Source: Flammulina velutipes (lineage: Eukaryota > Basidiomycota > Agaricomycetes > Agaricales > Physalacriaceae). Taken from it: 64,000 nucleotides of DNA. Each line of letters opens with the position of its first letter. Within the stretch, counting starts at the first letter, position 1. This document shows, in pieces, positions 1-64,000 of this stretch. The stretch covers positions 2,852,001-2,916,000 of the forward strand of contig CM022372.1 in assembly GCA_011800155.1 (NCBI GenBank), in the 5' to 3' direction. The translations under genes were made by a program, and so were the position numbers. The notes below the pieces were generated by a model. That model did not search any database, was not told the origin of the DNA, and worked only from the letters and a program-made list of their open reading frames with translations.

Positions 1-1
1 G

Positions 2-130
2 CCCGAAGCGACTGGCGTGGAACCTGCTACGGCTGTCGAGCCTGAAGCTACAGATGTCGCGCCAGCGACGGATGCTGCAGATCCTACTACGACTGCCAAG
101 GAGACCAAAGCTACTGATGCAGTTGAATAA
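2..130 (+). CDS. 3' end of an uncharacterised Ala/Thr/Glu-rich protein (partial)
   Basis: An open frame runs in from the left edge and ends at TAA 128-130. The visible 42 residues are low-complexity and rich in Pro, Ala, Thr, Glu and Asp (PEAT, EPATAVEPEATDVAPATDAA and similar), which looks like a disordered acidic tail. The rest of the gene lies outside the window, so no function can be given. It is convergent with the MYND gene downstream, with about 295 bp between the two stops and nothing recognisable in that gap. Confidence 0.5.
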   Translation, partial: PEATGVEPATAVEPEATDVAPATDAADPTTTAKETKATDAVE

Positions 131-424
131 ATGACGATACCAGTAGAATTTTGGCATACCTATTAGTTTGAAGATCTGCAGGATGAAAATTGCGGTTAGG
201 ACTTATAAACCCTTGAAATGGCGCAAGCCTTCGCCCTGAACTCCCTAAGCTTAGCGAACCGAAACTATTGCGATGATCAATCTGTTATGTCGGGTTCAGC
301 AACATAGCAAAACGATAGCGTGATACTCACCTGACCGATTGCGTTCGAAGCAGGGAAGATAAGCATGTCAATACATTGATAAAACACAAACAAGTCCCAA
401 AAGTACAACATACGAAGCGAAAAA

Positions 425-1624
425 TCAAGTGGGCCGAGTACATACCCGTCGATGCTCCTTCCAGTCTTTCTTCTGATGGTCAAGCGAGCAGTACTGAACG
501 AGCTTGCACTTGCTGCAGACCTGTGGGATGACCTTTGGAGGCTCGACGAGACTGCTTTCCGAGCCTTCTGAGCTGCCACTGCTGGTGTTCGCGTAGGTCT
601 CCTCGTCAAAGCAGACCTGACACTCTATCCAATTGCACATCTGTTTAGGGCGTACGCGTTTGCCAAACTTTCCGCCGCGCTTTATGTTGAGGACGGATGC
701 TGTATCGAGGCCGCGTCGTGGAAAACGAATCATCTCGCAGTCTTCTGTGCAGCAGGGATTGGGGCAGCCGGTGGGATAGTCAAAGTATATGTCTTCGTCG
801 GGGACAAAGGAGGAGTGAGTGAAGAGGATTTGTGAATAAGAGGTGGTTTGGTGGGAGAAGAGGACGACGAAGCGCGGTTTCTTCTCGTAGAGAATGGCAC
901 GGAGGGTGAGGTCGATTTGGGGAAAGCACGGGGTCCGCCGGTGGTGCACGAGCATGTGGGATATTCGCATATCTGGACCAGGGCCCGTCAGGAAAAGACA
1001 AGGCAAAGATGGCTGGAACATACGTTCGTGCTGTATCTGGCGCTGGATACTCTGCTTGCACGTCCGGCCAAAGGTATTCTGGCAGACCAACTTGAAGTAA
1101 TTTGTCACGTCGTCCATCTCCTGGCGCTTCAGATCCGTTACGATGATGAAGATCTCGTCGCAGCCCAGATCATGCATGCCGCGCAGGAGCATCAGTTCTG
1201 GCAGCTGCGTCGTCGCGTTAGATGCAAAGTACGCGTACGATGAGCAGTAACCACGCACCATCGTAAATACTACGTGCATCATGCTCAGATTTCGTTCCTG
1301 CAACGATCTGTGGTGGTACACATGTGTCGTCCATGTCCGGTCGAGAGGGATGAGGCGACCAGTGTCGACGGTGCGACAGAATATGTTTTCTGGCACGAAT
1401 TCGCCTTTCGTCCAGAGCAGCGCCTGTCTTGTCCGCGACTGAGCGTGTTTTCGCTCGCGCACGTCGCGAAACCATTCGTGGTAGGCATCGTGAGGCAGCC
1501 CGCGGTGCTCCAGCCATTTGTCGATGAGCTTGTCCGTCGCGTCGTGGTCCAGCGTCGTCTTGACGAGCTCAGTCATCGACAGACACGGTGGTGAGAACAG
1601 AGAGTAGTATTCCTTGCGCGACAT
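425..1624 (-). CDS. MYND-type zinc finger protein
   Basis: A single uninterrupted frame of 399 codons starts at ATG 1624; the frame is open a little further upstream but has no earlier ATG. The last 70 residues form a MYND zinc finger: the pairs ECQVC and QVCSKC, then YCSLDHQKKDWKEHRRVC, giving the expected Cys/His spacing except for a long Ser/Glu-rich insert between the first two Cys pairs. MYND fingers normally bind proline-rich protein partners. The rest has no recognised domain and looks globular and cytosolic. Basidiomycete genomes hold many MYND proteins of this build and most have no assigned role. A GTATGT overlaps the last finger codons, but the finger is only complete if it is not used as a splice donor. 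Confidence 0.85.
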   Translation of the reverse strand: MSRKEYYSLFSPPCLSMTELVKTTLDHDATDKLIDKWLEHRGLPHDAYHEWFRDVRERKHAQSRTRQALLWTKGEFVPENIFCRTVDTGRLIPLDRTWTTHVYHHRSLQERNLSMMHVVFTMVRGYCSSYAYFASNATTQLPELMLLRGMHDLGCDEIFIIVTDLKRQEMDDVTNYFKLVCQNTFGRTCKQSIQRQIQHERMFQPSLPCLFLTGPGPDMRISHMLVHHRRTPCFPQIDLTLRAILYEKKPRFVVLFSHQTTSYSQILFTHSSFVPDEDIYFDYPTGCPNPCCTEDCEMIRFPRRGLDTASVLNIKRGGKFGKRVRPKQMCNWIECQVCFDEETYANTSSGSSEGSESSLVEPPKVIPQVCSKCKLVQYCSLDHQKKDWKEHRRVCTRPT

Positions 1625-1805
1625 GCTGGTGGTCGCAGATGAAAGAGTATTAAAGACAATCAATGCCAAACATACCGCGGTTCCGGATCTTATCTTATCT
1701 CACCATTGAATTCCATCCGTCAAAGTAGCACATGGATTTGGATGCCCGTGGCGCAATGCGTCGCTGTTCTAAAAGTACATCTTGTTCCCTATCTTTATTT
1801 TAAAA

Positions 1806-3565
1806 CTAATTGGACGTATCATTGGTATGTTCGGTGTGAGCGAACCCGACGCGACAGTTGGTCGTATCGTATTCAGTATAGAACCTCTGGAGGAACGTGA
1901 ATCCATCTGCGATACATTAGTTCGGCTGCGAGGCAGGGAAAGTCAGACGAACCGATGAAATCGAGGCCCTGCCCTCCAATCTCCCCGATGCTAGCAGATA
2001 CAAGATAGATCTTCTTCGGCTCGCCACCCAGCATCGCGTTCATACTTCTCGGCCATATTTGAGCGTTCTTGGTCATCTCCAGCGTAGTCTGTATCGGAAA
2101 ATCAGTAAACGTCGATGCTATGAGCCGCGGAACATACATTTCCAACTTTGAAGTTGAGGCTCTCCATCTTTTCGTACTGCTCATCAGTTACAGAAAGCAG
2201 TCCTGTCTGTCTGATATTCATGTTAGAGTGCACGAGTTGACATAGTGGTATACACACTCGTCCATGGTTGCGCCCGTTGCTTTCTTGTATGCCTCGAACG
2301 CACCGGATGGGAGGAGAACGAGAGTAGTTCCCGTATCGACGATCCCTGCCGTTTTTTCCATGATAGTTTCCGAACCGTAAGTCAGTTCTTGGTCAACACC
2401 CCAGTAACGCGAAGCAGGAGTTGTCTTGGTGATGGGAACATATACTATTTCACCGGTATATCTGTGTATCTAATTAGAGGAACATTGGCGTGATGGCGAC
2501 GACTCACTTCGTTTTGTCAGGTCCGCCAAAAGAAAGTTCTCCTTTTCCAAGAGTATCGTCAGTCGTTGGTGCGTAGTAGCAGCCAATGGATTCAACGCCG
2601 ATGGTCTTCTGTTTGAAGAGGTTGTCGGTGATCGTTGGAACCGATGGTGTGCTTCCAACAGTACCTGCGACACTTAGAACAACGAATCGAAGATGGCCGG
2701 ACGAGCGTACCGGTGGTGAGATCCACGGGTCCAATGCTAACAGAAATGAGGGATCTGCCAGGAGCTGTTCGGATGGCACATACCCAAGAATACCGTCCAC
2801 ATCGTGAAAGCCTGTAGCGGATGACGCGACACCAATGGACTGCTTTTCGATGACGAGGCCTTCACCGAGTTTGCAGCGATCGATATCTGTATATGTCATG
2901 ATAAACCGTCACGATACAGCGTAGAGAGAGAGCATACATTCGGAACCAGAGAACCTGCCGGATCCATAGCTAACGTTCTATAAACAACATGAGGGACGGG
3001 GATATCCAATTGGAAGTAGACGTACCACCGGATGCCGAGTGCTAAAGAAAGACATTGTCAGACTATATACTAGATAACGTACGGCATACGCACTTTTGCG
3101 CAGTGCTGGATGGGCGATAATGCTTGTCAGCTCCGACCCACGTGTTTGAACTGCCTATAGCAAGGGTTAGATATGCATATGCGTCGTTGAAGCAACGTAC
3201 CAGTATCAATGAGGAGCGTGAAGGATTCAGGTGGCGTACCGACTTCGACTGGCATCGTGTACGTGACGGCTAGGAGTGAGATTAGATGGTGAATATATGC
3301 GCGCATACTATATGAACGTACTGGCGTCAGTGACATCGATGGAATGGAGACCAGAGGACGGCTCTGACGGAGGCGTCTCGCCGTGGTGAGGGTGGTGCCT
3401 CTGCAGAAGCGCCTCTTGGACGACCAGAGGGCCGTGGGCATGCATGCCGGCGATGACCTTCTTGGCGCGCGCAATATCTCGTGATAGGATGTCTTTGGCG
3501 TGCGTAACCTTGGGGTGAAGGCGAGCGTTGACGGGGAACGAGTTGAGTACGACGTGGGACGACAT
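1806..3565 (-). CDS. Aspartic protease, pepsin family A1 (polyporopepsin-like)
   Basis: This is a multi-exon gene for an A1 aspartic endopeptidase. The start is ATG 3565 and the first exon encodes a propeptide-like region. Both catalytic motifs are visible: LLIDTGS-SNTWVGA, with an intron falling inside the DTG/S motif near 3200, and GIVDTGTTLVLLPSGAFEAY near 2260-2340. Between them are the family landmarks VTYTMPVEVGTPPESF and DGILGYVP. The last intron is 1907-1952; removing it restores DGFTFLQRFYTEYDTTN, the usual C-terminal part of the family, and puts the stop at 1806-1808. No clear hydrophobic signal peptide precedes the propeptide, which is odd for a normally secreted enzyme, though some polypore homologues start the same way. 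Confidence 0.88.
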
Positions 3566-4197
3566 GGTGGGGGAATGAGAGAGAGAGGTGGGGTGGGGAG
3601 CGCGTCCTCTTTATAGCCTGGAGCTGTTTGGCTTTGTCTGTCAGCGCCAGTAACCGTGGCGCACTACTTTAGGAAATATTCTAGTTTGGGTGGTTTGGTT
3701 AAAAATAGATCACAAAGCGACAGAATTCCGCGCGTCCTAGCTAAGTGACTGGCGTATTACGGTGCGTTTGAGTACTACGAACCTGATCCTGAAGGATGGA
3801 CATGCTTCAGAGGGAACGACCGGAATGACCCTCCATCACCGCAGAGGGGCAAGTAAGTACACAGTGTGGTATGTGGCGCAAAGCACGATTTGAAGACATT
3901 GGCCCAGATTTCGGTACCCTGTCCAGAAATTCAGAAGACTGGCAGCTTAAATAGCACGACTAGGAATCCTGTACTAAGGCAAGGTTATTGAAGGTGAAAG
4001 TTGAAAGAAGAATTCAATGTCGATCAACTTTGTGATCCGGTACTCGGTCCGTAAATTAAATCCCGGGTCCCCCGGTTACTACCTACGCGTCGTGATAATG
4101 GTATGAATGCACAGCGGGGGTTGTTCAAGCCAGATATAATATCATTGCATATCACACAGAGACATCCGAATCCTGTTCCCACCGGACAGTATGATAT
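3566..4197. other. Intergenic, no gene seen
   Basis: This stretch separates the protease promoter from the end of the small secreted-protein gene. I see only short frames without coding character, and no repeat or RNA gene. Confidence 0.4.
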
Positions 4198-4462
4198 TTA
4201 ATTTTTCCAAGATTGGCCTCCCGAGGGTACGCCACGACCCTAGGCATTTGGTCAGTACGCGAGACGATGACGCAGAGATAAATGGTCGCTTAACATACCT
4301 CGACATCTCGCTCGCTAACATCAGCGTGGGGCAATGCCTCAGGCGCGCGGGGGATGGTCTGCGTCATATCATCAGCCTCATCCTATAAGCAGTTAAACGA
4401 TCACTCACAGTAGCAGTCGCCAGAGCACACAGGCAGGTCAAAGCGAAGAGGGTGAATCGCAT
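4198..4462 (-). CDS. Small secreted protein, about 51 residues
   Basis: ATG 4462 opens a typical signal peptide (MRFTLFALTCLCALATAT). A GTGAGT donor follows directly; the acceptor GACGCAG gives a 50 bp intron and keeps the frame. A second intron (GTATGT...CCTAG, about 59 bp) follows VSERDVE, and the last exon encodes GRGVPSGGQSWKN then TAA at 4198-4200. The mature product would be about 33 residues with no cysteine. There is no C-terminal CaaX box, so it is not a lipidated mating pheromone precursor. The two in-frame introns and the clean signal sequence argue for a real gene. Function unknown. Confidence 0.5.
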
Positions 4463-5008
4463 GGTGGTAGGAAGGTAAATTCTTGGGAAAGCAATTCCCA
4501 GGCCGCGACTTTATATCATCCTGCTTCCTGGCCTGGTTATCGGACGCAAGGAACCAAGCCATGCGGCCCTGAAGCATATGCGACTTCGATGAGAGCAGAG
4601 TGGACCATATGACATAGCTTCAATCTGAATGTTGGGAACAAGATTGATTGCACACATTTACAACGTTCCGAGAGTCCTCCTAACAGGCTCCGCGACAGGA
4701 AGAACATAGCGAGAGTAAGATCGGTAGTCTCGCCATGTCCGACCCATCCAATGCCGTGGACTCACATTCAGACTTGACCGGTCATCGGAAGCTTAAAAGG
4801 CGTCACAAATTTTCTATCAGATCCGTAAGGCCAATGGAACGTCAAAAAATCATAAACGTTCAGAGGGTACACCTTGTAACTCCGATGGGATGCTCAACGC
4901 CTTCAACGAGACCATGGATTCTATTAGTATTACCCTCTCTACGAGCATGCAAGACGAAGTACATGTAATCGTGGAAGCGAGAACCCTCACAATCTTTACT
5001 GTTATCCG
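4463..5008. other. Intergenic, no gene seen
   Basis: This holds the promoter of the small secreted-protein gene and the 3' flank of the aldo-keto reductase. Short frames on both strands have no family resemblance. Confidence 0.4.
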
Positions 5009-6366
5009 CTATATGCCCCGGACCAGGTAGACTACAGATCCGCGTATCCACATGATGAGGAGTATCGATAGCAAGAGCGTCGCCAAAAGCACCGGGCGCC
5101 ACTTCCTTTGGGCTAGTTTCGCTAGATACACAGTACCTTTCACTGTGGGCGCACCCTTGGCGCCGGCAGCTTCGATGGATTGGATATCTTCTTTCGATAG
5201 AGGAGCTACGGATCCGACGAATGAGCGACGGTCGGAATTGAAACACACTGGCTTACACAAATCCAACACCGACAGATACTCCTTGAGGCGTTCCCTTCTC
5301 GAGCTCGTTCTAGATGAAGCATCATCAGAGGAAGACACAGAGAACGGATCTCGAAGGCCTACGTGACAATGACAATATCTTTGCTCAGAACCCATTGCTG
5401 AAGGACCTGGGCAGGCGTACTCTTGTTCTTCTTGGAGATAGATTCAATAACAGCATCAACGGGACCACCAGGCAGCTTGGTTATCGGGCTAACAAAGGAT
5501 CAGCCGTGTCCACTCAGAAGTCAATAGAGCGGAAAAACTGACGCTAAACTGCTGTAAGCCTCTATTACGATACCGTGCTTCTTGCTAAACTCGATTGTTG
5601 GTTTCATCTCTTCATAGTTGTATGGATGGAGTTGGATCTATGTTGCCGACTATAAAGAGAACCTCAAGCCGAAAAGGACTGACTCACTTGATTGACAGCT
5701 GGCGGGATTCTGGCAGTCTTGAGTATGGCCTCTAGCGTGTCCACTTTAAAGTTACTGACGCCGATACTCCTACAAATCTGTTAATTCGGTGCATGTGACG
5801 GAAGCGTCGATTTCTCGTACTTGGCATAACCGTCCTTCTTCACCTGCTCCATCTTGGTCCATGCACCTTCAACGTCACTCGCAATGGCAGTAGGAGAATG
5901 AATGAGATAAAGGTCCACGTTCTTAACGCCGAGCTATGTCAAAAGTTTGAGAAGTTCTCATTCCTAGTCAGAAAGACTTACATTCTCTAAGCTGACATGG
6001 ATCTCTTTCGCAATGTCCTTCCCACGTCCACCAAATTTGGTGGTAATATAAAGCTCATTGCGGTCTAGTCCACTTTCCTTCACACCTTTCCCGACGCCCT
6101 GTTCCGTTTGATAGACTATCGAATCCTCGTTAGACAACTGAGGCCGGGTGGTGAAAGAGAACTTACAGGCAGCAGTGTCAAGATGGTTGAAACCAGCCTC
6201 GAGGGCTTGCTCAACGTATGGAACTACATCTGTGAATTTCCAGACCGAACCGGTCCCATACGCGAGAACAGGAATCTATACAACATTTACTTGTCAGTAA
6301 ACACCAGAAATCCTATAGACCACCCGCCTTGTTTCCATCATTCAGTGTAAATGTTGGTACAGACAT
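5009..6366 (-). CDS. Aldo-keto reductase with a C-terminal membrane segment
   Basis: A spliced gene for an NAD(P)H-dependent aldo-keto reductase. ATG 6366 gives [13 protein letters not shown], then [13 protein letters not shown]. The catalytic tetrad is present: Asp in FNHLDTA, Tyr in [10 protein letters not shown], Lys in LYITTKFGG and His in LYLIHSPTA. Further landmarks are [26 protein letters not shown] and [12 protein letters not shown]. The enzyme should reduce carbonyl substrates; the natural substrate cannot be told. After the usual C-terminal motif ([14 protein letters not shown]) the protein continues for about 50 residues through a hydrophobic stretch, [17 protein letters not shown], which looks like a tail anchor. 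Soluble family members end near AAGAKG. The first intron seems to use a GC donor. Confidence 0.88.
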
Positions 6367-6679
6367 CCTTCCCCTACAACGTCGCGCGAGGAAGAGATAA
6401 GTAGTGGTTGTAACATTGCGACATGCATGCGTCGAATGATGTTTGCCGTTTTGCCGCCCCGCTTATCAAGAGGCGGCAGTTTGCACCTGCCGTCGTTTTC
6501 CTAACACTGTAGTGTCTTTCCAACACAACAGGGATCTGGACAAGTTCGATACAAGGAAAAGTCATGCTCATAATGATATAGAAGGGTAAAGGGTCATTAG
6601 GAGACACGAACTACCGTCGTCTCAAACATAGAATATGCAACCCAAGCCCCAATAAGCAAGAAAGACGGTACAACTGTAC

Positions 6680-9573
6680 TCATAGAGCCATACCAGGTGA
6701 TTCCTGCTCGCGAACGGTCGTTGGTTGTGGAGCGGGAGTAGGACTAGGGCCTGGACTAGGAGCCGTAGAAGTAGCTATGGTTGCGGGTTGCACGTCCCCT
6801 TTGGCACCCGAGAACTTCGGTGCACGCGAGGACACGAACGCTCCAAGCCCCGCTCCCCAAGACGCAAACGTCTGGCGTGGAGACGCCGTCTGCGTCTGCG
6901 ACCCCACAGAGTCCCGCGTAGTCTGCCTCGTTAAGAGGAAAGGTTTTGCAGTCGGAGGAGGCGCTGGTTCCAGATCAGCTTTGGTGACTTCCACGGGTGG
7001 GCTATCGGGCGTTGACGAATTTGAAGGAGAGCGCTGCATCCATCTTCCCTTCACACCTTCCACCGCTTTGAAGAAATTGGCCGACCCAGCTGCGACAGTT
7101 CGTGCTACCGCTTCCCGCGCAGGCGCTAGTTGCTGTTCCAGCTTCAGTTCCTGGATCCCTTCATGCAAACGAAGGCCGATATCAGCGACAACGGACACTT
7201 TTTCATTGCAGGGATGCCTGAGAATGAATTGATGAGAAAATCTCATTGTTCCAAACAAGGATACTTACCGTGGCTCGACGATATCAAATAGCATTGGGTC
7301 TGTCGTTCGCTCCCATACTTCGTAAGCGTTTGTATGCTTGAACTCTGAGATCCAGAGAGGATTAAAATCTTCCGTAGAGGTCGCGTCACCGCCTATTTAG
7401 CATATAAGCAATGTGCATTACCTTCCCAAGGAGATGACGAACCGGTCCCACCGGTAATGATCACCCCGCTACCTTCTCCCTTGGCCATGAAATCTCGATA
7501 TCGTACTGTTGCGAGCGCTGCTGTTATGTACTCCTCGAACTGAAGTAACGGGTGTAAGTCCAGGCCGTAATAATGCCAGGAACGTACCTTCTCCCGTAGA
7601 TAGTCGTCGCTTCCCTTGAATCTAGAGAACAGTTAGCTTGTCTCTCTTCGAAGACTAGGCCCGAAGGAAGAGCGTACTGAATGGACGCAGGTTGTGTAGG
7701 ATCCTCCTCGTTCCAGCCCTCATTCACGTCAGTCACAATATCATCCATCCATTTCCTATCTGCCGCAGTCAGACCCGCCGAACGCTCCAACGTAGGATCA
7801 CGGAATTCAAACACCCCAGTTTCGGTCTGGACAGACAGGTAAACAAACCGTGCAAGAAAAGAGCCTAGATACGCACGTTGACAAGTAAGTCGATGCCGGA
7901 ATGTTGCGTCACGATGGTGTTTGTGCTGCCACAAAGCCAGCTCTTAGTTTCCTTTAACATATCCATTTGTTGCAATGGCAAGTACGGTTGGAAAAAGGCG
8001 TCTTTTCCGAAGATATCTAGCGGTAATCCGGTATAAGCCATCATACTCTTGCGATCTGACGTGCGTAGTTCAGTCGGTCGGCTGAGAGTAAGTGCGCGCG
8101 AAGCCAAAGGAGGGGAACCAGAGTCATCGAGTGCTTGTAGTAAGCCTAAGGTATGGTCAGCAGAGGAGGAAGCAAAATGTGAGTATCACCAACCAGGTAA
8201 AAGGGACACTAATGAATACTGGTATGTGCATAAACGCTCGACGGGATGTCCGTAGAACATAATCTTAAGTAGAATGAGCTAACTTCCAGTTTGAAGGACA
8301 CTAAACCAACCCGCTTCTGGAGTATTAGAGCTTTGACCAATATGAGGGTCCGTTGCCGGAAGGCGTGTACTAACTCTCGCCTATACTTTTATGAGATAGG
8401 TCTATGAGAAGTCGCGTTTACTCACAAACTAGTTCCTGTAACCATATGAGTAGGTAAAACTTTGGAAAATAAACGAAACGAACCCATGTATAATCCGCTC
8501 TCGGTGAGCTGTCCGCGTAGCGACGGCTCCAATGCTGCTTCGAAGTCATCCAGTATCTGCGTTTGGGTGAAATCTCTGCGGAGGTATTAGCGAGTCAAAT
8601 TGTACCGTTGAAGCTGATAGACGCGCCTTTGCTGAAACAACGCGGTGGTTACCACGCCAAGCTTGTCGCGTATGGGCCCAAAGACCGGCTTTGAGGCGAG
8701 AACAACGACAGCTTTCTGTACCGTAGATCGAGTAACATCGGGCATCTTGACTAGGAGCAGCGAGGCAGCTAATTGCTGATTACATCTAGATTCGAATTGG
8801 TACACTTTCAGAGATAGACTGCTGTAAACTGCTCACGATATGCCGAAAACGGTGGTGGGATTGGGGCCGGATGGAACAAGATGGAAGTATGAGTAGTCTT
8901 CAGAGCTCTGTAAAGAATGAGAAGAGGCGCGTAGAGGGAGAGAAGGCGGCGGACAAGATGAGCTCCGTCAGGCAGTGCAAGAAACGGGATAATTTTGGCA
9001 ACCTCCTCGTCGTCAAATATATCGCCTTTCGACCATTCGATCCGTGGGCCAACCTGACCATGAATCAGAAAAGAAACAAAGACACCAACACAGACGCACT
9101 AAATGGTTGAAGTCTATCAGAGCAACGCCCAGGATGAGGCGCCCTACGGGTGGAAGCACCAGCATTGATTCCGGCCGTGCTTTTCTTGAAGACACAGACG
9201 TGAAGGACTCTGCCAGAGATTCGGTATCGTGTGCCGGTGGAGGGTAGCTCATTGTCTTTGGCTCCTCAAAGACAGACGGCGGAGCAGAGGTATTGGGACT
9301 TTCATGGTTGTCGCGGTTGTACAGGCTCATATCGTCCGTTTCTGAGCTCAAATCAGTGTCCAGTGTGTACGGCTTGGATACTCGTTTCGAATGGGGGTCG
9401 TCGGGGAGAATAACGTCCTGGGCGTATGCGTTGTCGAGGTCGACGCTGTGCGTGGATGCTCTTGGCGAAGTCATTGGCGACGACAAGGAGATGGAGCGCT
9501 GGGAAGCAGTGTCGCCGTCGTCGTCGTCGACGTGCAGCAAGCTGCGAAAGTTTTGTGGTTGCGGGCCATCCAT
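6680..9573 (-). CDS. AVL9: AVL9-family trafficking protein
   Basis: A multi-exon gene matching AVL9, a DENN-related protein for late secretory transport. The start is ATG 9573 (MDGPQPQNFRSLLHVDDDD) with a disordered Ser-rich leader. Conserved blocks follow in order: LILGVALIDFNHL, then VGPRIEW, IPFLALPDGAHL, EDYSYFHLVPSG, DVTRSTVQKAVVVLASKPVF, SMMAYTGLPLDIFG, FQPYLPLQQMDML, WLCGSTNTIVTQ, FEFRDPTLERSAGLTAADRK, and GSDDYLREKFEEYI. The C-terminal third is a Pro/Ser/Thr-rich tail ending at 6680. In yeast, AVL9 becomes essential when parallel exocytic routes are lost. The gene shares a 122 bp upstream region with a divergent secreted-protein gene, so the two may use one bidirectional promoter. Confidence 0.88.
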
Positions 9574-9695
9574 AGTGGTGATGGTGGTGGTAGGTAAGTA
9601 AGTAACGTAAAGAGGAAGGATGATCGCGACGCTGCACGTGGTAAGCACCTACCTTTCCCTTCTACCACCACCACCTCGGTCGGGTGTCTGCAGCG
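9574..9695. promoter_or_regulatory. Probable bidirectional promoter between AVL9 and a secreted-protein gene
   Basis: Only 122 bp separate the ATG at 9573 (minus strand) and the ATG at 9696 (plus strand). The stretch contains pyrimidine-rich and CCACCACCACC-like tracts but no TATA box that I can see. Shared use is inferred from the geometry alone. Confidence 0.35.
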
Positions 9696-10582
9696 ATGCT
9701 CGACCATTTCTCCGTTTTCTTCGTTGCTATCGCTGCGCTGCTCGTCGCTGCGTCGCCCGTTCAGCAGCAGCCATTTTTGGCGTCCATCGATGATAGCAGG
9801 GTGGACTTTGTAGATCCACGCATCAACGGCGGTCGTCTACTTGATGTGAGGCTGCAGATAATTTCCATCCCAATGCCTGCTAACGAGCATCAGTTTACAA
9901 CTCCAGACCTCGGCGAGCCTTTGAATGTCATTATCTCAGCGCGGTCAGACCCATTCATCCTCACAGAAACTGGATTCCACTACTACGCAAAGTAAGTACC
10001 GCCTTCACGCTTCTCTGCTGGCGCTGACCTACCTTAGGTCCATTGGATTCTCTGAGGAATGCTTAGGTCTCCACTACGGAGACATACATCAAGCCCATCT
10101 TGGAGACGGCGACGGTCGCAAGGACGAAGAATTCCTTGCTCGCCAGTACTACTTTCCCGTCTGGGGGACGTGCTGGGAGAGCCTAGCTGGCGGAAATCAT
10201 TTCAGAGCCTGGCACCAGAACGGCTCAGACGCCAACACGGGTGCATGGTTCATAGGGTATGTCCTACCTTCCGTTATGATACATAGCTAAGCGATACACA
10301 GTGCCTCTCGGGAGAAAGACTCAAGGCGGAACCACAAGATTGTTCCCAATGGATACAATCTCGGACGCGACTGGCTTGTTGAACGAGCTACGTCCGGCAC
10401 CAGGTGGAAAGGCATGTGGTGGGCCGCCGACCTTGAGTGGAGAGAAGATCTTCTCCAAGCTGGGAGCGATGGTGCGAACGAATGCCAACATTACATCTTC
10501 TCATCTCACCATTCTTCCAGGCGTCAACCACGGCATCGAACAAGACGGGCGTGTGGCGGTCTTGACTGTCAAGCGATTGTAA
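9696..10582 (+). CDS. Secreted protein of unknown function
   Basis: ATG 9696 opens a signal peptide (MLDHFSVFFVAIAALLVAAS). At least four exons follow. Exon 1 ends at TGFHYYAK before GTAAGT. Exon 2 encodes SIGFSEECLGLHYGDIHQAH up to NTGAWFIG. Exon 3 encodes HKIVPNGYNLGRDWLVE and MWWAADLEWREDLLQ. A last intron (GTGCGA...TTCCAG) joins the frame to GVNHGIEQDGRVAVLTVKRL and TAA at 10582. The mature protein is about 220 residues with few cysteines. Proteins of this appearance are common and unassigned in Agaricomycete secretomes. I recognise no enzyme motif. Confidence 0.7.
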
Positions 10583-10714
10583 ACCTGATTGCAACCAAAT
10601 ATGTATGTATTCTTATCTCACGACAACTGTAACGCATGCCCTAGATCTACTCCCTTTGTATTATTATGCTGTCACATAATCCTCAACGACAAAGGCTCAA
10701 TCAATGTCCTGATC

Positions 10715-11464
10715 ATGAACAATGGCTGCAGTGCGATAAAAGGCTCAAAATTGTCCTGGATCCCCACTTCCTCCCCGACGATGATTCAGAGACCTGTAGG
10801 TCACTCGCAAAGCATCAGCAACACCGTCATACCAGATCTTCCTCACGCTGGCCTTCCAGACGAGTTGTTCAACCCGCAGCCTCTAAAACCTGGCGCACGA
10901 ATGGACGTGACTTCCAAGGCCGAGTGGCGGATGAGCCCCGAAGATTATGAAAGATCTGTTAGCATCATGCATGGCTTTCATGCCACAAGCTCCGAGGAAG
11001 GTATTGCATATTTTCCGCCCCTGTTCGACGTCGGGCGCATGCGACTACGAGAGACGCAACGTAAATTCCAGTCATCTCTACCTCTTCATTGGGGCTGATC
11101 ATATGCATCAGGGACGTACATATCTATTGTGAACAATCTCCGCGCTGTTGTTGCACAATTACAGAAAGAACAGGCGTTCAATGAATACGTGAACTTGAAG
11201 TTGGCATCGGCGGTGCCGGTGGACTACGTGGCACTCACAGAAGTCATAGACGTTGATACAGTGTCCGCAGTCATGGAGAGCATGATGATCTCTCCGCCTC
11301 CCGCTGGTGTAGGCCCGCCAAGAAACATACCCGTACCTCCAATGGAACCGCGACCAATACTCCCGCCCTACACCCCAATCGAGATCGGGGGAAATTACGA
11401 GATGCTCAATACTCCTTCACCGTCTCCCAGGAAGCGGAAGCGGGAGGACACAAGCCTCTACTAA
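10715..11464 (+). CDS. Uncharacterised protein with coiled-coil segment and basic tail
   Basis: Two exons are supported. The first, from ATG 10715, includes the acidic and Pro-rich segment PDLPHAGLPDELFNPQPLKP and WRMSPEDYERSVSIMHGF. An intron (GTATTG...CATCAG, ending near 11112) restores the frame to TYISIVNNLRAVVAQLQKEQ, a probable coiled coil. A proline-rich segment and the basic cluster PRKRKRED close the protein; this cluster resembles a nuclear localisation signal. The start is uncertain because the frame is open upstream; another ATG lies 76 codons further in. A regulatory or scaffold role is possible, but no family is recognised. Confidence 0.5.
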
Positions 11465-11978
11465 GTATTTACTTACTTACTTACTTGATGTGATAGTACA
11501 GGTTTACCTTTGTTTGCGCCACATGTAATTGCGTTGATTTTTTAAAATCAATACTTGCTCCTAGCTCTGTCAAATTCCTATTGGATGCTCGAGCGTTCAT
11601 CGTTATAAGGGAGTCGATTCGCTCAGCGGGTTTTGGCCCATGGATTGTAACGCGCACGTGTCGACCACGCGATTCAAGTTCCAGAGCTCGGCAGCCCAGC
11701 ACTGTCAGTAACCACCACAGTAAAATCTGCAATATTTGCTCTCAGCTTACTCCGAAATGCTTCACACTAGCCTATCTATGTTCTTGATCCCATTTCGTAT
11801 CACCTCAAAGGATGGTCCTTAAACGAAACGATGAACACTTGCCTTTTCTGGATTTTCTTGTTCTCCAATTACGTCTTATCGCCACATTTAAGTATGCTCG
11901 GACACCGCTGTAGAACCACCAGCTCTCCCCTTGCCAGTCTTTTCCATTTCCTCTCTTTTTATCATTCCGTGACCCATC
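11465..11978. other. Intergenic with short TTAC repeat
   Basis: It begins with a run of about four TTAC units (11468-11484) just after the stop of the preceding gene. A minus-strand frame at 11481-11732 starts with a hydrophobic run (MQILLWWLLTVLG) but has no other support. The right part is the promoter of the pheromone receptor gene. Confidence 0.35.
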
Positions 11979-13450
11979 ATGAGTCCATCCAACATAATAT
12001 TCTCTGTCTTTTCGTGTCTTGGCTTTCTTGCGTGCATGATACCGCTTCCCTGGCACCTTCAAGGTGAGTTTCACGCCCTTTTGATAACAAAGAGTGACCA
12101 GATATACAGCGTGGAACGTTGGAACTTGTGCACTAATGCTCTGGGCTGGCCTCGCTTGTCTAAACTACTTTATCAACGCTATACTATGGAACGATAATTT
12201 TCTCAACGTTGCACCTATCTGGTGCGATATTTGTGAGCTTAGATCCTCCGTCAACTCAAGAAACTGCTGATAAACGAGTCAGCCACACGCTTCATCATTG
12301 CCTTGAATATTGCCATCCCACTATGCTCTCTGTGTATAAATAGGCGATTGTACCACATAGCGACTGTGGAACGAGTAAATATTGTGTCGAAAGATGTATG
12401 TTTCTTTCTGACTGAAATCACGCTTTATCACCACTAACTTGTTCCAGCGACGGCGCGAGGTGATAGGTGATATCTTCATCTGTTTGGGCATCCCTCTCCT
12501 ACATGTTGCATTAGGTGCGCTGACCTCTTGTATCATTTTTCGTCCAACGCTCATATTGGTTATAGCTATCGTCTATCAAGGCAATCGATTCAACATATAC
12601 GAGAATTACGGTTGTACTCCCGCTCTCTACAACACATGGGTCATGCTAGTGTTGCACAATGTACCTCCAATTTTGGTGGGATGCGTCTCATTCGTATACT
12701 GCAGTATGTCACTCGTCCGTCTCTGTAACCTAACCTGACGGCACGCGCAGCACTAAGCATTATTGCCTTCAAAGCCCACCAAAGCGCATTCACCGACATT
12801 ATTCAGCAGACTCGAGCTGGTCTCAACCGCAACCGCTACTTCCGTCTCATGGCCATCGCCGCTGCTGACATTGCCTTCACCGTCCCCGTTTGCTCATGGA
12901 TCCTTTATCTCAACGCCACATCCCCTTTAATGCCCTACACCAACTGGGAAGTCGTACACGCAGACTTCTGGTTCGTCTATCTTATTCCCGCTTCCCTGTG
13001 GCAAAACAACTACCGCGTGCGCGTTCTCTTCGAGCTCGCACGTTGGCTCATGCCGTTCACCGCCTTCCTCTTCTTCGCCCTTTTTGGCGTCACGCAGCAA
13101 GCGCGGTCCAACTATCGTCAAGCTCTAAGCACCATCTTTGGATCGGTTGCATCCCGTCTCAGATTGAGTAACTCATCGTCTGAGACGACGTATACCATCA
13201 GGTATGTTTGTTCAGCGTCTGATGGCTTGCGCCATTTCTAATTTATATACGAATTAGTTCGTTTTCGGCGGGTGGGAGCTTACTCCCTAGGTGGCGTAGC
13301 CAGAGTCAGGCCCCCAGAAAGCCTAGCCATATCTCTTTTGACGATGTTTCCATGACGTGCTCTCCCCCCCTCCGGCCGATCTCGATGGGTGTGGCTTCCT
13401 TCAAGGACATGTATGGCACACCCAGTGACCGCAACCAACACCGTATCTAA
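11979..13450 (+). CDS. STE3-type mating pheromone receptor (7TM GPCR)
   Basis: Fungal class D GPCR of the STE3 type, the receptor for farnesylated mating pheromones. ATG 11979 begins TM1 (NIIFSVFSCLGFLACMIPL) and WHLQ. After the first intron the hallmark AWNVGTCALMLWAGLACLNY appears. Then come NAILWNDNFLNVAPIWCDI, TRFIIALNIAIPLCSLCINR, RRREVIGDIFICLGIP, FNIYENYGCTPALYNTW, GLNRNRYFRLMAIAAADIAF and SLWQNNYRVRVLFELARW. There are about six exons with consensus introns. The cytosolic tail after the last intron is Ser/Arg-rich and short. In Agaricomycetes this receptor type lies at the B (P/R) mating locus, or is a non-mating paralogue. I found no pheromone precursor with a CaaX end nearby, so a role in mating is not proven. 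Confidence 0.92.
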
Positions 13451-14452
13451 TGGACTACGTTAACTGTATACTAACTCCTCTTTACTTACATGTCGTAGAA
13501 TAAGTAGTTGCGTGAGAAAATTATCATCTCCTGATCAATGACCACCATGTTACTATGAAAACGAAAATAGGGTTTTCCTCTGTTCATCATGCGCAATACC
13601 GGACTACTGATACAACAAGAACGCGATAACACAGAAAATTACGCAGGACGATGTGCCCCGGCTCCGAGATGGAAACATCATTCGCGTTGCTATTGGCACT
13701 GCAACAACACCGACCAGCCTTCAAATATCCGTTCCTTCCCACCTCTAAATCGATGCCATCGCCTCTTCTATTCGTTTGCAGTGCAATATCCAGCATCATA
13801 TCGTCTATGACATCGACTTACACACACTGATAATATATGACATGCCAGTATGTCTTCTTCCGTGAAAGGTACGCGTATGCCACATTATATCCTTCCCGTG
13901 TACTGACGTATCAAGTCGATCTTCTTCTGGCTGTCAAAAGCATCTACGGAAAGATGAACACATCCGTTTCATTTTCAAGATGGAAGATGGTAGCCGCAGC
14001 TACGCTATCTTCCTAGACGCATCGCTGGTTTTCCCTCCGTCCCGTCAAGGTCTTCTGCTCTTGGTACGAATGGAAGCGTCGTTTCCCACCCACAGGCTCG
14101 ATACACAGTAGTTATCTGACTCGGATATCAAGGCAACTTGCATCTTCAGTAGCCACTGACGATGGCAACAAATCGACATTTTATGGAATGCCTGACTGTC
14201 ATGCTCTTGCCGTTGATGGCGGATCATTTCCCTGAGCCAGGACCTCAGATACTGTTCATGCCTTTTTAGTACATAGTACACTTAGTGCGGAATCCACGTG
14301 TTCTACTAGGTCTTTGCCCTTGTGGCGTAGTTACTGCCCGGCACCTTCCGTCCCGCCTCACTTCGCAACATTCCAACAAACGAAGCATGATAATTAGTTA
14401 GTTAGTCCATTGATGGAAGTCTGAAGAATATAATAAAGTGCACAGATCCCAG
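13451..14452. other. 1 kb without a supported gene
   Basis: I searched both strands for a small pheromone precursor ending in Cys-aliphatic-aliphatic-X and saw none. A plus-strand frame of about 64 codons near 13917-14110 includes IRFIFKMEDGSRSYAIFLDA, but it lacks a convincing start. It may be a relic. Confidence 0.35.
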
Positions 14453-17400
14453 CTACAAGTCCGCTCGTCTTCTCCACAGTGAATGAATATCTGGCCGCAA
14501 GCGCACAGCTCGGTCGTAGCGCTGGGCAGCCGACACATTTTTTTCAGGGTTTGTCTGGTGATATCCACTACTGGCGCGCTTGGGTACCTGAACGGGGGCA
14601 ACTAGGGAGCTAGGCTGCCGCCTTGCCAGCGTAGAGAGTGAACCACCGTCACCAGGCACATGCTGATCAATAGTGTCGAGGGGATCGCCATCCAATGGGG
14701 ACAAAGGCATGTCCAAGGAGGGCAGCATGGTTCCATGCAAGTGGCGGGAGTCGAACGACCTTAAAGGGATCAGACCTCCATTCAATCCGTAAAGAAGGAC
14801 GGATAGAGGGGCATACCAGAATAAGTTGCTTTCAGTAGCGATATAGTAACCCCATTCTGGCTGGCAGAAAGCGAACTCGTCCAGCGCCCGTATCCCCCGC
14901 CAGCGGATGGTGCAGCAGAAACCGCGGGAGGTGTCCTTGTCGGTATGAAGAGGGGCTACGTAGTCATGACAGCGAAAGACATTCAAGCCGGACATGCCTA
15001 TATGATCGGTCATTTTCACCGTCTCACGAATTCTCTTCCACAGGCCGCGAAAGGCGAAATACGCCACACATTCTAAAAAGAACGCATCCTTGGGGTGATT
15101 TGGTCGTAAAGTCTTTCATGCCCAGAAGTTCGCAGCTCACTTGTGCAATATCCATGAGAATATGGATGCCTTTGATGCTTTGAGCTTCCATGCGTGCGTA
15201 GTAGGAATATCCATCTCCAAGAGCGCCACCTTTTCCTTGCCTTCCAGCGCCGCCTCCGTACATTTTGCCAGCAGCATAATTAGAAAACTTGGCACCCCGT
15301 TTTAAGGGCGACATATCTGGATACCGGTTAAATAAAACAGGAAGTAGAGCTAGCAACCTACATCGCATATTCCTTTCATGAGCACGCTGCTTCTCTAAAA
15401 TGCGCTCGCTGAAAGGCCCGAAGAAGATACCATCCATCTATTTTCACTCTTGAGATAGATTCAAAAAAGTTCAGAAGAAGCGTACCACATATTCATGCTT
15501 CCAATGACTTAGTTTTCCCTTTTCGTCGAGGACAGGGACTTCTACAAACTCAGATTTGGTTTTTTCCGAGTACATAGGAATGTGGTTGTGGTTGGTGTCC
15601 ACGACATAGAAGATCTGCCGCTGGCAGCGCACCATAATTGCAGGGTCAGAACGAATGGCTCGAAGGTTGAGGAGCTCGGGATCGTGCACTTTCGAAGTTC
15701 CCTAGAAGTCTCGTTAGGGTTTAATAAGCAACATACAGGTCAGGACTAACGGAAGGGGTCTTCCGTCTTTTCGGACACCGACTAATGCCACATCCCTCCA
15801 TCTCTGCAGTATTGGGACGGTGTGTCACATAGACGATCTGAGTGCATTGGTGCTCGGGCGGTTTATCACAGCAGCCAGTGCAGCTTCGGATCTGTTGCGC
15901 CGGGGATTTTTAGCCTATATATCTCGAAGACAGGTTTCACCTACCTGGGGGTATAGTACTTCCCCTTCCTTCTCTCTCTTGGCCCGATCCTTCTATCAGC
16001 ATAGTTCAGGCAAAGGGCGCCAGTACGAAAGGGAAAAAAACGCACCTCACTAAGAGTGTTGCGTCGCAGATACGTCTCAAACTCTTTCTCAGTGTCGTTG
16101 GCCTCTACCGTTCTTGCGAAGACAACCTCTAGTGCATTTGCATGGTCGTACTCCCCTTGTCGATATCTAGAACCCACCTCCTTCGTCAAATACTGGATGA
16201 AACGTGAGTAGAAGTTGCCTCGTTTACGCGCGTCGTTGCCTATTAAGTCCAAGTACCAGCCTCCGGCCTGGAGTGCTGGACCTATCCATAAGTCGTAAAT
16301 CCGAAGGAAATTCTCAAGAGAATGGAGAAAGAACACGGTTTCCGGAATGGCCGCCCGGGGAAGGAGCCATGGATTGTCCGTGAGAGCCTTTCGGAAGTCC
16401 GAAGGCTTGACAATGCGTTTCCCAGAATTGTGCTGCTCATCACTTAGTGAAACGTATAACGATAGGATTGAGAGACCATACCAGATTCTGGTCAAAAGGT
16501 ACAGCTTGAAAAAGAACGTTTCGGGGAGTCCAAGAAGAGCTGACCGATTCGGGCATCCAGTTCAGTAAGAGTGCAGTCAAGCTATCTTGGAGACGCTGAT
16601 ACCGAAAGACGTCCACGACGTCGTTCTCGCCGTCAAGGGTTTTTGCGTGTTCCACCACATAGCTAGGATCGCCGACCAGCATCATGACAGCCGCTAAACC
16701 AGAGTCCTAGAGAAGGTAAGGTAGTGGAAACGATATTGCAACGTCTACTCACGAAAACCGCGTGACGCCATTCACCAGTCTGGTGACGGGCAGACGGTAT
16801 GGATTTCATGCCCTTGAGAATCCAACCCGTTACCCGTCGTTTGGCCTGACAAAAGTTGTTGGGTTTAGAGTACCTAAGTCCCGCCCCCAGATAAGAACGA
16901 CGAAGACCACAGCAGAGGGTATCGTAGTCCAAGGTGGACGTCTAAACAAGTCAGAACATAAAATAAGACTAAACTAAGTGAACCGCACCTCTGTCTTCAA
17001 GTACTGCCGCGCGATTTCCTCTAAGCCTGGTAGCACCCGACAGAAAGACGCCACCCACTTTCCACAAATAGCGTAATGGCTGGCTTCAGGTGAAGTTAGG
17101 AAGTCGAACTCCGATATCTCTGGAGTGGGATCCAGGCGAAGTCGTTTAGACGGAGGGGAAGACGACGTGTCCGGTAGCGCCGTGTGAGACGTGCGCGAAG
17201 GGTGTTTATCTTCCTCCTCCGGGACGTACTCGTCATCCGACTCTTCCTCGCCCGACTCGGACTCAGACTCCAAGTAGTCGTTGGACAGCTCCCAATCGCT
17301 CTCACTCCCCCCCTTATCGTCGTCCTCGTCTTCCGCCAAAAGGCTCAAAGCATGCATGGGTTGTCGCTGGATACGGCTTTGTCGGGCCAGGGACTCTTGC

Positions 17401-17858
17401 TGCAATAGGAGTAAAAAGTCAGCTAGCGGGCTAACTGAACGTACACGTCTTACCGCTAGAGTGCTTCGCAGACGATATTTCTCCAGTGTGGCTTGTATTT
17501 CGGGTACAGGGGTTTGGTGGATAGAGCGTCGCAAATAAAGATCGACAAAGAGATCGACGGCGTCTAGAAAGTAAACCCCGGTCATATCGTAGGGAAGTCC
17601 CAGAGTTCGGTAGTACCAGAAGATCGCAAGGTATTGGTAGTTGATTTCCTGCGCCCAACGCTCCATCAGACTCTGCCGGAGGTGCTCTAATCGGTCCGGA
17701 GTGGGAGCTACGAAAGTCGATGCAAGGAAATTGGCACAGTTTGAGGGAAGGATTTTGTTGAGAGTAGAAGGCACATCGGTGGGTATTTCAAACGCGAAGA
17801 AGGTGGATTCGCCGTCGAGGGGATTGTGCAACACAGCAGATGCGGCGGCGGCGCTCAT
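14453..17858 (-). CDS. Large protein with C-terminal 2OG-Fe(II) dioxygenase-like domain
   Basis: A long multi-exon gene from ATG 17858 to a stop at 14453. The N-terminal exon encodes an uncharacterised region, then a very acidic stretch (ESESGEEESDDEYVPEEEDK) and a basic cluster SKRLRL typical of nuclear proteins. The C-terminal half resembles the fungal double-stranded beta-helix oxygenases of the TET/JBP-like group: an HxD in YVAPLHTDKDTSRGFCCTI, a beta-rich block around CQPEWGYYIATESNLFW, and, after removing an intron near 14760-14815, a distal histidine in SFDSRHLHGTM. Such enzymes use Fe(II) and 2-oxoglutarate to oxidise nucleic acid bases or other substrates. The assignment rests on these motifs only; the long N-terminal region has no match that I know. 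Confidence 0.55.
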
Positions 17859-17889
17859 AACGACGGTGAGATGATGGTAGGACGATAAG

Positions 17890-17930
17890 AGGTGGTAAGA
17901 TCACATGATATATATATCCACCGTCCTCGG
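17890..17930 (-). promoter_or_regulatory. TATA-rich promoter element upstream of the dioxygenase-like gene
   Basis: A TATATATATC run lies about 50 bp upstream of ATG 17858, next to a CACATG. The position is right for a core promoter element. No transcription start can be seen from sequence. Confidence 0.3.
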
Positions 17931-18020
17931 ACGGCCTACTGATTACAGCGGTTACAGTAGGTAGGCGAAGGTTTAGGTGCGACGAAGAGGAGTGAAGAAG
18001 ATTGAAGCGATGTAGTAGCT

Positions 18021-19230
18021 CTAGTGAGTGTTTAAATAGCGGCACATCTGCTCGGCAACAAGTAAACCCAGGCTCAGCGCCCCACGCTCGCTTGACGTGC
18101 CGCTGGCGTCTCCACGGGCGTCTTCGTCTTCGTCGTCGTGGTTAATTGGTCTTCCTGGGAAAGGAAAAGCAGTGAGGGAATCGAGGTCGTAAGTCGTCGT
18201 CGTTCGGCGAGTGTCGCGCACTGGGTAGAGACCTCACGTTAACATAGAAACATCGGCGAGAGGAAGGACGTACAAAACGATATACGCCGCGCATCTCCTC
18301 CCCTGCGGTATCCGACGAAGAAGACTCAGACGGTGGTGCAGTTTACCGGTTCCAGGCAGGTCAGTCAAAACCCGATCCAGACCAATCTCGCGCGATGTGT
18401 TGCCAGCGTTCTTTTTCAGGCTGGATTTCGAAGACCCGTGCCGGGATCAATGGGAGGTGGGGAGTCGTCAACGTGGGCTAGGGACTGGGGACGGGGACTC
18501 GTCACAGAGCGAATGGGCGGCTGCTGCGGTAGTCGGTGGTCTTAGGGAAGAGAGGGGGTTGGGCGTGTTCATGAGAGCCCGGAGATATTTTCGGAGGTAA
18601 AAGAGCCAGTGCGGGATATACGCAGTCTCCGTTCCAGCTATCCGCATCCGTAGGGGGACAGTATTTGGAGGTGAGGGGTATTAAAGCAACGTTGCGACAG
18701 CTAACGTAGCCCTAGACGTTAGCGAAACGTCAATCTTGGGGGCAAAGCAGTAGGTAACTCACCAAGAAGACGCCTACCCAGCATTTCGCGGATAGAGAAA
18801 TTCGTCGACGGCGTCCTACGGCTCGGGCGCTTACTGAGGATATCCAGGTTAGTAAAAGATAACAGGAAGGAGAGGGAACGCTCACTTAATTCGCGTCTAA
18901 GGGCACGTAGGCCACGTCGGTATACCGACGAGCCGTTCGTCAGAACAGTGTTGGCCGTAGTGCCGCGCTAGACGCCGTAGTCGATGGGGTAGATGTCTAG
19001 GCTCATGGTCAGTAGGCAAGCGAACGGTGACGGTAGAATAGGACGCACATAGGGTTGAAGAGGGAGATTGGGTTACAGTGGAGAAGAGGTGGACCATATC
19101 CTCCCACGGGACGTCCCGTTCCAGCACATCTCTCGACGCCGGGGGCTTGAGGATGGTAGAAAGGAACGTGAGTGTTATTGGGAGATATGGGTTGACGGTC
19201 GACTGGGAAAGACCAAAGGCTTTGCACGAT
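18021..19230 (-). pseudogene. Probable remnant of an EST1/SMG7-like gene
   Basis: One exon-sized block at about 19084-19203 reads VNPYLPITLTFLSTILKPP and then VLERDVPWEDMVHLFST. This is the pattern of the EST1 DNA/RNA-binding domain found in telomerase and nonsense-mediated decay factors, and it is bordered by plausible splice sites (TTTCCCAG before it, ACT|GTAACC after it). I could not find the tetratricopeptide part upstream nor a continuous domain downstream. An acidic frame at 18021-18221 (DLDSLTAFPFP, then NHDDEDEDARGDASG) could be a later exon. Poly-G tracts interrupt the area. Decay, or assembly error in G runs, would both explain the broken reading. Confidence 0.35.
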
Positions 19231-19264
19231 TACATAAAACAAAATAGAGAGTCGTGTCGTGACG

Positions 19265-19440
19265 GCAAGTAGAAGCGATAGGGGGGGGGTATACAGCGCG
19301 CGTCTGGAGCGGGGCGGTGGGTGCGTCCCGCATCGTCGTTTCCAGGGGGGGGGGGCGCGTCTCACGACGGGCCAGGACAAGGATGGGTTGATACAGGCAG
19401 AGGACTCATCACGGAATTCGTGTGGGGGGGGACGGCAGAG
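19265..19440 (+). repeat. Poly-G-rich low-complexity tract
   Basis: Three uninterrupted G runs of 8 to 10 bases occur within 160 bp (near 19282, 19347 and 19424), in a generally GC-rich stretch. Such runs are prone to length errors in sequencing and to slippage in vivo, and they fall inside the region where the EST1-like reading frame is broken. Confidence 0.6.
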
Positions 19441-19915
19441 TCATAACGAAAAGAGGGGCGTTCGTTAGAGCGTCGTTCGGGTAAATTTGGACGACCTAAA
19501 ACAGGTAAATAAACGTGAGAGAGAGGAAGCGTCTCAGCGCACCTGGTACTCCGTCAACTCCAAACGAAGTCGCGCCGGACAGAAAAAATGTGAGATGGGG
19601 GGAGAGCGTCGGTACGGACGGTGAGGGTAAGAGCAGGGAACGGAGGGAGCCGCAGGACAGGCAGATGAGGCCTGCCACGCACCCCTCGCATCGGGGATGT
19701 TGGCTCGAAGAGCCAGAGAAACGTCGGTGGGGGGTTTTATAGTGGAGGTGAGAGGAGAGAGTAAACGATCGACGATCGGCCGGCGCTAAGCGATCACATG
19801 ACCCTAAGCGTGGCCGAGACTCGAGTCCGGATACATCCTGTGTCCTCACCACCAACATGAGGTGCCCACAACTATCTTTCTCACCACCACTGCTACCCCC
19901 ACTGTCGTTTCTGTC

Positions 19916-20830
19916 ATGTCGGTGTCATCGCGACCATCTTCTCCGGTGGAACCACAGCGCTCCTTCAAAGACTGGCCTTGGGAGGGGTTCGACGTCGACC
20001 AGAACAACGAGGACATTGGAAGATTCACCTTCCCCCAACTTGGTGCGAAGTACGACGACGCCGGCCTCGATTTTGACTGGGGTACGTCTTTCCCTTGGTC
20101 ATGGAGTGGATAAGAGCTAACAAGTCAGCAGAAGCTCCAGTGGCTATCGAGGGAAGCGGCGAACGTTATCGCGGTGCTCCCAAGGATAGGAAGAACCACC
20201 TGTCGGGCACTCTATGGGTCAAGTGGTATGATTACTGCCCTTGTTTTAACAGGTGCGCGCCGTTCTCCTACTACCTACTGAACTCGTTAGTAACAGTTCC
20301 TTACAGCGAGGCTAATCTGGAAGAAACATCGGATCCTAACGTCCTGCAGGCTGTGCAGAAGATCAACGTGTATCTGGCGCGCGCGGGCTACAAGGACTCG
20401 CATGCGCTGGCCCAAGGACAAACAGTCTACTTCTCGGACACATTTATCAGTGAGTGTAATATTTCATGAAACATCGTCCGGTGGTCTAAACCTTACTTCA
20501 GCATCCTGGCGCCAGGACTTTTACAAAAGTCACCCTGACCTCGCTTTCTGGAAGTCAAACCGTGTCCGAAGGGACCGTGGCACTGATCAGTGTAATTGCC
20601 CCCCACCGGTAAGAGCCACCTTTCTTTGGGAGTTCTTCTCAGTTCTAACCTTGAACCTCTCTTAGGTTCGCGATCACCCAGAGCTCCCACCCTACCGGTC
20701 TCCGGACGGCTGGGTCATCCGTACTCCAGGTCCAGAATACGACGCCGCTAGGTACTTCTGGCGGGACCCCGAAGCGCCAGACTCTGACTCTGGCTCAGAG
20801 TTGGGCTCAGACATGGAGACAGAAGGTTGA
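19916..20830 (+). CDS. Uncharacterised cytosolic-type protein
   Basis: The start is ATG 19916 (MSVSSRPSSPVEPQRSFKDW), the only in-frame ATG near the first exon. Five exons are supported by consensus splice sites: RFTFPQLGAKYDDAGLDFDW, then SGTLWVKWYDYCPCFN, then LQAVQKINVYLARAGY, then SWRQDFYKSHPDLAFWKSN and a C-terminal exon with LPPYRSPDGWVIRTPG that ends in an acidic Ser/Asp tail. No signal peptide or membrane segment is visible. I do not recognise the family. The clean splicing and balanced composition make a real gene likely. Confidence 0.65.
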
Positions 20831-21061
20831 CCCTCCCTACAGAGTAGATCTCTCGGTCGCACTTGATACCCAATACCCACAGTCTTTACTTTCTTTCATT
20901 TCGCATACAATATGATCCTTGTTCTAATACTAATCCCAGTTACTTTCTACTCCTCGTTGTCCGACTGGTCAAGATCTAGAGTAACGTATAGGTAATTTTG
21001 TAATCTCCAGTTAGAACTATAAAGAGAGTAAGACGGCATTGATGACAAGTACAGCAAGATC

Positions 21062-21295
21062 TTACTGAAACCGAGTGCGCCAAATGCGCTCAATCTGGAT
21101 GGTACGCCACATAAGCTCCATCTGGATGTTAGAAGGCCCCCGACGGGGGCGACGAAGGATCATGTTGGGGTTTCTACTAGAATACTCTTAATATCTTGAA
21201 AGAAAAGAAAAGAGAGACACCTACAAAGCTGCTTGGAGGGCTACCACCTGCGCCACTGGGATATTTTCGCGACCGTTGTCACTAATAAGAGGCAT
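21062..21295 (-). CDS. Small two-exon gene, about 61 residues
   Basis: ATG 21295 starts MPLISDNGRENIPVAQVVAL. A 48 bp intron (21177-21224, GTAGGT...TTCTAG with a long pyrimidine tract) joins the frame to MILRRPRRGPSNIQMELMWR and TAA at 21062-21064. Exon lengths of 71 and 115 nt add to exactly 62 codons. The product is basic and Arg/Ile-rich, with no signal peptide. It lies just downstream of the alpha-kinase gene on the same strand and could belong to the same unit. Function unknown, and with so short a frame chance cannot be excluded. Confidence 0.35.
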
Positions 21296-21477
21296 CTTGA
21301 TGAGGGTAATGGAAAGGAATTGGGGGCCAGAAGGCGACTATATATTACCGACAACGTGGTTGATGGCAGGGCACGGACCAAGTCCGAGGGAAAAAACAAA
21401 TTGAACTATTAAAAGTAGGCTTAGTAGAGTAGAGTAAAGACTGTTGTGTCGTTCGCCAAGGGTCTAGTATAGAAACT

Positions 21478-24323
21478 TTATGTATGATAACTATGAGCAA
21501 CAGATGCTGGCTTTCGCAGCACGGATTCCTCCGGGTGGTCGTTCCCGTCGCTGAACTTGAAGACTCCGAGACCTAGCCATTTACACCAAGGATTGCAAGA
21601 ATGCTCTTTAGGAAACTCTTTGAAGGCGGTATCCACATTCCCATCTCCAAAGAGCTGAGTATTCCCATCTGCACGCAGGTTTCTAACACAATTAATTAAT
21701 ACAGAAGCGACCTTTTGAAAAGGTGAACTTACGGTGAAGTCATGATTTGTGCGTCCGTCAGGAGATTCCCGTAGCCTTGAAAGTCTGAAATGAAGACCAT
21801 GCGGTGAAACTTCTCGTACTGCAAATGCTGCAATGCAGACAGGAAGATAGCCTTGGGGAAATCACTGTCGTCCTCAGGGAGTGACACTTTCGGGTTACCG
21901 TTGTGAATATACTTGACAAACTCAGCACCTTCGGGTACTGGGATACGCTCCTCGATGACAAAGGAGCGGTCAACAACCTGTTCCCTGCCAAGTTTGCCTC
22001 CAAGCTTACTGCTAGAGAAAACAGCAGCCTGGATGTAGCGCAATCGAGGGAGGGTAGCTGGGGGCTCGGGCCATTCTAGCTAACAGTTAGTTTACACAGA
22101 GTCCGATTTGTCAAAGACTTACTGGAGTCGGAGCAGATGAGATCAATGTAGTCATAGCTGGCACTTAGGACAAGGCAAGCCCAGTAGTGAGTGTTGATAT
22201 CAGCTACAACCTTCTTCAACTCAGTGATACCGCTAAAGCGAGCACGGCGTGTCCTGTAAAAAGTTGAAAGTTTGAGATGAGAAAGAACCGATTGTACTAA
22301 CTGATTATCCTCATAGAACTGTTTGAGTACCACTGCACCTCGGAGCAACTGCCCTAGACCAGGATGTTGATTTAAGAGTTCTTGGGTGATCGCAGTCTGG
22401 AGACCTAAGGTAGCAGGATGAGCGGTCTTGAAGGCTCCAAATCCTATAGACTTTTCTGTGCGCAGGTCGGCCTGCAGGGAACACATGGCAGAGATCCAGT
22501 AGTTATCCGGGCGGTAGCTTAACAATGTGGCGTCGTTAAGAACACCGTATATGTCCAAGAACGGGACGAGAGCCAGATGACCACTGTAACTAGTGAGATA
22601 GGCTAGGAAAGATGTGTAAGCCATAACCTGCTGAAAGATCTTGGAAATACTTACTACCGGATACTGAGTTGACTAAGCCTCCTTGGGCTAAAGCCTCTTT
22701 GATGGCGTTGGTCTTAGGGGAAGTCCAGGAGACCACGCGCTTGACCAGGCGTGGTGGAGAGGTCATGGAGGCCTAATACAATTATTAGTTGAGGGTCTCA
22801 TTTTAGGGTAAAGAGAATACTCACCGAGCGATCTCTCTTGCGTGCACTCTCTTCCATGCTATTAGGATAGCTAGAAGAACTGGAAGAGGATACAGGAGGG
22901 GATGGTCCAGTAGATTGCACTGAGTACGTGGACCTTGTAGAGTTGGTAGCCTCGGGAATCATAGGTTGTGCAGCTTTCGCCGCTTGTTGTTCTTTGGCAA
23001 TCCGGGCGAACTCCTTCTAATAGATCCTGTTAGTATAGAAGGGAAAGTAATAGATATGGTTAAACATACCTCCTGATCCTCTATCCAGTCTAGATAAGCA
23101 TCCCACTGGTCGGCGGGAATCTCAACGCGAATGACCACCTTGTTCTTGGGCTTCCAGTGGGCACCATCAATACCTTTCTTCCCTGATGCTTTGAACTCCC
23201 CGTAGGTCAACAGATAAGGATTAAAGATATCATATGATTGGACAGTTGGGCCACGCAGGTCAACGCCACTACCCACTTGCTTGTTCTTGTGGATCGTGAT
23301 ATCTCTGATCTTGAACAGAGACGTAATCCAGTCGAACCTAGCCCCAAGAGGTAAGTTAAAGCCTGCTGCATGTAGCTCCAGCTGCTGTTCGACGATAGCA
23401 AGACATAGAGTGCAAAGTTCACTGAGCTCTATCCGAGCGTCAACCTCTCGAAAAGCCTGACTCATATTCTAATTTCAAGGCATTAGAGTCATTTCTAAGA
23501 AAAGAAATAGGACAGGACATCTCACCGGAAGTTCAGTCAGCTGAGAAGATCCCACAGTGCAGTGCGCAACTAGCAGTGTAGCTGGGATGACATCTCTGCC
23601 GGGCTTGTGAGCGTCGGTGGCCTGCTCCCACTTGCGGAGCTGAGAACTGTGATGTGCATGTGCGCTAGTATAGCCTTCTTGAATCTTGAAACCGTTGGCA
23701 CGGGGGCGCGCCATAACATGGTGAGAGGCAGCTGGGACGTTCAAGGTAACACGGGGGCCAGCAACACTACCGGCGGCGGCGCTGAGAGGAACCACCTTCT
23801 CCTTATACTGAGCATGAGTTTCTGGATATGAATAGTGAGCTCAAGTAATATAGGAATTAAAGGTAATAACACTCACGCTTGTGAAAGGAACCAGCTATCA
23901 TACTGTTAATGTTCGGAACATCGGGCCGCTGGTTTACCTGAATACGAGAATAAGGTTGACTAGAGGTAAAGCCCTGTGCTGAGGGTCCTCGGCGATGTGA
24001 AGGCAAGGGTGGTGGTCCCATAGGGTCTGAGCTTCGGACTGCGGTGAAGAAATTAGCCTCTTGTGCCTCCGTCTTGCTCACAGCTAGACAACGTTTAATA
24101 CAAGTTGAGATAATAGAATAAAATAAGGCTTACTTAGACGAGCCTGCTCCTTTTTCTGGTAGTGAGCCGCGCAGTCCAAACAGACTCGTCGAGCATGAGT
24201 TGAGTTGCCAACGTAGGAGAAGCTCTGTCCGACTTGGATCAGTACGGAGCAGGCGGTGCGACCACAGGGAAATGCCTCTGTGGCTCGGACGTCGCTAGTG
24301 AAGGCAGCAGAAGAGGAAGCCAT
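21478..24323 (-). CDS. Alpha-kinase domain protein with N-terminal Cys motif
   Basis: A gene of about eight exons from ATG 24323 to TAA at 21478-21480. The N-terminus carries a zinc-binding-like Cys pattern, FPCGRTACSVL ... ARRVCLDCAAHYQKK. A long linker follows, partly Ser-rich (PSPPVSSSSSSSYPNS). The C-terminal third is an atypical alpha-kinase (MHCK/EF2K) domain: VDRSFVIEERIP, then EFVKYIHNGN, then FHRMVFISDFQGYGNLLTDA, then QLFGDGNVDTAFKEFPKEHS followed by CNPWCKWLGL. Those blocks hold the family's D-x-Q-G, LTD-x-Q-I and zinc-binding CNxxC motifs. Alpha-kinases phosphorylate Ser/Thr in helical targets. Such genes are greatly expanded in some Agaricomycetes. It is divergent from the integrase-core gene. 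Confidence 0.8.
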
Positions 24324-24901
24324 AGATAGAGATTAGAGAGAGCGGGACCACAAGATTTATTGAGTGAAAAACCAGTCTCTTATAAGCACTATGTTGTAGA
24401 CATGAGGCCATATCGATTTCATTGGTCCACTCTTAGTTTCGGGAAATCTCGCGGTTGAGAGAGTGGCCAAGATTTTTTTAGTGTCATCGTGGACTGCGCA
24501 TTTCATAGAAAACACACACTGAAGGCATGTTAGACCATGAGGATTATTGAGAAATTAAAAATCGAGAAGTCCAGACAATACAGCGCCTGAGTCAAGGCAG
24601 TGTGTTGAGAGTGTGGAGTCTAATTTCAGCGCAACATGTGTTGGTGCCTGATTCACACGGCTTAATGCCCGCCTGAAGCCAGCCTGGAAAGTGGCGTTTT
24701 TCGCCGAACCGCCCAAATTATCCAATAGAGTTGGCAAGTTCTTCTCCGCTGAGAGTGAGTAATGGACTTGGCATTCAAAACCATTACTTTCTAGACTTTC
24801 CTGTAAGAGCCTATATAAGATAGACGTATTGTGAAGACGTCCTCTATCCACATTTTCTCTCTTTCTATCAGTTTACTATCTGTCTCCGGTCTACTAGAAC
24901 T
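24324..24901. promoter_or_regulatory. Shared upstream region of the alpha-kinase and integrase-core genes
   Basis: A 578 bp stretch lies between two divergent starts. A minus-strand open frame at 24555-24851 has no ATG and no family likeness, so I treat the region as intergenic. Pyrimidine-rich tracts precede the plus-strand ATG. Confidence 0.35.
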
Positions 24902-26777
24902 ATGGCAGGAGGACATCATAAGCGCAATCGTAAGTTGTCTCTATGTTTCAAGATCAACTTCAAAGGATTGATTGTCTTCACTAGCCCCTTTGTCCTTGAT
25001 TGAGGGTCCTATACGTGAACTATGGAAACGCAAGCACCTGACAGAGGATCAAATTCTTGAGCGACTCAAATCTCATTACGACACCAACGTATATGGCTTA
25101 GGGTAAGTCAATGAGATTAGTTCTATTTATGGTATACACTAACTCTGTTCATAGTAAAACGCGCTATCGCCAGATACGGGCATCTCTGCTGCTCTTGAAT
25201 ACCCGACAACAAAGTAAGTCTCTATTGGAATTTCTCTTTCACGCCTACGACTAACTGCACTATTTAGATCATGATATTAACTCTATTCATGAAGACATGT
25301 TGTCGCTCCGCCAACAATACCCTCAGGCCGGCATCCAGGATATGCTACGTCTACTCTTTCATGAGCGTGGGAAGAAGGCTCCTAGGTAAGAACTTCTATT
25401 TTTCTAATTTTTATTCACTGGGTTAATAATATGCAGGAGAGTAGTTTGGGATTGGATGCGCACCTATGAGCCAGACCTGCTTCGTCAGAGGCGCAAGGGA
25501 AGGCTTCGTCGCAAACGCTTCTAGGCAGCAGGTTGTAACGACCTGTGGTGTTGTGACCAACACGACAAGTGGAAGCAGTACGGTCTTGCACTTCATATGT
25601 GTTTGGATCCTTTTTCTGGACAGGTAAAATGGTGCAAGGTATGGTGGGGCAATAGTAATCCCCGCCTAATCCTGAGCTATTACTTAGAGGCAGTCCGCCG
25701 GCTAGGATGTGCGCATCAGTCTCTCCATTTACCCAATTAAATGCTGACACTGATAAAATTCTAGATATACCTCTCTGTTCTCAGAGTGATCCTGGCATGG
25801 AAAACTGGGGATTCGCCAAAGGTCATACCTATCTGCGCCACCGACTAGACCCTGATCTACAGGGTACTATTCAACATCGCTGGCGCCGGGAGAAGAAAAA
25901 TATTCCCCCAGAGATATTTTGGTCTAATTTGCGCCGGCGCTTCACTCCAGGCTTTGAAGATATCCTAAGTGCTCCACAAAGTATAGAGGCTATTCGGTAT
26001 GACCGGTTCGATCCCCTTCAATAGTACGTCAGCTTTTTCTAGCCTGAATAAAAGAATATCTTACTAAATCTGTGTATACAGCAACGTCTTCAAGTGGATA
26101 GTTATTCCCTGGCTCCAAGCGGAGCTCGATGCTTACACCAAGAGCTTTAATGCTACTAGAAAGCGCTACCAAAAGGAAAAGATTTTACCTCAAGGTGGCT
26201 GCCCAGACGACATCGATGAATTCTCTGAAGAATATTATTGCTACAACTTCAAGGTATATTTCTAGCCATTTTCTATTATTCTATCTCTAAGCACTAATTC
26301 TTTTAGATACCTATCAGTCCAGACTCTGAATATCTCAAGGAGGTTGAGACAGCTTGGGCGCCTCCCGATCATCCTACCTTTGTCCTGGTTCCTCCGGAGT
26401 TTGAGCGCCTCATTACTCATCACTACGAGGATTTGGGTCGGCCCGAGGTCCGCCGTGACAATGTTTGGGTTGTTTATATGACACTCTTAGAACGCATGGA
26501 GGGCACAGAGGTTGAGGAGGCTCTCATGGGCTATGAAGAGGCTGAGGAGACTCTAGAGGACCGACAAAGACTAGCTGAGCTGTACGCGCTCACACCACTT
26601 GCAGAAGACCCTGAGGGTTTCTATGAAGGTGGAATCAATGGTGGTCTAGGACCTTATGCAGGTCCAGATCCTGAGGAAGGTGACTTTATTGATGTAGAAG
26701 TGGATGTATTTACTGATGAGGAGGACGACAACTCTGAGGAGGAGGAGCGTCGGGTGGCGGACGCCCTGCTAGTGTAA
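24902..26777 (+). pseudogene. Fungal integrase-core (DDE) protein with in-frame stop
   Basis: A multi-exon gene of the fungal integrase-core family seen in Agaricomycete mobile elements. ATG 24902 gives MAGGHHKRN, then PLSLIEGPIRELWKRKHLTE, a helix-turn-helix-like segment. The catalytic core has WCCDQHDKWKQYGLALHMC, then FSGQVKWCKVWWGNSNPRLI, then (after an intron near 25698-25764) YIPLCSQSDPGMENWG, and RREKKNIPPEIFWSNLRRRF. The D in CCDQHDKW and the D in QSDPG are probable catalytic acids. Just before the core, TAG at about 25522-25524 replaces the tryptophan expected between RRKRF and AAGCNDLW, so the coding sequence is broken by one substitution unless it is read through. The rest of the frame is intact to the stop at 26777. 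Confidence 0.7.
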
Positions 26778-27065
26778 TTATATATTTATTTTTCAAAATT
26801 CATATATATTTAGTTAATATTTGAGCGGTTTGATGGAGTCCTGCTTATAAATGATGTAGCCATCACCGGATCACCCCCGGCAAGAGCATGACAGTTAGGC
26901 ATTCCATAACATTTGCTGTGTTAATGCGCTGGCGTAGGTGTCCCTCTATGGCTAGTCAATGTCAGTGCACAGTGTGCAGATAAGAATCCTTTCTGGGAAG
27001 AGCAGAGAAACAAGCTCAACATAAAAGGATCATGCAGGTTTATTGGATGGATCTCCTAACACACT

Positions 27066-28449
27066 ATGTCTACCCAGATCAGGCGCATTACCTTTTTTTG
27101 TATCCTGGCCATCAAAGTGCCGGGATATGCACTGTAGTGCGTCCCCTCCCAGCCATTATGTGCCAGTGACTGATCCCCTTCAAAGTCCCACCACAGAGCT
27201 ATCCACTCCTCAGTCTCTTTCATCAAGGTTTGCACGACGCCGTATACCACTCACAACACAAAAGGTGGAACTCAACGGGACAAGTTACACTGTCGACCCT
27301 CTCGAGGATCAAGGCTATTATTCCGATTCCTTCAAGATCATTGATGGCTTTGAAGTCAACAATAAGCGTGTACCCGCAATTTTGAAGCGGGTGTCAGAGA
27401 AAAAGACAAAGTTTCCCAACTTTGGCGCGCGCGAGGAAATCGGGTACTTGAAAAGGGTGAGCCAGCTAGCTCTTGGGGAATTATTCAGCGAGCGTACTCA
27501 TCGTTTCAAGGACTCGGTCAATCTGCATTTATTCTCCCAACCGAGCAACGAAAACCCCGGCAAAGTTGATATCGTCGTAAGAGACATTGGCGAAGAAGAT
27601 CCACCATTCAAACCTTTCTACAAATGGTACCTGGAAGACGAAACCATAGCTGCATACGATGGTCTATACGACGCGAGAAAGAACGTCGAAGACAGGTTAA
27701 TCTGGTATGCCAAAGAGGAAAATTTGCTGTATGTTTCGACTTTGCAGACAGACAATTTTTTGCTCATCGATTTCCCGAAGGTATCGAGATTGTCATGCTG
27801 GAAATATATTCATTCGGAAAGAAGCCATGTTAGACTCGAATTGGCCCAGGAGACAGATTGATAGCAGTGTGATTGTTATGCCCATAGATTGGGGTCCCCC
27901 AAGTACTTTTACGGGTATCCAGGATATACAAAACGAGGCCAACAAAGAGAAGCTTATCGAGGAGTTTGAGAAGTTCGTACAAAAAATATTGCGAAGTAAA
28001 CATTTCAATGTCGAGGCACTGTATAATGCACTGCGGCGACACGGACATACACTGAGGAAGTACGTCCAAGCCAGTAATCTCCTTCAACATTAAATACTTA
28101 CTTTCTTACAGGGACGATTGGGAAGACATTAAATTTATCGAAGACGACAAGTATTACGATATCCTCCACGTCGAAAACTTCCAGGATGCAAAGACATACA
28201 AGATAGTCGATGGTTTTAAGGGGGAGAGTGCTCTCTTGGACATCATCGACATAGACACCGAGGAAGAAGCACTTGAAAGGATAGAGGAATACAAAAAGGT
28301 GTGAAGTTTTGAACTGCCTATTGAGTCATAGATTGACGTTGCTCAACTGTCAGAACCTACCAGTGCTGGCGACGCAGTTTTCATTGAAGTATGGCAAAGC
28401 GGACATATTTTACAAAGATGAACGCAAGAAGCCAGGTCCCCAAGGCTGA
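27066..28449 (+). CDS. K1: secreted kinase-like paralogue, full length
   Basis: First member of the family array. ATG 27066 opens a hydrophobic leader (MSTQIRRITFFCILAIK), followed by an intron. The N-lobe-like part has DQGYYSDSFKI (glycine-loop-like), VPAILKRVSE (lysine) and REEIGYLKR (glutamate). The middle reads DIVVRDIGEEDPPFKPFYKW. After an intron the catalytic-loop-like YRDCHAGNIFIRK and then VMPIDWGPPS follow. The C-terminal module has KTYKIVDGFKGESALLDIID. The last exon, reached by a GTGTGA...GTCAG intron, encodes ADIFYKDERKKPG. All putative catalytic residues are kept, so it could be active. The family is not one I can name; a secreted or lumenal phosphotransferase-like fold is inferred. 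Confidence 0.7.
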
Positions 28450-28665
28450 AAGTGGTATTCACAGTGGGAGGGGCGGGTATTTCACTACATATTTATTTTG
28501 TTCGAACGCTTTGCGAAAATATTAAAGCTCTCTATTGAGATTGAACGGTGTGGCGCGCGCGATCCCGGCAAATGCCATATGTCGGCAGGCTCATGCCGAA
28601 CAATTACTGAGCGTCGATGTAGGTTTCCCTTTCACCATCACCAACTCCTCGAGTTAACCTGTTCA

Positions 28666-31600
28666 ATGGCCAAGGATGACGCAAAGCCGCGCAGAAAGCC
28701 AGGTCGTGTGTACGCCTCAGTCTTTCGTTCTGCAGCAGCTGCTAAACGACTGCCAGGCCAACCTCCTGCGCAGAATGTCGTCGATTGAAGCTTCGCTGCG
28801 ACAAGAATGTACGCCGAATTACTCCTGTGCCAGTGAAAGTGAAGTGAACGCAGTGTATAGGTGCCATGTGAGAAATGCGTATCGAGAGGTTGTGGAGCCA
28901 TATGTCCCGAAGGTGCGTGTTCACGATGCAATGCAGCAACCACTGACTCTCTCTCAGGATCGTTGACTACAGGAAAGGGAAGCCGGTGAGAATATACGTC
29001 TTTCAGTAAGAAACTGCGCTAAACAGAGTCCAGACTTGTTCTGGCCAACACTGAGCAACTTCACGACCGTATCGACGATTTATGCTCTCGAATACGCGAA
29101 CTCGAGACGGCGCTCAAGGTTCTCCAGGCTACCGTATCACCAGAACCCCATCCACTTCTTCGCGCCGATCTCCTCCAGATCAAGTCTCCAGAGTCTGTGT
29201 TTAGCGGGCGCCAGAAACAACAGCCCAACGGTTTTGCCAATGGTCATGCTGAAAAATGCCCCGCGAGCACACAACACATTGCGCCCGTCGAGGAGGAGAA
29301 CTTTATTGATGCCTTCGGCACGCTCACAATCGGAACTCAAGGCGAGACCAACTTTCTGGGCAAGACAGCCCGTTCAGAGGCAAGTACGCTTGTTCTCCGG
29401 GGCCATTCTGTTCTTGACATGGTCGTAGTATCTTATCAGAGTCCTATCCAAACCTCAACTGAACTCCGACCTCGCTCTGCCTCGCCTTTCAAGAAAAATA
29501 CTCAATTCGTATTGTCCCGAAAGAGAAGAGCACGACCAGAGTCTTGGCAGCGAAGTGTTTGAACTTCGACCTCCACTTTCCGAAGCTATACGACTTTGCG
29601 AGTTGTATCTGGACCATGGACGATATCTGTAAGCAACATTCGCTTGGTAATTGGTTGTCGCTGAATCATCCCAAAGATATCACGCCATTCCAAGACAGCA
29701 ACTGTTCGACGAGGTTCTAATGTCTGTCTACCGTGCCGAGTGAGTACGACTCCAGTACTATAATTCTGTCTGACGTCCCATATAGTGCCTACAACGCCCT
29801 CGCCCCGTTATGTTATTACAAGCTTTCCCTTCTCTTCAGTATCTTCTCGCTTGGTGCACTCTTCGACCCCGGCAATTATGCTTACTCTGTCGAGTCTCGC
29901 GAATACTCCTACCTAGCCAAGGCCGCGTTTGGACCATTCTCGACTATGAATCGGAATGCAACGCTTGAGGGGATGCAAGCGATGATTCACATGTTTCGGT
30001 ACGCCGAGCTCAGCGATTGGGAGGCTCTGGGCAGCAATGGAAATTGGATCTATCTAGGAGCTGCGATTAGAATTGGCCAGAGCGTGAGCTTCTGTCTTGT
30101 ACCTTTCTGTAAAGTACTAACGAACCCATAGATTGGTTTGCGTATGGGTCTCCCGAATACATCCCAGGATGCTACTGATTTATTTTGAAGATTTAAACCC
30201 CGCTCGTTGGAATCTCAGTAACGATCTAACTCAGCGCCGTAGTTTAGTATTCTGGCAATTATTCACGGCGGACGCCTGGCTGGTAAGTCAAGTTCTGGTT
30301 CATATTATCGTTGGCTCTGATTTCAGTGTACAGAGCTTCGAGTTTGGCCGTCCTCCGATGATATGCCCACAGTTCACTGACTGTCCGCTTCCTGCTGACC
30401 CCGAACCGACGATAGACAGTAACGGAGCGAAGCTGCCCGGCTGTACGTGTTGCAACTCTGATCGGTGCGACTGAACTTACTATCGTTCCTAGTCCATTCA
30501 TGGATATGGCAGTACACGACACTGATGCACACCGTAATGACCACTGCCTTTGGATCCAAGAACCCGCAGTACAATGTGATACTGGAGATGGATCGTAAAA
30601 TCCGCGACTTTCCCGTTCCTCTCAAATTCCAGCTATGCGGCCCAGGCGCAGCAACGGCAGACCCGGTACATTACATGCAACGGTGGTCGGTACTGATGTA
30701 TAAAGAAACTGGTATGTATTTCTTTGACAATCCAGTGTTCGCGATAAACAATGATTTTGTTAGTCCTGCTCCATCTACATCGGGCGTACTTTGCGCAGGC
30801 ATTACAGGAACAACCAGAGGATCTGACACGGCATCGATATCTTCCTTCGGTAATGGCTGCATATCGTTCGGCATGGCGGATGATCCAGGGCTTGAGGATG
30901 GTGAGGGTAAATGCACCTATGATCAGCGAGCGAGTTAGTATGTGTTGGTCGCATGCACTAACCGGGGCTGTGAGTTGTCTTTTTATCGGGTGTGAACGTA
31001 TACTGACTAGTTGTAGATTGCCATGTGTATTCTGGTGACTCGCGCGCCGACCTCGAAGATGGCCAAGCCGTCTTTATCTGAATTAGACACGGTAGCTACT
31101 TTGTTCGAAGAAGCTGCTGCGACTTGCAAGTCAGCTGGTACAATGGTTGTAAGTCTTGTCCCATAGGTTCTCCCTACTCTGGTTGACTAACGGGGTTGCA
31201 AGGATATGATCAAGACCCTCCAAAGGAAAGCCCACGACGCCGTCGAGCAGCAGGAAACCCAGGATTCATCGCTATCTCCGGCAGAGCTTGATCGCCTAGG
31301 TGGCAAGACGCATCTTCTTGCGTCTGACTCTGCACCGTCGTCGCCTGAGATTCAGCAAGGATCGACATCATCGTCGTCGACCACTGGCTCGTCACCCAGC
31401 CAACAACAGCCAAGTCCGAGTCCAAATTCACCATCGTACATCCATCCAACGATCACTGCGGACATGCGCCTGCTGGACAACAATGCGATGGACGTCGACT
31501 TCGGGGCGATTATGTCGCGGGACATGTTTGATCTCCCGGCGACTGACTTTATGTTTGAGGGGTTGGGCTTGCCGGGAATGGATATGGGACAAAATTCAAG

Positions 31601-31718
31601 TTTGGGAGTGGGGCTTGAAGGATATTCGTTTGGGAATGGGGGAGTCTCGGCGGGCATGCCAGTGACGCCGTTGTTGGATGCGACGTGGCAGAGTTTTGTG
31701 GAGCAACTGGGTTTTTGA
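28666..31718 (+). CDS. Zn2Cys6 fungal transcription factor
   Basis: Gene for a Gal4-type zinc cluster regulator. ATG 28666 begins MAKDDAKPRRKPGRV. After splicing, the zinc cluster reads TSCAECRRLKLRCDKN then VPCEKCVSRGCGAICPEG, with all six cysteines. A linker (SLTTGKGSR) and a dimerisation coiled coil (LVLANTEQLHDRIDDLCSRI, RELETALKVLQATV) follow. The middle region is the fungal-specific transcription factor homology domain, spread over many exons, and the C-terminus is Ser/Gln/Pro-rich and Gly/Met-rich like an activation domain, ending at 31718. It acts in the nucleus on CGG-type sites. It sits inside the K array, directly after K1, so it is a candidate regulator of that cluster, though position is the only evidence. 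Confidence 0.88.
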
Positions 31719-31791
31719 GGATTGGAACTGAGTCCTGGTGTTATTGTATTGAACTCTAATGTATTCAGCAGCCTGTGACATTTCTATGTAT

Positions 31792-32299
31792 CTATATTAA
31801 CAGCGTTAAACGGTTCATTGGCCAGAGTTCTGATAAGGAATTTGCAGGTACCCAGTCGTTGCGCCACACGTCAGTGTACTCTGAAAGGGATATAGCTCGA
31901 TCCTCGATAAAGGGAATGCGTCCTGGATTCATGAGAGAAAGAACTTCAGCCTCTGGGAGACTAAGTATCTGCTCCCTCCCCTCCAAGACTATCTTGTCAG
32001 CACAGGTCAGCGCGGTGAGTGACATAATCGCCTCCTGCGGTGTCAAGGCTAAATGGACATCTTTTTCCTTAGACTTTCAGATCGTACCAGAAACCGAAAG
32101 GTCTTCGGATAACCTCCTGTTCTCTATCCAAAGCCAAGGAGGCTGGGCATCTCATCGTCGTTGGTGGCGCACAAGACTGATGGAGCAGACTAGTCCTTCT
32201 CGCTTTACCGAAATACGCATACTTAGTGGAATAGAATTTTCTCTTATGTTTGCTGCTGAGCGACCAACCTTTATTTGGGTTCTTACTAGTAACCATGGG
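31792..32299 (-). CDS. Possible two-exon uncharacterised gene
   Basis: A minus-strand pair of frames joins across a short intron near 32050-32071 (GTCTAAGG...CCGCAG), giving FGFWYDLK then EAIMSLTALTCADKIVLEG and LMNPGRIPFIEDRAISLSEY, ending at 31792. The composition looks coding, but the 5' part (from about ATG 32299) is basic and less convincing, and a plus-strand open frame of 177 codons overlaps it. No family is recognised. Confidence 0.3.
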
Positions 32300-32606
32300 C
32301 GCGTATAGGATTCACCAGGTCCTTCGTTCAAGGACGCAACAAGACTAGCGTAAGATGTAACTACATTTTAGCGGCTTGTCCTGAAATAGAAATGATATCC
32401 TCTGAAAGCACTGTCGACAGTCCGAAGACTGAGGCCATGACACAAAGTCTAATCAGTTGGCAGTTCAATAGACGCGCCACAATGGTTCACCCCGTGTAAT
32501 ACGGTGCTCCTGACAGTGGGCTAGCACAGGCAGCGTATCTCAATGCTCGCGTTTAAATACTAGGCCACATAGACATAGACTCCATACCGAGCTGGTCTCA
32601 AACCCA

Positions 32607-33613
32607 ATGGTTCCCTCTTCATTTTTCTTTTTCGTGCTCCTTTTCTTCAACCCGGGAGCATATTCGCAGTAAGTTAAAGGCTCGGTTAGGGAGACTCTTG
32701 AGCCTGATTTCTTTCTTCCAAAGCCCTACACACAGCTCACTTTCCAGGCGAGAGCAATTCGAGCTGTTGAAGTCCGTCGAAATACAGGGGACAGAGTACA
32801 CACTCAACCCCCTTCCACTTGCCGATCAAGGCAGCTTCTCTGATGCCTACCAGATACTGGAGCCATTCATGGATACTTACGCCATATTGAAAGTTGTTCG
32901 AGAGACCGATAAGACCGCACTAGAAGTGGCGTATTTGAAAAAGGTTGGCATTTCCATCCTTATGACAGTCAGTGTTAGATGTGACAACACGATAGATTGA
33001 CCTACTGTTGCATGCAGAAGCCAGTAAAACAGTCGCTGGGGCATACTATATTGTCGTTGTCGATGTAGAGAGCCAGGACCCGCCGTACAAGCCGTTTTTC
33101 AGGTGGTACCTTGAGGATACCGAGATGGATTTAAAGGCGGCATTACTCAACATGCGGAGAGCTGCAGGAAATGAATTATTCTCTATCGCAAGGAAAAAAG
33201 GACTACTGTGTGTCTGCTAAGTTCATACTGGCGATTTTATCCTCACTGACGCATTCTGAAAGTTACTACGACTTCCACATGGGCAATGTGTTTGTAACCA
33301 AGGGGTTTGAGCATGCCGCGCCCATAGACTGGGGCCCACCGATGAAAAAATTCAAAAAGGCTGGCGTCATAGAAATCAAAGAAGAACAGGGAACGGAGGA
33401 ATATAAAGCCAAGCTCGAAAAGTTTCAAAACAAGCTCAAGGCAGAAATTCGAGTGGCATTTAGTATCAAGGAATTGGATACGGAACTCAGAATGCGTGGC
33501 AAGGAATTGAGGCCGTGAGTTCAACCTTTTTGACACCCTGCCATCACTGAGCTTTGACGTTGATTAGAAAAGACGTCGCTTTGCTTAAGGAGGAGGAGTC
33601 CGGACAAGCGTAG
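32607..33613 (+). CDS. K2: secreted kinase-like paralogue, short form
   Basis: ATG 32607 begins a strong signal peptide (MVPSSFFFFVLLFFNPGAYS), then an intron with GTAAGT donor. The N-lobe-like part has DQGSFSDAYQI, YAILKVVRE and LEVAYLKK. The middle block is IVVVDVESQDPPYKPFFRWY. After an intron the catalytic-loop-like YYDFHMGNVFV and APIDWGPP follow. The helical end reaches MRGKELRP, where other members splice into a C-terminal module. Here a last intron (GTGAGT...GATTAG) leads only to KDVALLKEEESGQA and a stop at 33613. K2 is therefore the core domain alone. Active-site-like residues are intact. Confidence 0.65.
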
Positions 33614-33873
33614 AGCATATGTTGCGCATTAATGTTAACGAGAGCAGCTCAGCTATAGATATGACCAAATTGAAAGGTTTATTTAAGCCGCTCAACCGTG
33701 GGAATAAATCAGTGCTGCCATCATTTGCTTGTCCAAGTTGACGTTCGTCTACATACGACTTCAAGACGCCGCCGGATTCGTGACGCCACTCCACGCGACC
33801 GAGGAGCAGCTGGAGGTATAAGAATGGCGCGTCTTCCTCGATCCCCCTTGCTTCCCTTTTCCCTTCTCCCACC

Positions 33874-35601
33874 ATGAGCCATTTCTCGACGCGTCGTCCG
33901 CGAACGCTCGTCCTTGCCCTCGACGGAACGTGGGAGCAGTTCAACTCAAGCGTAGGCGATCTCTGCGCGCGCATATATTGTGCTCACGCGTCTTTCAAGA
34001 ACACCAATGTTGTCCGATTCTTCTCGATGCTCCAGAAAGACGACGGTGAAGAGCAGGTGTGCTACTACCAGGTGCGTCGCTCAATTTACTCCCCATTTCG
34101 TCAACCAAATCATTCAGTAGACGGGTATTGGCACAATATTTCCACCAGGACTACTCTCTCGCGTCTTTGAACTCGCCGCCAAAGCTATCGATGCTGCGGT
34201 CGCATGGTGCGCCTCTTTGACTGACTCCCATGGACGCGTTATTTAGGATGTACCAGGCATCTGGATCTGCACGTCATCGATGGGTATCGCTTCATTATGC
34301 AGAACTACCGCAAAGGCGACAAAATCTGTATATTTGGCACGTGTTCTCTACTTTTGGAACGCGAACGCACTAACTGTATCCAGGTTTCTCTCGAGGAGCA
34401 TACACGGCACGCGCATTGGCTGGGATGCTCTATAAAGTGCGCTCCATTATCTTACCATTTTTTGTCCTCACTCCGTTTTTCTAGGTCGGATTACTACCTC
34501 GCTACAACGAAGAACAGCTTCTCTTCGCATATAGGCTCTACTCACAAACTGATCGCAAGAGCGTCGCCTTGGCTGCAGAATTCAAGACATATTTCTGTCA
34601 CAATGTACAAGTCGAGTTCGTTGGAGTATGGTGAGTATTGGCATGCTGTACTTCTCCGCCTCCGCAGGCTTCATGTTTTCATGCAGGGAAACCGTTTCCT
34701 GCGTCGGGCTCATCGCGAGCAAGACCCTGCCGTTCACGAACTCAAATCGCTCAATCAAGACCTTCCGCCACGCTCTAGCACTTGACGAGGTCCTTTTGCC
34801 ACCCACTATAGGCATTCATCTTCTTACCTTTCCCAGCGACGTGCCCATTTCCAGCCTAACCTTTTCCATCGTCCACTGGAAGATCACTCCCCGAAAGCGC
34901 CCCGAAAGCGCCGGAAACGTTTAGTAGACTGGCTCAACATCATGAAGCCCGGGCGCGTTCGAAACCCAGACTACTCCATCCCAGATGACGACGAGAACTG
35001 GAATGAAACCGACATTTTGGAAGTCTGGTTCATAGGCGTCCATGGAGGTACGGCCAGCGATCCGTTTCGTTTCGCATTCGTTGAACATCCCGTCTTTCTG
35101 TAGATGTTGGTGGTGGTGCCGTGGACAATAACGTTGAGCACAAATTGGGAAACATATCGCTTCGATGGATGATCCGCCAAGTGCTTGAATCACAGTGCGG
35201 CATTCTCTTCAACAATCTACCTGCGACCACCAGTATTCTGGACCATATTCAACTTGACGACGATTCGCCGGGCAAACAGATCGATGCTGTCGACGCTGTC
35301 GACGCACTGCAGCCCATTCACGATGATATACATCCTTGTTCTGTTTGGTGGATCCCGGAGATGATACCGAGGATGTTCCGCGCACAGGATGCACAAGGGC
35401 ACTGGCGACAATGGTTTGGGTGTGTATTTTCCTGTGGTATATGTCACTTAGCTGATCCGGGCTCCCAGGTTGAACTTGGGAAGAGGGCGAAAGATCGTCG
35501 TACCAAACCCAAACTTTCACGTCTCTGTCAAAACACGTATGGATGAGTTGGGATATGTGCCAAACGCGCGCTGGAACCACGACGAGCTTTACGTCGAGTA
35601 G
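33874..35601 (+). CDS. DUF2235 protein (Tle1-like alpha/beta hydrolase)
   Basis: A spliced gene for a DUF2235 protein, the domain shared with bacterial Tle1 phospholipase effectors. ATG 33874 gives MSHFSTRRPRTLVLALDGTW, the family's first strand with LDGTW. After introns come NTNVVRFFSMLQKDDG, YRFIMQNYRKGDKICIFG, and the nucleophile elbow FSRGAYTARALAGMLYKVG (GxSxG with the catalytic serine). QVEFVGVWETV fits the expected second catalytic region. The C-terminal part, ending ARWNHDELYVE at 35601, is typical of the fungal family. Fungal members are thought to be cytosolic hydrolases of unknown substrate. It is convergent with K3, with about 200 bp between the stops. Confidence 0.85.
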
Positions 35602-35801
35602 CGCTGTATATCGCTTTGGACTTTTGCTATCAAGATCATGTATTGTATCATTAATCTGCGCCACATACAATTTGCATTAGGAAGTACTAATATCCGATTC
35701 GGAATTACTTACACTCAGTTACACTATCAACCATTGGTCATTTTCTGCGTATAATGAAAGAGGTTTAGGACGCGATGCGTTCATTATCTTCCCAAGCTGC
35801 C

Positions 35802-37133
35802 TCAGGCAGTGTAGATGAAGCTGTATGTCTGGACTTTCTTATCACTTTCCACCTTCTCGCCTTCTATGTATCGTCGCGCCTAACGCGGAGTCAGATTTCA
35901 GATATGTCTTCACACTTATCCAAAGCAGCTCACCTCTTTCAATTCCCGGATTCGCTTCAATATGGGAGTAGGATCGCCGCCGGCTCGGAGTTCCATAACT
36001 TGCAATCTGACATCCACGCCGCGTAGGCCACCAACGATCTGATAGATACCTGCTCTGCTCGTGGCCACGATCTTGTAGTGTCTGAGATTGAGTTCATAGA
36101 AGGATTCCACGTCAGGAATGTCCTCCCTGGAGCATGCAAATCAGCTTAGCCCACATTTACAGTTAGCAACATACCGCCTCAAGTCCTTCCCAGCCTTCAG
36201 GAGAAGGTATCTCAGCCTATAAACGCTCATTTCATACACAATTTCGGTCTTCATCCTGTCTTGGTACTCTGTCAGGTAACCTTTTTCGGCTTCTCTCATA
36301 TCCACGACACCGCTGAACTCGTCAGTTTGTGGACCCCAGTCTATGGGCATGGCATCCGAGAACTTCGCGTTGAAGAATATGTTCTTCATGTGATAGTCCT
36401 CGTAGCTGTATGGCGTGAGTTAGCATGCAAAGAAGGTGAATGGAACAGCTCACGCCATGAGGAATGGGGCAGTCGTAGCGTATCCATTCAATTGCCCGTA
36501 GAGTGTCTTTAGCGCAGCAGCCATCATCGTCTTTGCTTTCAGACTGGGGTTCTCGAGGTACCATTCATAAAGGAGCTTGTACAACGCATCTCCTTTCTTT
36601 GGATAATCCTTTCGGACGTTCCTCATGACGACGTAGTAGTACTTTGCCTTGTCAGTTTCGGAGTGCATATGGAGTCCGATCTTATGATAAGATTATGAGC
36701 GTTCGGGCCTTGCTATTGAGGAAAAGCGCTTACTTTCTTCAGGTAACCGACTTCTTTGTTTGTCTTGGACAAGACATCCTTACCGCCCTTCGCCATGTTG
36801 ACGTCCTTGAGGATAGCAGCATATCCGTTGAAGCCGTCGACGATATTATAGGTTTCAGAGAACATTCCCTGGTCCGAGGTGGAAAGGGCGTTGACTTTGT
36901 ATTTGGTGCGTGCAGTTAGCACGACCGATTTCATCTGGCCCTTCGTCGGGGCCCTCGCGAATCTTGCACTCGACACGTCGGCACGTACAACAGCAGTCTC
37001 ATTCTTAAAAGCAATGGGTCTATTTAGCGTCAGTTTCCACGCAATGAGCAATAATGATCACATACATTGCTGTCGTGAAGAACACTTCATGGAAGATGAC
37101 GAGGGCAAAGAGGACGGATATGTTTGGATTCAT
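35802..37133 (-). CDS. K3: secreted kinase-like paralogue, full length
   Basis: ATG 37133 opens a signal peptide (MNPNISVLFALVIFHEVFFT) with an intron straight after it. The N-lobe-like part has DQGMFSETYNIVDGF, YAAILKDVN and NKEVGYLKK. The middle block differs from the K1 type: YYVVMRNVRKDYPKKGD, then LYEWYLENPSL, the same variant as K4. The catalytic-loop-like region is YEDYHMKNIFF with AMPIDWGPQ. The C-terminal module follows an intron at LRR and carries YQIVGGLRGVDVRLQVMEL. The last exon encodes KVQTYSFIYTA and stops at 35802-35804. K3 and K4 form a subgroup inside the array. Confidence 0.68.
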
Positions 37134-38030
37134 GCCCTACGAGTCCAGCTCGGTTGACGACCACAAGTTCTGTAAGGTCATTTAGCTTAAATGGATCCTA
37201 TAGTGCAGAGGCACATACTATACATGCAAGCTTTCGTTAGCCGCTCACCTCATCTCGATTGAGACCCTTCTTGGGGAGAGGCGGGATGATAGATCACCGT
37301 GCCGGGCCCACCCATCCCAGGAATAGCAACGAGCATTGAGCGAGTCGCGGTAGATTTTGCGTTTGTTTCGACAGCCCGTGAGGCTAGTTTCGGTAGTCCT
37401 AGGAACTTTGACCAGTGAAGGAAACAAGGTCGGTAAGTTCATAACGGACGGCGCGAGGATGATTCAGAAGTAAGTACGTCTACGTCGATACTGTTAGAAT
37501 CTTTGGAGTTCGTCAGGAAAATGGCTGGGGGACAAGAGTGAGGCCATACCTTTGAACAACTCGGAGTAGAGACCAGCCTCCAGCTAGGATGTTCCATGCA
37601 TAGTGGCGGTGTTAGCTTGACGTGGTAGGAGGAAAGTGAACGAGATCGAGCAATATTTCGATAGGCATCATGGTGGTGAAAGGACAAGTCAACTTGATCT
37701 CGGGGGATACCGACTCCTCTGATGTTTCATGGACACATCCAAGACACATCGGCGTGGTAGTTTGAGTTACTCATTTATACTCACACAGCAGCATCTTAAG
37801 CACGCTCTGTAATTTATAACAACACGGAATGACTGATAGTCAAACCGTTAAATTATTGGCTTCATGCGTTCGGGAATTTACACGCATTCAGGAAGATTCA
37901 ATACTTGCAGCGGAGCCTGTTGGCGTCGTGAGATAATGACCACCGAATGCAGCTTATTATTTCATCCTGATGCTGATACTGTAATCTTCATTTTACGTGC
38001 GCCACACAACATCTTAGTTGCCCTCAACGG
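37134..38030. other. Intergenic between K3 and K4
   Basis: About 900 bp upstream of K3 and downstream of K4. I see no gene, no obvious repeat and no copy of the promoter block found upstream of K6, K7 and K8. Confidence 0.35.
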
Positions 38031-39342
38031 TCAACCTGGAGCTCCGTAAACTATGCTATATGTCTTCATTTTCGTTCCCTTGTCTACTTTGTATCCCGAG
38101 AAAAGATACAGTTTCTCCTGTATGAAGGTCAGCTTCATTCCACAAAGTTACTCATCCACCCACTTTCTGTAATCTTCGAATCTCTTTCTCGGGATCTTGG
38201 GTACCGTCATCTCTCACGTACTTCAGCATAGCGATCTTCACAGAACCGAACCCGCCGAGGATCTTGTAGGTGTTCGGCCTATCAACTATAGGAACAACTT
38301 GGTAAGATATATGTCCCAACTTGACATAGGCTTCCACGTCCGCCTCATCGGCCCTGTTATGAAGGTCAGTGGCAATGCATTACGCTCTTTTGGTATCCGC
38401 ACTCACGGTCTCAGCTGTTTCCCATAGTCTTTTAGATAGGCTTTTAGACCCACCACGCTGATATAAGCTACGAGCTCGGTTTTCAAGAACTTGAGATATC
38501 CATCAACTGTCGCTTTCCCTTCAGCACTGTTCAAGTTGACTTCCTCGACGCCGTCGATTTTTTCAGTTGCTGGACCCCAATCTATGGCCATGACCTTTGT
38601 AAACGTCTTGTCATATAAAACATTGCCGAGATGAATGTCACGATAGCTAATCGAGTGATCAGTGAAGCTACGGTGAGCAAGATAATGAAGACGCACATTA
38701 GTCCTCGACTATTGGCGATGTCAGTAAAGAAGCGCGTGCTACTCTTGCGCGCCGTCGCGACAGCGTCCTTTGCCTTCAAAGTCTTATCTTCCATGTACCA
38801 CTCCTGAAGGTACTTGAAAATTTCGTCTCCTTTCTTCGGATAATCCTTGCGGACATTTCTCATGACGAGGTAATACTTCTTCTTGTCCGTCTCGGAATGC
38901 AGAAGTAGCCCAACCTAGGTGAACATCATCATGATCAGTCTCGAGTGTTTGTTTCGTTCGCACTGCGCCTACCTTTGTCAGAAAGCGAATCTCTCTCTCT
39001 GTCTTGGCTACAATATTTGGATCCTTATTGTTCACTAGATCGATGACTTTTAAGATGGCAGCAACCCCGCTGAAGCTGTCCATCCTATAGGTATCGGAAA
39101 AAGAGCCTTGGTCCGCGGAAGAGAGGGGCGTGACTTTGTATTCCGTAGACGTGGTGAGCTCGATCTCCGTTTTGGGGGCCCTCGCTACATTGTCTGCACG
39201 TACAGAAATGGTCGAGTTGGAAAAGAGACTGCCAATGATTAGTAAACGTCACGACAAGGACGAGGAGGGCATACGACGCATTAGTGAGTAAAGACCCATG
39301 AAGCACCAAGAGGAAGAAGACAAAGGTGTTGTTGAAGTACAT
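38031..39342 (-). CDS. K4: secreted kinase-like paralogue, full length
   Basis: ATG 39342 starts MYFNNTFVFFLLVLHGSLLT, a signal peptide, followed by an intron with GTATGC donor. The N-lobe-like part has DQGSFSDTYRM, AAILKVIDL and REIRFLTK. The middle block is YYLVMRNVRKDYPKKGD with QEWYMEDKTL. The catalytic-loop-like YRDIHLGNVLY and VMAIDWGPA are intact. The C-terminal module has NTYKILGGFGSVKIAMLKYV. The frame could stop in KVGG at 38152, but splicing at GTGGGT to the acceptor ACAG gives a last exon (MKTYSIVYGAPG) that matches K3's, so the stop at 38031 is preferred. Confidence 0.68.
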
Positions 39343-40158
39343 GCTACGAGGCCAGCTCGTGTGACAAGGACATATTCCATAGCTGTCCGCAGCTATTTAG
39401 ATGGGCTGCCTCGGTCAGCGCTAACAGACGGATTGGTTACGGAGGTCGAACGTCTCAGCTCGACTACCATTGCAACATCGTGAAGAGCGGTAGGATATCG
39501 CGATCATCGTTCCGGGCCTGCCCGCTCGAGTTTCACGTCTTCTGGGATACGATGTCGCACAAGAGGGTTACCGAGTCGTGTGTTGATATCCAGTGCGTTT
39601 GGTCAGAATGTTGAGTGAACGGGCGGCCGCGGTGATGGGAGGCATATCTGTTGACCAAGTCTCTGTCCTGTGAGAAAGCCCCACTCGTTGTGCCAAGCCC
39701 AGTGAGGCTTCCGAGTATTGTGAGCAGCTAAGAACCAGACCATGATGGGAGCCAGGAGCGAGAAAACAGTGGAAGACTCAGAGTCAAGTCGAGGCCTTGC
39801 GCCTTACCGTCTCCAAGAATTCGTCGAGTTACTGTTCTTTTCGCTTTTCGTTTTTCGAGATCAAACGCCTTGATTGAGGTGGACCATAGGACAACTTCAA
39901 GGTGTGCCACATGGCAATGTACACGCGCGCGCGGATAATTCCGGCTGATCACCTGATCGTTCGATCTCTCCGTCAGGTCGCCACTCGAGTCATTCATGGT
40001 CCACTGTTGACTCTTGGTTCAACTGAAGGCAGTTGATATGGAGCTTCAACTAGCAGTAAGCTCACTGGTTCAACTTCATCTTCGATATTGGCAAATCGCC
40101 ACACGTAGGAATGGTATATACACCAAGTATTACAATATCATTACTTTTGACTGCCACA
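39343..40158. other. Intergenic between K4 and K5
   Basis: About 800 bp with the promoter of K4 and the 3' flank of K5. No gene or repeat is supported. Confidence 0.35.
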
Positions 40159-41709
40159 CTATGTCTGCTCTGTTTTGTATGCATTGCTGCCACCAGCGTA
40201 TTCCACGCTTTTCCATTCCACCCATTCCTTCATCTTCTCCCGCTTATTCCTGCGAGTATCTCTGTAGACTATGTATACTTTGTTTTCTTCTTCGTCGTCT
40301 TCTACATACAACAATAGTCCATTCTGACGGTCACCGAATATCAGTTTGTATAGCTCGCCTATCAATGCAACTCCGCACCTCTCGTAGACTCGTTATTTCT
40401 TCATCACTTTCCGGGCCGATCGTAGAAATAGTCAGTAGAGCACTCTTCCCTAGAAAGCCATGATATTTCTTGATTGCTTTCATGTCCCCGTCGTGTACCA
40501 CGCCATCGACTACCTTGTAAATGTATGCCACGTTGCCATCTTCATCTTGCTCTGTGATTTTGATCTGGAGATGTCGACAATACACGCTCTGAGAATTCTC
40601 TTCGTCGTAGTGGGTCATCCAAAAATAATCTTGTCTGGAGTGATCATATTAGGTTCTTAAGCATGATCATACTTGACTTCTACACACCTCCTCAGGTCAT
40701 CGCCATTTGCCCATAATTGGTATGCTAGTTTTTCGACAGTGAATTGATCCTTCAAATTCGGGTGCAGATCCTCTGAGTAATCCTGAATGTACATTGCGGA
40801 GTTAGTCGCATTGGCAACATCTATGACACCGGTGTATTTTTCTTCTGGTCCCCAGTCCACTGGCATCACAGTGCCTTCCATAGCGATACCTTCACGCTTC
40901 GCCTCCGCCGTTTCTAAGAGGGCTGTCTTCCGAAAGAAAATATTTCTCATGGTATAATCTCTATACCTTTAAGGTTGGAATTAGTGAGCAAATCACGGTG
41001 AGCACTGGTAGGACTGAAGACTTACAGTAGTTCTTCTTCGTTGGCATACCAAAGTAATAGGTTCTTGGTATTAGCACGCGCGTGGTCCAGGGCATCATCT
41101 GCAGTAATACTGGGATCCTCCTTGTACCATATGTGTATTGGCTTGAAGGGTGGATCAGCCTCTCCAAGATCTTTGACGACAATATCGACATCGTAGAGAC
41201 CATCTTTATCCGTGGAAGAGCTCCACTTATGTAATAGATACAAGTCAACCGATTTCTAGAGATCATGAGAATCAGCGCTTTTCGGGCTAGAGACGGCTCA
41301 CCCTCTTCAAAAAGCCAATTTCCCAATATGTCTTGGAATGCAGCTCGTCCTCTTCGGAGATTGGATCTGACACCTGTTTCAATATGGCGGGAACCTCCCT
41401 CCCTTGATATTTAAAGGCCGGCTCAAGCTTGTAAGAGTAGGAGTAATGGCCTTGTTCATTGAGGGGCACGGCGGTGTACTTGTTCCCTCCAAGCTCGACT
41501 GTTTGCTTTTGGAGTGACCTGGATGCAGGCTGGGGACTAGCTTGTCTTGTTAAGAGAGAAAAGGGTACTGATATGATAGAAGTGATGGGTCTATGATGAC
41601 AAGATAAGTCAAAACATAGTAAGCAGGGAAGGCCGTACAATGCATAACACGCAGCTACTTGAACAAAGAGAAGGCAGAAAAGGGTAACATGCCTGGAGTT
41701 AGGAGGCAT
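40159..41709 (-). CDS. K5: secreted kinase-like paralogue, long tail
   Basis: ATG 41709 begins MPPNSRHVTLFCLLFVQVAA, a signal peptide. The N-lobe-like part has EQGHYSYSYKLEPAF, VPAILKQVSD and YWEIGFLKR. The middle block is DIVVKDLGEADPPFKPIHIW. The catalytic-loop-like region is YRDYTMRNIFFRK, so the Asp and Asn stay but the usual His is Thr, then VMPVDWGPEE. The C-terminal module is longer and more diverged (IYKVVDGVVHDGDMKAIKKY). The final exon encodes NGLLLYVEDDEEENKVYIVY and continues for about 34 more residues than in its relatives to a stop at 40159. Confidence 0.66.
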
Positions 41710-42723
41710 ATTGAAGTGCGGGGAATACTCTTTCCCATGGCACTACCTTCCGAATCTTTAAACGTTCTGGAAAACAACTAGCCTGTGCCCAGGTAAGGAC
41801 TGACACAATATACATTTGCCGCACAGCTTAGCGGTGGACATTGAAGATGTGTTACGTTGTGTTGATACCACGCCGTCTGGGATATAGTTGTATACCTGTT
41901 ATTCGATATTACTCAATATCCTAAATACGAACACAACGCCAGTCAGTCAACAAAGCGTTCATTGCCATTTTCGGCAGAGGACGTTCGGAAGTGTGGCCCG
42001 AAATCCGGATACTCCGCCTAATTAAGTACCATCATCATCACATCTTGCTTTAGCTGCTACCAGCAGCCGTCTCGCAACCCTTGTGTCTGCTCTCAAGGGG
42101 ATTCTCTTCTCGTTGATTCGCGCCATTACTATTAGGGACTCGGAATACCCTCTGACGTACGTCGCTATCTCGAGTTCTCAATATTTCAGCTTCAAACTCG
42201 TGTTTTAGTCGTTATCTGCCCAATGCGACATTCATGCAAGCACTAGCATCTCTGATCTGACGGTGTCGACGTGCCATGTTGTATCCGATCACATATGCAG
42301 TCCAAACGCCTCATAGCTACACTGCTTTCGGACCTGTCGTTTTATTTGGAGAACCCTCCAATGTCATGTCCTAACACAGCATGCATGCATGTCCAACAAG
42401 TACGTGTATGTTTCATCGCATTTGTTTTGCACTGGCATGCTTTGTGTCTATTCTAATTTCCCTTTGTTTCGTTGCCAGAAATTGTCGTCCGTGGCCACGT
42501 CGTGCTATACGACGCATCTTCGTGCTATTCTGGCTGATGGAAACGAGCTGAGTCTCCGGATATCGTCTCCAATTGGACAAGGTACTTCACAAACTCCGCG
42601 TCGGTCACGCAAGGTCCGAACGTTGAGGTATGACTTGAATCGTCACGGTTTTTGTCGCCGTTCTCACGTCCTACAAAATAAAGATGCGCGATGTGGCCTC
42701 TTCCTCTATTCGTCCCCAATGAT
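41710..42723. other. Intergenic between K5 and K6
   Basis: About 1 kb. Several short frames exist on both strands without family likeness. Nothing else is seen. Confidence 0.35.
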
Positions 42724-44091
42724 CTAGCGAACATCTTTATAGATGATGCATACTTCCTTAGGATCCAGTCTACTGTCCAGCAGTAGTCCTTGCTGATGGT
42801 TCAATCAGTTCACGTAGTATCTCATCGTCGACAAAGCACCGTACCTGCTTATAACCCTGTATTGCACTCATTCCCTCGCTTGGTGATTCTATCTTGGCGA
42901 ATTTCAAGAGAGCAGGCTCCCCATCAAAGCCACCTAGTATCTTGTAAGTGTTTGCGCGCTCATGTGGCGTCCACTTGATATGGACCATGAAGATGCGCTT
43001 TCCGGCGAACGTGGTCCGATCGACATCATCACTGGAAAGGAATATTAGAAAGGCATGAGGCTCAGTTACTTGACACACACCTTCTCAGCTGATGGCCGTA
43101 TCTTCGTAGCTCGTAATGCAATGCCTCGACACTGAAGGTGTCTACCAGTTTCTCGCGCAAGCGTGTGGCGTAACTCTGAATTTCCTCTGACTTATTGGCC
43201 TTATCCGCAATATCCATGACACCCGCATAATAATCCGGTGGGCCCCAATCTACGGGCATAACTCTTACATTGCTATCAATGGCACGCCTCGCTCCCCATT
43301 CCGAAGTGGCTATTTTTCGAAGAAATATGTTCCGTTTATTGGTATCTTGATACCTTTGCCGAATCGGTCAGCAGATCGTGACGAGCGAACTAAAAAACGC
43401 ACAGCAGGTTTTCCTCTTTTGCGTACCAAAGCAACCTGTCTTCGATGTTCTCTCGGACCCTTCGTAGGGCTTCAAATCCGTCCATGGTCTCGTCTTCGAT
43501 GTACCACTTGTAGAACGGCTTGAACGGTGGATCCTCTTCGCCAATGTCTTTAACGACAATATTGACGTCGTACGTGCCTTCCTTGTTCTTCTTGCTACTC
43601 CATTCGTGAAATAGATGCAGATCAATCGAGTCCTTGAAAGGCCGAACGTTCAATTTCCATATTATCCATTCCCTTCCCGAGAGACACTCACCCTCTTCAA
43701 GAATCCGATTTCTTGATGCGTCTTTGAATCCTTGTCACTCTCTGGCTTTACTTCTGACACTCGTTTCAAGACAGCTGGCACGCGCTTATCGCCGACTGGG
43801 AAGCCGCCGGTGATCTTGAAGGAGGCGGAAAAGTAACCTTGGTCCATCGCTGTGATGGGTTCAGCTGTGTACTCTTTTCCATCGAGTATAACCTCTTCAG
43901 ATTTTAGCGCGTCTCGGCGCTGGATGTGTTTCGTTGGAAGAGATCGCGATACGGGTGGCGGCGGTGTGGCGGGGCTGTGGACAAGATCAATCCATTAGAT
44001 GGTGAAGAACAAGCGGAAGGGCGCACAGGGAATAAACATATTCTTGGATAAGGAGGAAGCAGAGAAAGGTGATGTAAGTGTTCACATGCAT
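42724..44091 (-). CDS. K6: secreted kinase-like paralogue, full length
   Basis: The clearest model of the array. ATG 44091 starts a signal peptide (MHVNTYITFLCFLLIQEYVY); intron 1 is 43975-44026. Exon 2 encodes PATPPPPVSRSLPTKHIQRR, a Pro-rich start with a dibasic site that a Kex2-type protease could cut. The N-lobe-like part has DQGYFSASFKITGGF, VPAVLKRVSE and HQEIGFLKR. Next are IVVKDIGEEDPPFKPFYKW, the catalytic-loop-like YQDTNKRNIFLRK and VMPVDWGPPD. The C-terminal module has NTYKILGGFDGEPALLKFAK. A 52 bp intron (GTACGG...CCATCAG) leads to the last exon QGLLLDSRLDPKEVCIIYKD and the stop at 42724-42726. Confidence 0.7.
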
Positions 44092-44245
44092 TCTCGAGTA
44101 TGGGGCATATATACACACACTACCACGACCTTTATAGATGTAGTCCTTTTGTCTTGTGGAGAGCATAACTCGTACATTGACACCGATACTATTACAGATA
44201 TAAAAATCCCTATACTTTGTACCTAACGCACCGCGTCGTCATTGA

Positions 44246-44292
44246 TCATCGCCAGTGGCTGCGCCACAATCGACATAAGTAACCACAATTAA
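44246..44292 (-). promoter_or_regulatory. Promoter block upstream of K6 (diverged copy)
   Basis: A 47 bp segment about 155 bp upstream of ATG 44091 aligns to the blocks before K7 and K8. It keeps ATCGCCAGTGGCTGCGCCACA but has lost the CACGTG core. Common descent of the upstream regions is clear for part of it only. Confidence 0.4.
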
Positions 44293-44867
44293 TTTGATTT
44301 ACATCCCGAATGATCGATTAGTAATCTATATTGTAGATTTCAGATACCGCATTCCACAACTCTGACTATTTGGACGGTTTCGATTTGTCACATTTGGTCA
44401 ATCAGTACCGACTAAGAAAAGGCAAACTCCCGAGCTACTGGCTTACAAGGTGTGGAGATACTATTCTGTATTCCGTTTAACCATCACGACAAGACGCTCT
44501 ATATTATCCAGGGCGCTGAGTGCTGGATACCCGAAGTGTCAAGCTGTCTTTGCGTGCTGTGTCCGAAGATACTATAACGGCAACGGTACATCTGCTCTAT
44601 CTACCAATTGATCCGCTTCCTAGTACTGAATCCATCCATAATTGTCATTTTCTCAACCCATGGCTACGTGCGAGTTTTAAACATACAAAGTGTTCATTGA
44701 TATATTGGGCGACCACGTCGCCAGAAACCCGCCTGCTATTACATTTCGGGGACTTCCCAATTGCGCCCCCGATGATCGGGGTAGATAAAACATGCTTCAC
44801 TGGTGCTCAATTTGCTGCCCAGCACTGTCGTCAATCTCTGGTGGTGAACATTTTAGTATAGAGATAT

Positions 44868-46148
44868 CTAAGCCTTGGTGACTGTATTACGAACCTGTGC
44901 AGCAAATTCTTGTAACACCCGCTCCCCCTCACTTTGCGTATCTATCTGGACACATCTCATGTGAGCAGGATTCCCATTGAACCCGCCAACTATCGTGTAA
45001 GTGTTCCGAGTATGATTTTTGTCCTGTAGTGACTCCTTGATATGTACAAGATCGTACGTCTTGCCGTCGAGCTCTTCCTGTCTGATGTCATCTCTGAAAA
45101 AGGTTTGATTATCCCAAGGACGGATGCGAGTGAAATGCACCTTCTCAGCTCATGACCGTTTTTCTTTAAATCGTTGTATAATTTCTCGACAGAAAATTCG
45201 AATTCCAGCTTGATGCGCAAATCCGCATCGTACTGCCGGAAAATGTTCGCCTTCCTATTTATCTTCAATGTCCTCGACACCGTTAGGACGGCCCTGATTT
45301 GGAGTCCAGTTTACTGGCATGACTCGTACACTGCTATCGTCGACACCTTGTTCCCGAATGGCCGCCTTTTTAAGCAATATGTTCCGTCGATTGATTTCGT
45401 GATAACTGCTCGCATTCAAGAATCAATGAGCATAGGCGAGGATCTGAACCTTGGAAACGCACACTAGGTATTCCTCTTTCGCATACCAGAGCAACCTGGT
45501 CGCAATGTTCTCTCGTGCTGCACGCAGGCCTTCAAGTGCACTGATAGTCTTGTCTTCAAGGTACCACATGTAGAATGTTTTGAATGGTGGGTCGTCTTCT
45601 TCGACGTCTCTCATGACGATACTCACAGCGTAGTTGCCGTCCTTATCCTTCCTCTTAGTCCATTGATGAAACAAATACAGGCCAACCGAGTCCTTGAAAA
45701 GATGAGTATCATCGCCTGTTAAGTACGTTCCAAAGCTAACTCGCCCTTTGCAAAAACTCAATCTCCTCGTGCGTTCTGGAATCTTCAGTTTCTGGTTTCC
45801 TCTCTGGGATTCGTTTCAAGATCGCGGGAACGCGCTTATTACCAAGTTGAAAGCCATCGGTGATCTTGTATGAGCCGGGAAAACGTCTTGGGTCCATCCA
45901 GTGTTCGAGGGGTACAGCGAAGTACTTTGTCCCGTTGAGTCTAACCCATTCGGTTTCAGGTGGTTCACGACGCTGGGCATGACTCGCTGAAAGAGACAAG
46001 GGGGCGGATGGCGGCGGTGTAGCAGGACTGTAAGCAGGCTTAGGTGCTAGACGATAGCAATCTAATAAAGGGAATCATACCGTGCATAGATGGACTCTTG
46101 AAAGAGTAGGAAACATAATAAGGCAACGTACCAAGTGTTAGCAAACAT
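44868..46148 (-). pseudogene. K7: decayed kinase-like paralogue (frameshift, broken active site)
   Basis: ATG 46148 and the signal peptide (MFANTWYVALLCFLLFQESI) are intact, as are PATPPPSAPLSL, VPAILKRIPE and HEEIEFLQR. But the glycine-loop-like motif is DPRRFPGSYKI instead of the usual QG form, the catalytic-loop-like motif is YHEINRRNILL (Asp to Glu), and the DWG motif has become VMPVNWTPN. After GVEDIEDK the frame meets TAG, while the matching helix (KANIFRQYDADLRIKLEFEF) continues in another frame: a one-base-type frameshift near 45260-45270. The C-terminal module (NTYTIVGGFNGNPAHMRCVQ) is still readable, but no last exon is found. It is a pseudogene, or at best a dead kinase-like protein. 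Confidence 0.7.
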
Positions 46149-46270
46149 ATTGTGGTATGGCCTTCAGCTATGGCCTTTTTGCGGTCTTTATAGCGAAATC
46201 CTGGAATGGTACGGACGCTGCAACAAAGAATCGCCATGGGTATGAGGAGTCGTATCCGTGTTGTCGTTGA

Positions 46271-46317
46271 TCATCGCTAGCATCTGCGCCACACGTGACT
46301 AAGGTTACTTGGTTAGC
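46271..46317 (-). promoter_or_regulatory. Promoter block with CACGTG upstream of K7
   Basis: About 120-170 bp upstream of ATG 46148. It contains TGCGCCACACGTG (CACGTG at 46292-46297) and AAGGTTAC, and is nearly the same as the block upstream of K8. CACGTG is the classic binding core of bHLH factors. The role as a binding site is inferred from conservation and position. Confidence 0.5.
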
Positions 46318-47320
46318 ACTGCCGACCAAGTAGGATATCAAAAAACTCACAGGACAATGATTTCGTCGCGCGTGTAGAGAAACGTATGCACCCTGCTTCC
46401 TTCACACTGAGCATCGAATCAATGAATGCAAAGCGACGGGTTGATATACGCGACATATCAGCACAAATCCTCAAAGAAAGCCAACGAAAGACAATGTTAT
46501 TGTACTTTGCTCATGTGTGCTGTGCGGCGAGAGACGACGATAGGGCGATACCCAGATGACAGCTATGTTTCTCAAATATCTGACATTGAATCAGCGTGCT
46601 AAGTACAGGACACAGAAATAGAGATCTTCGCTTCGGCGTTTCTATTTCAAGCAAGACGCGCCCCACGGATAGCTGGAGGGAGGACATCTCTGTAGATTAG
46701 CCTCGTGGGCGTCGCCGGGGAGTCGACGTGAGCACTAAAGTCTACTTCGCTACCATCCAGCCGTCGATCCATGTTACTAGAAATGCAATAAAGCATCCAA
46801 GCAACAGTCGGGTCCCGTGGCATGCGACATCGATAGACGTTGAAGAGGGAGCGGGTCTAGGGCTCGTATATTGCCATATGCGACTGGGATGGGCTTAGGG
46901 TCTTCTGTAGGTCGTCCAGTTCGTGGGGGTCGACCGGAAGATACCTGAAGGGAGCAAGCCACTATGAACGGTGGACAGATGTATCTGTTGAGGAGCGCGG
47001 AGGGACGGCGGAGCTGGACGGGGAGTGAGATTTTGGCACAAAAACGCTATAAGAGGCTGCTAGACGGCTCCGGCGAGGTGGCATTCAAGCCTAATGAGTA
47101 TCAGCATATGGCCAAAGTATGAAAGGCAAGGGAGAGCTATCCTCCAAGGTGGCAAGTTCAAAGGTTACGTGGACGTCAGCAAAGCAGATCGTCAAAAATT
47201 GGAATACAGTAGACCAGAATATAACAGTGGTTGGGTGAGATGGTGGTCGGAGGCAAGATTTGATGGCACTACCCTTGGCTTTACACTGTCACCATCATGG
47301 CAACTGGCCAATCCATACAC

Positions 47321-47990
47321 TCAACTTCGAGTTTGGTTCGCATTCAAGTTAATCGCATAATACGGAGCGCAGTAATATAACTGTAGCGAACTTGTGAATG
47401 GAGTACGCCATTCCTGCCAGTGGTATGTGCATGGTCCCAATGCTTTCCATTCGCTGACTCCCTCCTGGCCCTCCATCTCCTTTCGCCGTCTCAATTCCTT
47501 TCGTATCTCAACCGCTTCAACGACTCCACTGTAATCCCAATCACTGAAAGACGGCAAGCCGAGCAAGGTCAACGACTCCTCATTCGCAAGATTCACCTGT
47601 ACCGCGCTGTGTCCATGCAATTCCAAGACAAAGGGGAACGACGATATAACTGTCTGGTACGTTACACTACGCCATTCATCTCACTCGCTAACCTTCACGA
47701 ATAGCACACACTACCATGACTGGAAACTGGTTCGCAGAGACGATGAAAAGATCTGCCTATATCTGGTTCTCTTCGCCTTCCAAGCAGTCAACTCTATACA
47801 ACCTAATTTTGCCTCAAGCACCTGGAACGATAGCCACCACTCATCTGCCCTAACCAGACGTCCATGGCGCAACTCCTCCCACTTGTACGCCGCGTCCCAT
47901 CCGCTTCCATCCCATCATCTCTGAACATGACTCTTGTAGAATTGGTGCATCTTCGCGCAGGAGCCAAACATTACCGTTGACGAATCCGAG
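47321..47990 (-). CDS. Uncharacterised gene fragment with HGHS...DWDYSG motif
   Basis: Two exons are readable. The upstream one has AAYKWEELRHGRLVRADEWW and LGCIELTAWKAKRTRYRQIF. A 48 bp intron (GTAGTG...GGCGTAG) joins it to VTYQTVISSFPFVLELHGHS, then VQVNLANEESLTLLGLPSFS, DWDYSGVVEAVEIRKELRR and a stop at 47321. The order HGHS, a downstream Asn, then DWDYSG resembles the catalytic loop and DWx motif of aminoglycoside-phosphotransferase-like folds, but the first Asp is not where it should be. The 5' end was not found. It could be a relic or an unrelated unknown gene. Confidence 0.35.
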
Positions 47991-48064
47991 GTGTGTACCA
48001 TGATTCTACTTCATCCTAGCCCCTCCTCACGTAAGGACTATCTTGCAGGAATCACAGGTCGTAT

Positions 48065-48739
48065 ATGCAAAGCCCGCAAAGGCACACGCACATTTCAGGC
48101 GGCTCGTTGGCACTGCTACTTGTCGAAGCGCGTCAACCACTATCTCTGACGTTGACATATACTCCTCGCGACCTTGCGAACATCAACATCCAGGATCACA
48201 CATTTAGCGGATACGTGACGGACCAGTGCCATGGACGCTTCTGCGAATCTAGCCAGGAATATAGCAGTACATTCAATCAATCGTTCACTCGTCCAAGGGT
48301 GTTCATCGATCTATCATCTACGTCAAAGAGACGTGCCGTATCTCAGTGTCCAATCCATATCAAAATGAGTCGCACATCTCCAGGGCTGCTCTCCTTCGAT
48401 GACCAAGAAGCGATTGAATACACCCACCAAGCCCTAAGCCCAAAGGTATTGGTGCGTTCGTTCTTTGAACTATATTACACTTGGACTGAGAGCGCGTTGA
48501 ATAGGCAAGGAAAACATTCGAAACAGCACTCAGGTGTAAGGGACAGATATGCCTCCAGGAACCTTCGGACTCGGGATGACCACGCTTCGGAGACTAGCAA
48601 CTTTCCTATCTGGCTTGAACGTCTGTACCAAAGCCCCGTCAGATTTGTGGTGAACCTCGCTCGACCCTCCGTACGAGACCAGCTCGTACGTAGTTATTTC
48701 TCTATTCTTCCAAAGTTCTTACTCTATTTCAAGTTATAG
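48065..48739 (+). CDS. Hypothetical open reading frame, 224 codons
   Basis: An uninterrupted frame from ATG 48065. The protein starts MQSPQRHTHISGGSLALLLV and has no recognised domain; the later part is basic (NRQGKHSKQHSGVRDRYASR). No splice sites or homology support it. Length alone makes it worth listing. Confidence 0.25.
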   Translation: MQSPQRHTHISGGSLALLLVEARQPLSLTLTYTPRDLANINIQDHTFSGYVTDQCHGRFCESSQEYSSTFNQSFTRPRVFIDLSSTSKRRAVSQCPIHIKMSRTSPGLLSFDDQEAIEYTHQALSPKVLVRSFFELYYTWTESALNRQGKHSKQHSGVRDRYASRNLRTRDDHASETSNFPIWLERLYQSPVRFVVNLARPSVRDQLVRSYFSILPKFLLYFKL

Positions 48740-48881
48740 AAGCATACTCGTATTAGCCTGCGCGCGCTTATAATTAAGTATTCACTAGAATCTCGGTCGA
48801 TTATCCAAGTAGACGATGCACGCTTCGTCGGGTTTTAATCTATACTCCAGCAGTAGCCCTTGCTGATGGTTCACATTTCAG

Positions 48882-50152
48882 TCAATATACGAGCCGGTCC
48901 TGACTGTGGAAGCCCCTCATCTGATCGATCTTCTCTATCGCGTCTTCCCCTTCAATTTCTTTGTCTATCGTAACGAAGCTCATGAGAGCAGGCCTCCTCT
49001 CAAATCCACCCAGTATCTTGTAAGTCTCCGTGCGGTCCTGAGGCGACGCTTTGATAGGTATAACGTCGTAAGTCTTGCCCTCGAACTCTTCCTGAGTGAC
49101 ATCACCTCTGAAATGAAGATATTAGTAGAGATCTGGGTATGCTTGCTAGCTTGAGCCACACCTTCTGAGCTCACGATTACGTTTCTGTAGCTCTTCGTAC
49201 AATGTCTCGACATTGAAAGTCCTTTCGAGTCTTTCGTGTATGGTGGTCAGGTACTTTCGAAGAATCTCCGACTTATTAGCTGAACCCGCAATGTCTACGA
49301 CACCCGCGTAATGGCCATCTGGTGGCGCCCAGTCTATGGGCATGACTCGCACACTACTATCAATCTCGCGCTTCATTCCCCATTCCGACATGGCCGTTTT
49401 TCGAAGAAATATGTTTAGCGGTTGAACATCGGCACAATTGGTGAGCCGAATTGTGACTGGAGGAGGATTGGAAACGCACAGCAGGTTCTTCTCTTTTCCA
49501 TACCACAGTAACCTGCTCCTGATGTTCTCTCGCGCGTTGTGTAGGCCCTCAACCGCACTCATGTTCTCGTCTTCGATGTACCATTCGTGGAACAGTTTGA
49601 AGGGCGTATCGAGTTTTCCAATGTCTCTAACGACAATACTAACATCGTAGCTCTCGTTCTTAATTGTCGTCTTACTCCACTCATGATATAGATACAGATC
49701 AACCGAGTCCTTACCAGTGAAGAAGTAAGCATTTATCTGTTCCACAGGACCAGACTGACTACTCACCCTCTTCAGATACTCTATTTCCTTTCGCGTCTTC
49801 GAATCTTCGCCTTCTGCTTTCTTCTCCGATACTTGTTTCAAGATTGCGGGAACGTGGTTGTCGCCAACTTGGAATCCGCCAGTGATTGAGTAGGATTTGG
49901 AAAAAGAGCCTTGTTCCGGCGGTGGGAGAGGCACAGCAGTATATTCCTTTTTGTTGAGTGTAAATTGCTTGGGGTCGAGGCGACGATTCAGCGACCCAGA
50001 GACGGACGATCCGAGCTGCGGTGTGGCGGGACTTGAAATGGGATCAATTGCTAGATGCTAACAAATTATCGGTAAGGGACATACATTGCATATACTGAAT
50101 TTTGAACAACTAAGAGCCATAATAGGTACATGTACCAAGTGTTGGTAGGCAT
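48882..50152 (-). CDS. K8: kinase-like paralogue with damaged splice sites
   Basis: ATG 50152 begins MPTNTWYMYLLWLLVVQNSV, a signal peptide, then an intron with GTATGT. The N-lobe-like part has EQGSFSKSYSITGGF, VPAILKQVSE and RKEIEYLKR. The middle is SIVVRDIGKLDTPFKLFHEW. At the intron before the catalytic loop no usable acceptor remains; reading through gives CADVQPLNIFLRK, which still keeps Asp and Asn in register, then VMPIDWAPP (DWG to DWA). The C-terminal module has ETYKILGGFERRPALMSFVT. The last-intron donor, GT in K6, is AT here, so the frame runs to a stop at 48882. The old last exon (QGLLLEYRLKPDEACIVYLD) is still present down to 48785. Function is doubtful. Confidence 0.6.
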
Positions 50153-50283
50153 GCTTTTAGTACGGGGCTCAGTGATGTCCATGTCATCTTTATAGTCGTA
50201 TTACTTCATTATTTAGTCTTTGGGCGATAATGGAAGCCTGTACATCACCCAGATATCGACAACCGCTCCTGAGCTGCCGTCGA

Positions 50284-50330
50284 CCATCACTAGCAGCTGC
50301 GCCACACGTGTCCAAGGTTACACGGTTAAC
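50284..50330 (-). promoter_or_regulatory. Promoter block with CACGTG upstream of K8
   Basis: About 130-180 bp upstream of ATG 50152. CTGCGCCACACGTG (CACGTG at 50305-50310) and AAGGTTACNNGGTTA match the K7 block at about 39 of 47 positions, although K7 and K8 lie 4 kb apart. Confidence 0.5.
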
Positions 50331-50786
50331 ATCCCGAGCAAACAGGCTGTCAATCGAACGAGCTCACACTGGGTAAATTTCGTCGTCTACCAGTGTGTAT
50401 AACGTAGCGATGAACATTCAATTTTCCCTCTCGGATTCCCCGGAGAATTGCACTGTACAGCAGGCCGGGAGCCTGGTTTGCTTTTTGATCTTTCAACGTT
50501 TCAACAACTACAAGCCATCGAATCGGTGCGTGCACAAGTAGCAATTTGATTTTCCTCTCCGAGGGATACCTAAGGGTGGGAAAAGTCAAGTACCGCATTC
50601 TCTTGGTCACTCGTGCTGAGACAGATCAACGCCACAATAGAAATTGATCAGCCACCACCTCCGTGCCCCAGAGCCATATTATAAATACTATATCTTTCAT
50701 TGACCTAATGTAGTTTGCTACTGAGGTGATTCTCCCATTGCAATGACTGAAGCGTCCATCGCCAAATCGGGTTGAAGTACCGGCTG

Positions 50787-52167
50787 TTATCGAGGTCGGG
50801 TATCTTCATAGAACATCTGTAGCTTATTGTATTCCATTTCGTAGTCCAGGATGTTCTTCATCTGAAATTTTGGCCATCTCAGTATATTGAACCAACTGTG
50901 TGAAACACCGCACCTCTAGATCTCGAGAACGACGGATTTGTTGAAGACCTGCTTCTCTTGAGTGTATTCGAACAATGTCCAGTAGAGCCCGTTTCCCCTG
51001 GAAACGTCCCACAACCTTGTAAGTCGTCCTGATTTCCCCAGTTCTGGTCTGAAGAAGTTTGTAATACTGGCCCTTGAACAGCATCGGGAGGAAATCCTCG
51101 CTGACATGAAGTTAAGGGTTGAATATTTGAATAAGCAAGAACATGTTTGATTTCAACATACCTTCTCATTCTATAACCATGTCTTGTTAGTTCACGTGCC
51201 AGCTCCTCAACATTAAAGGTCTTGTCCAGTTCACTGTATAGTTTATCAACAAACATCTTGGTCATTGCAAGTCTTGTGTCCTTGTTTGCTATTTCTGCGA
51301 GGTCGATAACACCTGCGTAGCGCCCAGGTGGCCCCCAGTCTATGGGCATGACGTTTTTTATAGCATCATCGTTTTCATCTAAAACAGCCCTTTTCCGAAG
51401 GAAAATGTTTCGCACGTTGAAATCCTCATACCTGATCGGGATTGAGCGAGTTACAGTGAGCAAATCTGAAGACGCACAGGAGACCTTCCTCTTCGGCATA
51501 CCATTTCAGCCTTTCATAGATATTCCTTCGTGCGTTACGAAGGCCACTGATCGCACGAACAGTTTCGTCTTCAAGGTACCATTTGTAGAATGGTTGGAAT
51601 GGTGGATTGACTTTCCCGATGTCTTTGACGACAATATCAATCGTGTAGGAATCTTCATCTTTATGCCTCCATTGAGAGAACAAATATAGGTTGACCGACT
51701 TCTTGAAGCTGCTGTAAGCACCATCTCATCTGCTTCAAGGACTCGGAGCTGGCTCACCATTTTCAAAAACTCAATCTCCTCACGCGTCTTAGAGTATCCA
51801 TTCCCCAAATCTACCTCCGACACACGTTTCAAGATCGCTGGCACACGCCGCGCTGTATTGTTAACTTGAAAGCCACCAACGATATTGAAAGCCTCAGAGT
51901 AATGGCCTTGAGCTATCAGCGCGACAGGTACAACCTTGTACTTGCGTCCGCCGAGATCAACCCATTCAGTGTGGCGGTTTCTACGGTGGGTGTTCCTCGA
52001 TGAAAGAGACTGAGAGATGGCAGGGGACAGTGTGGCGGGTCTACGAGCAGGATCAGTCACGGGACACATCATGTACATAGTTGATATGCGTACGATGCAT
52101 CTAGTACAACCGCGTAAATGAGCAGGACATGGAAGAAGGTAAGGCGCCAAATGTTAGCAGACATCAT
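50787..52167 (-). CDS. K9: secreted kinase-like paralogue, full length
   Basis: ATG 52167 (or 52164) begins MMSANIWRLTFFHVLLIYA, a signal peptide. The N-lobe-like part has AQGHYSEAFNIVGGF, VPAILKRVSE and REEIEFLKM. The middle block is DIVVKDIGKVNPPFQPFYKW with LEDETV. The catalytic-loop-like region is YEDFNVRNIFLRK, then VMPIDWGPPG. After an intron at RMRR the C-terminal module reads TTYKVVGRFQGKRALLDIVR. The last exon follows a GTGCGG...TTTCAG intron and encodes MEYNKLQMFYEDTRPR before TAA at 50787-50789. Lysine, glutamate, both Asp and the Asn are all kept, so a working protein is plausible. Confidence 0.68.
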
Positions 52168-52281
52168 TGATGCGGCCTGCCCTACTACATCCTCTTTATA
52201 AAGGCGCCCCTTCCTCGCCTATACATGCACCGTATAATAGCGCTGTGCTACCAATGTTGATTAGGTGGGTTGTCTAATACA

Positions 52282-52515
52282 TCACTTCTGTTTGGTTCCA
52301 CACTTACGATAAGTTCCACCAGAGGGCTGTTCGCACTGTGCAAACTCGTAAGTCGCCTCGCCAGGTGAATCAGTGAGCCGCCAGAGACTGTCAAAGGCTT
52401 CTTTGATAATGGTTGGGTCCCGGTGGTCGTGCTGCAGTATATTATCTGGAGTGTAAGAAAAGAAAGAGGGCGAAACGCAGCCAGATGTGTTGAACATGGT
52501 GTCCTCCGTGAGCAT
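52282..52515 (-). CDS. Possible small uncharacterised ORF
   Basis: A 77-codon frame from ATG 52515 ends in EQPSGGTYRKCGTKQK and has a balanced composition (PSFFSYTPDNILQHDHRDPT). It lies between K9 and a MITE. It could be a real exon or chance; no family is recognised. Confidence 0.25.
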   Translation of the reverse strand: MLTEDTMFNTSGCVSPSFFSYTPDNILQHDHRDPTIIKEAFDSLWRLTDSPGEATYEFAQCEQPSGGTYRKCGTKQK

Positions 52516-52576
52516 AGCAACGACACCTCGACGTTACAACTGGTGAGATTCTGCATGATCACCTTCTTAGGGCATA

Positions 52577-53156
52577 CTATCCCTGGGTAGGTATTGAAAA
52601 GTGGGTAGGTTTTGAAAAATCAACTTTCTGGGTCTTTCCCTCCCGTTCCGTGTGTATTTCTTGTCCGGAAAATATTAGTACCATGTCTATAACTATGCTC
52701 CAAAAGTTTCACGGCGCCAGAGGCACTGTATCTTGTTGAGAACCATCCGAAACCATCAAAATCAGTGTATTCTACGTCCCGGCTGACTATTTCAAGCTCT
52801 TAAATCGTAGAAAAAATTGAGACGATTAATTATAGCATTCTAAGCATGTCTGACACCTGTATAAAATTACAGGAGGTGGTTGAGGATGCAAACTCGAAAA
52901 CAGCGTGACAAAAGAGATCACAAATCGCACTGTGACAAGCAGTGACTCAGGGTTTTTCAAAACCTACCTTTCGACAGTTTCGCACCGGTAACGATATATT
53001 CACACTCTCCTTCACTTAATCCATTCCGGTCCAGCTCGGTAATGGTCAATGAGATGATGAAGAATACATTCCGACCATTCCGGACACCCAGATACGACGA
53101 TAGGGTATGTTACTTGACGAGCGATCGGATTTCTTTCAAAACCTACCCAGGGATAG
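52577..53156. mobile_element. TA-flanked inverted-repeat element (MITE), 580 bp
   Basis: The two ends are inverted copies: CTATCCCTGGGTAGGT at 52577-52592 and its reverse complement ending at 53156, with the match extending through (A/T)TTGAAA for about 23 bp and one mismatch. Both ends are flanked by TA (52575-52576 and 53157-53158), the target duplication of Tc1/mariner-type elements. A second inverted pair, GGTAGGTTTTGAAAAA near 52604 and its complement near 52953-52968, lies inside. No transposase is encoded. It is therefore a non-autonomous element, possibly with a second nested inside. Confidence 0.75.
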
Positions 53157-53158
53157 TA

Positions 53159-56100
53159 GTGTTTCGCAGCGCTCCGCATAGCCAAGTGGCAGGGAAATTC
53201 TGACCTTGTTTCGGGAAGCACAGCGAAAGAGATAGAGCTAATCACACGCACAACGTTTCATGAGGGAAAGGATTTTGTGAGATGCAAGCCTAGAGAACCT
53301 ATTTTCGCGTGAATACTGCGTCTCGTAGCTTCTCGTTACGGCTCGTTATAGCTCTGTGGTATGCGGTTAGCTCCGGTCGGCGTAGACTCGATGTTTCTTG
53401 CCAAGCGTGAAGAATTCAAAGGAAGGCGAAAAGACGGGACAACCCGAATGAAAGGCTGAATTTAAATGCTCCTTCCAGGAGGGAAATAGTCGTAGATCTA
53501 AGCTCTTGATAGTGGTAGAAGATTCAGTACATACAGACTCGACGTGCATACTAGACGGTAAGTCTGAGGATGTATATGCATAATATACATACCTTGAAGG
53601 TGGCGAAGGCTAAGCTGCGTACATCTCGTAATTTGAGAAAGCGTTCCGGGTATGTCGAGGCGATTCCAGGGCAATTCTAGAGCGTCGACGATGGAGGCAG
53701 AAAGTCAAGTCATCCGAGTTCGATCGTGTGCCACTCTCCTCTTACCATCATCACCACCTGGCGTATCGTGCTCGTACGCCTCTTCACTGCCTCAGTACAG
53801 CCAGCATTATGGGGAGAAGAAATCATGGTGCGTCGCGTCGCGTCGAATTGCATGGTACGATTGATTCCATCACAGTTTAAGTTTGGTTTAGGTCGGAGGA
53901 GCACGGCTGCGTTCGGGACTGACATCTCCAACCACTATTTCAGTTTCTAGACACGACCAATAGGCTTCGTTTGCTATGCCACCATTGATTTCGATAATTG
54001 TCAACCTCGCCATGCTTGCCGCGCTGTAGAACCTTACAGTGGCACAGAAAACCTGGCCGGCTCTTCTCATACGTACCCCAACAACGACATGATCTTGCCA
54101 AAGCTGCTCGTATCGATGTATACCAAGGAAGGCGACACCATTCGCTTCGTAGGTCTTCTTGGATGCATCATGACCTTTCGACGTACGAAGTATCCCCTGC
54201 CGTAGTAGCTGTACCAGAGTCGGATTCCGTTGCCTTAGGCAGGACTAACCTTCTCTCAGAATCGAATTCGCGCGTCCCTATCTAGCGGGTAGTTCCAGTC
54301 TCTACGTTCTCATCTGTCTATCTGCACTTCTGGCTTCTACTAAACATTCGATATCCGTCAACATCCACACACTGGGTATACACTTCTTTGTACGATTTTC
54401 TTCCCGCGGCCGTCGCTTCCGATGTCAAGCGCTCTCCAATCCCGACGAGCTCATGGTCTCCAAGAAGATAATCTGACCAAAGGTCGCGCGGCACAGTCCC
54501 TTGTTTGCTCGTCTTCCAATCCCGTTCGTGCTCTCGTTTGGTTTTGGGTCTTGTTGTAGGATGGAGCTTCTAGCGTCAGGATGAAACTTCGAAAAGGGTA
54601 CTCAAGGGGAGCTGTCGTTCTTCCGCTGAACGTTAGACACAGATCTCGGGACTTCCACGAGCACGATGGGCAGGTGGACTACGAGTTTGCCATGTGAGTC
54701 ACCCTGAATCACTTCGGAAGCTGAAGGGCGCGAACAAGGCATCACCTACCCGTGGATGCGAGGTTTATGTGTGAGTAGAGAACCTTTTTTTTGTTACAAT
54801 TTGTGGCGTTGATAATGTTCAGGCCAACGATAATACTAAGTTCTTGATTTGATGAATATGAACTTACGAGAGGACCAGGCGGACTTTAAAGTTTCTGGGG
54901 TGGATGATGTGAGCAATCCCCTTTCATTTCATTTGACAGTCGTACCAACATGCGGATTAGATTTATCTTGGGCGGATAGGTCGTGATTGGTTAACGAGCC
55001 ACCAATTACATCCGCTTCATGCCCGTCGAATTGGAAAAGCCTTGCCTGTAAGGCTTTGTAGGGATGTCGACTTGGTCTGCCTTGGGGTATAATTGCGCCA
55101 GTCGAGAATAACTAATAAGACGACGATGCGTGTAGGTGAGATGATTCTCGGTCACCGTATGAACTATAACTGATGAACCTCGTAGTAATATCTGACTGAG
55201 AGATGATTGGAGGTGGCTGAAAAAGAATTGCTCGAGTGAGAAAGCTGTGATTGGTGTCTGCTATCTCTTCCATTTTCCCATTGGTCTGAGGACTTACCCC
55301 GACGTTTCAGCTGACTGCCCTTGCTCGTGGATTGGACATCATCAAAAGGTATGCTTCTCCTCCTTCGTCAGGGTGACGAAGGAATGACGCTCGCTGGTTA
55401 TAGATTAGCTCTCGATGCTTGTTAACTTCGGTGACCCGGGTTTATTCTCGTATAGGGATTGACCTGCGAACAGGAAATCGGATGACAATATCAGGATTCG
55501 GTTCCAAGACGGACGAAGTCGGAAATGTACTCTAGTTCGGTGTGTCGAATTCTCTCGTCGCTGCACGGCCTGACTTGACAGTGATGCAACGCGCCTTAGG
55601 GTGATTCTTAATGTCTCGCCAACACTTCTTTGCATGGGAACAAGTCGTCATAATGAGGTTCAATCCTGTGTATCGGTCCGCTTCTCAGTTATATTGACTA
55701 ATACAATCTAGTGTCGATAAGCCAGAACCTAGTACGGAGAGCGTGGCAGGGATATCTAAATATCAACTCAAACAACGATGAGCGGTAAGTACAACAAACC
55801 TACACCAGTATCGGGACCGTGACACTGATGTTGGTCTTCTTCAGGTGGCAGGTACAGGTTGCATGTTACGGCAAGGCGATTACTTCCATGTTAACTGCGT
55901 TGCTGATAAACTCCTTATCTAGGTCTTTCTCGAGGACTCGTGCGACGCTGTAAAGACGAGGTATCGAGGAACTCCGTTGATCCTAGGAGGACACTAAAGC
56001 AAGTTGAGAGGAATTGTTCTATCCGAGAAAACCGTGCATGTCGTACTGGATGGAAGCATATTCGTGGAGCTGGCTAATCAATGTACCACGAGATTGAAGG

Positions 56101-57298
56101 AACTCTCCTTGGGAAAAGAACGTTGAGGAGTCATACATGTCAGTGTTGTCGGAACATTGACCAGTGACCTTTCAAGAGCCTCATTCTCGGTTGGAAGTAC
56201 ATCTGTGGAGCGATGCGCGAGGATCTCCTTGGGAAATGAATACTATTCCTATCATCTGCATTGAATTCACAAGAGCCTTGCTCACCCTGGCGACGACCGA
56301 CTTCTTGGTGAAGTGCTCAGTTCCTCAAACCAATACTGACTTCCCTGATGAAGCGAGCGCGAACCATGCGTGCTTGGGTATCCCCAGTCTGAAGATTGTG
56401 GCTGGGTACTAGGGGCGGGTGGCGCTGAGTGCTATCACACTTTCCTTATTTAGCATAGCCAAATATTGGGAGGATATCGATGGATTCTAGTCGTGAAGCA
56501 GGGCAGCTTCGACGTCGTTGAGCTCGAAGACGTGGTGTTTGCATTTAGCCACACCACTATCTGATCGCCACTTCTCTATCGTATCGTCATCATCATCGAC
56601 TCTCAAGAACGGGCCCTCACGGTGGCGTCACGGAGAGGCATACGAGAGATTGAATCCGTTTGCGTAAATGTAAGCTTAATTGATCGCGTAACTTCGATGA
56701 GACTTGACATGGGAATGACAGGGAAAGGTTTTCATCCCTCAATCGTCCTTACTGATCTTGGTAATCAAAGCGACTGTTTGGCGACTGTGCCATTTCGACG
56801 CATTCAAGGAAGGGTGTGCATGGGGTAACCCTCGAACACCTCGATGTCCTTACATTAAACTTCTTCTGACCCGGATTGAAGCCACCGACGGAATGACCCG
56901 GTATGAGACCTGTGGCCGCCAGCGACAAGACTTTGCCATTCGGTCGTTTACTCAAGGGACAGCTCCTCGTTGCAGCTTCGGGTCTTCTCTTCTTTCTCTC
57001 ATTTACGCCCTCTTACTGCTTTTCAGGAATCAACGACAGGCAAGAAAGGAATCGTAATTAGCTCGTGTCCAGACTCAAAAAGACCTCTTCCTGATGGATG
57101 GACTGATGTCCATATCTGGGCTTGAATCATCGACAGCCAATGTGAAGTATCATCCTTTCTCTATATAGCAGGCCGTGCCCGACTCAGGTGACGTTGTGGC
57201 GGATTCAGAACCGTAAGTTGATCGGCGTCTTTGACTTACGAACTACTTTAAAACTAACAGACGAAAGGCCTCTCAGCCTTCAATGCTCAATTGCTGTC
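53159..57298. other. About 4 kb with no supportable gene
   Basis: Many short frames occur on both strands, but none joins into a protein with family motifs. A stretch near 54090-54170 (LLVSMYTKEGDTIRFVGLLG in one plus frame) has some membrane-protein character, and two related CTCCTTGGGAAA stretches occur near 56105 and 56225. The region may hold decayed genes. Confidence 0.4.
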
Positions 57299-58714
57299 AT
57301 GCCGTCCATCCCGACAGGACAGCCAAACCCAGGCCTAGCGCCCACGTAAGTGAAGCGGTCGTCTTTCGAGTTTCGTCTGAATAAAACTTCCCGTAGTACC
57401 ACACCTCTGGTGAGCGCGAAGGACTTCTGTAGCTCCAAGTCTCATCATCCTTCGCAGCTCGTAGGATTCCTCATGAACTGTCTTCTGTACGGGATGCTTG
57501 CAAGTCAAACATGTTCGTGGCTCCGCATCATTGTACGCCTCAGTCGCTCACGATCCCTGCAGACTGGTACTATATGTCGTTTCCGAAGGACCTCCCGAGA
57601 TTGAAGTTCCTTGTCGTCGCAATTGCTGTCCTGGAGACCGCACAGACCACCATGGTCTGCCACGACGCTCTTAAAAGCTATGCACTTACTTTCGGAAGCC
57701 TGTCCGAGTTCGACAGCATACACCTAGCGTCAATAGATATTCCAATCCTCACTGGAATTAGTAAACCCTCTCTCGCCCTTCTCCTGTGTGCCATGCTAAT
57801 TACTTGGTCCCTTATCAGTTTCACTCTTGGTCCAGTCATTTTTCTCGTGGAGGATCTATAGTTTCTCGCAGAATTGGGTCATCGTGATTCTTATCGAAAT
57901 GGTAGTTTCAACCTCTATCATCTTACCTGCATCTAATTTGCCATACAGATCGCTTTACTCCAATGTGGCGCATCCTTCGCAGTAGGAGCGCTCACTCTTG
58001 CTTCTGGGACGTATTCGTCCATCCGATTCAACCAAAAAGCCAGGTTCACGGTAAGCCTTTTGTGCGCTTTTGAAACAAATAATCATAGCAATATCAGATC
58101 GGGCTATGGCTCGCCGCCAGTGCTGCTTGCGATATTCTCATCGCCGTGGTCATGGTCTTCCTTGTATGTTGTATTCGTGGAACTTATCTTCCAGTCTTTG
58201 ATCTCATGCTTGAGTAGCTCATGCGAGCTCCTGCTCACTTTCAGAAAACCAAGGTTCTCGTATCCAGACTGATACGGTTGACAATTGAAACCGGAACGAT
58301 CACTGGTCAGTACCACCTGTTGGGGTCGCACTCGAGATTGAACGTCTTCTAGCCGTATTCGCCGTTATCATACTTGTGCTGTTCACTATGGTCGGCGGTT
58401 CCTACTACGCCTGCCTGGGTGTACTGGATGCGAAACTTTATTCGAATGTTGCCCTGGCTGTCCTGAACAGCCGGATCCAGGTGATAGGTGGGCGGGATGA
58501 GCTGAACTTGCCGTCGACAACGCTTGATCTGCCGGTATACATCGACGGCGACCAAGGGCTAGTGTTCACACGTCAGGACGCGGCCTCCCCAAGTCCTTCT
58601 TATCTGGAAGTTAGCATGACCCGTTCGCGTGAGACACCCATAGATAGTAAAGGCAAGGCCCCAAGCGCACTGGGGCAGAACGCCGTGCTACATCTGCGCC
58701 CAATGCCGGACTAG
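57299..58714 (+). CDS. DUF6534 multi-pass membrane protein
   Basis: A spliced gene for the basidiomycete DUF6534 family of seven-helix membrane proteins. ATG 57299 gives MPSIPTGQPNPGLAP. The family pattern follows: QLVGFLMNCLLYGMLASQTY, WYYMSFPKDLPRLKFLVVAI, ETAQTTMVCHDAL, then (after removing an intron of about 58 bp starting at GTAAAC) LVQSFFSWRIYSFSQNW and VIVILIEM. Later blocks are ALLQCGASFAVGALTLASG, SRLIRLTIETGTIT and the landmark YSNVALAVLNSRIQVIGGRD. The cytosolic tail is Ser/Pro-rich and ends at 58714. The family is large in mushrooms and its role is unknown; the topology resembles receptors. Confidence 0.85.
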
Positions 58715-59055
58715 TGCACCGTGTATTGTATATACTTACTACTATCTGTAAAATAAGAAAACAAGTGGTGCTCCCATGTAACATACCATTACTAAATACC
58801 CGAATGTAATCCGTCTGATCTGGAATGAATGTCGAACAAGTGCTGTCAAACTGGCTGGGCGAAGGAGATAGTAATGTGCAAGGTGAATGAAGGTACTCGA
58901 CCTCTGTCTAGTACTTATAAGTAGTCTAAGTTGAAGTATGAACCAGAAAAGGAAGTTGCCGTGATCAAGAATGAAGATACACGATCACGCGTGCAGCCTA
59001 ACATAGAGGCGATGTGCTTTGCGGTATGGGGTTGAACTTCAGTACATTGTTGCGC
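58715..59055. other. Convergent intergenic stretch
   Basis: This lies between the stops of the DUF6534 gene and the following minus-strand gene. No feature is seen. Confidence 0.4.
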
Positions 59056-59711
59056 TCACGAAGCGAACCTCTTTGTGTGAGAGAGGTTCAGTAGATTATT
59101 GACGGCATCCAACGCTTCCTGAAATGGCCGCAATAGCTGCCGGCTATTCTCCCAAATGTTCGTTGCACCGTCGCGTTCCCATATTTTGACGCAAATGGCG
59201 TGTGCCTTGTCCCTCAGCTCGCGTAGCTTTTCGACCTCAACGGAGAGCCTCTCCCATGCGTCCGACGAACGATATTGAAGGAGATCTTCCGATAAGGTGG
59301 CAGCGTAAGTGCTTAAGCCGCCATCCCCCAAGTATGAATGGAGCTGCGCCAGTGTGTTCTGTATTTCGGTAAAGTCGAGTTCAGAGGGGGAGGCCGGCCC
59401 GGAATGCGCAACAAAGGTCCTATATAACGCTGTTGAGAATGATGAAGATAATGTAGATGGTAGTGGACGCGCCTGGTCATGTCGCCGTAAACTATTGTTG
59501 TTTCCACGGGGCGCAGCTTGTAATCCCTGGCACGATAGCGTTCCCTGCATTTGAGGAGGATTCGAGACTTGTTCCTATTGCAGCTGCATTGAGTAGACGT
59601 CGGTGGGCGATGAAATCAACGGGCTACCGACTTGGCATAGTGTGCTGCATTACAAAGAGAACGAGCCTGCTGCCTTTCCTCGGGCGTTTTGTGCAGCTTC
59701 TTGCGACCCAT
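59056..59711 (-). CDS. Uncharacterised protein starting with MGRKKLHKTPEERQQA
   Basis: ATG 59711 begins MGRKKLHKTPEERQQARSLC, a basic N-terminal pattern seen in many Agaricomycete proteins (a TPEE segment followed by basic residues and a YRAR repeat). An intron removes the sequence after AAHYAK; the next exon has NKSRILLKCRERYRARDYK. A further intron joins to the C-terminal frame with ALYRTFVAHSGPASPSELDF, AWERLSVEVEKLRELRDKAH and QEALDAVNNLLNLSHTKRFA, ending at 59056. The basic start may bind DNA or act as a nuclear signal; the C-terminal half is helical. Such genes are often near transposons, and function is unknown. Confidence 0.6.
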
Positions 59712-60705
59712 ACTAGTACTGTGAGTGATAGAGCACCGAACAAAACGAATGTGAAGCCCCTGGCTGGTTAAACTGGTAAAGGTTGGTAAGAGATGAAGAG
59801 CGAAGCCAAGTTATAAAATACTGAATGATGAACATGTGGTTTTCTTCAGACTTTTATATTTTGTACGCCCAGACGGCCGGGTGAGGGTGTATGTTTGAGT
59901 ATACGAGATTATGAACATCATTGGCTGTTCTGATTACGGATACATCAGCAGTTCCAGAATGCTGAACACCTCTCAAGAACTCTCTCGGTAGAAGACGATA
60001 TGGAGGAGTTTCCTGCGCATACTCGGGACACCGGGATGAGAGCCGCACACCGAGTGGCGCACTTCCGATATTGTTTTACTCGAATGCTCAAACTAACATC
60101 AGGCAACCACAAATGCATAATCATGATATTCATAAGTATAAGTAATCTTATATATTAAAAGACAAGTGGCCGATTCCTAATGCCATTGGTCCGATCGCGA
60201 AGACAAACAAAACGGCCTTCTCATTGGCTCCCCGGTAGGTTTCGGTCCGTTTCTGGACCAGGTCTGTATTTGTGCGCCACACTGGTGGCATCAACAATAA
60301 ATGTAACTCGAGCGTGCGGGGTTCCAATTACAGATAGTGGGAATAACTTATCTTCCATGATTTGACTTGAGGTGCTACACGTCACCCAGTTGGCAGTGGT
60401 TGACACTGGTTATATTTTATGGTATAGTAGGAGGGCCCGTGAGGGAGAGAATGAATTTAAACAGTAGTTTTTAACTTTATACACGCGCACCAAAGTATAC
60501 TGACGAACATTTATGATGACCGTAGATGTATATCTAAGGGAATTCCAGCATTAGTGCTCTGACTGAACCATGTCAATGGTTTGGATGGCTTAGATTTTAG
60601 TTCCGTGGCGTAGCCACGGGTAACTGCTAGTAAGTATAATCAAATTTGTCTGTATGTGTAGCCGGCGTCCTGTACCCAAAATCCCATCAATATAAGTCAA
60701 TTCAT
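59712..60705. other. About 1 kb, no gene seen
   Basis: An AT-rich stretch with short frames only. It contains the promoter of the preceding minus-strand gene and the 3' flank of the next. Confidence 0.35.
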
Positions 60706-61331
60706 TCAATAGAACTCCGAGGAACGTCGACGCGTCTCGTTCCTAACAGTTAAAGGAGGCTGGTACTCTGGGACCAAGGAAATGTCTTCGCAAGACAGGT
60801 TCCAATTCAAGTTCGACATCACCGGCGACCTCGAAAAGCGGGCCGAAGAACGCTCTTCGTCAGCCCAGTCGGGAGTCGCGCGCACATCCGTAGGGTCCCC
60901 ATGCATCTGTTTTAGCAATTGCAGATACAACGCCTGGTCAACGGGAGCGGGAGATCGTCGGCCAGCAGTGAGCTTTTCCAAGGCCTCATCGCGGTCCTCT
61001 TTGACTTTCTGCTCCTCTCGAGTTAGCCTGAGATGTTTCTCTTTCTCGACTCGCTGGGCAGCGATGACTTCTTTACTAGTAGGGAAACGCTTCTTCGGAG
61101 GATGAAGGATTGCCGGAGTGCGACGAAGAGGAGGAGGTGGAGGAGGAGTGTATGGATCAATGACCCAGTCTTTCTTCGGGAACATGATGTTCTGCAAGGG
61201 CATCGATCGCGACTTGCGAAGAGGCTTCTTGTCCAGCATGGTGCTGCTGAAATGATCGTTAGTGGTCAATGATTTACAATAACTGTGACAAAGACTAACT
61301 GTTTGTGAAGCAATTTCTTGATGGCGTCCAT
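60706..61331 (-). CDS. Uncharacterised basic, proline-rich protein
   Basis: ATG 61331 starts MDAIKKLLHK; a 53 bp intron (GTTAGT...TTTCAG) leads to STMLDKKPLRKSRSMPLQ and FPKKDWVIDPYTPPPPPPLR. A charged helical segment follows (VEKEKHLRLTREEQKVKEDR), then VDQALYLQLLKQMHGDPTDV and a tail ending RRSSEFY at 60706. No signal peptide or membrane segment is seen. The poly-proline run could bind SH3 or WW domains. Not a family I recognise. Confidence 0.6.
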
Positions 61332-61682
61332 AATAGCAGAGGGTGCAGTGAGGTTTGGTCTGTTGGCTAGTAGATAGCTGGCGATGTGGTTTGTGGTGGT
61401 GGGTAGGAAGAGACATCCCGAGGCAATCTATATAACCTGAGGGAGGCGCGCGCGAATTGGTAGACGAACAATAGACTTTGAAGATACAATGAAGGTTGTT
61501 TTCCTGAAAGCAATCAGTCGGTCATTCATTGTTCTTCAGTGTCAACATACTCAAACAGGAGAACGCGCTGCAGGAACTCAGCTTCGAAGTTGGGGTATCA
61601 CGTGACCATAAAACGCAGGCTTCGCGACCTGGCATTGTCGCGATTGGTAGTGACGAATGCTAAATGAAGAGAAGCTGCTCAC

Positions 61683-63374
61683 TCAGGCGACATGTCGTCT
61701 GATTCGTTGACCTCTCCAAGGTTCCTGTCGCAAATACACCGAATATCGTCTCCGCAATCCATTATTCAATCGATTAATCAGGAAATCGACACATTCTTGC
61801 TTGCGCCACACTTCCCAACGAGGATGTTGAAAATCGACCAGTATAGGCAACAAGGTGCCAGAGTTCAAGAAGTCTCGTTCCGCGGGCGACATAACCCCGT
61901 CTATAACGGAGAAATTGAGCCATAATACAAGGGAAAAGGGGTGGGACTCACAAAAATAATGCACACTTGGAGAAGTCATAACAGGTTTCACGAGGATAGT
62001 AAACGCCCCTTCCGCCGTCAATATCGAAGGTCCTGGTAGAAAGCCACACAGTACGTCACGGGCAAACGTCAACAATCTAGTTCGTTCGGGAACTTGCCCA
62101 CTGCTATATGCCACATTCGGTGGATCTGTCGAGAGCGAAACCAATCCCGTTCGATCTGGCATCCGGAATCCAGTCCATGTGAGGCCCGATAACGCGCAAA
62201 CAATGTCAGAGATGATGTTGAGCTCTCGTCTCGGAGTCAGGATGGGGGATATAGCGATAGTAGCCTTTTTGCCATTACTGGCTTCCTCTGGCCGAATCTT
62301 CAGGAAATGCTTTATGTCCTCCGTCACTGGTGCACGGCGCGTGGAGAATCCTGCAAGATGTTGGTCGATGTTGAGGATGAGCGTAGGTAGTCGCATAAGA
62401 TAGCCTTCCCCTTGCAGACGATGTGGGACCGGGGCCTCCTTGAGTATAAGAGATATCGCCTCCCGCAAAACCTTCCTCTCCAACCTTCCCCTTCCCCTCC
62501 GTGCCGTATTCAACTCAGCACGAGTCCCAAACAACGTCCGCTTTCGCAACCCGACGAGGTCACCTAAGGCCTGGAATCGCAGTTTTCCTATCACCGGCTT
62601 GAACGCCTCCAAATCCCGAGCAAATATGTATAGTGAGATGTAGCGGAACCTGCCCGTGAAGAAGTCAAGAGGAAGTAGTCCACGCTGGAGGTCTTGAGTG
62701 AACAGGATACAGTCGTGGATTATGGCCAAGAGTATCTGGATGGCGCTATGGTCACTGACGTCTGGGAGACGCATATCTCTGGACGACGATGGCACGAGCG
62801 TATCTCTGGACGACGATGGCACGAGCGTATCTCTGGACGATGGTACGGGCTTATCTCTGGACGGCGGTACGGGTTGGGTGTGTTTCGTACGTGGACGGGG
62901 TATTGCTCGAGCAGCCTCACTCGCCGTGACGCGAGGGGACGTGAGAGTTTTAGTTGGTTTGGCTGCAACGACGGGGATTGGTGCTTTAGGAGTCGCAGTG
63001 GCGGGTGGATGAGGCAAAGCTTGCAGACCACTGCTTCCAGCGCGTGGAATCGGACTCGCCGTCGTCCCAGAGGAAGTAGCGTCAAGAGAATGGCGAGTGG
63101 AATCACTGGGCTGGGAGATCCATGACACGCTAGTCCGTTCCTCCTTAGCATGTGTGGTGGAGATGGAAGTATTCAATGTGTCGTCGTCGCTTCCCCATGA
63201 AGCACTCGAGCTCCCGGAAGAAACAGTCGACTTGTAATCCGGTGGGGGGCGTAGATGGGAATGCGTCGTATCTCGGTGCCAATGGGGCGCCCTTGCCATA
63301 GATTTCCTCCTCTCCGCGGCAGACATGTCGGAAATACCCAACAGGGTTCGTAAACGCGACGCGAAAGGCGACAT
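61683..63374 (-). CDS. Uncharacterised 563-residue protein with a minisatellite-coded linker
   Basis: One long uninterrupted frame from ATG 63374 (MSPFASRLRTLLGISDMSAA) to the stop at 61683. The first 200 residues are disordered and rich in Ser, Thr and Pro. A short repeat (SSRDTLVP units, positions 62770-62850) separates them from a globular C-terminal half with IQILLAIIHDCILFTQDLQR, SLYIFARDLEAFKPVIGKLR, LMRLPTLILNIDQHLAGFST and FARDVLCGFLPGPS. The globular part looks folded and helical, but I recognise no enzyme motif. The open frame extends upstream of 63374 without an ATG, so a further 5' exon is possible. Confidence 0.6.
   Translation of the reverse strand: MSPFASRLRTLLGISDMSAAERRKSMARAPHWHRDTTHSHLRPPPDYKSTVSSGSSSASWGSDDDTLNTSISTTHAKEERTSVSWISQPSDSTRHSLDATSSGTTASPIPRAGSSGLQALPHPPATATPKAPIPVVAAKPTKTLTSPRVTASEAARAIPRPRTKHTQPVPPSRDKPVPSSRDTLVPSSSRDTLVPSSSRDMRLPDVSDHSAIQILLAIIHDCILFTQDLQRGLLPLDFFTGRFRYISLYIFARDLEAFKPVIGKLRFQALGDLVGLRKRTLFGTRAELNTARRGRGRLERKVLREAISLILKEAPVPHRLQGEGYLMRLPTLILNIDQHLAGFSTRRAPVTEDIKHFLKIRPEEASNGKKATIAISPILTPRRELNIISDIVCALSGLTWTGFRMPDRTGLVSLSTDPPNVAYSSGQVPERTRLLTFARDVLCGFLPGPSILTAEGAFTILVKPVMTSPSVHYFCESHPFSLVLWLNFSVIDGVMSPAERDFLNSGTLLPILVDFQHPRWEVWRKQECVDFLINRLNNGLRRRYSVYLRQEPWRGQRIRRHVA
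62767..62880 (+). repeat. Coding minisatellite, 27 bp units
   Basis: The unit GACGATGGCACGAGCGTATC (plus-strand reading, followed by TCTGGAC) is repeated about four times, the last copies diverged and shortened. Its length keeps the reading frame of the minus-strand gene, where it encodes repeats of SSRDTLVP. Confidence 0.6.
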
Positions 63375-63605
63375 TTGGCTGAGGGGCGAAGTGCGCGTCG
63401 TGGGAGGAAGACAACACTGAGCGTGATAGCTGTCGCCTTGACCATCCCAATTGCGGTGATCAAGACATGTGATAGATATCACGCTTCACTGACTTCAATA
63501 TGTTTCCAGAGTTGATGCGCGCCTCCAATCATCCTTGACCTTGACACAGAAAAGGGGTCAACTCTTGGTGAATTACTACTATACAGCGAAAGTAGTCTTA
63601 CGAGT

Positions 63606-64000
63606 TTATGCATCATCCTCATCGAGTTCCTCCCCAACGGCATCCTTCCAAGCTGCATCATGCTCCTTCTCCTTCTCTATCTCCGCTGTCTTGGATTTCC
63701 TAGGTCTCAGCGTCCTCGTAGGGGCGACAGCAGGCTGCGATAGCTTCGCTCTAGTCCGTGGTTTCTTCGCCACTGGGGCCACCTCGCCATCCATCTCTGC
63801 TTCATCAGGCGTTTCATGATCATCATCGTCCTTCTTCGGTCGCTTCCGCTTCGTACCAGTTCTTTTTGGTGTAGTCGCCTTTTTCGCCTTCGCCTTCGCC
63901 TTCCGGTTGGCCGTTCTAGCAGGTGCCTTCCCTTTGCCCTTCGAAGTTTCGGGTGGTTTTACGAACGACGGATCATCTCCCCATTCTTCCACATCATCCT
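63606..64000 (-). CDS. Lysine-rich nuclear-type protein, C-terminal part (partial)
   Basis: A minus-strand frame runs in from the right edge and stops at 63606. It reads DDVEEWGDDPSFVKPPETSK, then a strongly basic stretch (ANRKAKAKAKKATTPKRTGT, KRKRPKKDDDD) and an acidic tail (GEELDEDDA). The RTLRPRKSK and KRKRPKK clusters look like nuclear localisation signals. Most of the gene is outside the window, so no function is given. Confidence 0.55.
   Translation of the reverse strand, partial: DDVEEWGDDPSFVKPPETSKGKGKAPARTANRKAKAKAKKATTPKRTGTKRKRPKKDDDDHETPDEAEMDGEVAPVAKKPRTRAKLSQPAVAPTRTLRPRKSKTAEIEKEKEHDAAWKDAVGEELDEDDA

Follow-up and report, generated by a model that had tools for sequence, protein, structure and literature searches.

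Kinase-like genes with signal-like N-termini and an extra N-lobe form a large, diverging family in a mushroom genome

The window, that is, the whole stretch of 64,000 nucleotides analysed, carries nine related genes, K1 to K9, in the region 27066-52167, and these genes would be part of a large, fast-diverging family of secretory-pathway kinases in a saprotrophic mushroom. The reading that we consider fairly probable is that they encode compact protein kinases of the secretory pathway, which are regulated in cis by a fused extra lobe or domain. The original prediction had described a nine-member array of paralogues for secreted, divergent kinases, perhaps an undescribed family; as judged from the sequence, that description is extended here by the size of the family across the genome, by the short C-lobe and the second N-lobe, and by relatives with two domains. 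Nine related genes were indeed found at the place described, with the qualification that K7 is a broken copy.

Eight of the nine genes (all but K7) yield predicted spliced models with open reading (Table 1), in which the GT-AG introns of 46-61 bases were placed by eye and the splicing is predicted. Intron 3 of K8, upstream of the catalytic loop, stays in frame if unspliced, and the predicted 3' end of this gene is uncertain. K7 has lost the QG of the Gly loop and carries Glu for the catalytic Asp and NWT for DWG; moreover, a conserved splice site is lost and an in-frame stop is present, with the remainder in another frame. A single simple tandem expansion was rejected as the origin of the array, as the eight modelled genes form three well-supported groups; these groups interleave with copies from elsewhere in the genome.

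Table 1. Array genes and three second N-lobes in the window, with predicted content; E values are those of the second N-lobe in a search of 8 sequences.
Feature	Position	Strand	Predicted content	Model	E
K1	27066..28449	+	signal-like exon, compact kinase domain (YRDCHAGN, DWG), second N-lobe	6 exons, 372 aa	2.9e-6
Second N-lobe of K1	28112..28449	+	exons 5 and 6		
K2	32607..33613	+	signal-like exon, compact kinase domain (YYDFHMGN, DWG), without second N-lobe	5 exons, 263 aa	
K3	35802..37133	-	signal-like exon, kinase domain (YEDYHMKN, DWG), divergent tail taken as a second N-lobe	360 aa	
K4	38031..39342	-	signal-like exon, kinase domain (YRDIHLGN, DWG), second N-lobe	352 aa	1.9e-10
Second N-lobe of K4	38031..38353	-	exons 5 and 6		
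K5	40159..41709	-	signal-like exon, kinase domain (YRDYTMRN, DWG), second N-lobe	429 aa	2.7e-8
K6	42724..44091	-	signal-like exon, kinase domain (YQDTNKRN, DWG), second N-lobe	368 aa	6.2e-9
Second N-lobe of K6	42724..43031	-	exons 5 and 6		
K7	about 44740..46150	-	broken family member, three-frame reading		
K8	48882..50152	-	signal-like exon, kinase domain (CADVQPLN, DWA), second N-lobe		7.8e-9
K9	50787..52167	-	signal-like exon, kinase domain (YEDFNVRN, DWG), second N-lobe	370 aa	1.2e-5

The order of motifs on which the kinase reading had been founded (Gly loop, Lys, Glu, D-x4-N, DWG) is real, except that K7 has lost parts of it and K8 reads DWA. QG of the Gly loop is present in eight of the nine window genes (as AQG in K9), AILK or AVLK, the alpha-C Glu and the Asn in all nine, the catalytic Asp in eight and DWG in seven, and all five catalytic residues are present in 8/9 window copies. 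K-family proteins contain few Cys. The family shares with CK2-alpha and eukaryotic protein kinases the position of the Gly loop and then Lys, Glu, Asp, Asn and DWG in the same order. Unlike CK2, however, it has a signal-like N-terminus, a Gly loop that reads xQGxxS and not the canonical GxGxxG across the family, Y-x-D where canonical kinases have HRD, and a second N-lobe. The C-lobe is very short, with 55-62 residues from DW to the domain end in the eight models, whereas the CK2 chains matched in the PDB have about 150 or more. No APE motif is present in the more diverse family alignment, and measured against canonical eukaryotic protein kinases, defined by APE plus helices F to I after DFG, the family falls outside. 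OspG-type minimal kinases also have a very short C-lobe; these are bacterial effectors, and the OspG profile (PF22303) weakly matched one of 13 family members (E 0.046, 14.2 against 27 bits).

The kinase fold had been proposed from motifs, with a profile search and a structure comparison suggested as checks. A profile of 13 members (of the 64 aligned) ranks protein kinases first in the PDB: the top match is CK2-alpha (E 2.6e-5), in which DWG and the Lys, Glu, Asp and Asn align with those of the family, and the best 60 of 184 matches are all protein kinases, which supports the kinase reading. Structure comparison agreed in part, as the N-lobe falls on kinase N-lobes while the C-lobe fold is not seen in the two predicted structures, both of low quality (mean pLDDT 55.6 and 45.6). 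VIA comparison of these predicted models would likewise point to protein kinases, which make up 48 of the 50 entries listed for the first model (the other two being an APH and a lanthipeptide synthetase) and 50 of 50 for the second; absence from a VIA or Foldseek list does not rule a family out. Since the second model, predicted from a better alignment, scored below the first, the profile search against the PDB weighs more than the models.

Known sequence families match the K genes weakly. Among K1, K2, K4 and K6, K4 alone matches Pfam PF00069 (E 3.3e-4, 20.6 bits), and one of the 13 members reaches 22.2 bits, both below the cut-off of 31.7. No family matched more than four of the 13 members in a Pfam scan that listed 11 families at E <= 1 and whose filters remove most matches above about E 0.1, and the best NCBIfam match has E 0.021. 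With the eight-model alignment as query, 5.8 billion proteins yielded 7997 scored candidates, none of them at E <= 0.001. The more diverse family alignment gave a single match at E <= 0.01, the 165-aa protein P0001 on an ENA contig of 1094 bases; by its sequence P0001 is a gene caller's reading of K4 exon 2 and the flanking introns from the same or a near species.

A hydrophobic, signal-like exon opens all nine window genes, in agreement with the signal-peptide start that had been claimed for each, and a further strongly hydrophobic stretch was found in none of the eight window models. Signal-like N-termini were present at 57 of 70 tested domain starts compared with 10% of 300 random positions, in a test that covered outside copies only where the start of the N-lobe was aligned, which was not so in five; seven of the 13 starts without such an N-terminus are second domains of two-domain genes. 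The K-family proteins are therefore apparently exported or directed to the secretory pathway, as far as their N-termini can indicate.

Seven of the eight window models, K2 being the exception, run on into a second N-lobe, which is significant in six. When 53 N-lobes of copies beyond the window were made into an HMM, it matched the tails of K1, K4, K5, K6, K8 and K9 (E from 1.9e-10 to 1.2e-5, in a search of 8 sequences), and these matches exceed every reported shuffle of each tail. The K3 tail is not significant by this HMM (E 0.058); it can be aligned in the eight-model alignment and has the same intron phases. Within the window, the second-lobe Lys is retained in K4 and K6 only, and the second lobes of both carry the matching phase-0 intron. 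In addition, seven other genes read openly through two kinase domains, with introns at matching places and phases in both, and each of the seven combines one complete with one degenerate catalytic set.

At least 66 further domain copies were found outside the window, in 40 genome stretches examined, and the family is both scattered and clustered in the genome. With the family profile the eight models score 354-772, partly by construction because it was built from them, and the 66 copies elsewhere, which played no part in building this spliced profile, score 110-505. Controls reached at most 29.4 in six K-free window parts (both strands) and at most 27.6 on 12 shuffles, and by these scores chance motifs were rejected as the source of the pattern. 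In an alignment of 64 copies (the eight window models and 56 of the 66 outside copies, after two with a stop and eight short ones were dropped), the median pairwise identity is 0.32, while the beta-3 Lys is retained in 59/62, the alpha-C Glu in 62/63, the catalytic Asp in 51/64, the Asn in 59/63 and the DW Asp in 56/64. The full catalytic set is present in 45 of the 62 outside copies with all five positions aligned, namely 38/48 single or K-type domains, 1/7 first and 6/7 second domains of the two-domain genes. One group, on C9, has lost the DW Asp. dN/dS is below 1 in all 22 closest pairs computed (0.15-0.75, median 0.40).

Several alternatives bear on what such proteins might do. They could be kinases that phosphorylate glycans or small molecules in the secretory pathway (APH-, Fam20B- or POMK-like), for example sugars, antibiotics or wall glycans. 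The APH profile (PF01636) weakly matches four of the 13 members (best E 2.6e-4), with K4 at 17.2 and 18.3 bits and K2 at 13.4 against a cut-off of 23.2; one APH is among the 50 listed for the first model, the C-lobe is short and without APE, and the catalytic loop Y-x-D-x-H-x-x-N presumably resembles those of APH and choline kinases. However, the PDB profile puts CK2 first with no APH in the best 60 of 184 matches, and the VIA entries listed for the predicted models point the same way, which makes a small-molecule or glycan substrate unlikely in our view. It appears quite improbable that the fold was kept while most members are pseudoenzyme binding proteins with the pocket as a scaffold: the Gly loop altered throughout, the scarce second-lobe Lys and the C9 group would fit, but the full catalytic set persists in most outside copies and in eight of nine window copies at so low a median identity. 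A divergent offshoot of FunK1 with acquired signal peptides is very improbable. FunK1 is an expanded fungal kinase-like family of unestablished function (PMC3591445, PMC6001611), and the K family is likewise expanded, fungal and kinase-like, with FunK1-profile matches within tens of kilobases of K loci on C4 and C7; yet none of at least 116 genome matches of the FunK1 profile (PF17667; 107 of 177 candidates scored) lies at a K locus by coordinate comparison, and none was found in the 13 members (Pfam, E <= 1). This profile also matched in 4 of 14 control genomes, and therefore some of the 116 may be other kinases. Fam20, FAM69 and VLK profiles are also absent from the families listed for the 13 members (Pfam, E <= 1), in agreement with the original prediction, which had found no match to FunK1, FAM20 or VLK by motif; its view of secreted, divergent kinases is supported by this, by the kinase homology and by the signal-like starts.

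It is also possible, though less likely than not, that the proteins act as effectors beyond the fungus itself, directed at competitors, grazers or non-self mycelia, and this possibility overlaps with our preferred explanation, which leaves the site of action unfixed. ROPK of Toxoplasma (PMC3682881) and FIKK of Plasmodium (PMC12137140) are reported as lineage-specific, exported and diverging kinase families, the former with pseudokinases included. The K family would share the lineage-specific divergence and, as predicted from signal-like N-termini, the export; it differs in belonging to a mushroom without a known host, in its other sequence, in its compact C-lobe and in its second N-lobe. Its large size, scattered and clustered copies, fast divergence (dN/dS near 0.4) and broken or degenerate members are in line with effectors, and the best Foldseek row of a predicted model was ROP18, with an E of 6e-3 too weak to weigh. 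Nevertheless, no target organism or uptake route is known, expansion alone proves no delivery, and a saprotroph is suggested by the three GH7 loci, the roughly 19 places with AA9 and the single place with a class II peroxidase in this genome. This would be a wood- or litter-rotting mushroom, and it carries dozens of such genes. The class II peroxidase exon of this genome has as its nearest PDB chains those named versatile peroxidase and 'Peroxidase', which are enzymes of Pleurotus and Coprinus.

Under the preferred reading as compact secretory-pathway protein kinases, a cleavable signal peptide would take each protein into the secretory pathway. A complete N-lobe, carrying the beta-3 Lys and the alpha-C Glu, would be joined by the catalytic Asp and Asn and a metal-binding DWG, on a C-lobe reduced to about two helices past DWG, without APE. 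ATP would be bound, and phosphate would be passed to a protein, rather than a small molecule, at a site that may be the Golgi, the wall or the exterior. Given so small a C-lobe, the additional kinase domain that many members carry, whether half or whole, is proposed to be a built-in allosteric partner. Pseudokinase domains of JAK regulate in cis. The proposed partner may also resemble Fam20A, a pseudokinase which serves Fam20C as an allosteric partner in trans (PMC7948968); Fam20 and the K family would have in common a secretory-pathway kinase fold (predicted for the latter) and the pairing of active with inactive copies, while the K family differs in pairing them within one chain, in its few Cys, in being fungal and in matching no Fam20 profile. 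Plant tandem kinase-pseudokinases such as Yr15, described as disease-resistance proteins (PMC6170490), also have two kinase domains per chain, one a pseudokinase, in unrelated plant kinases.

By analogy with ROPK and FIKK, we would guess that the numerous diverging copies act in encounters with other organisms or with non-self mycelia. It is conceivable, though doubtful, that these exported minimal mushroom kinases are a previously undescribed class in which the extra degenerate domain or N-lobe, as an allosteric activator, replaces the missing C-lobe machinery, and which grew to dozens of copies as the fungal counterpart of the ROPK and FIKK effectors. Among the open-licence papers listed, no title or abstract opening named a secreted mushroom kinase family. 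In animals, phosphorylation in the secretory pathway is a familiar process (Fam20), and apicomplexans are known to export kinases. With a large family that mostly keeps the full catalytic set, lumenal or extracellular phosphorylation in fungi would become testable, and the family points to a little-known fungal route of protein modification outside the cytoplasm. Moreover, its single forms, its kinases with an added N-lobe and its pairs of complete and degenerate domains offer a natural series for the origin of pseudokinase regulation.

The motif order named in the original prediction (glycine loop, beta-3 Lys, alpha-C Glu, catalytic loop and DFG equivalent) was borne out by alignment of a 13-member family profile to CK2-alpha, which also has DWG. 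The five catalytic residues (beta-3 Lys, alpha-C Glu, catalytic Asp, Asn and the Asp of DWG; K-E-D-N-D) are present in eight of the nine window genes K1 to K9, while K7 reads K-E-E-N-N; DWG is found in seven of them and DWA in K8. In the eight spliced models, 55 to 62 residues lie between the DW motif and the domain end, two helices are predicted after the motif, and a search of the family alignment for an APE motif found none. In CK2 chains (326-340 residues), by contrast, DWG lies near residue 172 and is followed by about 150 or more residues; the K family is a shortened kinase.

The eight models were obtained by three-frame reading, with splice sites set by eye, and their introns are about 50 bases long. 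K1, K3, K4, K5, K6 and K9 have five introns each, in phases 2, 0, 2, 2, 0, and K2 has four (2, 0, 2, 2); K8, whose fifth intron could not be placed, has three, its intron 3 being read through in frame directly before the catalytic loop. K7 keeps several motifs, but one conserved splice site is gone and an in-frame stop is present, with the rest of the gene in another frame. An open copy on C5, by eye very like K7, shares its Asp-to-Glu and NWT changes, and therefore the degenerate state of K7 probably predates its break.

A signal-peptide start had been proposed for all nine genes, and indeed each begins with an exon for a hydrophobic leader, which is 20-25 residues long in the eight models. 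The exon-junction residues of these models (GYA, AYS, TTA, TNA, CYA, VYS, VYA and LDA) fit the -3/-1 rule of signal peptidase, and an RR pair between leader and domain in five of the eight is a possible Kex2 site. Across the genome, 70 domain starts (61 outside the window and nine inside, five outside copies lacking an aligned N-lobe start being left out) were put to a crude test that asked for an upstream Met, in frame or beyond a single intron, together with a hydrophobic core. A leader was detected for 57 of them, compared with 10% of 300 random positions; a stricter cut gave 54 of 70 against 6%. Seven of the 13 misses are second domains of two-domain genes, and the other six are K1, L016, L029 and one copy each in L025, L027 and L032 (L numbers denote genome stretches outside the window), with a leader visible by eye in K1, L025 and L029. 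In most cases genome-wide, as in the window, a phase-2 intron ends the leader exon.

Past the first domain, at the phase-2 intron 4, K1, K3-K6, K8 and K9 run into an N-lobe-like segment, which in K6 reads YKILGGF...ALLKF...VCIIYKDV. An HMM whose sole source was 53 first N-lobes from elsewhere in the genome matched the tails of K4, K6, K8, K5, K1 and K9 (E values from 1.9e-10 to 1.2e-5, the search covering eight sequences), each beating the best of its 278-299 reported shuffles; in this search the K3 tail was not significant (E 0.058, under its best shuffle), and K2 showed no such tail. Intron phases repeat in K1, K3, K4, K5, K6 and K9, where a phase-2 intron precedes each N-lobe and a phase-0 intron interrupts it (profile positions checked for K4 and K6), and the segment is best read as an intragenic duplicate of kinase exons. 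Of the window genes, K4 and K6 alone retain the beta-3 Lys in this segment, and ATP binding in kinase fashion is therefore not expected of most second lobes. Outside the window, the alignment runs well into the second lobe for 17 of 66 copies and as far as its start for another ten.

Seven dual genes, with two kinase domains in one chain, contain no stop, and in all seven the domains are joined at a phase-2 intron, which sits at position 284 of the profile. Several of their alignments start late or stop early; a phase-0 intron at position 117-122 is found in seven of seven first and six of seven second domains, and a phase-2 intron at position 193 in six first (one at 201, phase 1) and all seven second domains. 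Every dual gene has one complete catalytic set, while its other domain lacks at least one catalytic residue, the degenerate domain being the first in six genes and the second in L010. Because this join is common to the dual genes and the tail of K-type genes, the tail would most simply be a second kinase domain without its former C-lobe, or an early step towards gaining one; the IQ-TREE analysis of 66 domains did not settle the order.

Features of the window and the wider genome other than the nine K genes (C, contigs of the same genome)
Feature	Location	Strand	Observation
MYND finger ORF	window 425-1669	-	PF01753, E 1.3e-9
ORF matching prokaryotic STING domain	window 15941-16495	-	sub-threshold: E 0.031; 14.7 vs 27.1 bits
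Zinc-cluster transcription factor candidate	window 28600-31720	+	between K1 and K2; multi-exon, fungal type, by eye
Open K7-like copy	L028 1472-2729 (C5 ~2.939 Mb)		
Asp-less copies	C9 294-385 kb		five copies in total, in the three stretches listed next; Asp of DWG lost, Trp kept (FW, VW, YW)
Asp-less copies	L044 1937-5640		on C9
Asp-less copies	L045 1443-5190		on C9
Asp-less copies	L048 1835-2892		on C9
FunK1-profile matches	C4 3.25-3.28 Mb		within tens of kilobases of K-family genes
FunK1-profile matches	C7 2.07-2.20 Mb		within tens of kilobases of K-family genes
Dual genes	L010; L034 (two); L035 (two); L042; L043		open reading through both domains

Searches with pieces of K8 and K1 listed 100 and 83 exon-level matches (E <= 0.001; C4-C10 and C12), corresponding by eye to roughly 75-80 places, nine of them inside the window. 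A spliced profile aligner recovered 66 domain copies in 40 of 48 stretches outside it, scoring 110-505 (shuffles at most 27.6), with an internal stop in two. Of the 62 outside copies whose alignment covers all five positions, 45 have K-E-D-N-D whole: 38 of the 48 that are single or K-type, one of seven dual-gene first domains and six of seven second domains. Despite a median pairwise identity of 0.32 across 64 aligned copies, catalytic residues and family marks are kept in most, including W (58/64) and Y (63/64) of an EWYxED motif, G (62/63) and V (58/63) downstream of DWG, and L (62/63) and R (61/63) at the domain's end, in a sample picked by likeness to K1 and K8, which biases it towards conserved copies. 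As dN/dS was 0.15-0.75 (median 0.40) in all 22 closest pairs computed, the copies are coding genes under constraint that is not tight. The five Asp-less C9 copies, a putative pseudokinase sub-cluster, form one tree group and lie near the full-set copies L046 and L047.

The unrooted tree comprised eight window domains and 58 of the 66 outside copies, after removal of two that contain stops and six that are short. K1, K5, K6, K8 and K9 belong to a 24-member group (support 100/99), K3 and K4 to a group of five (100/99), and K2 to a group of seven (96/96), each also containing copies from other places; the array brings together three family branches. FunK1, as described in parts of PMC3591445 and PMC6001611, is the fungal family that curators would suspect first, and its profile, which also has matches in four of 14 control genomes, matched 116 frames in this genome and none at K loci (107 of 177 candidates scored). 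FunK1 and K families lie near one another on C4 and C7, as if sharing the same variable regions. For the members scanned against Pfam and NCBIfam, no match was seen above a curated cut-off (bits are known for one of four APH matches). Sequence and architecture place the K family within the kinase-like superfamily, with the short C-lobe and duplicated N-lobe distinguishing it as a variant, and in mushroom genomes it may already stand under automatic 'kinase-like domain' labels.

Among the neighbouring genes, three ORF pieces of the zinc-cluster-like candidate had no match in Pfam, and the STING-domain match is probably chance. A protein (P0001) on a 1094-base public ENA contig has K4 exon 2 nearly unchanged, with leader and introns altered; this is K4 from the same or a near species. 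The window occupies positions 2852001-2916000 of contig C5. The 38.1 Mb genome (23 contigs) holds three GH7 loci, AA9 at about 19 places (a tally by eye based on 36 matches) and class II peroxidase at one place; with introns of about 50 bases, and given what is generally known of the three families, these mark a saprotrophic agaricomycete.

Open models, homology, residue retention and duplication are directly supported, and the K proteins are best read as signal-peptide-borne, compact, mostly active protein kinases, cis-regulated by a fused lobe or domain, a reading in which we infer export, ATP use, a protein substrate and regulation. The signal peptide would carry the kinase into the secretory pathway, substrate proteins would be phosphorylated inside it or past it, and the extra kinase domain, fused as a half or as a whole, would act in cis as regulator. 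Extracellular ATP is scarce and mature models contain only 0-2 Cys, and both points favour a site of action that is lumenal or reached by delivery. A functional model is offered by the Fam20 kinases, in which, according to passages of PMC7948968, an active secreted kinase has an allosteric pseudokinase partner, Fam20A being the first secreted pseudokinase identified; ROPK and FIKK, as outlined in parts of the literature (for FIKK, PMC12137140), provide an evolutionary one. Given its expansion, fast divergence, broken copy and degenerate C9 copies, our guess is that the family might serve interactions with other organisms or with non-self mycelia.
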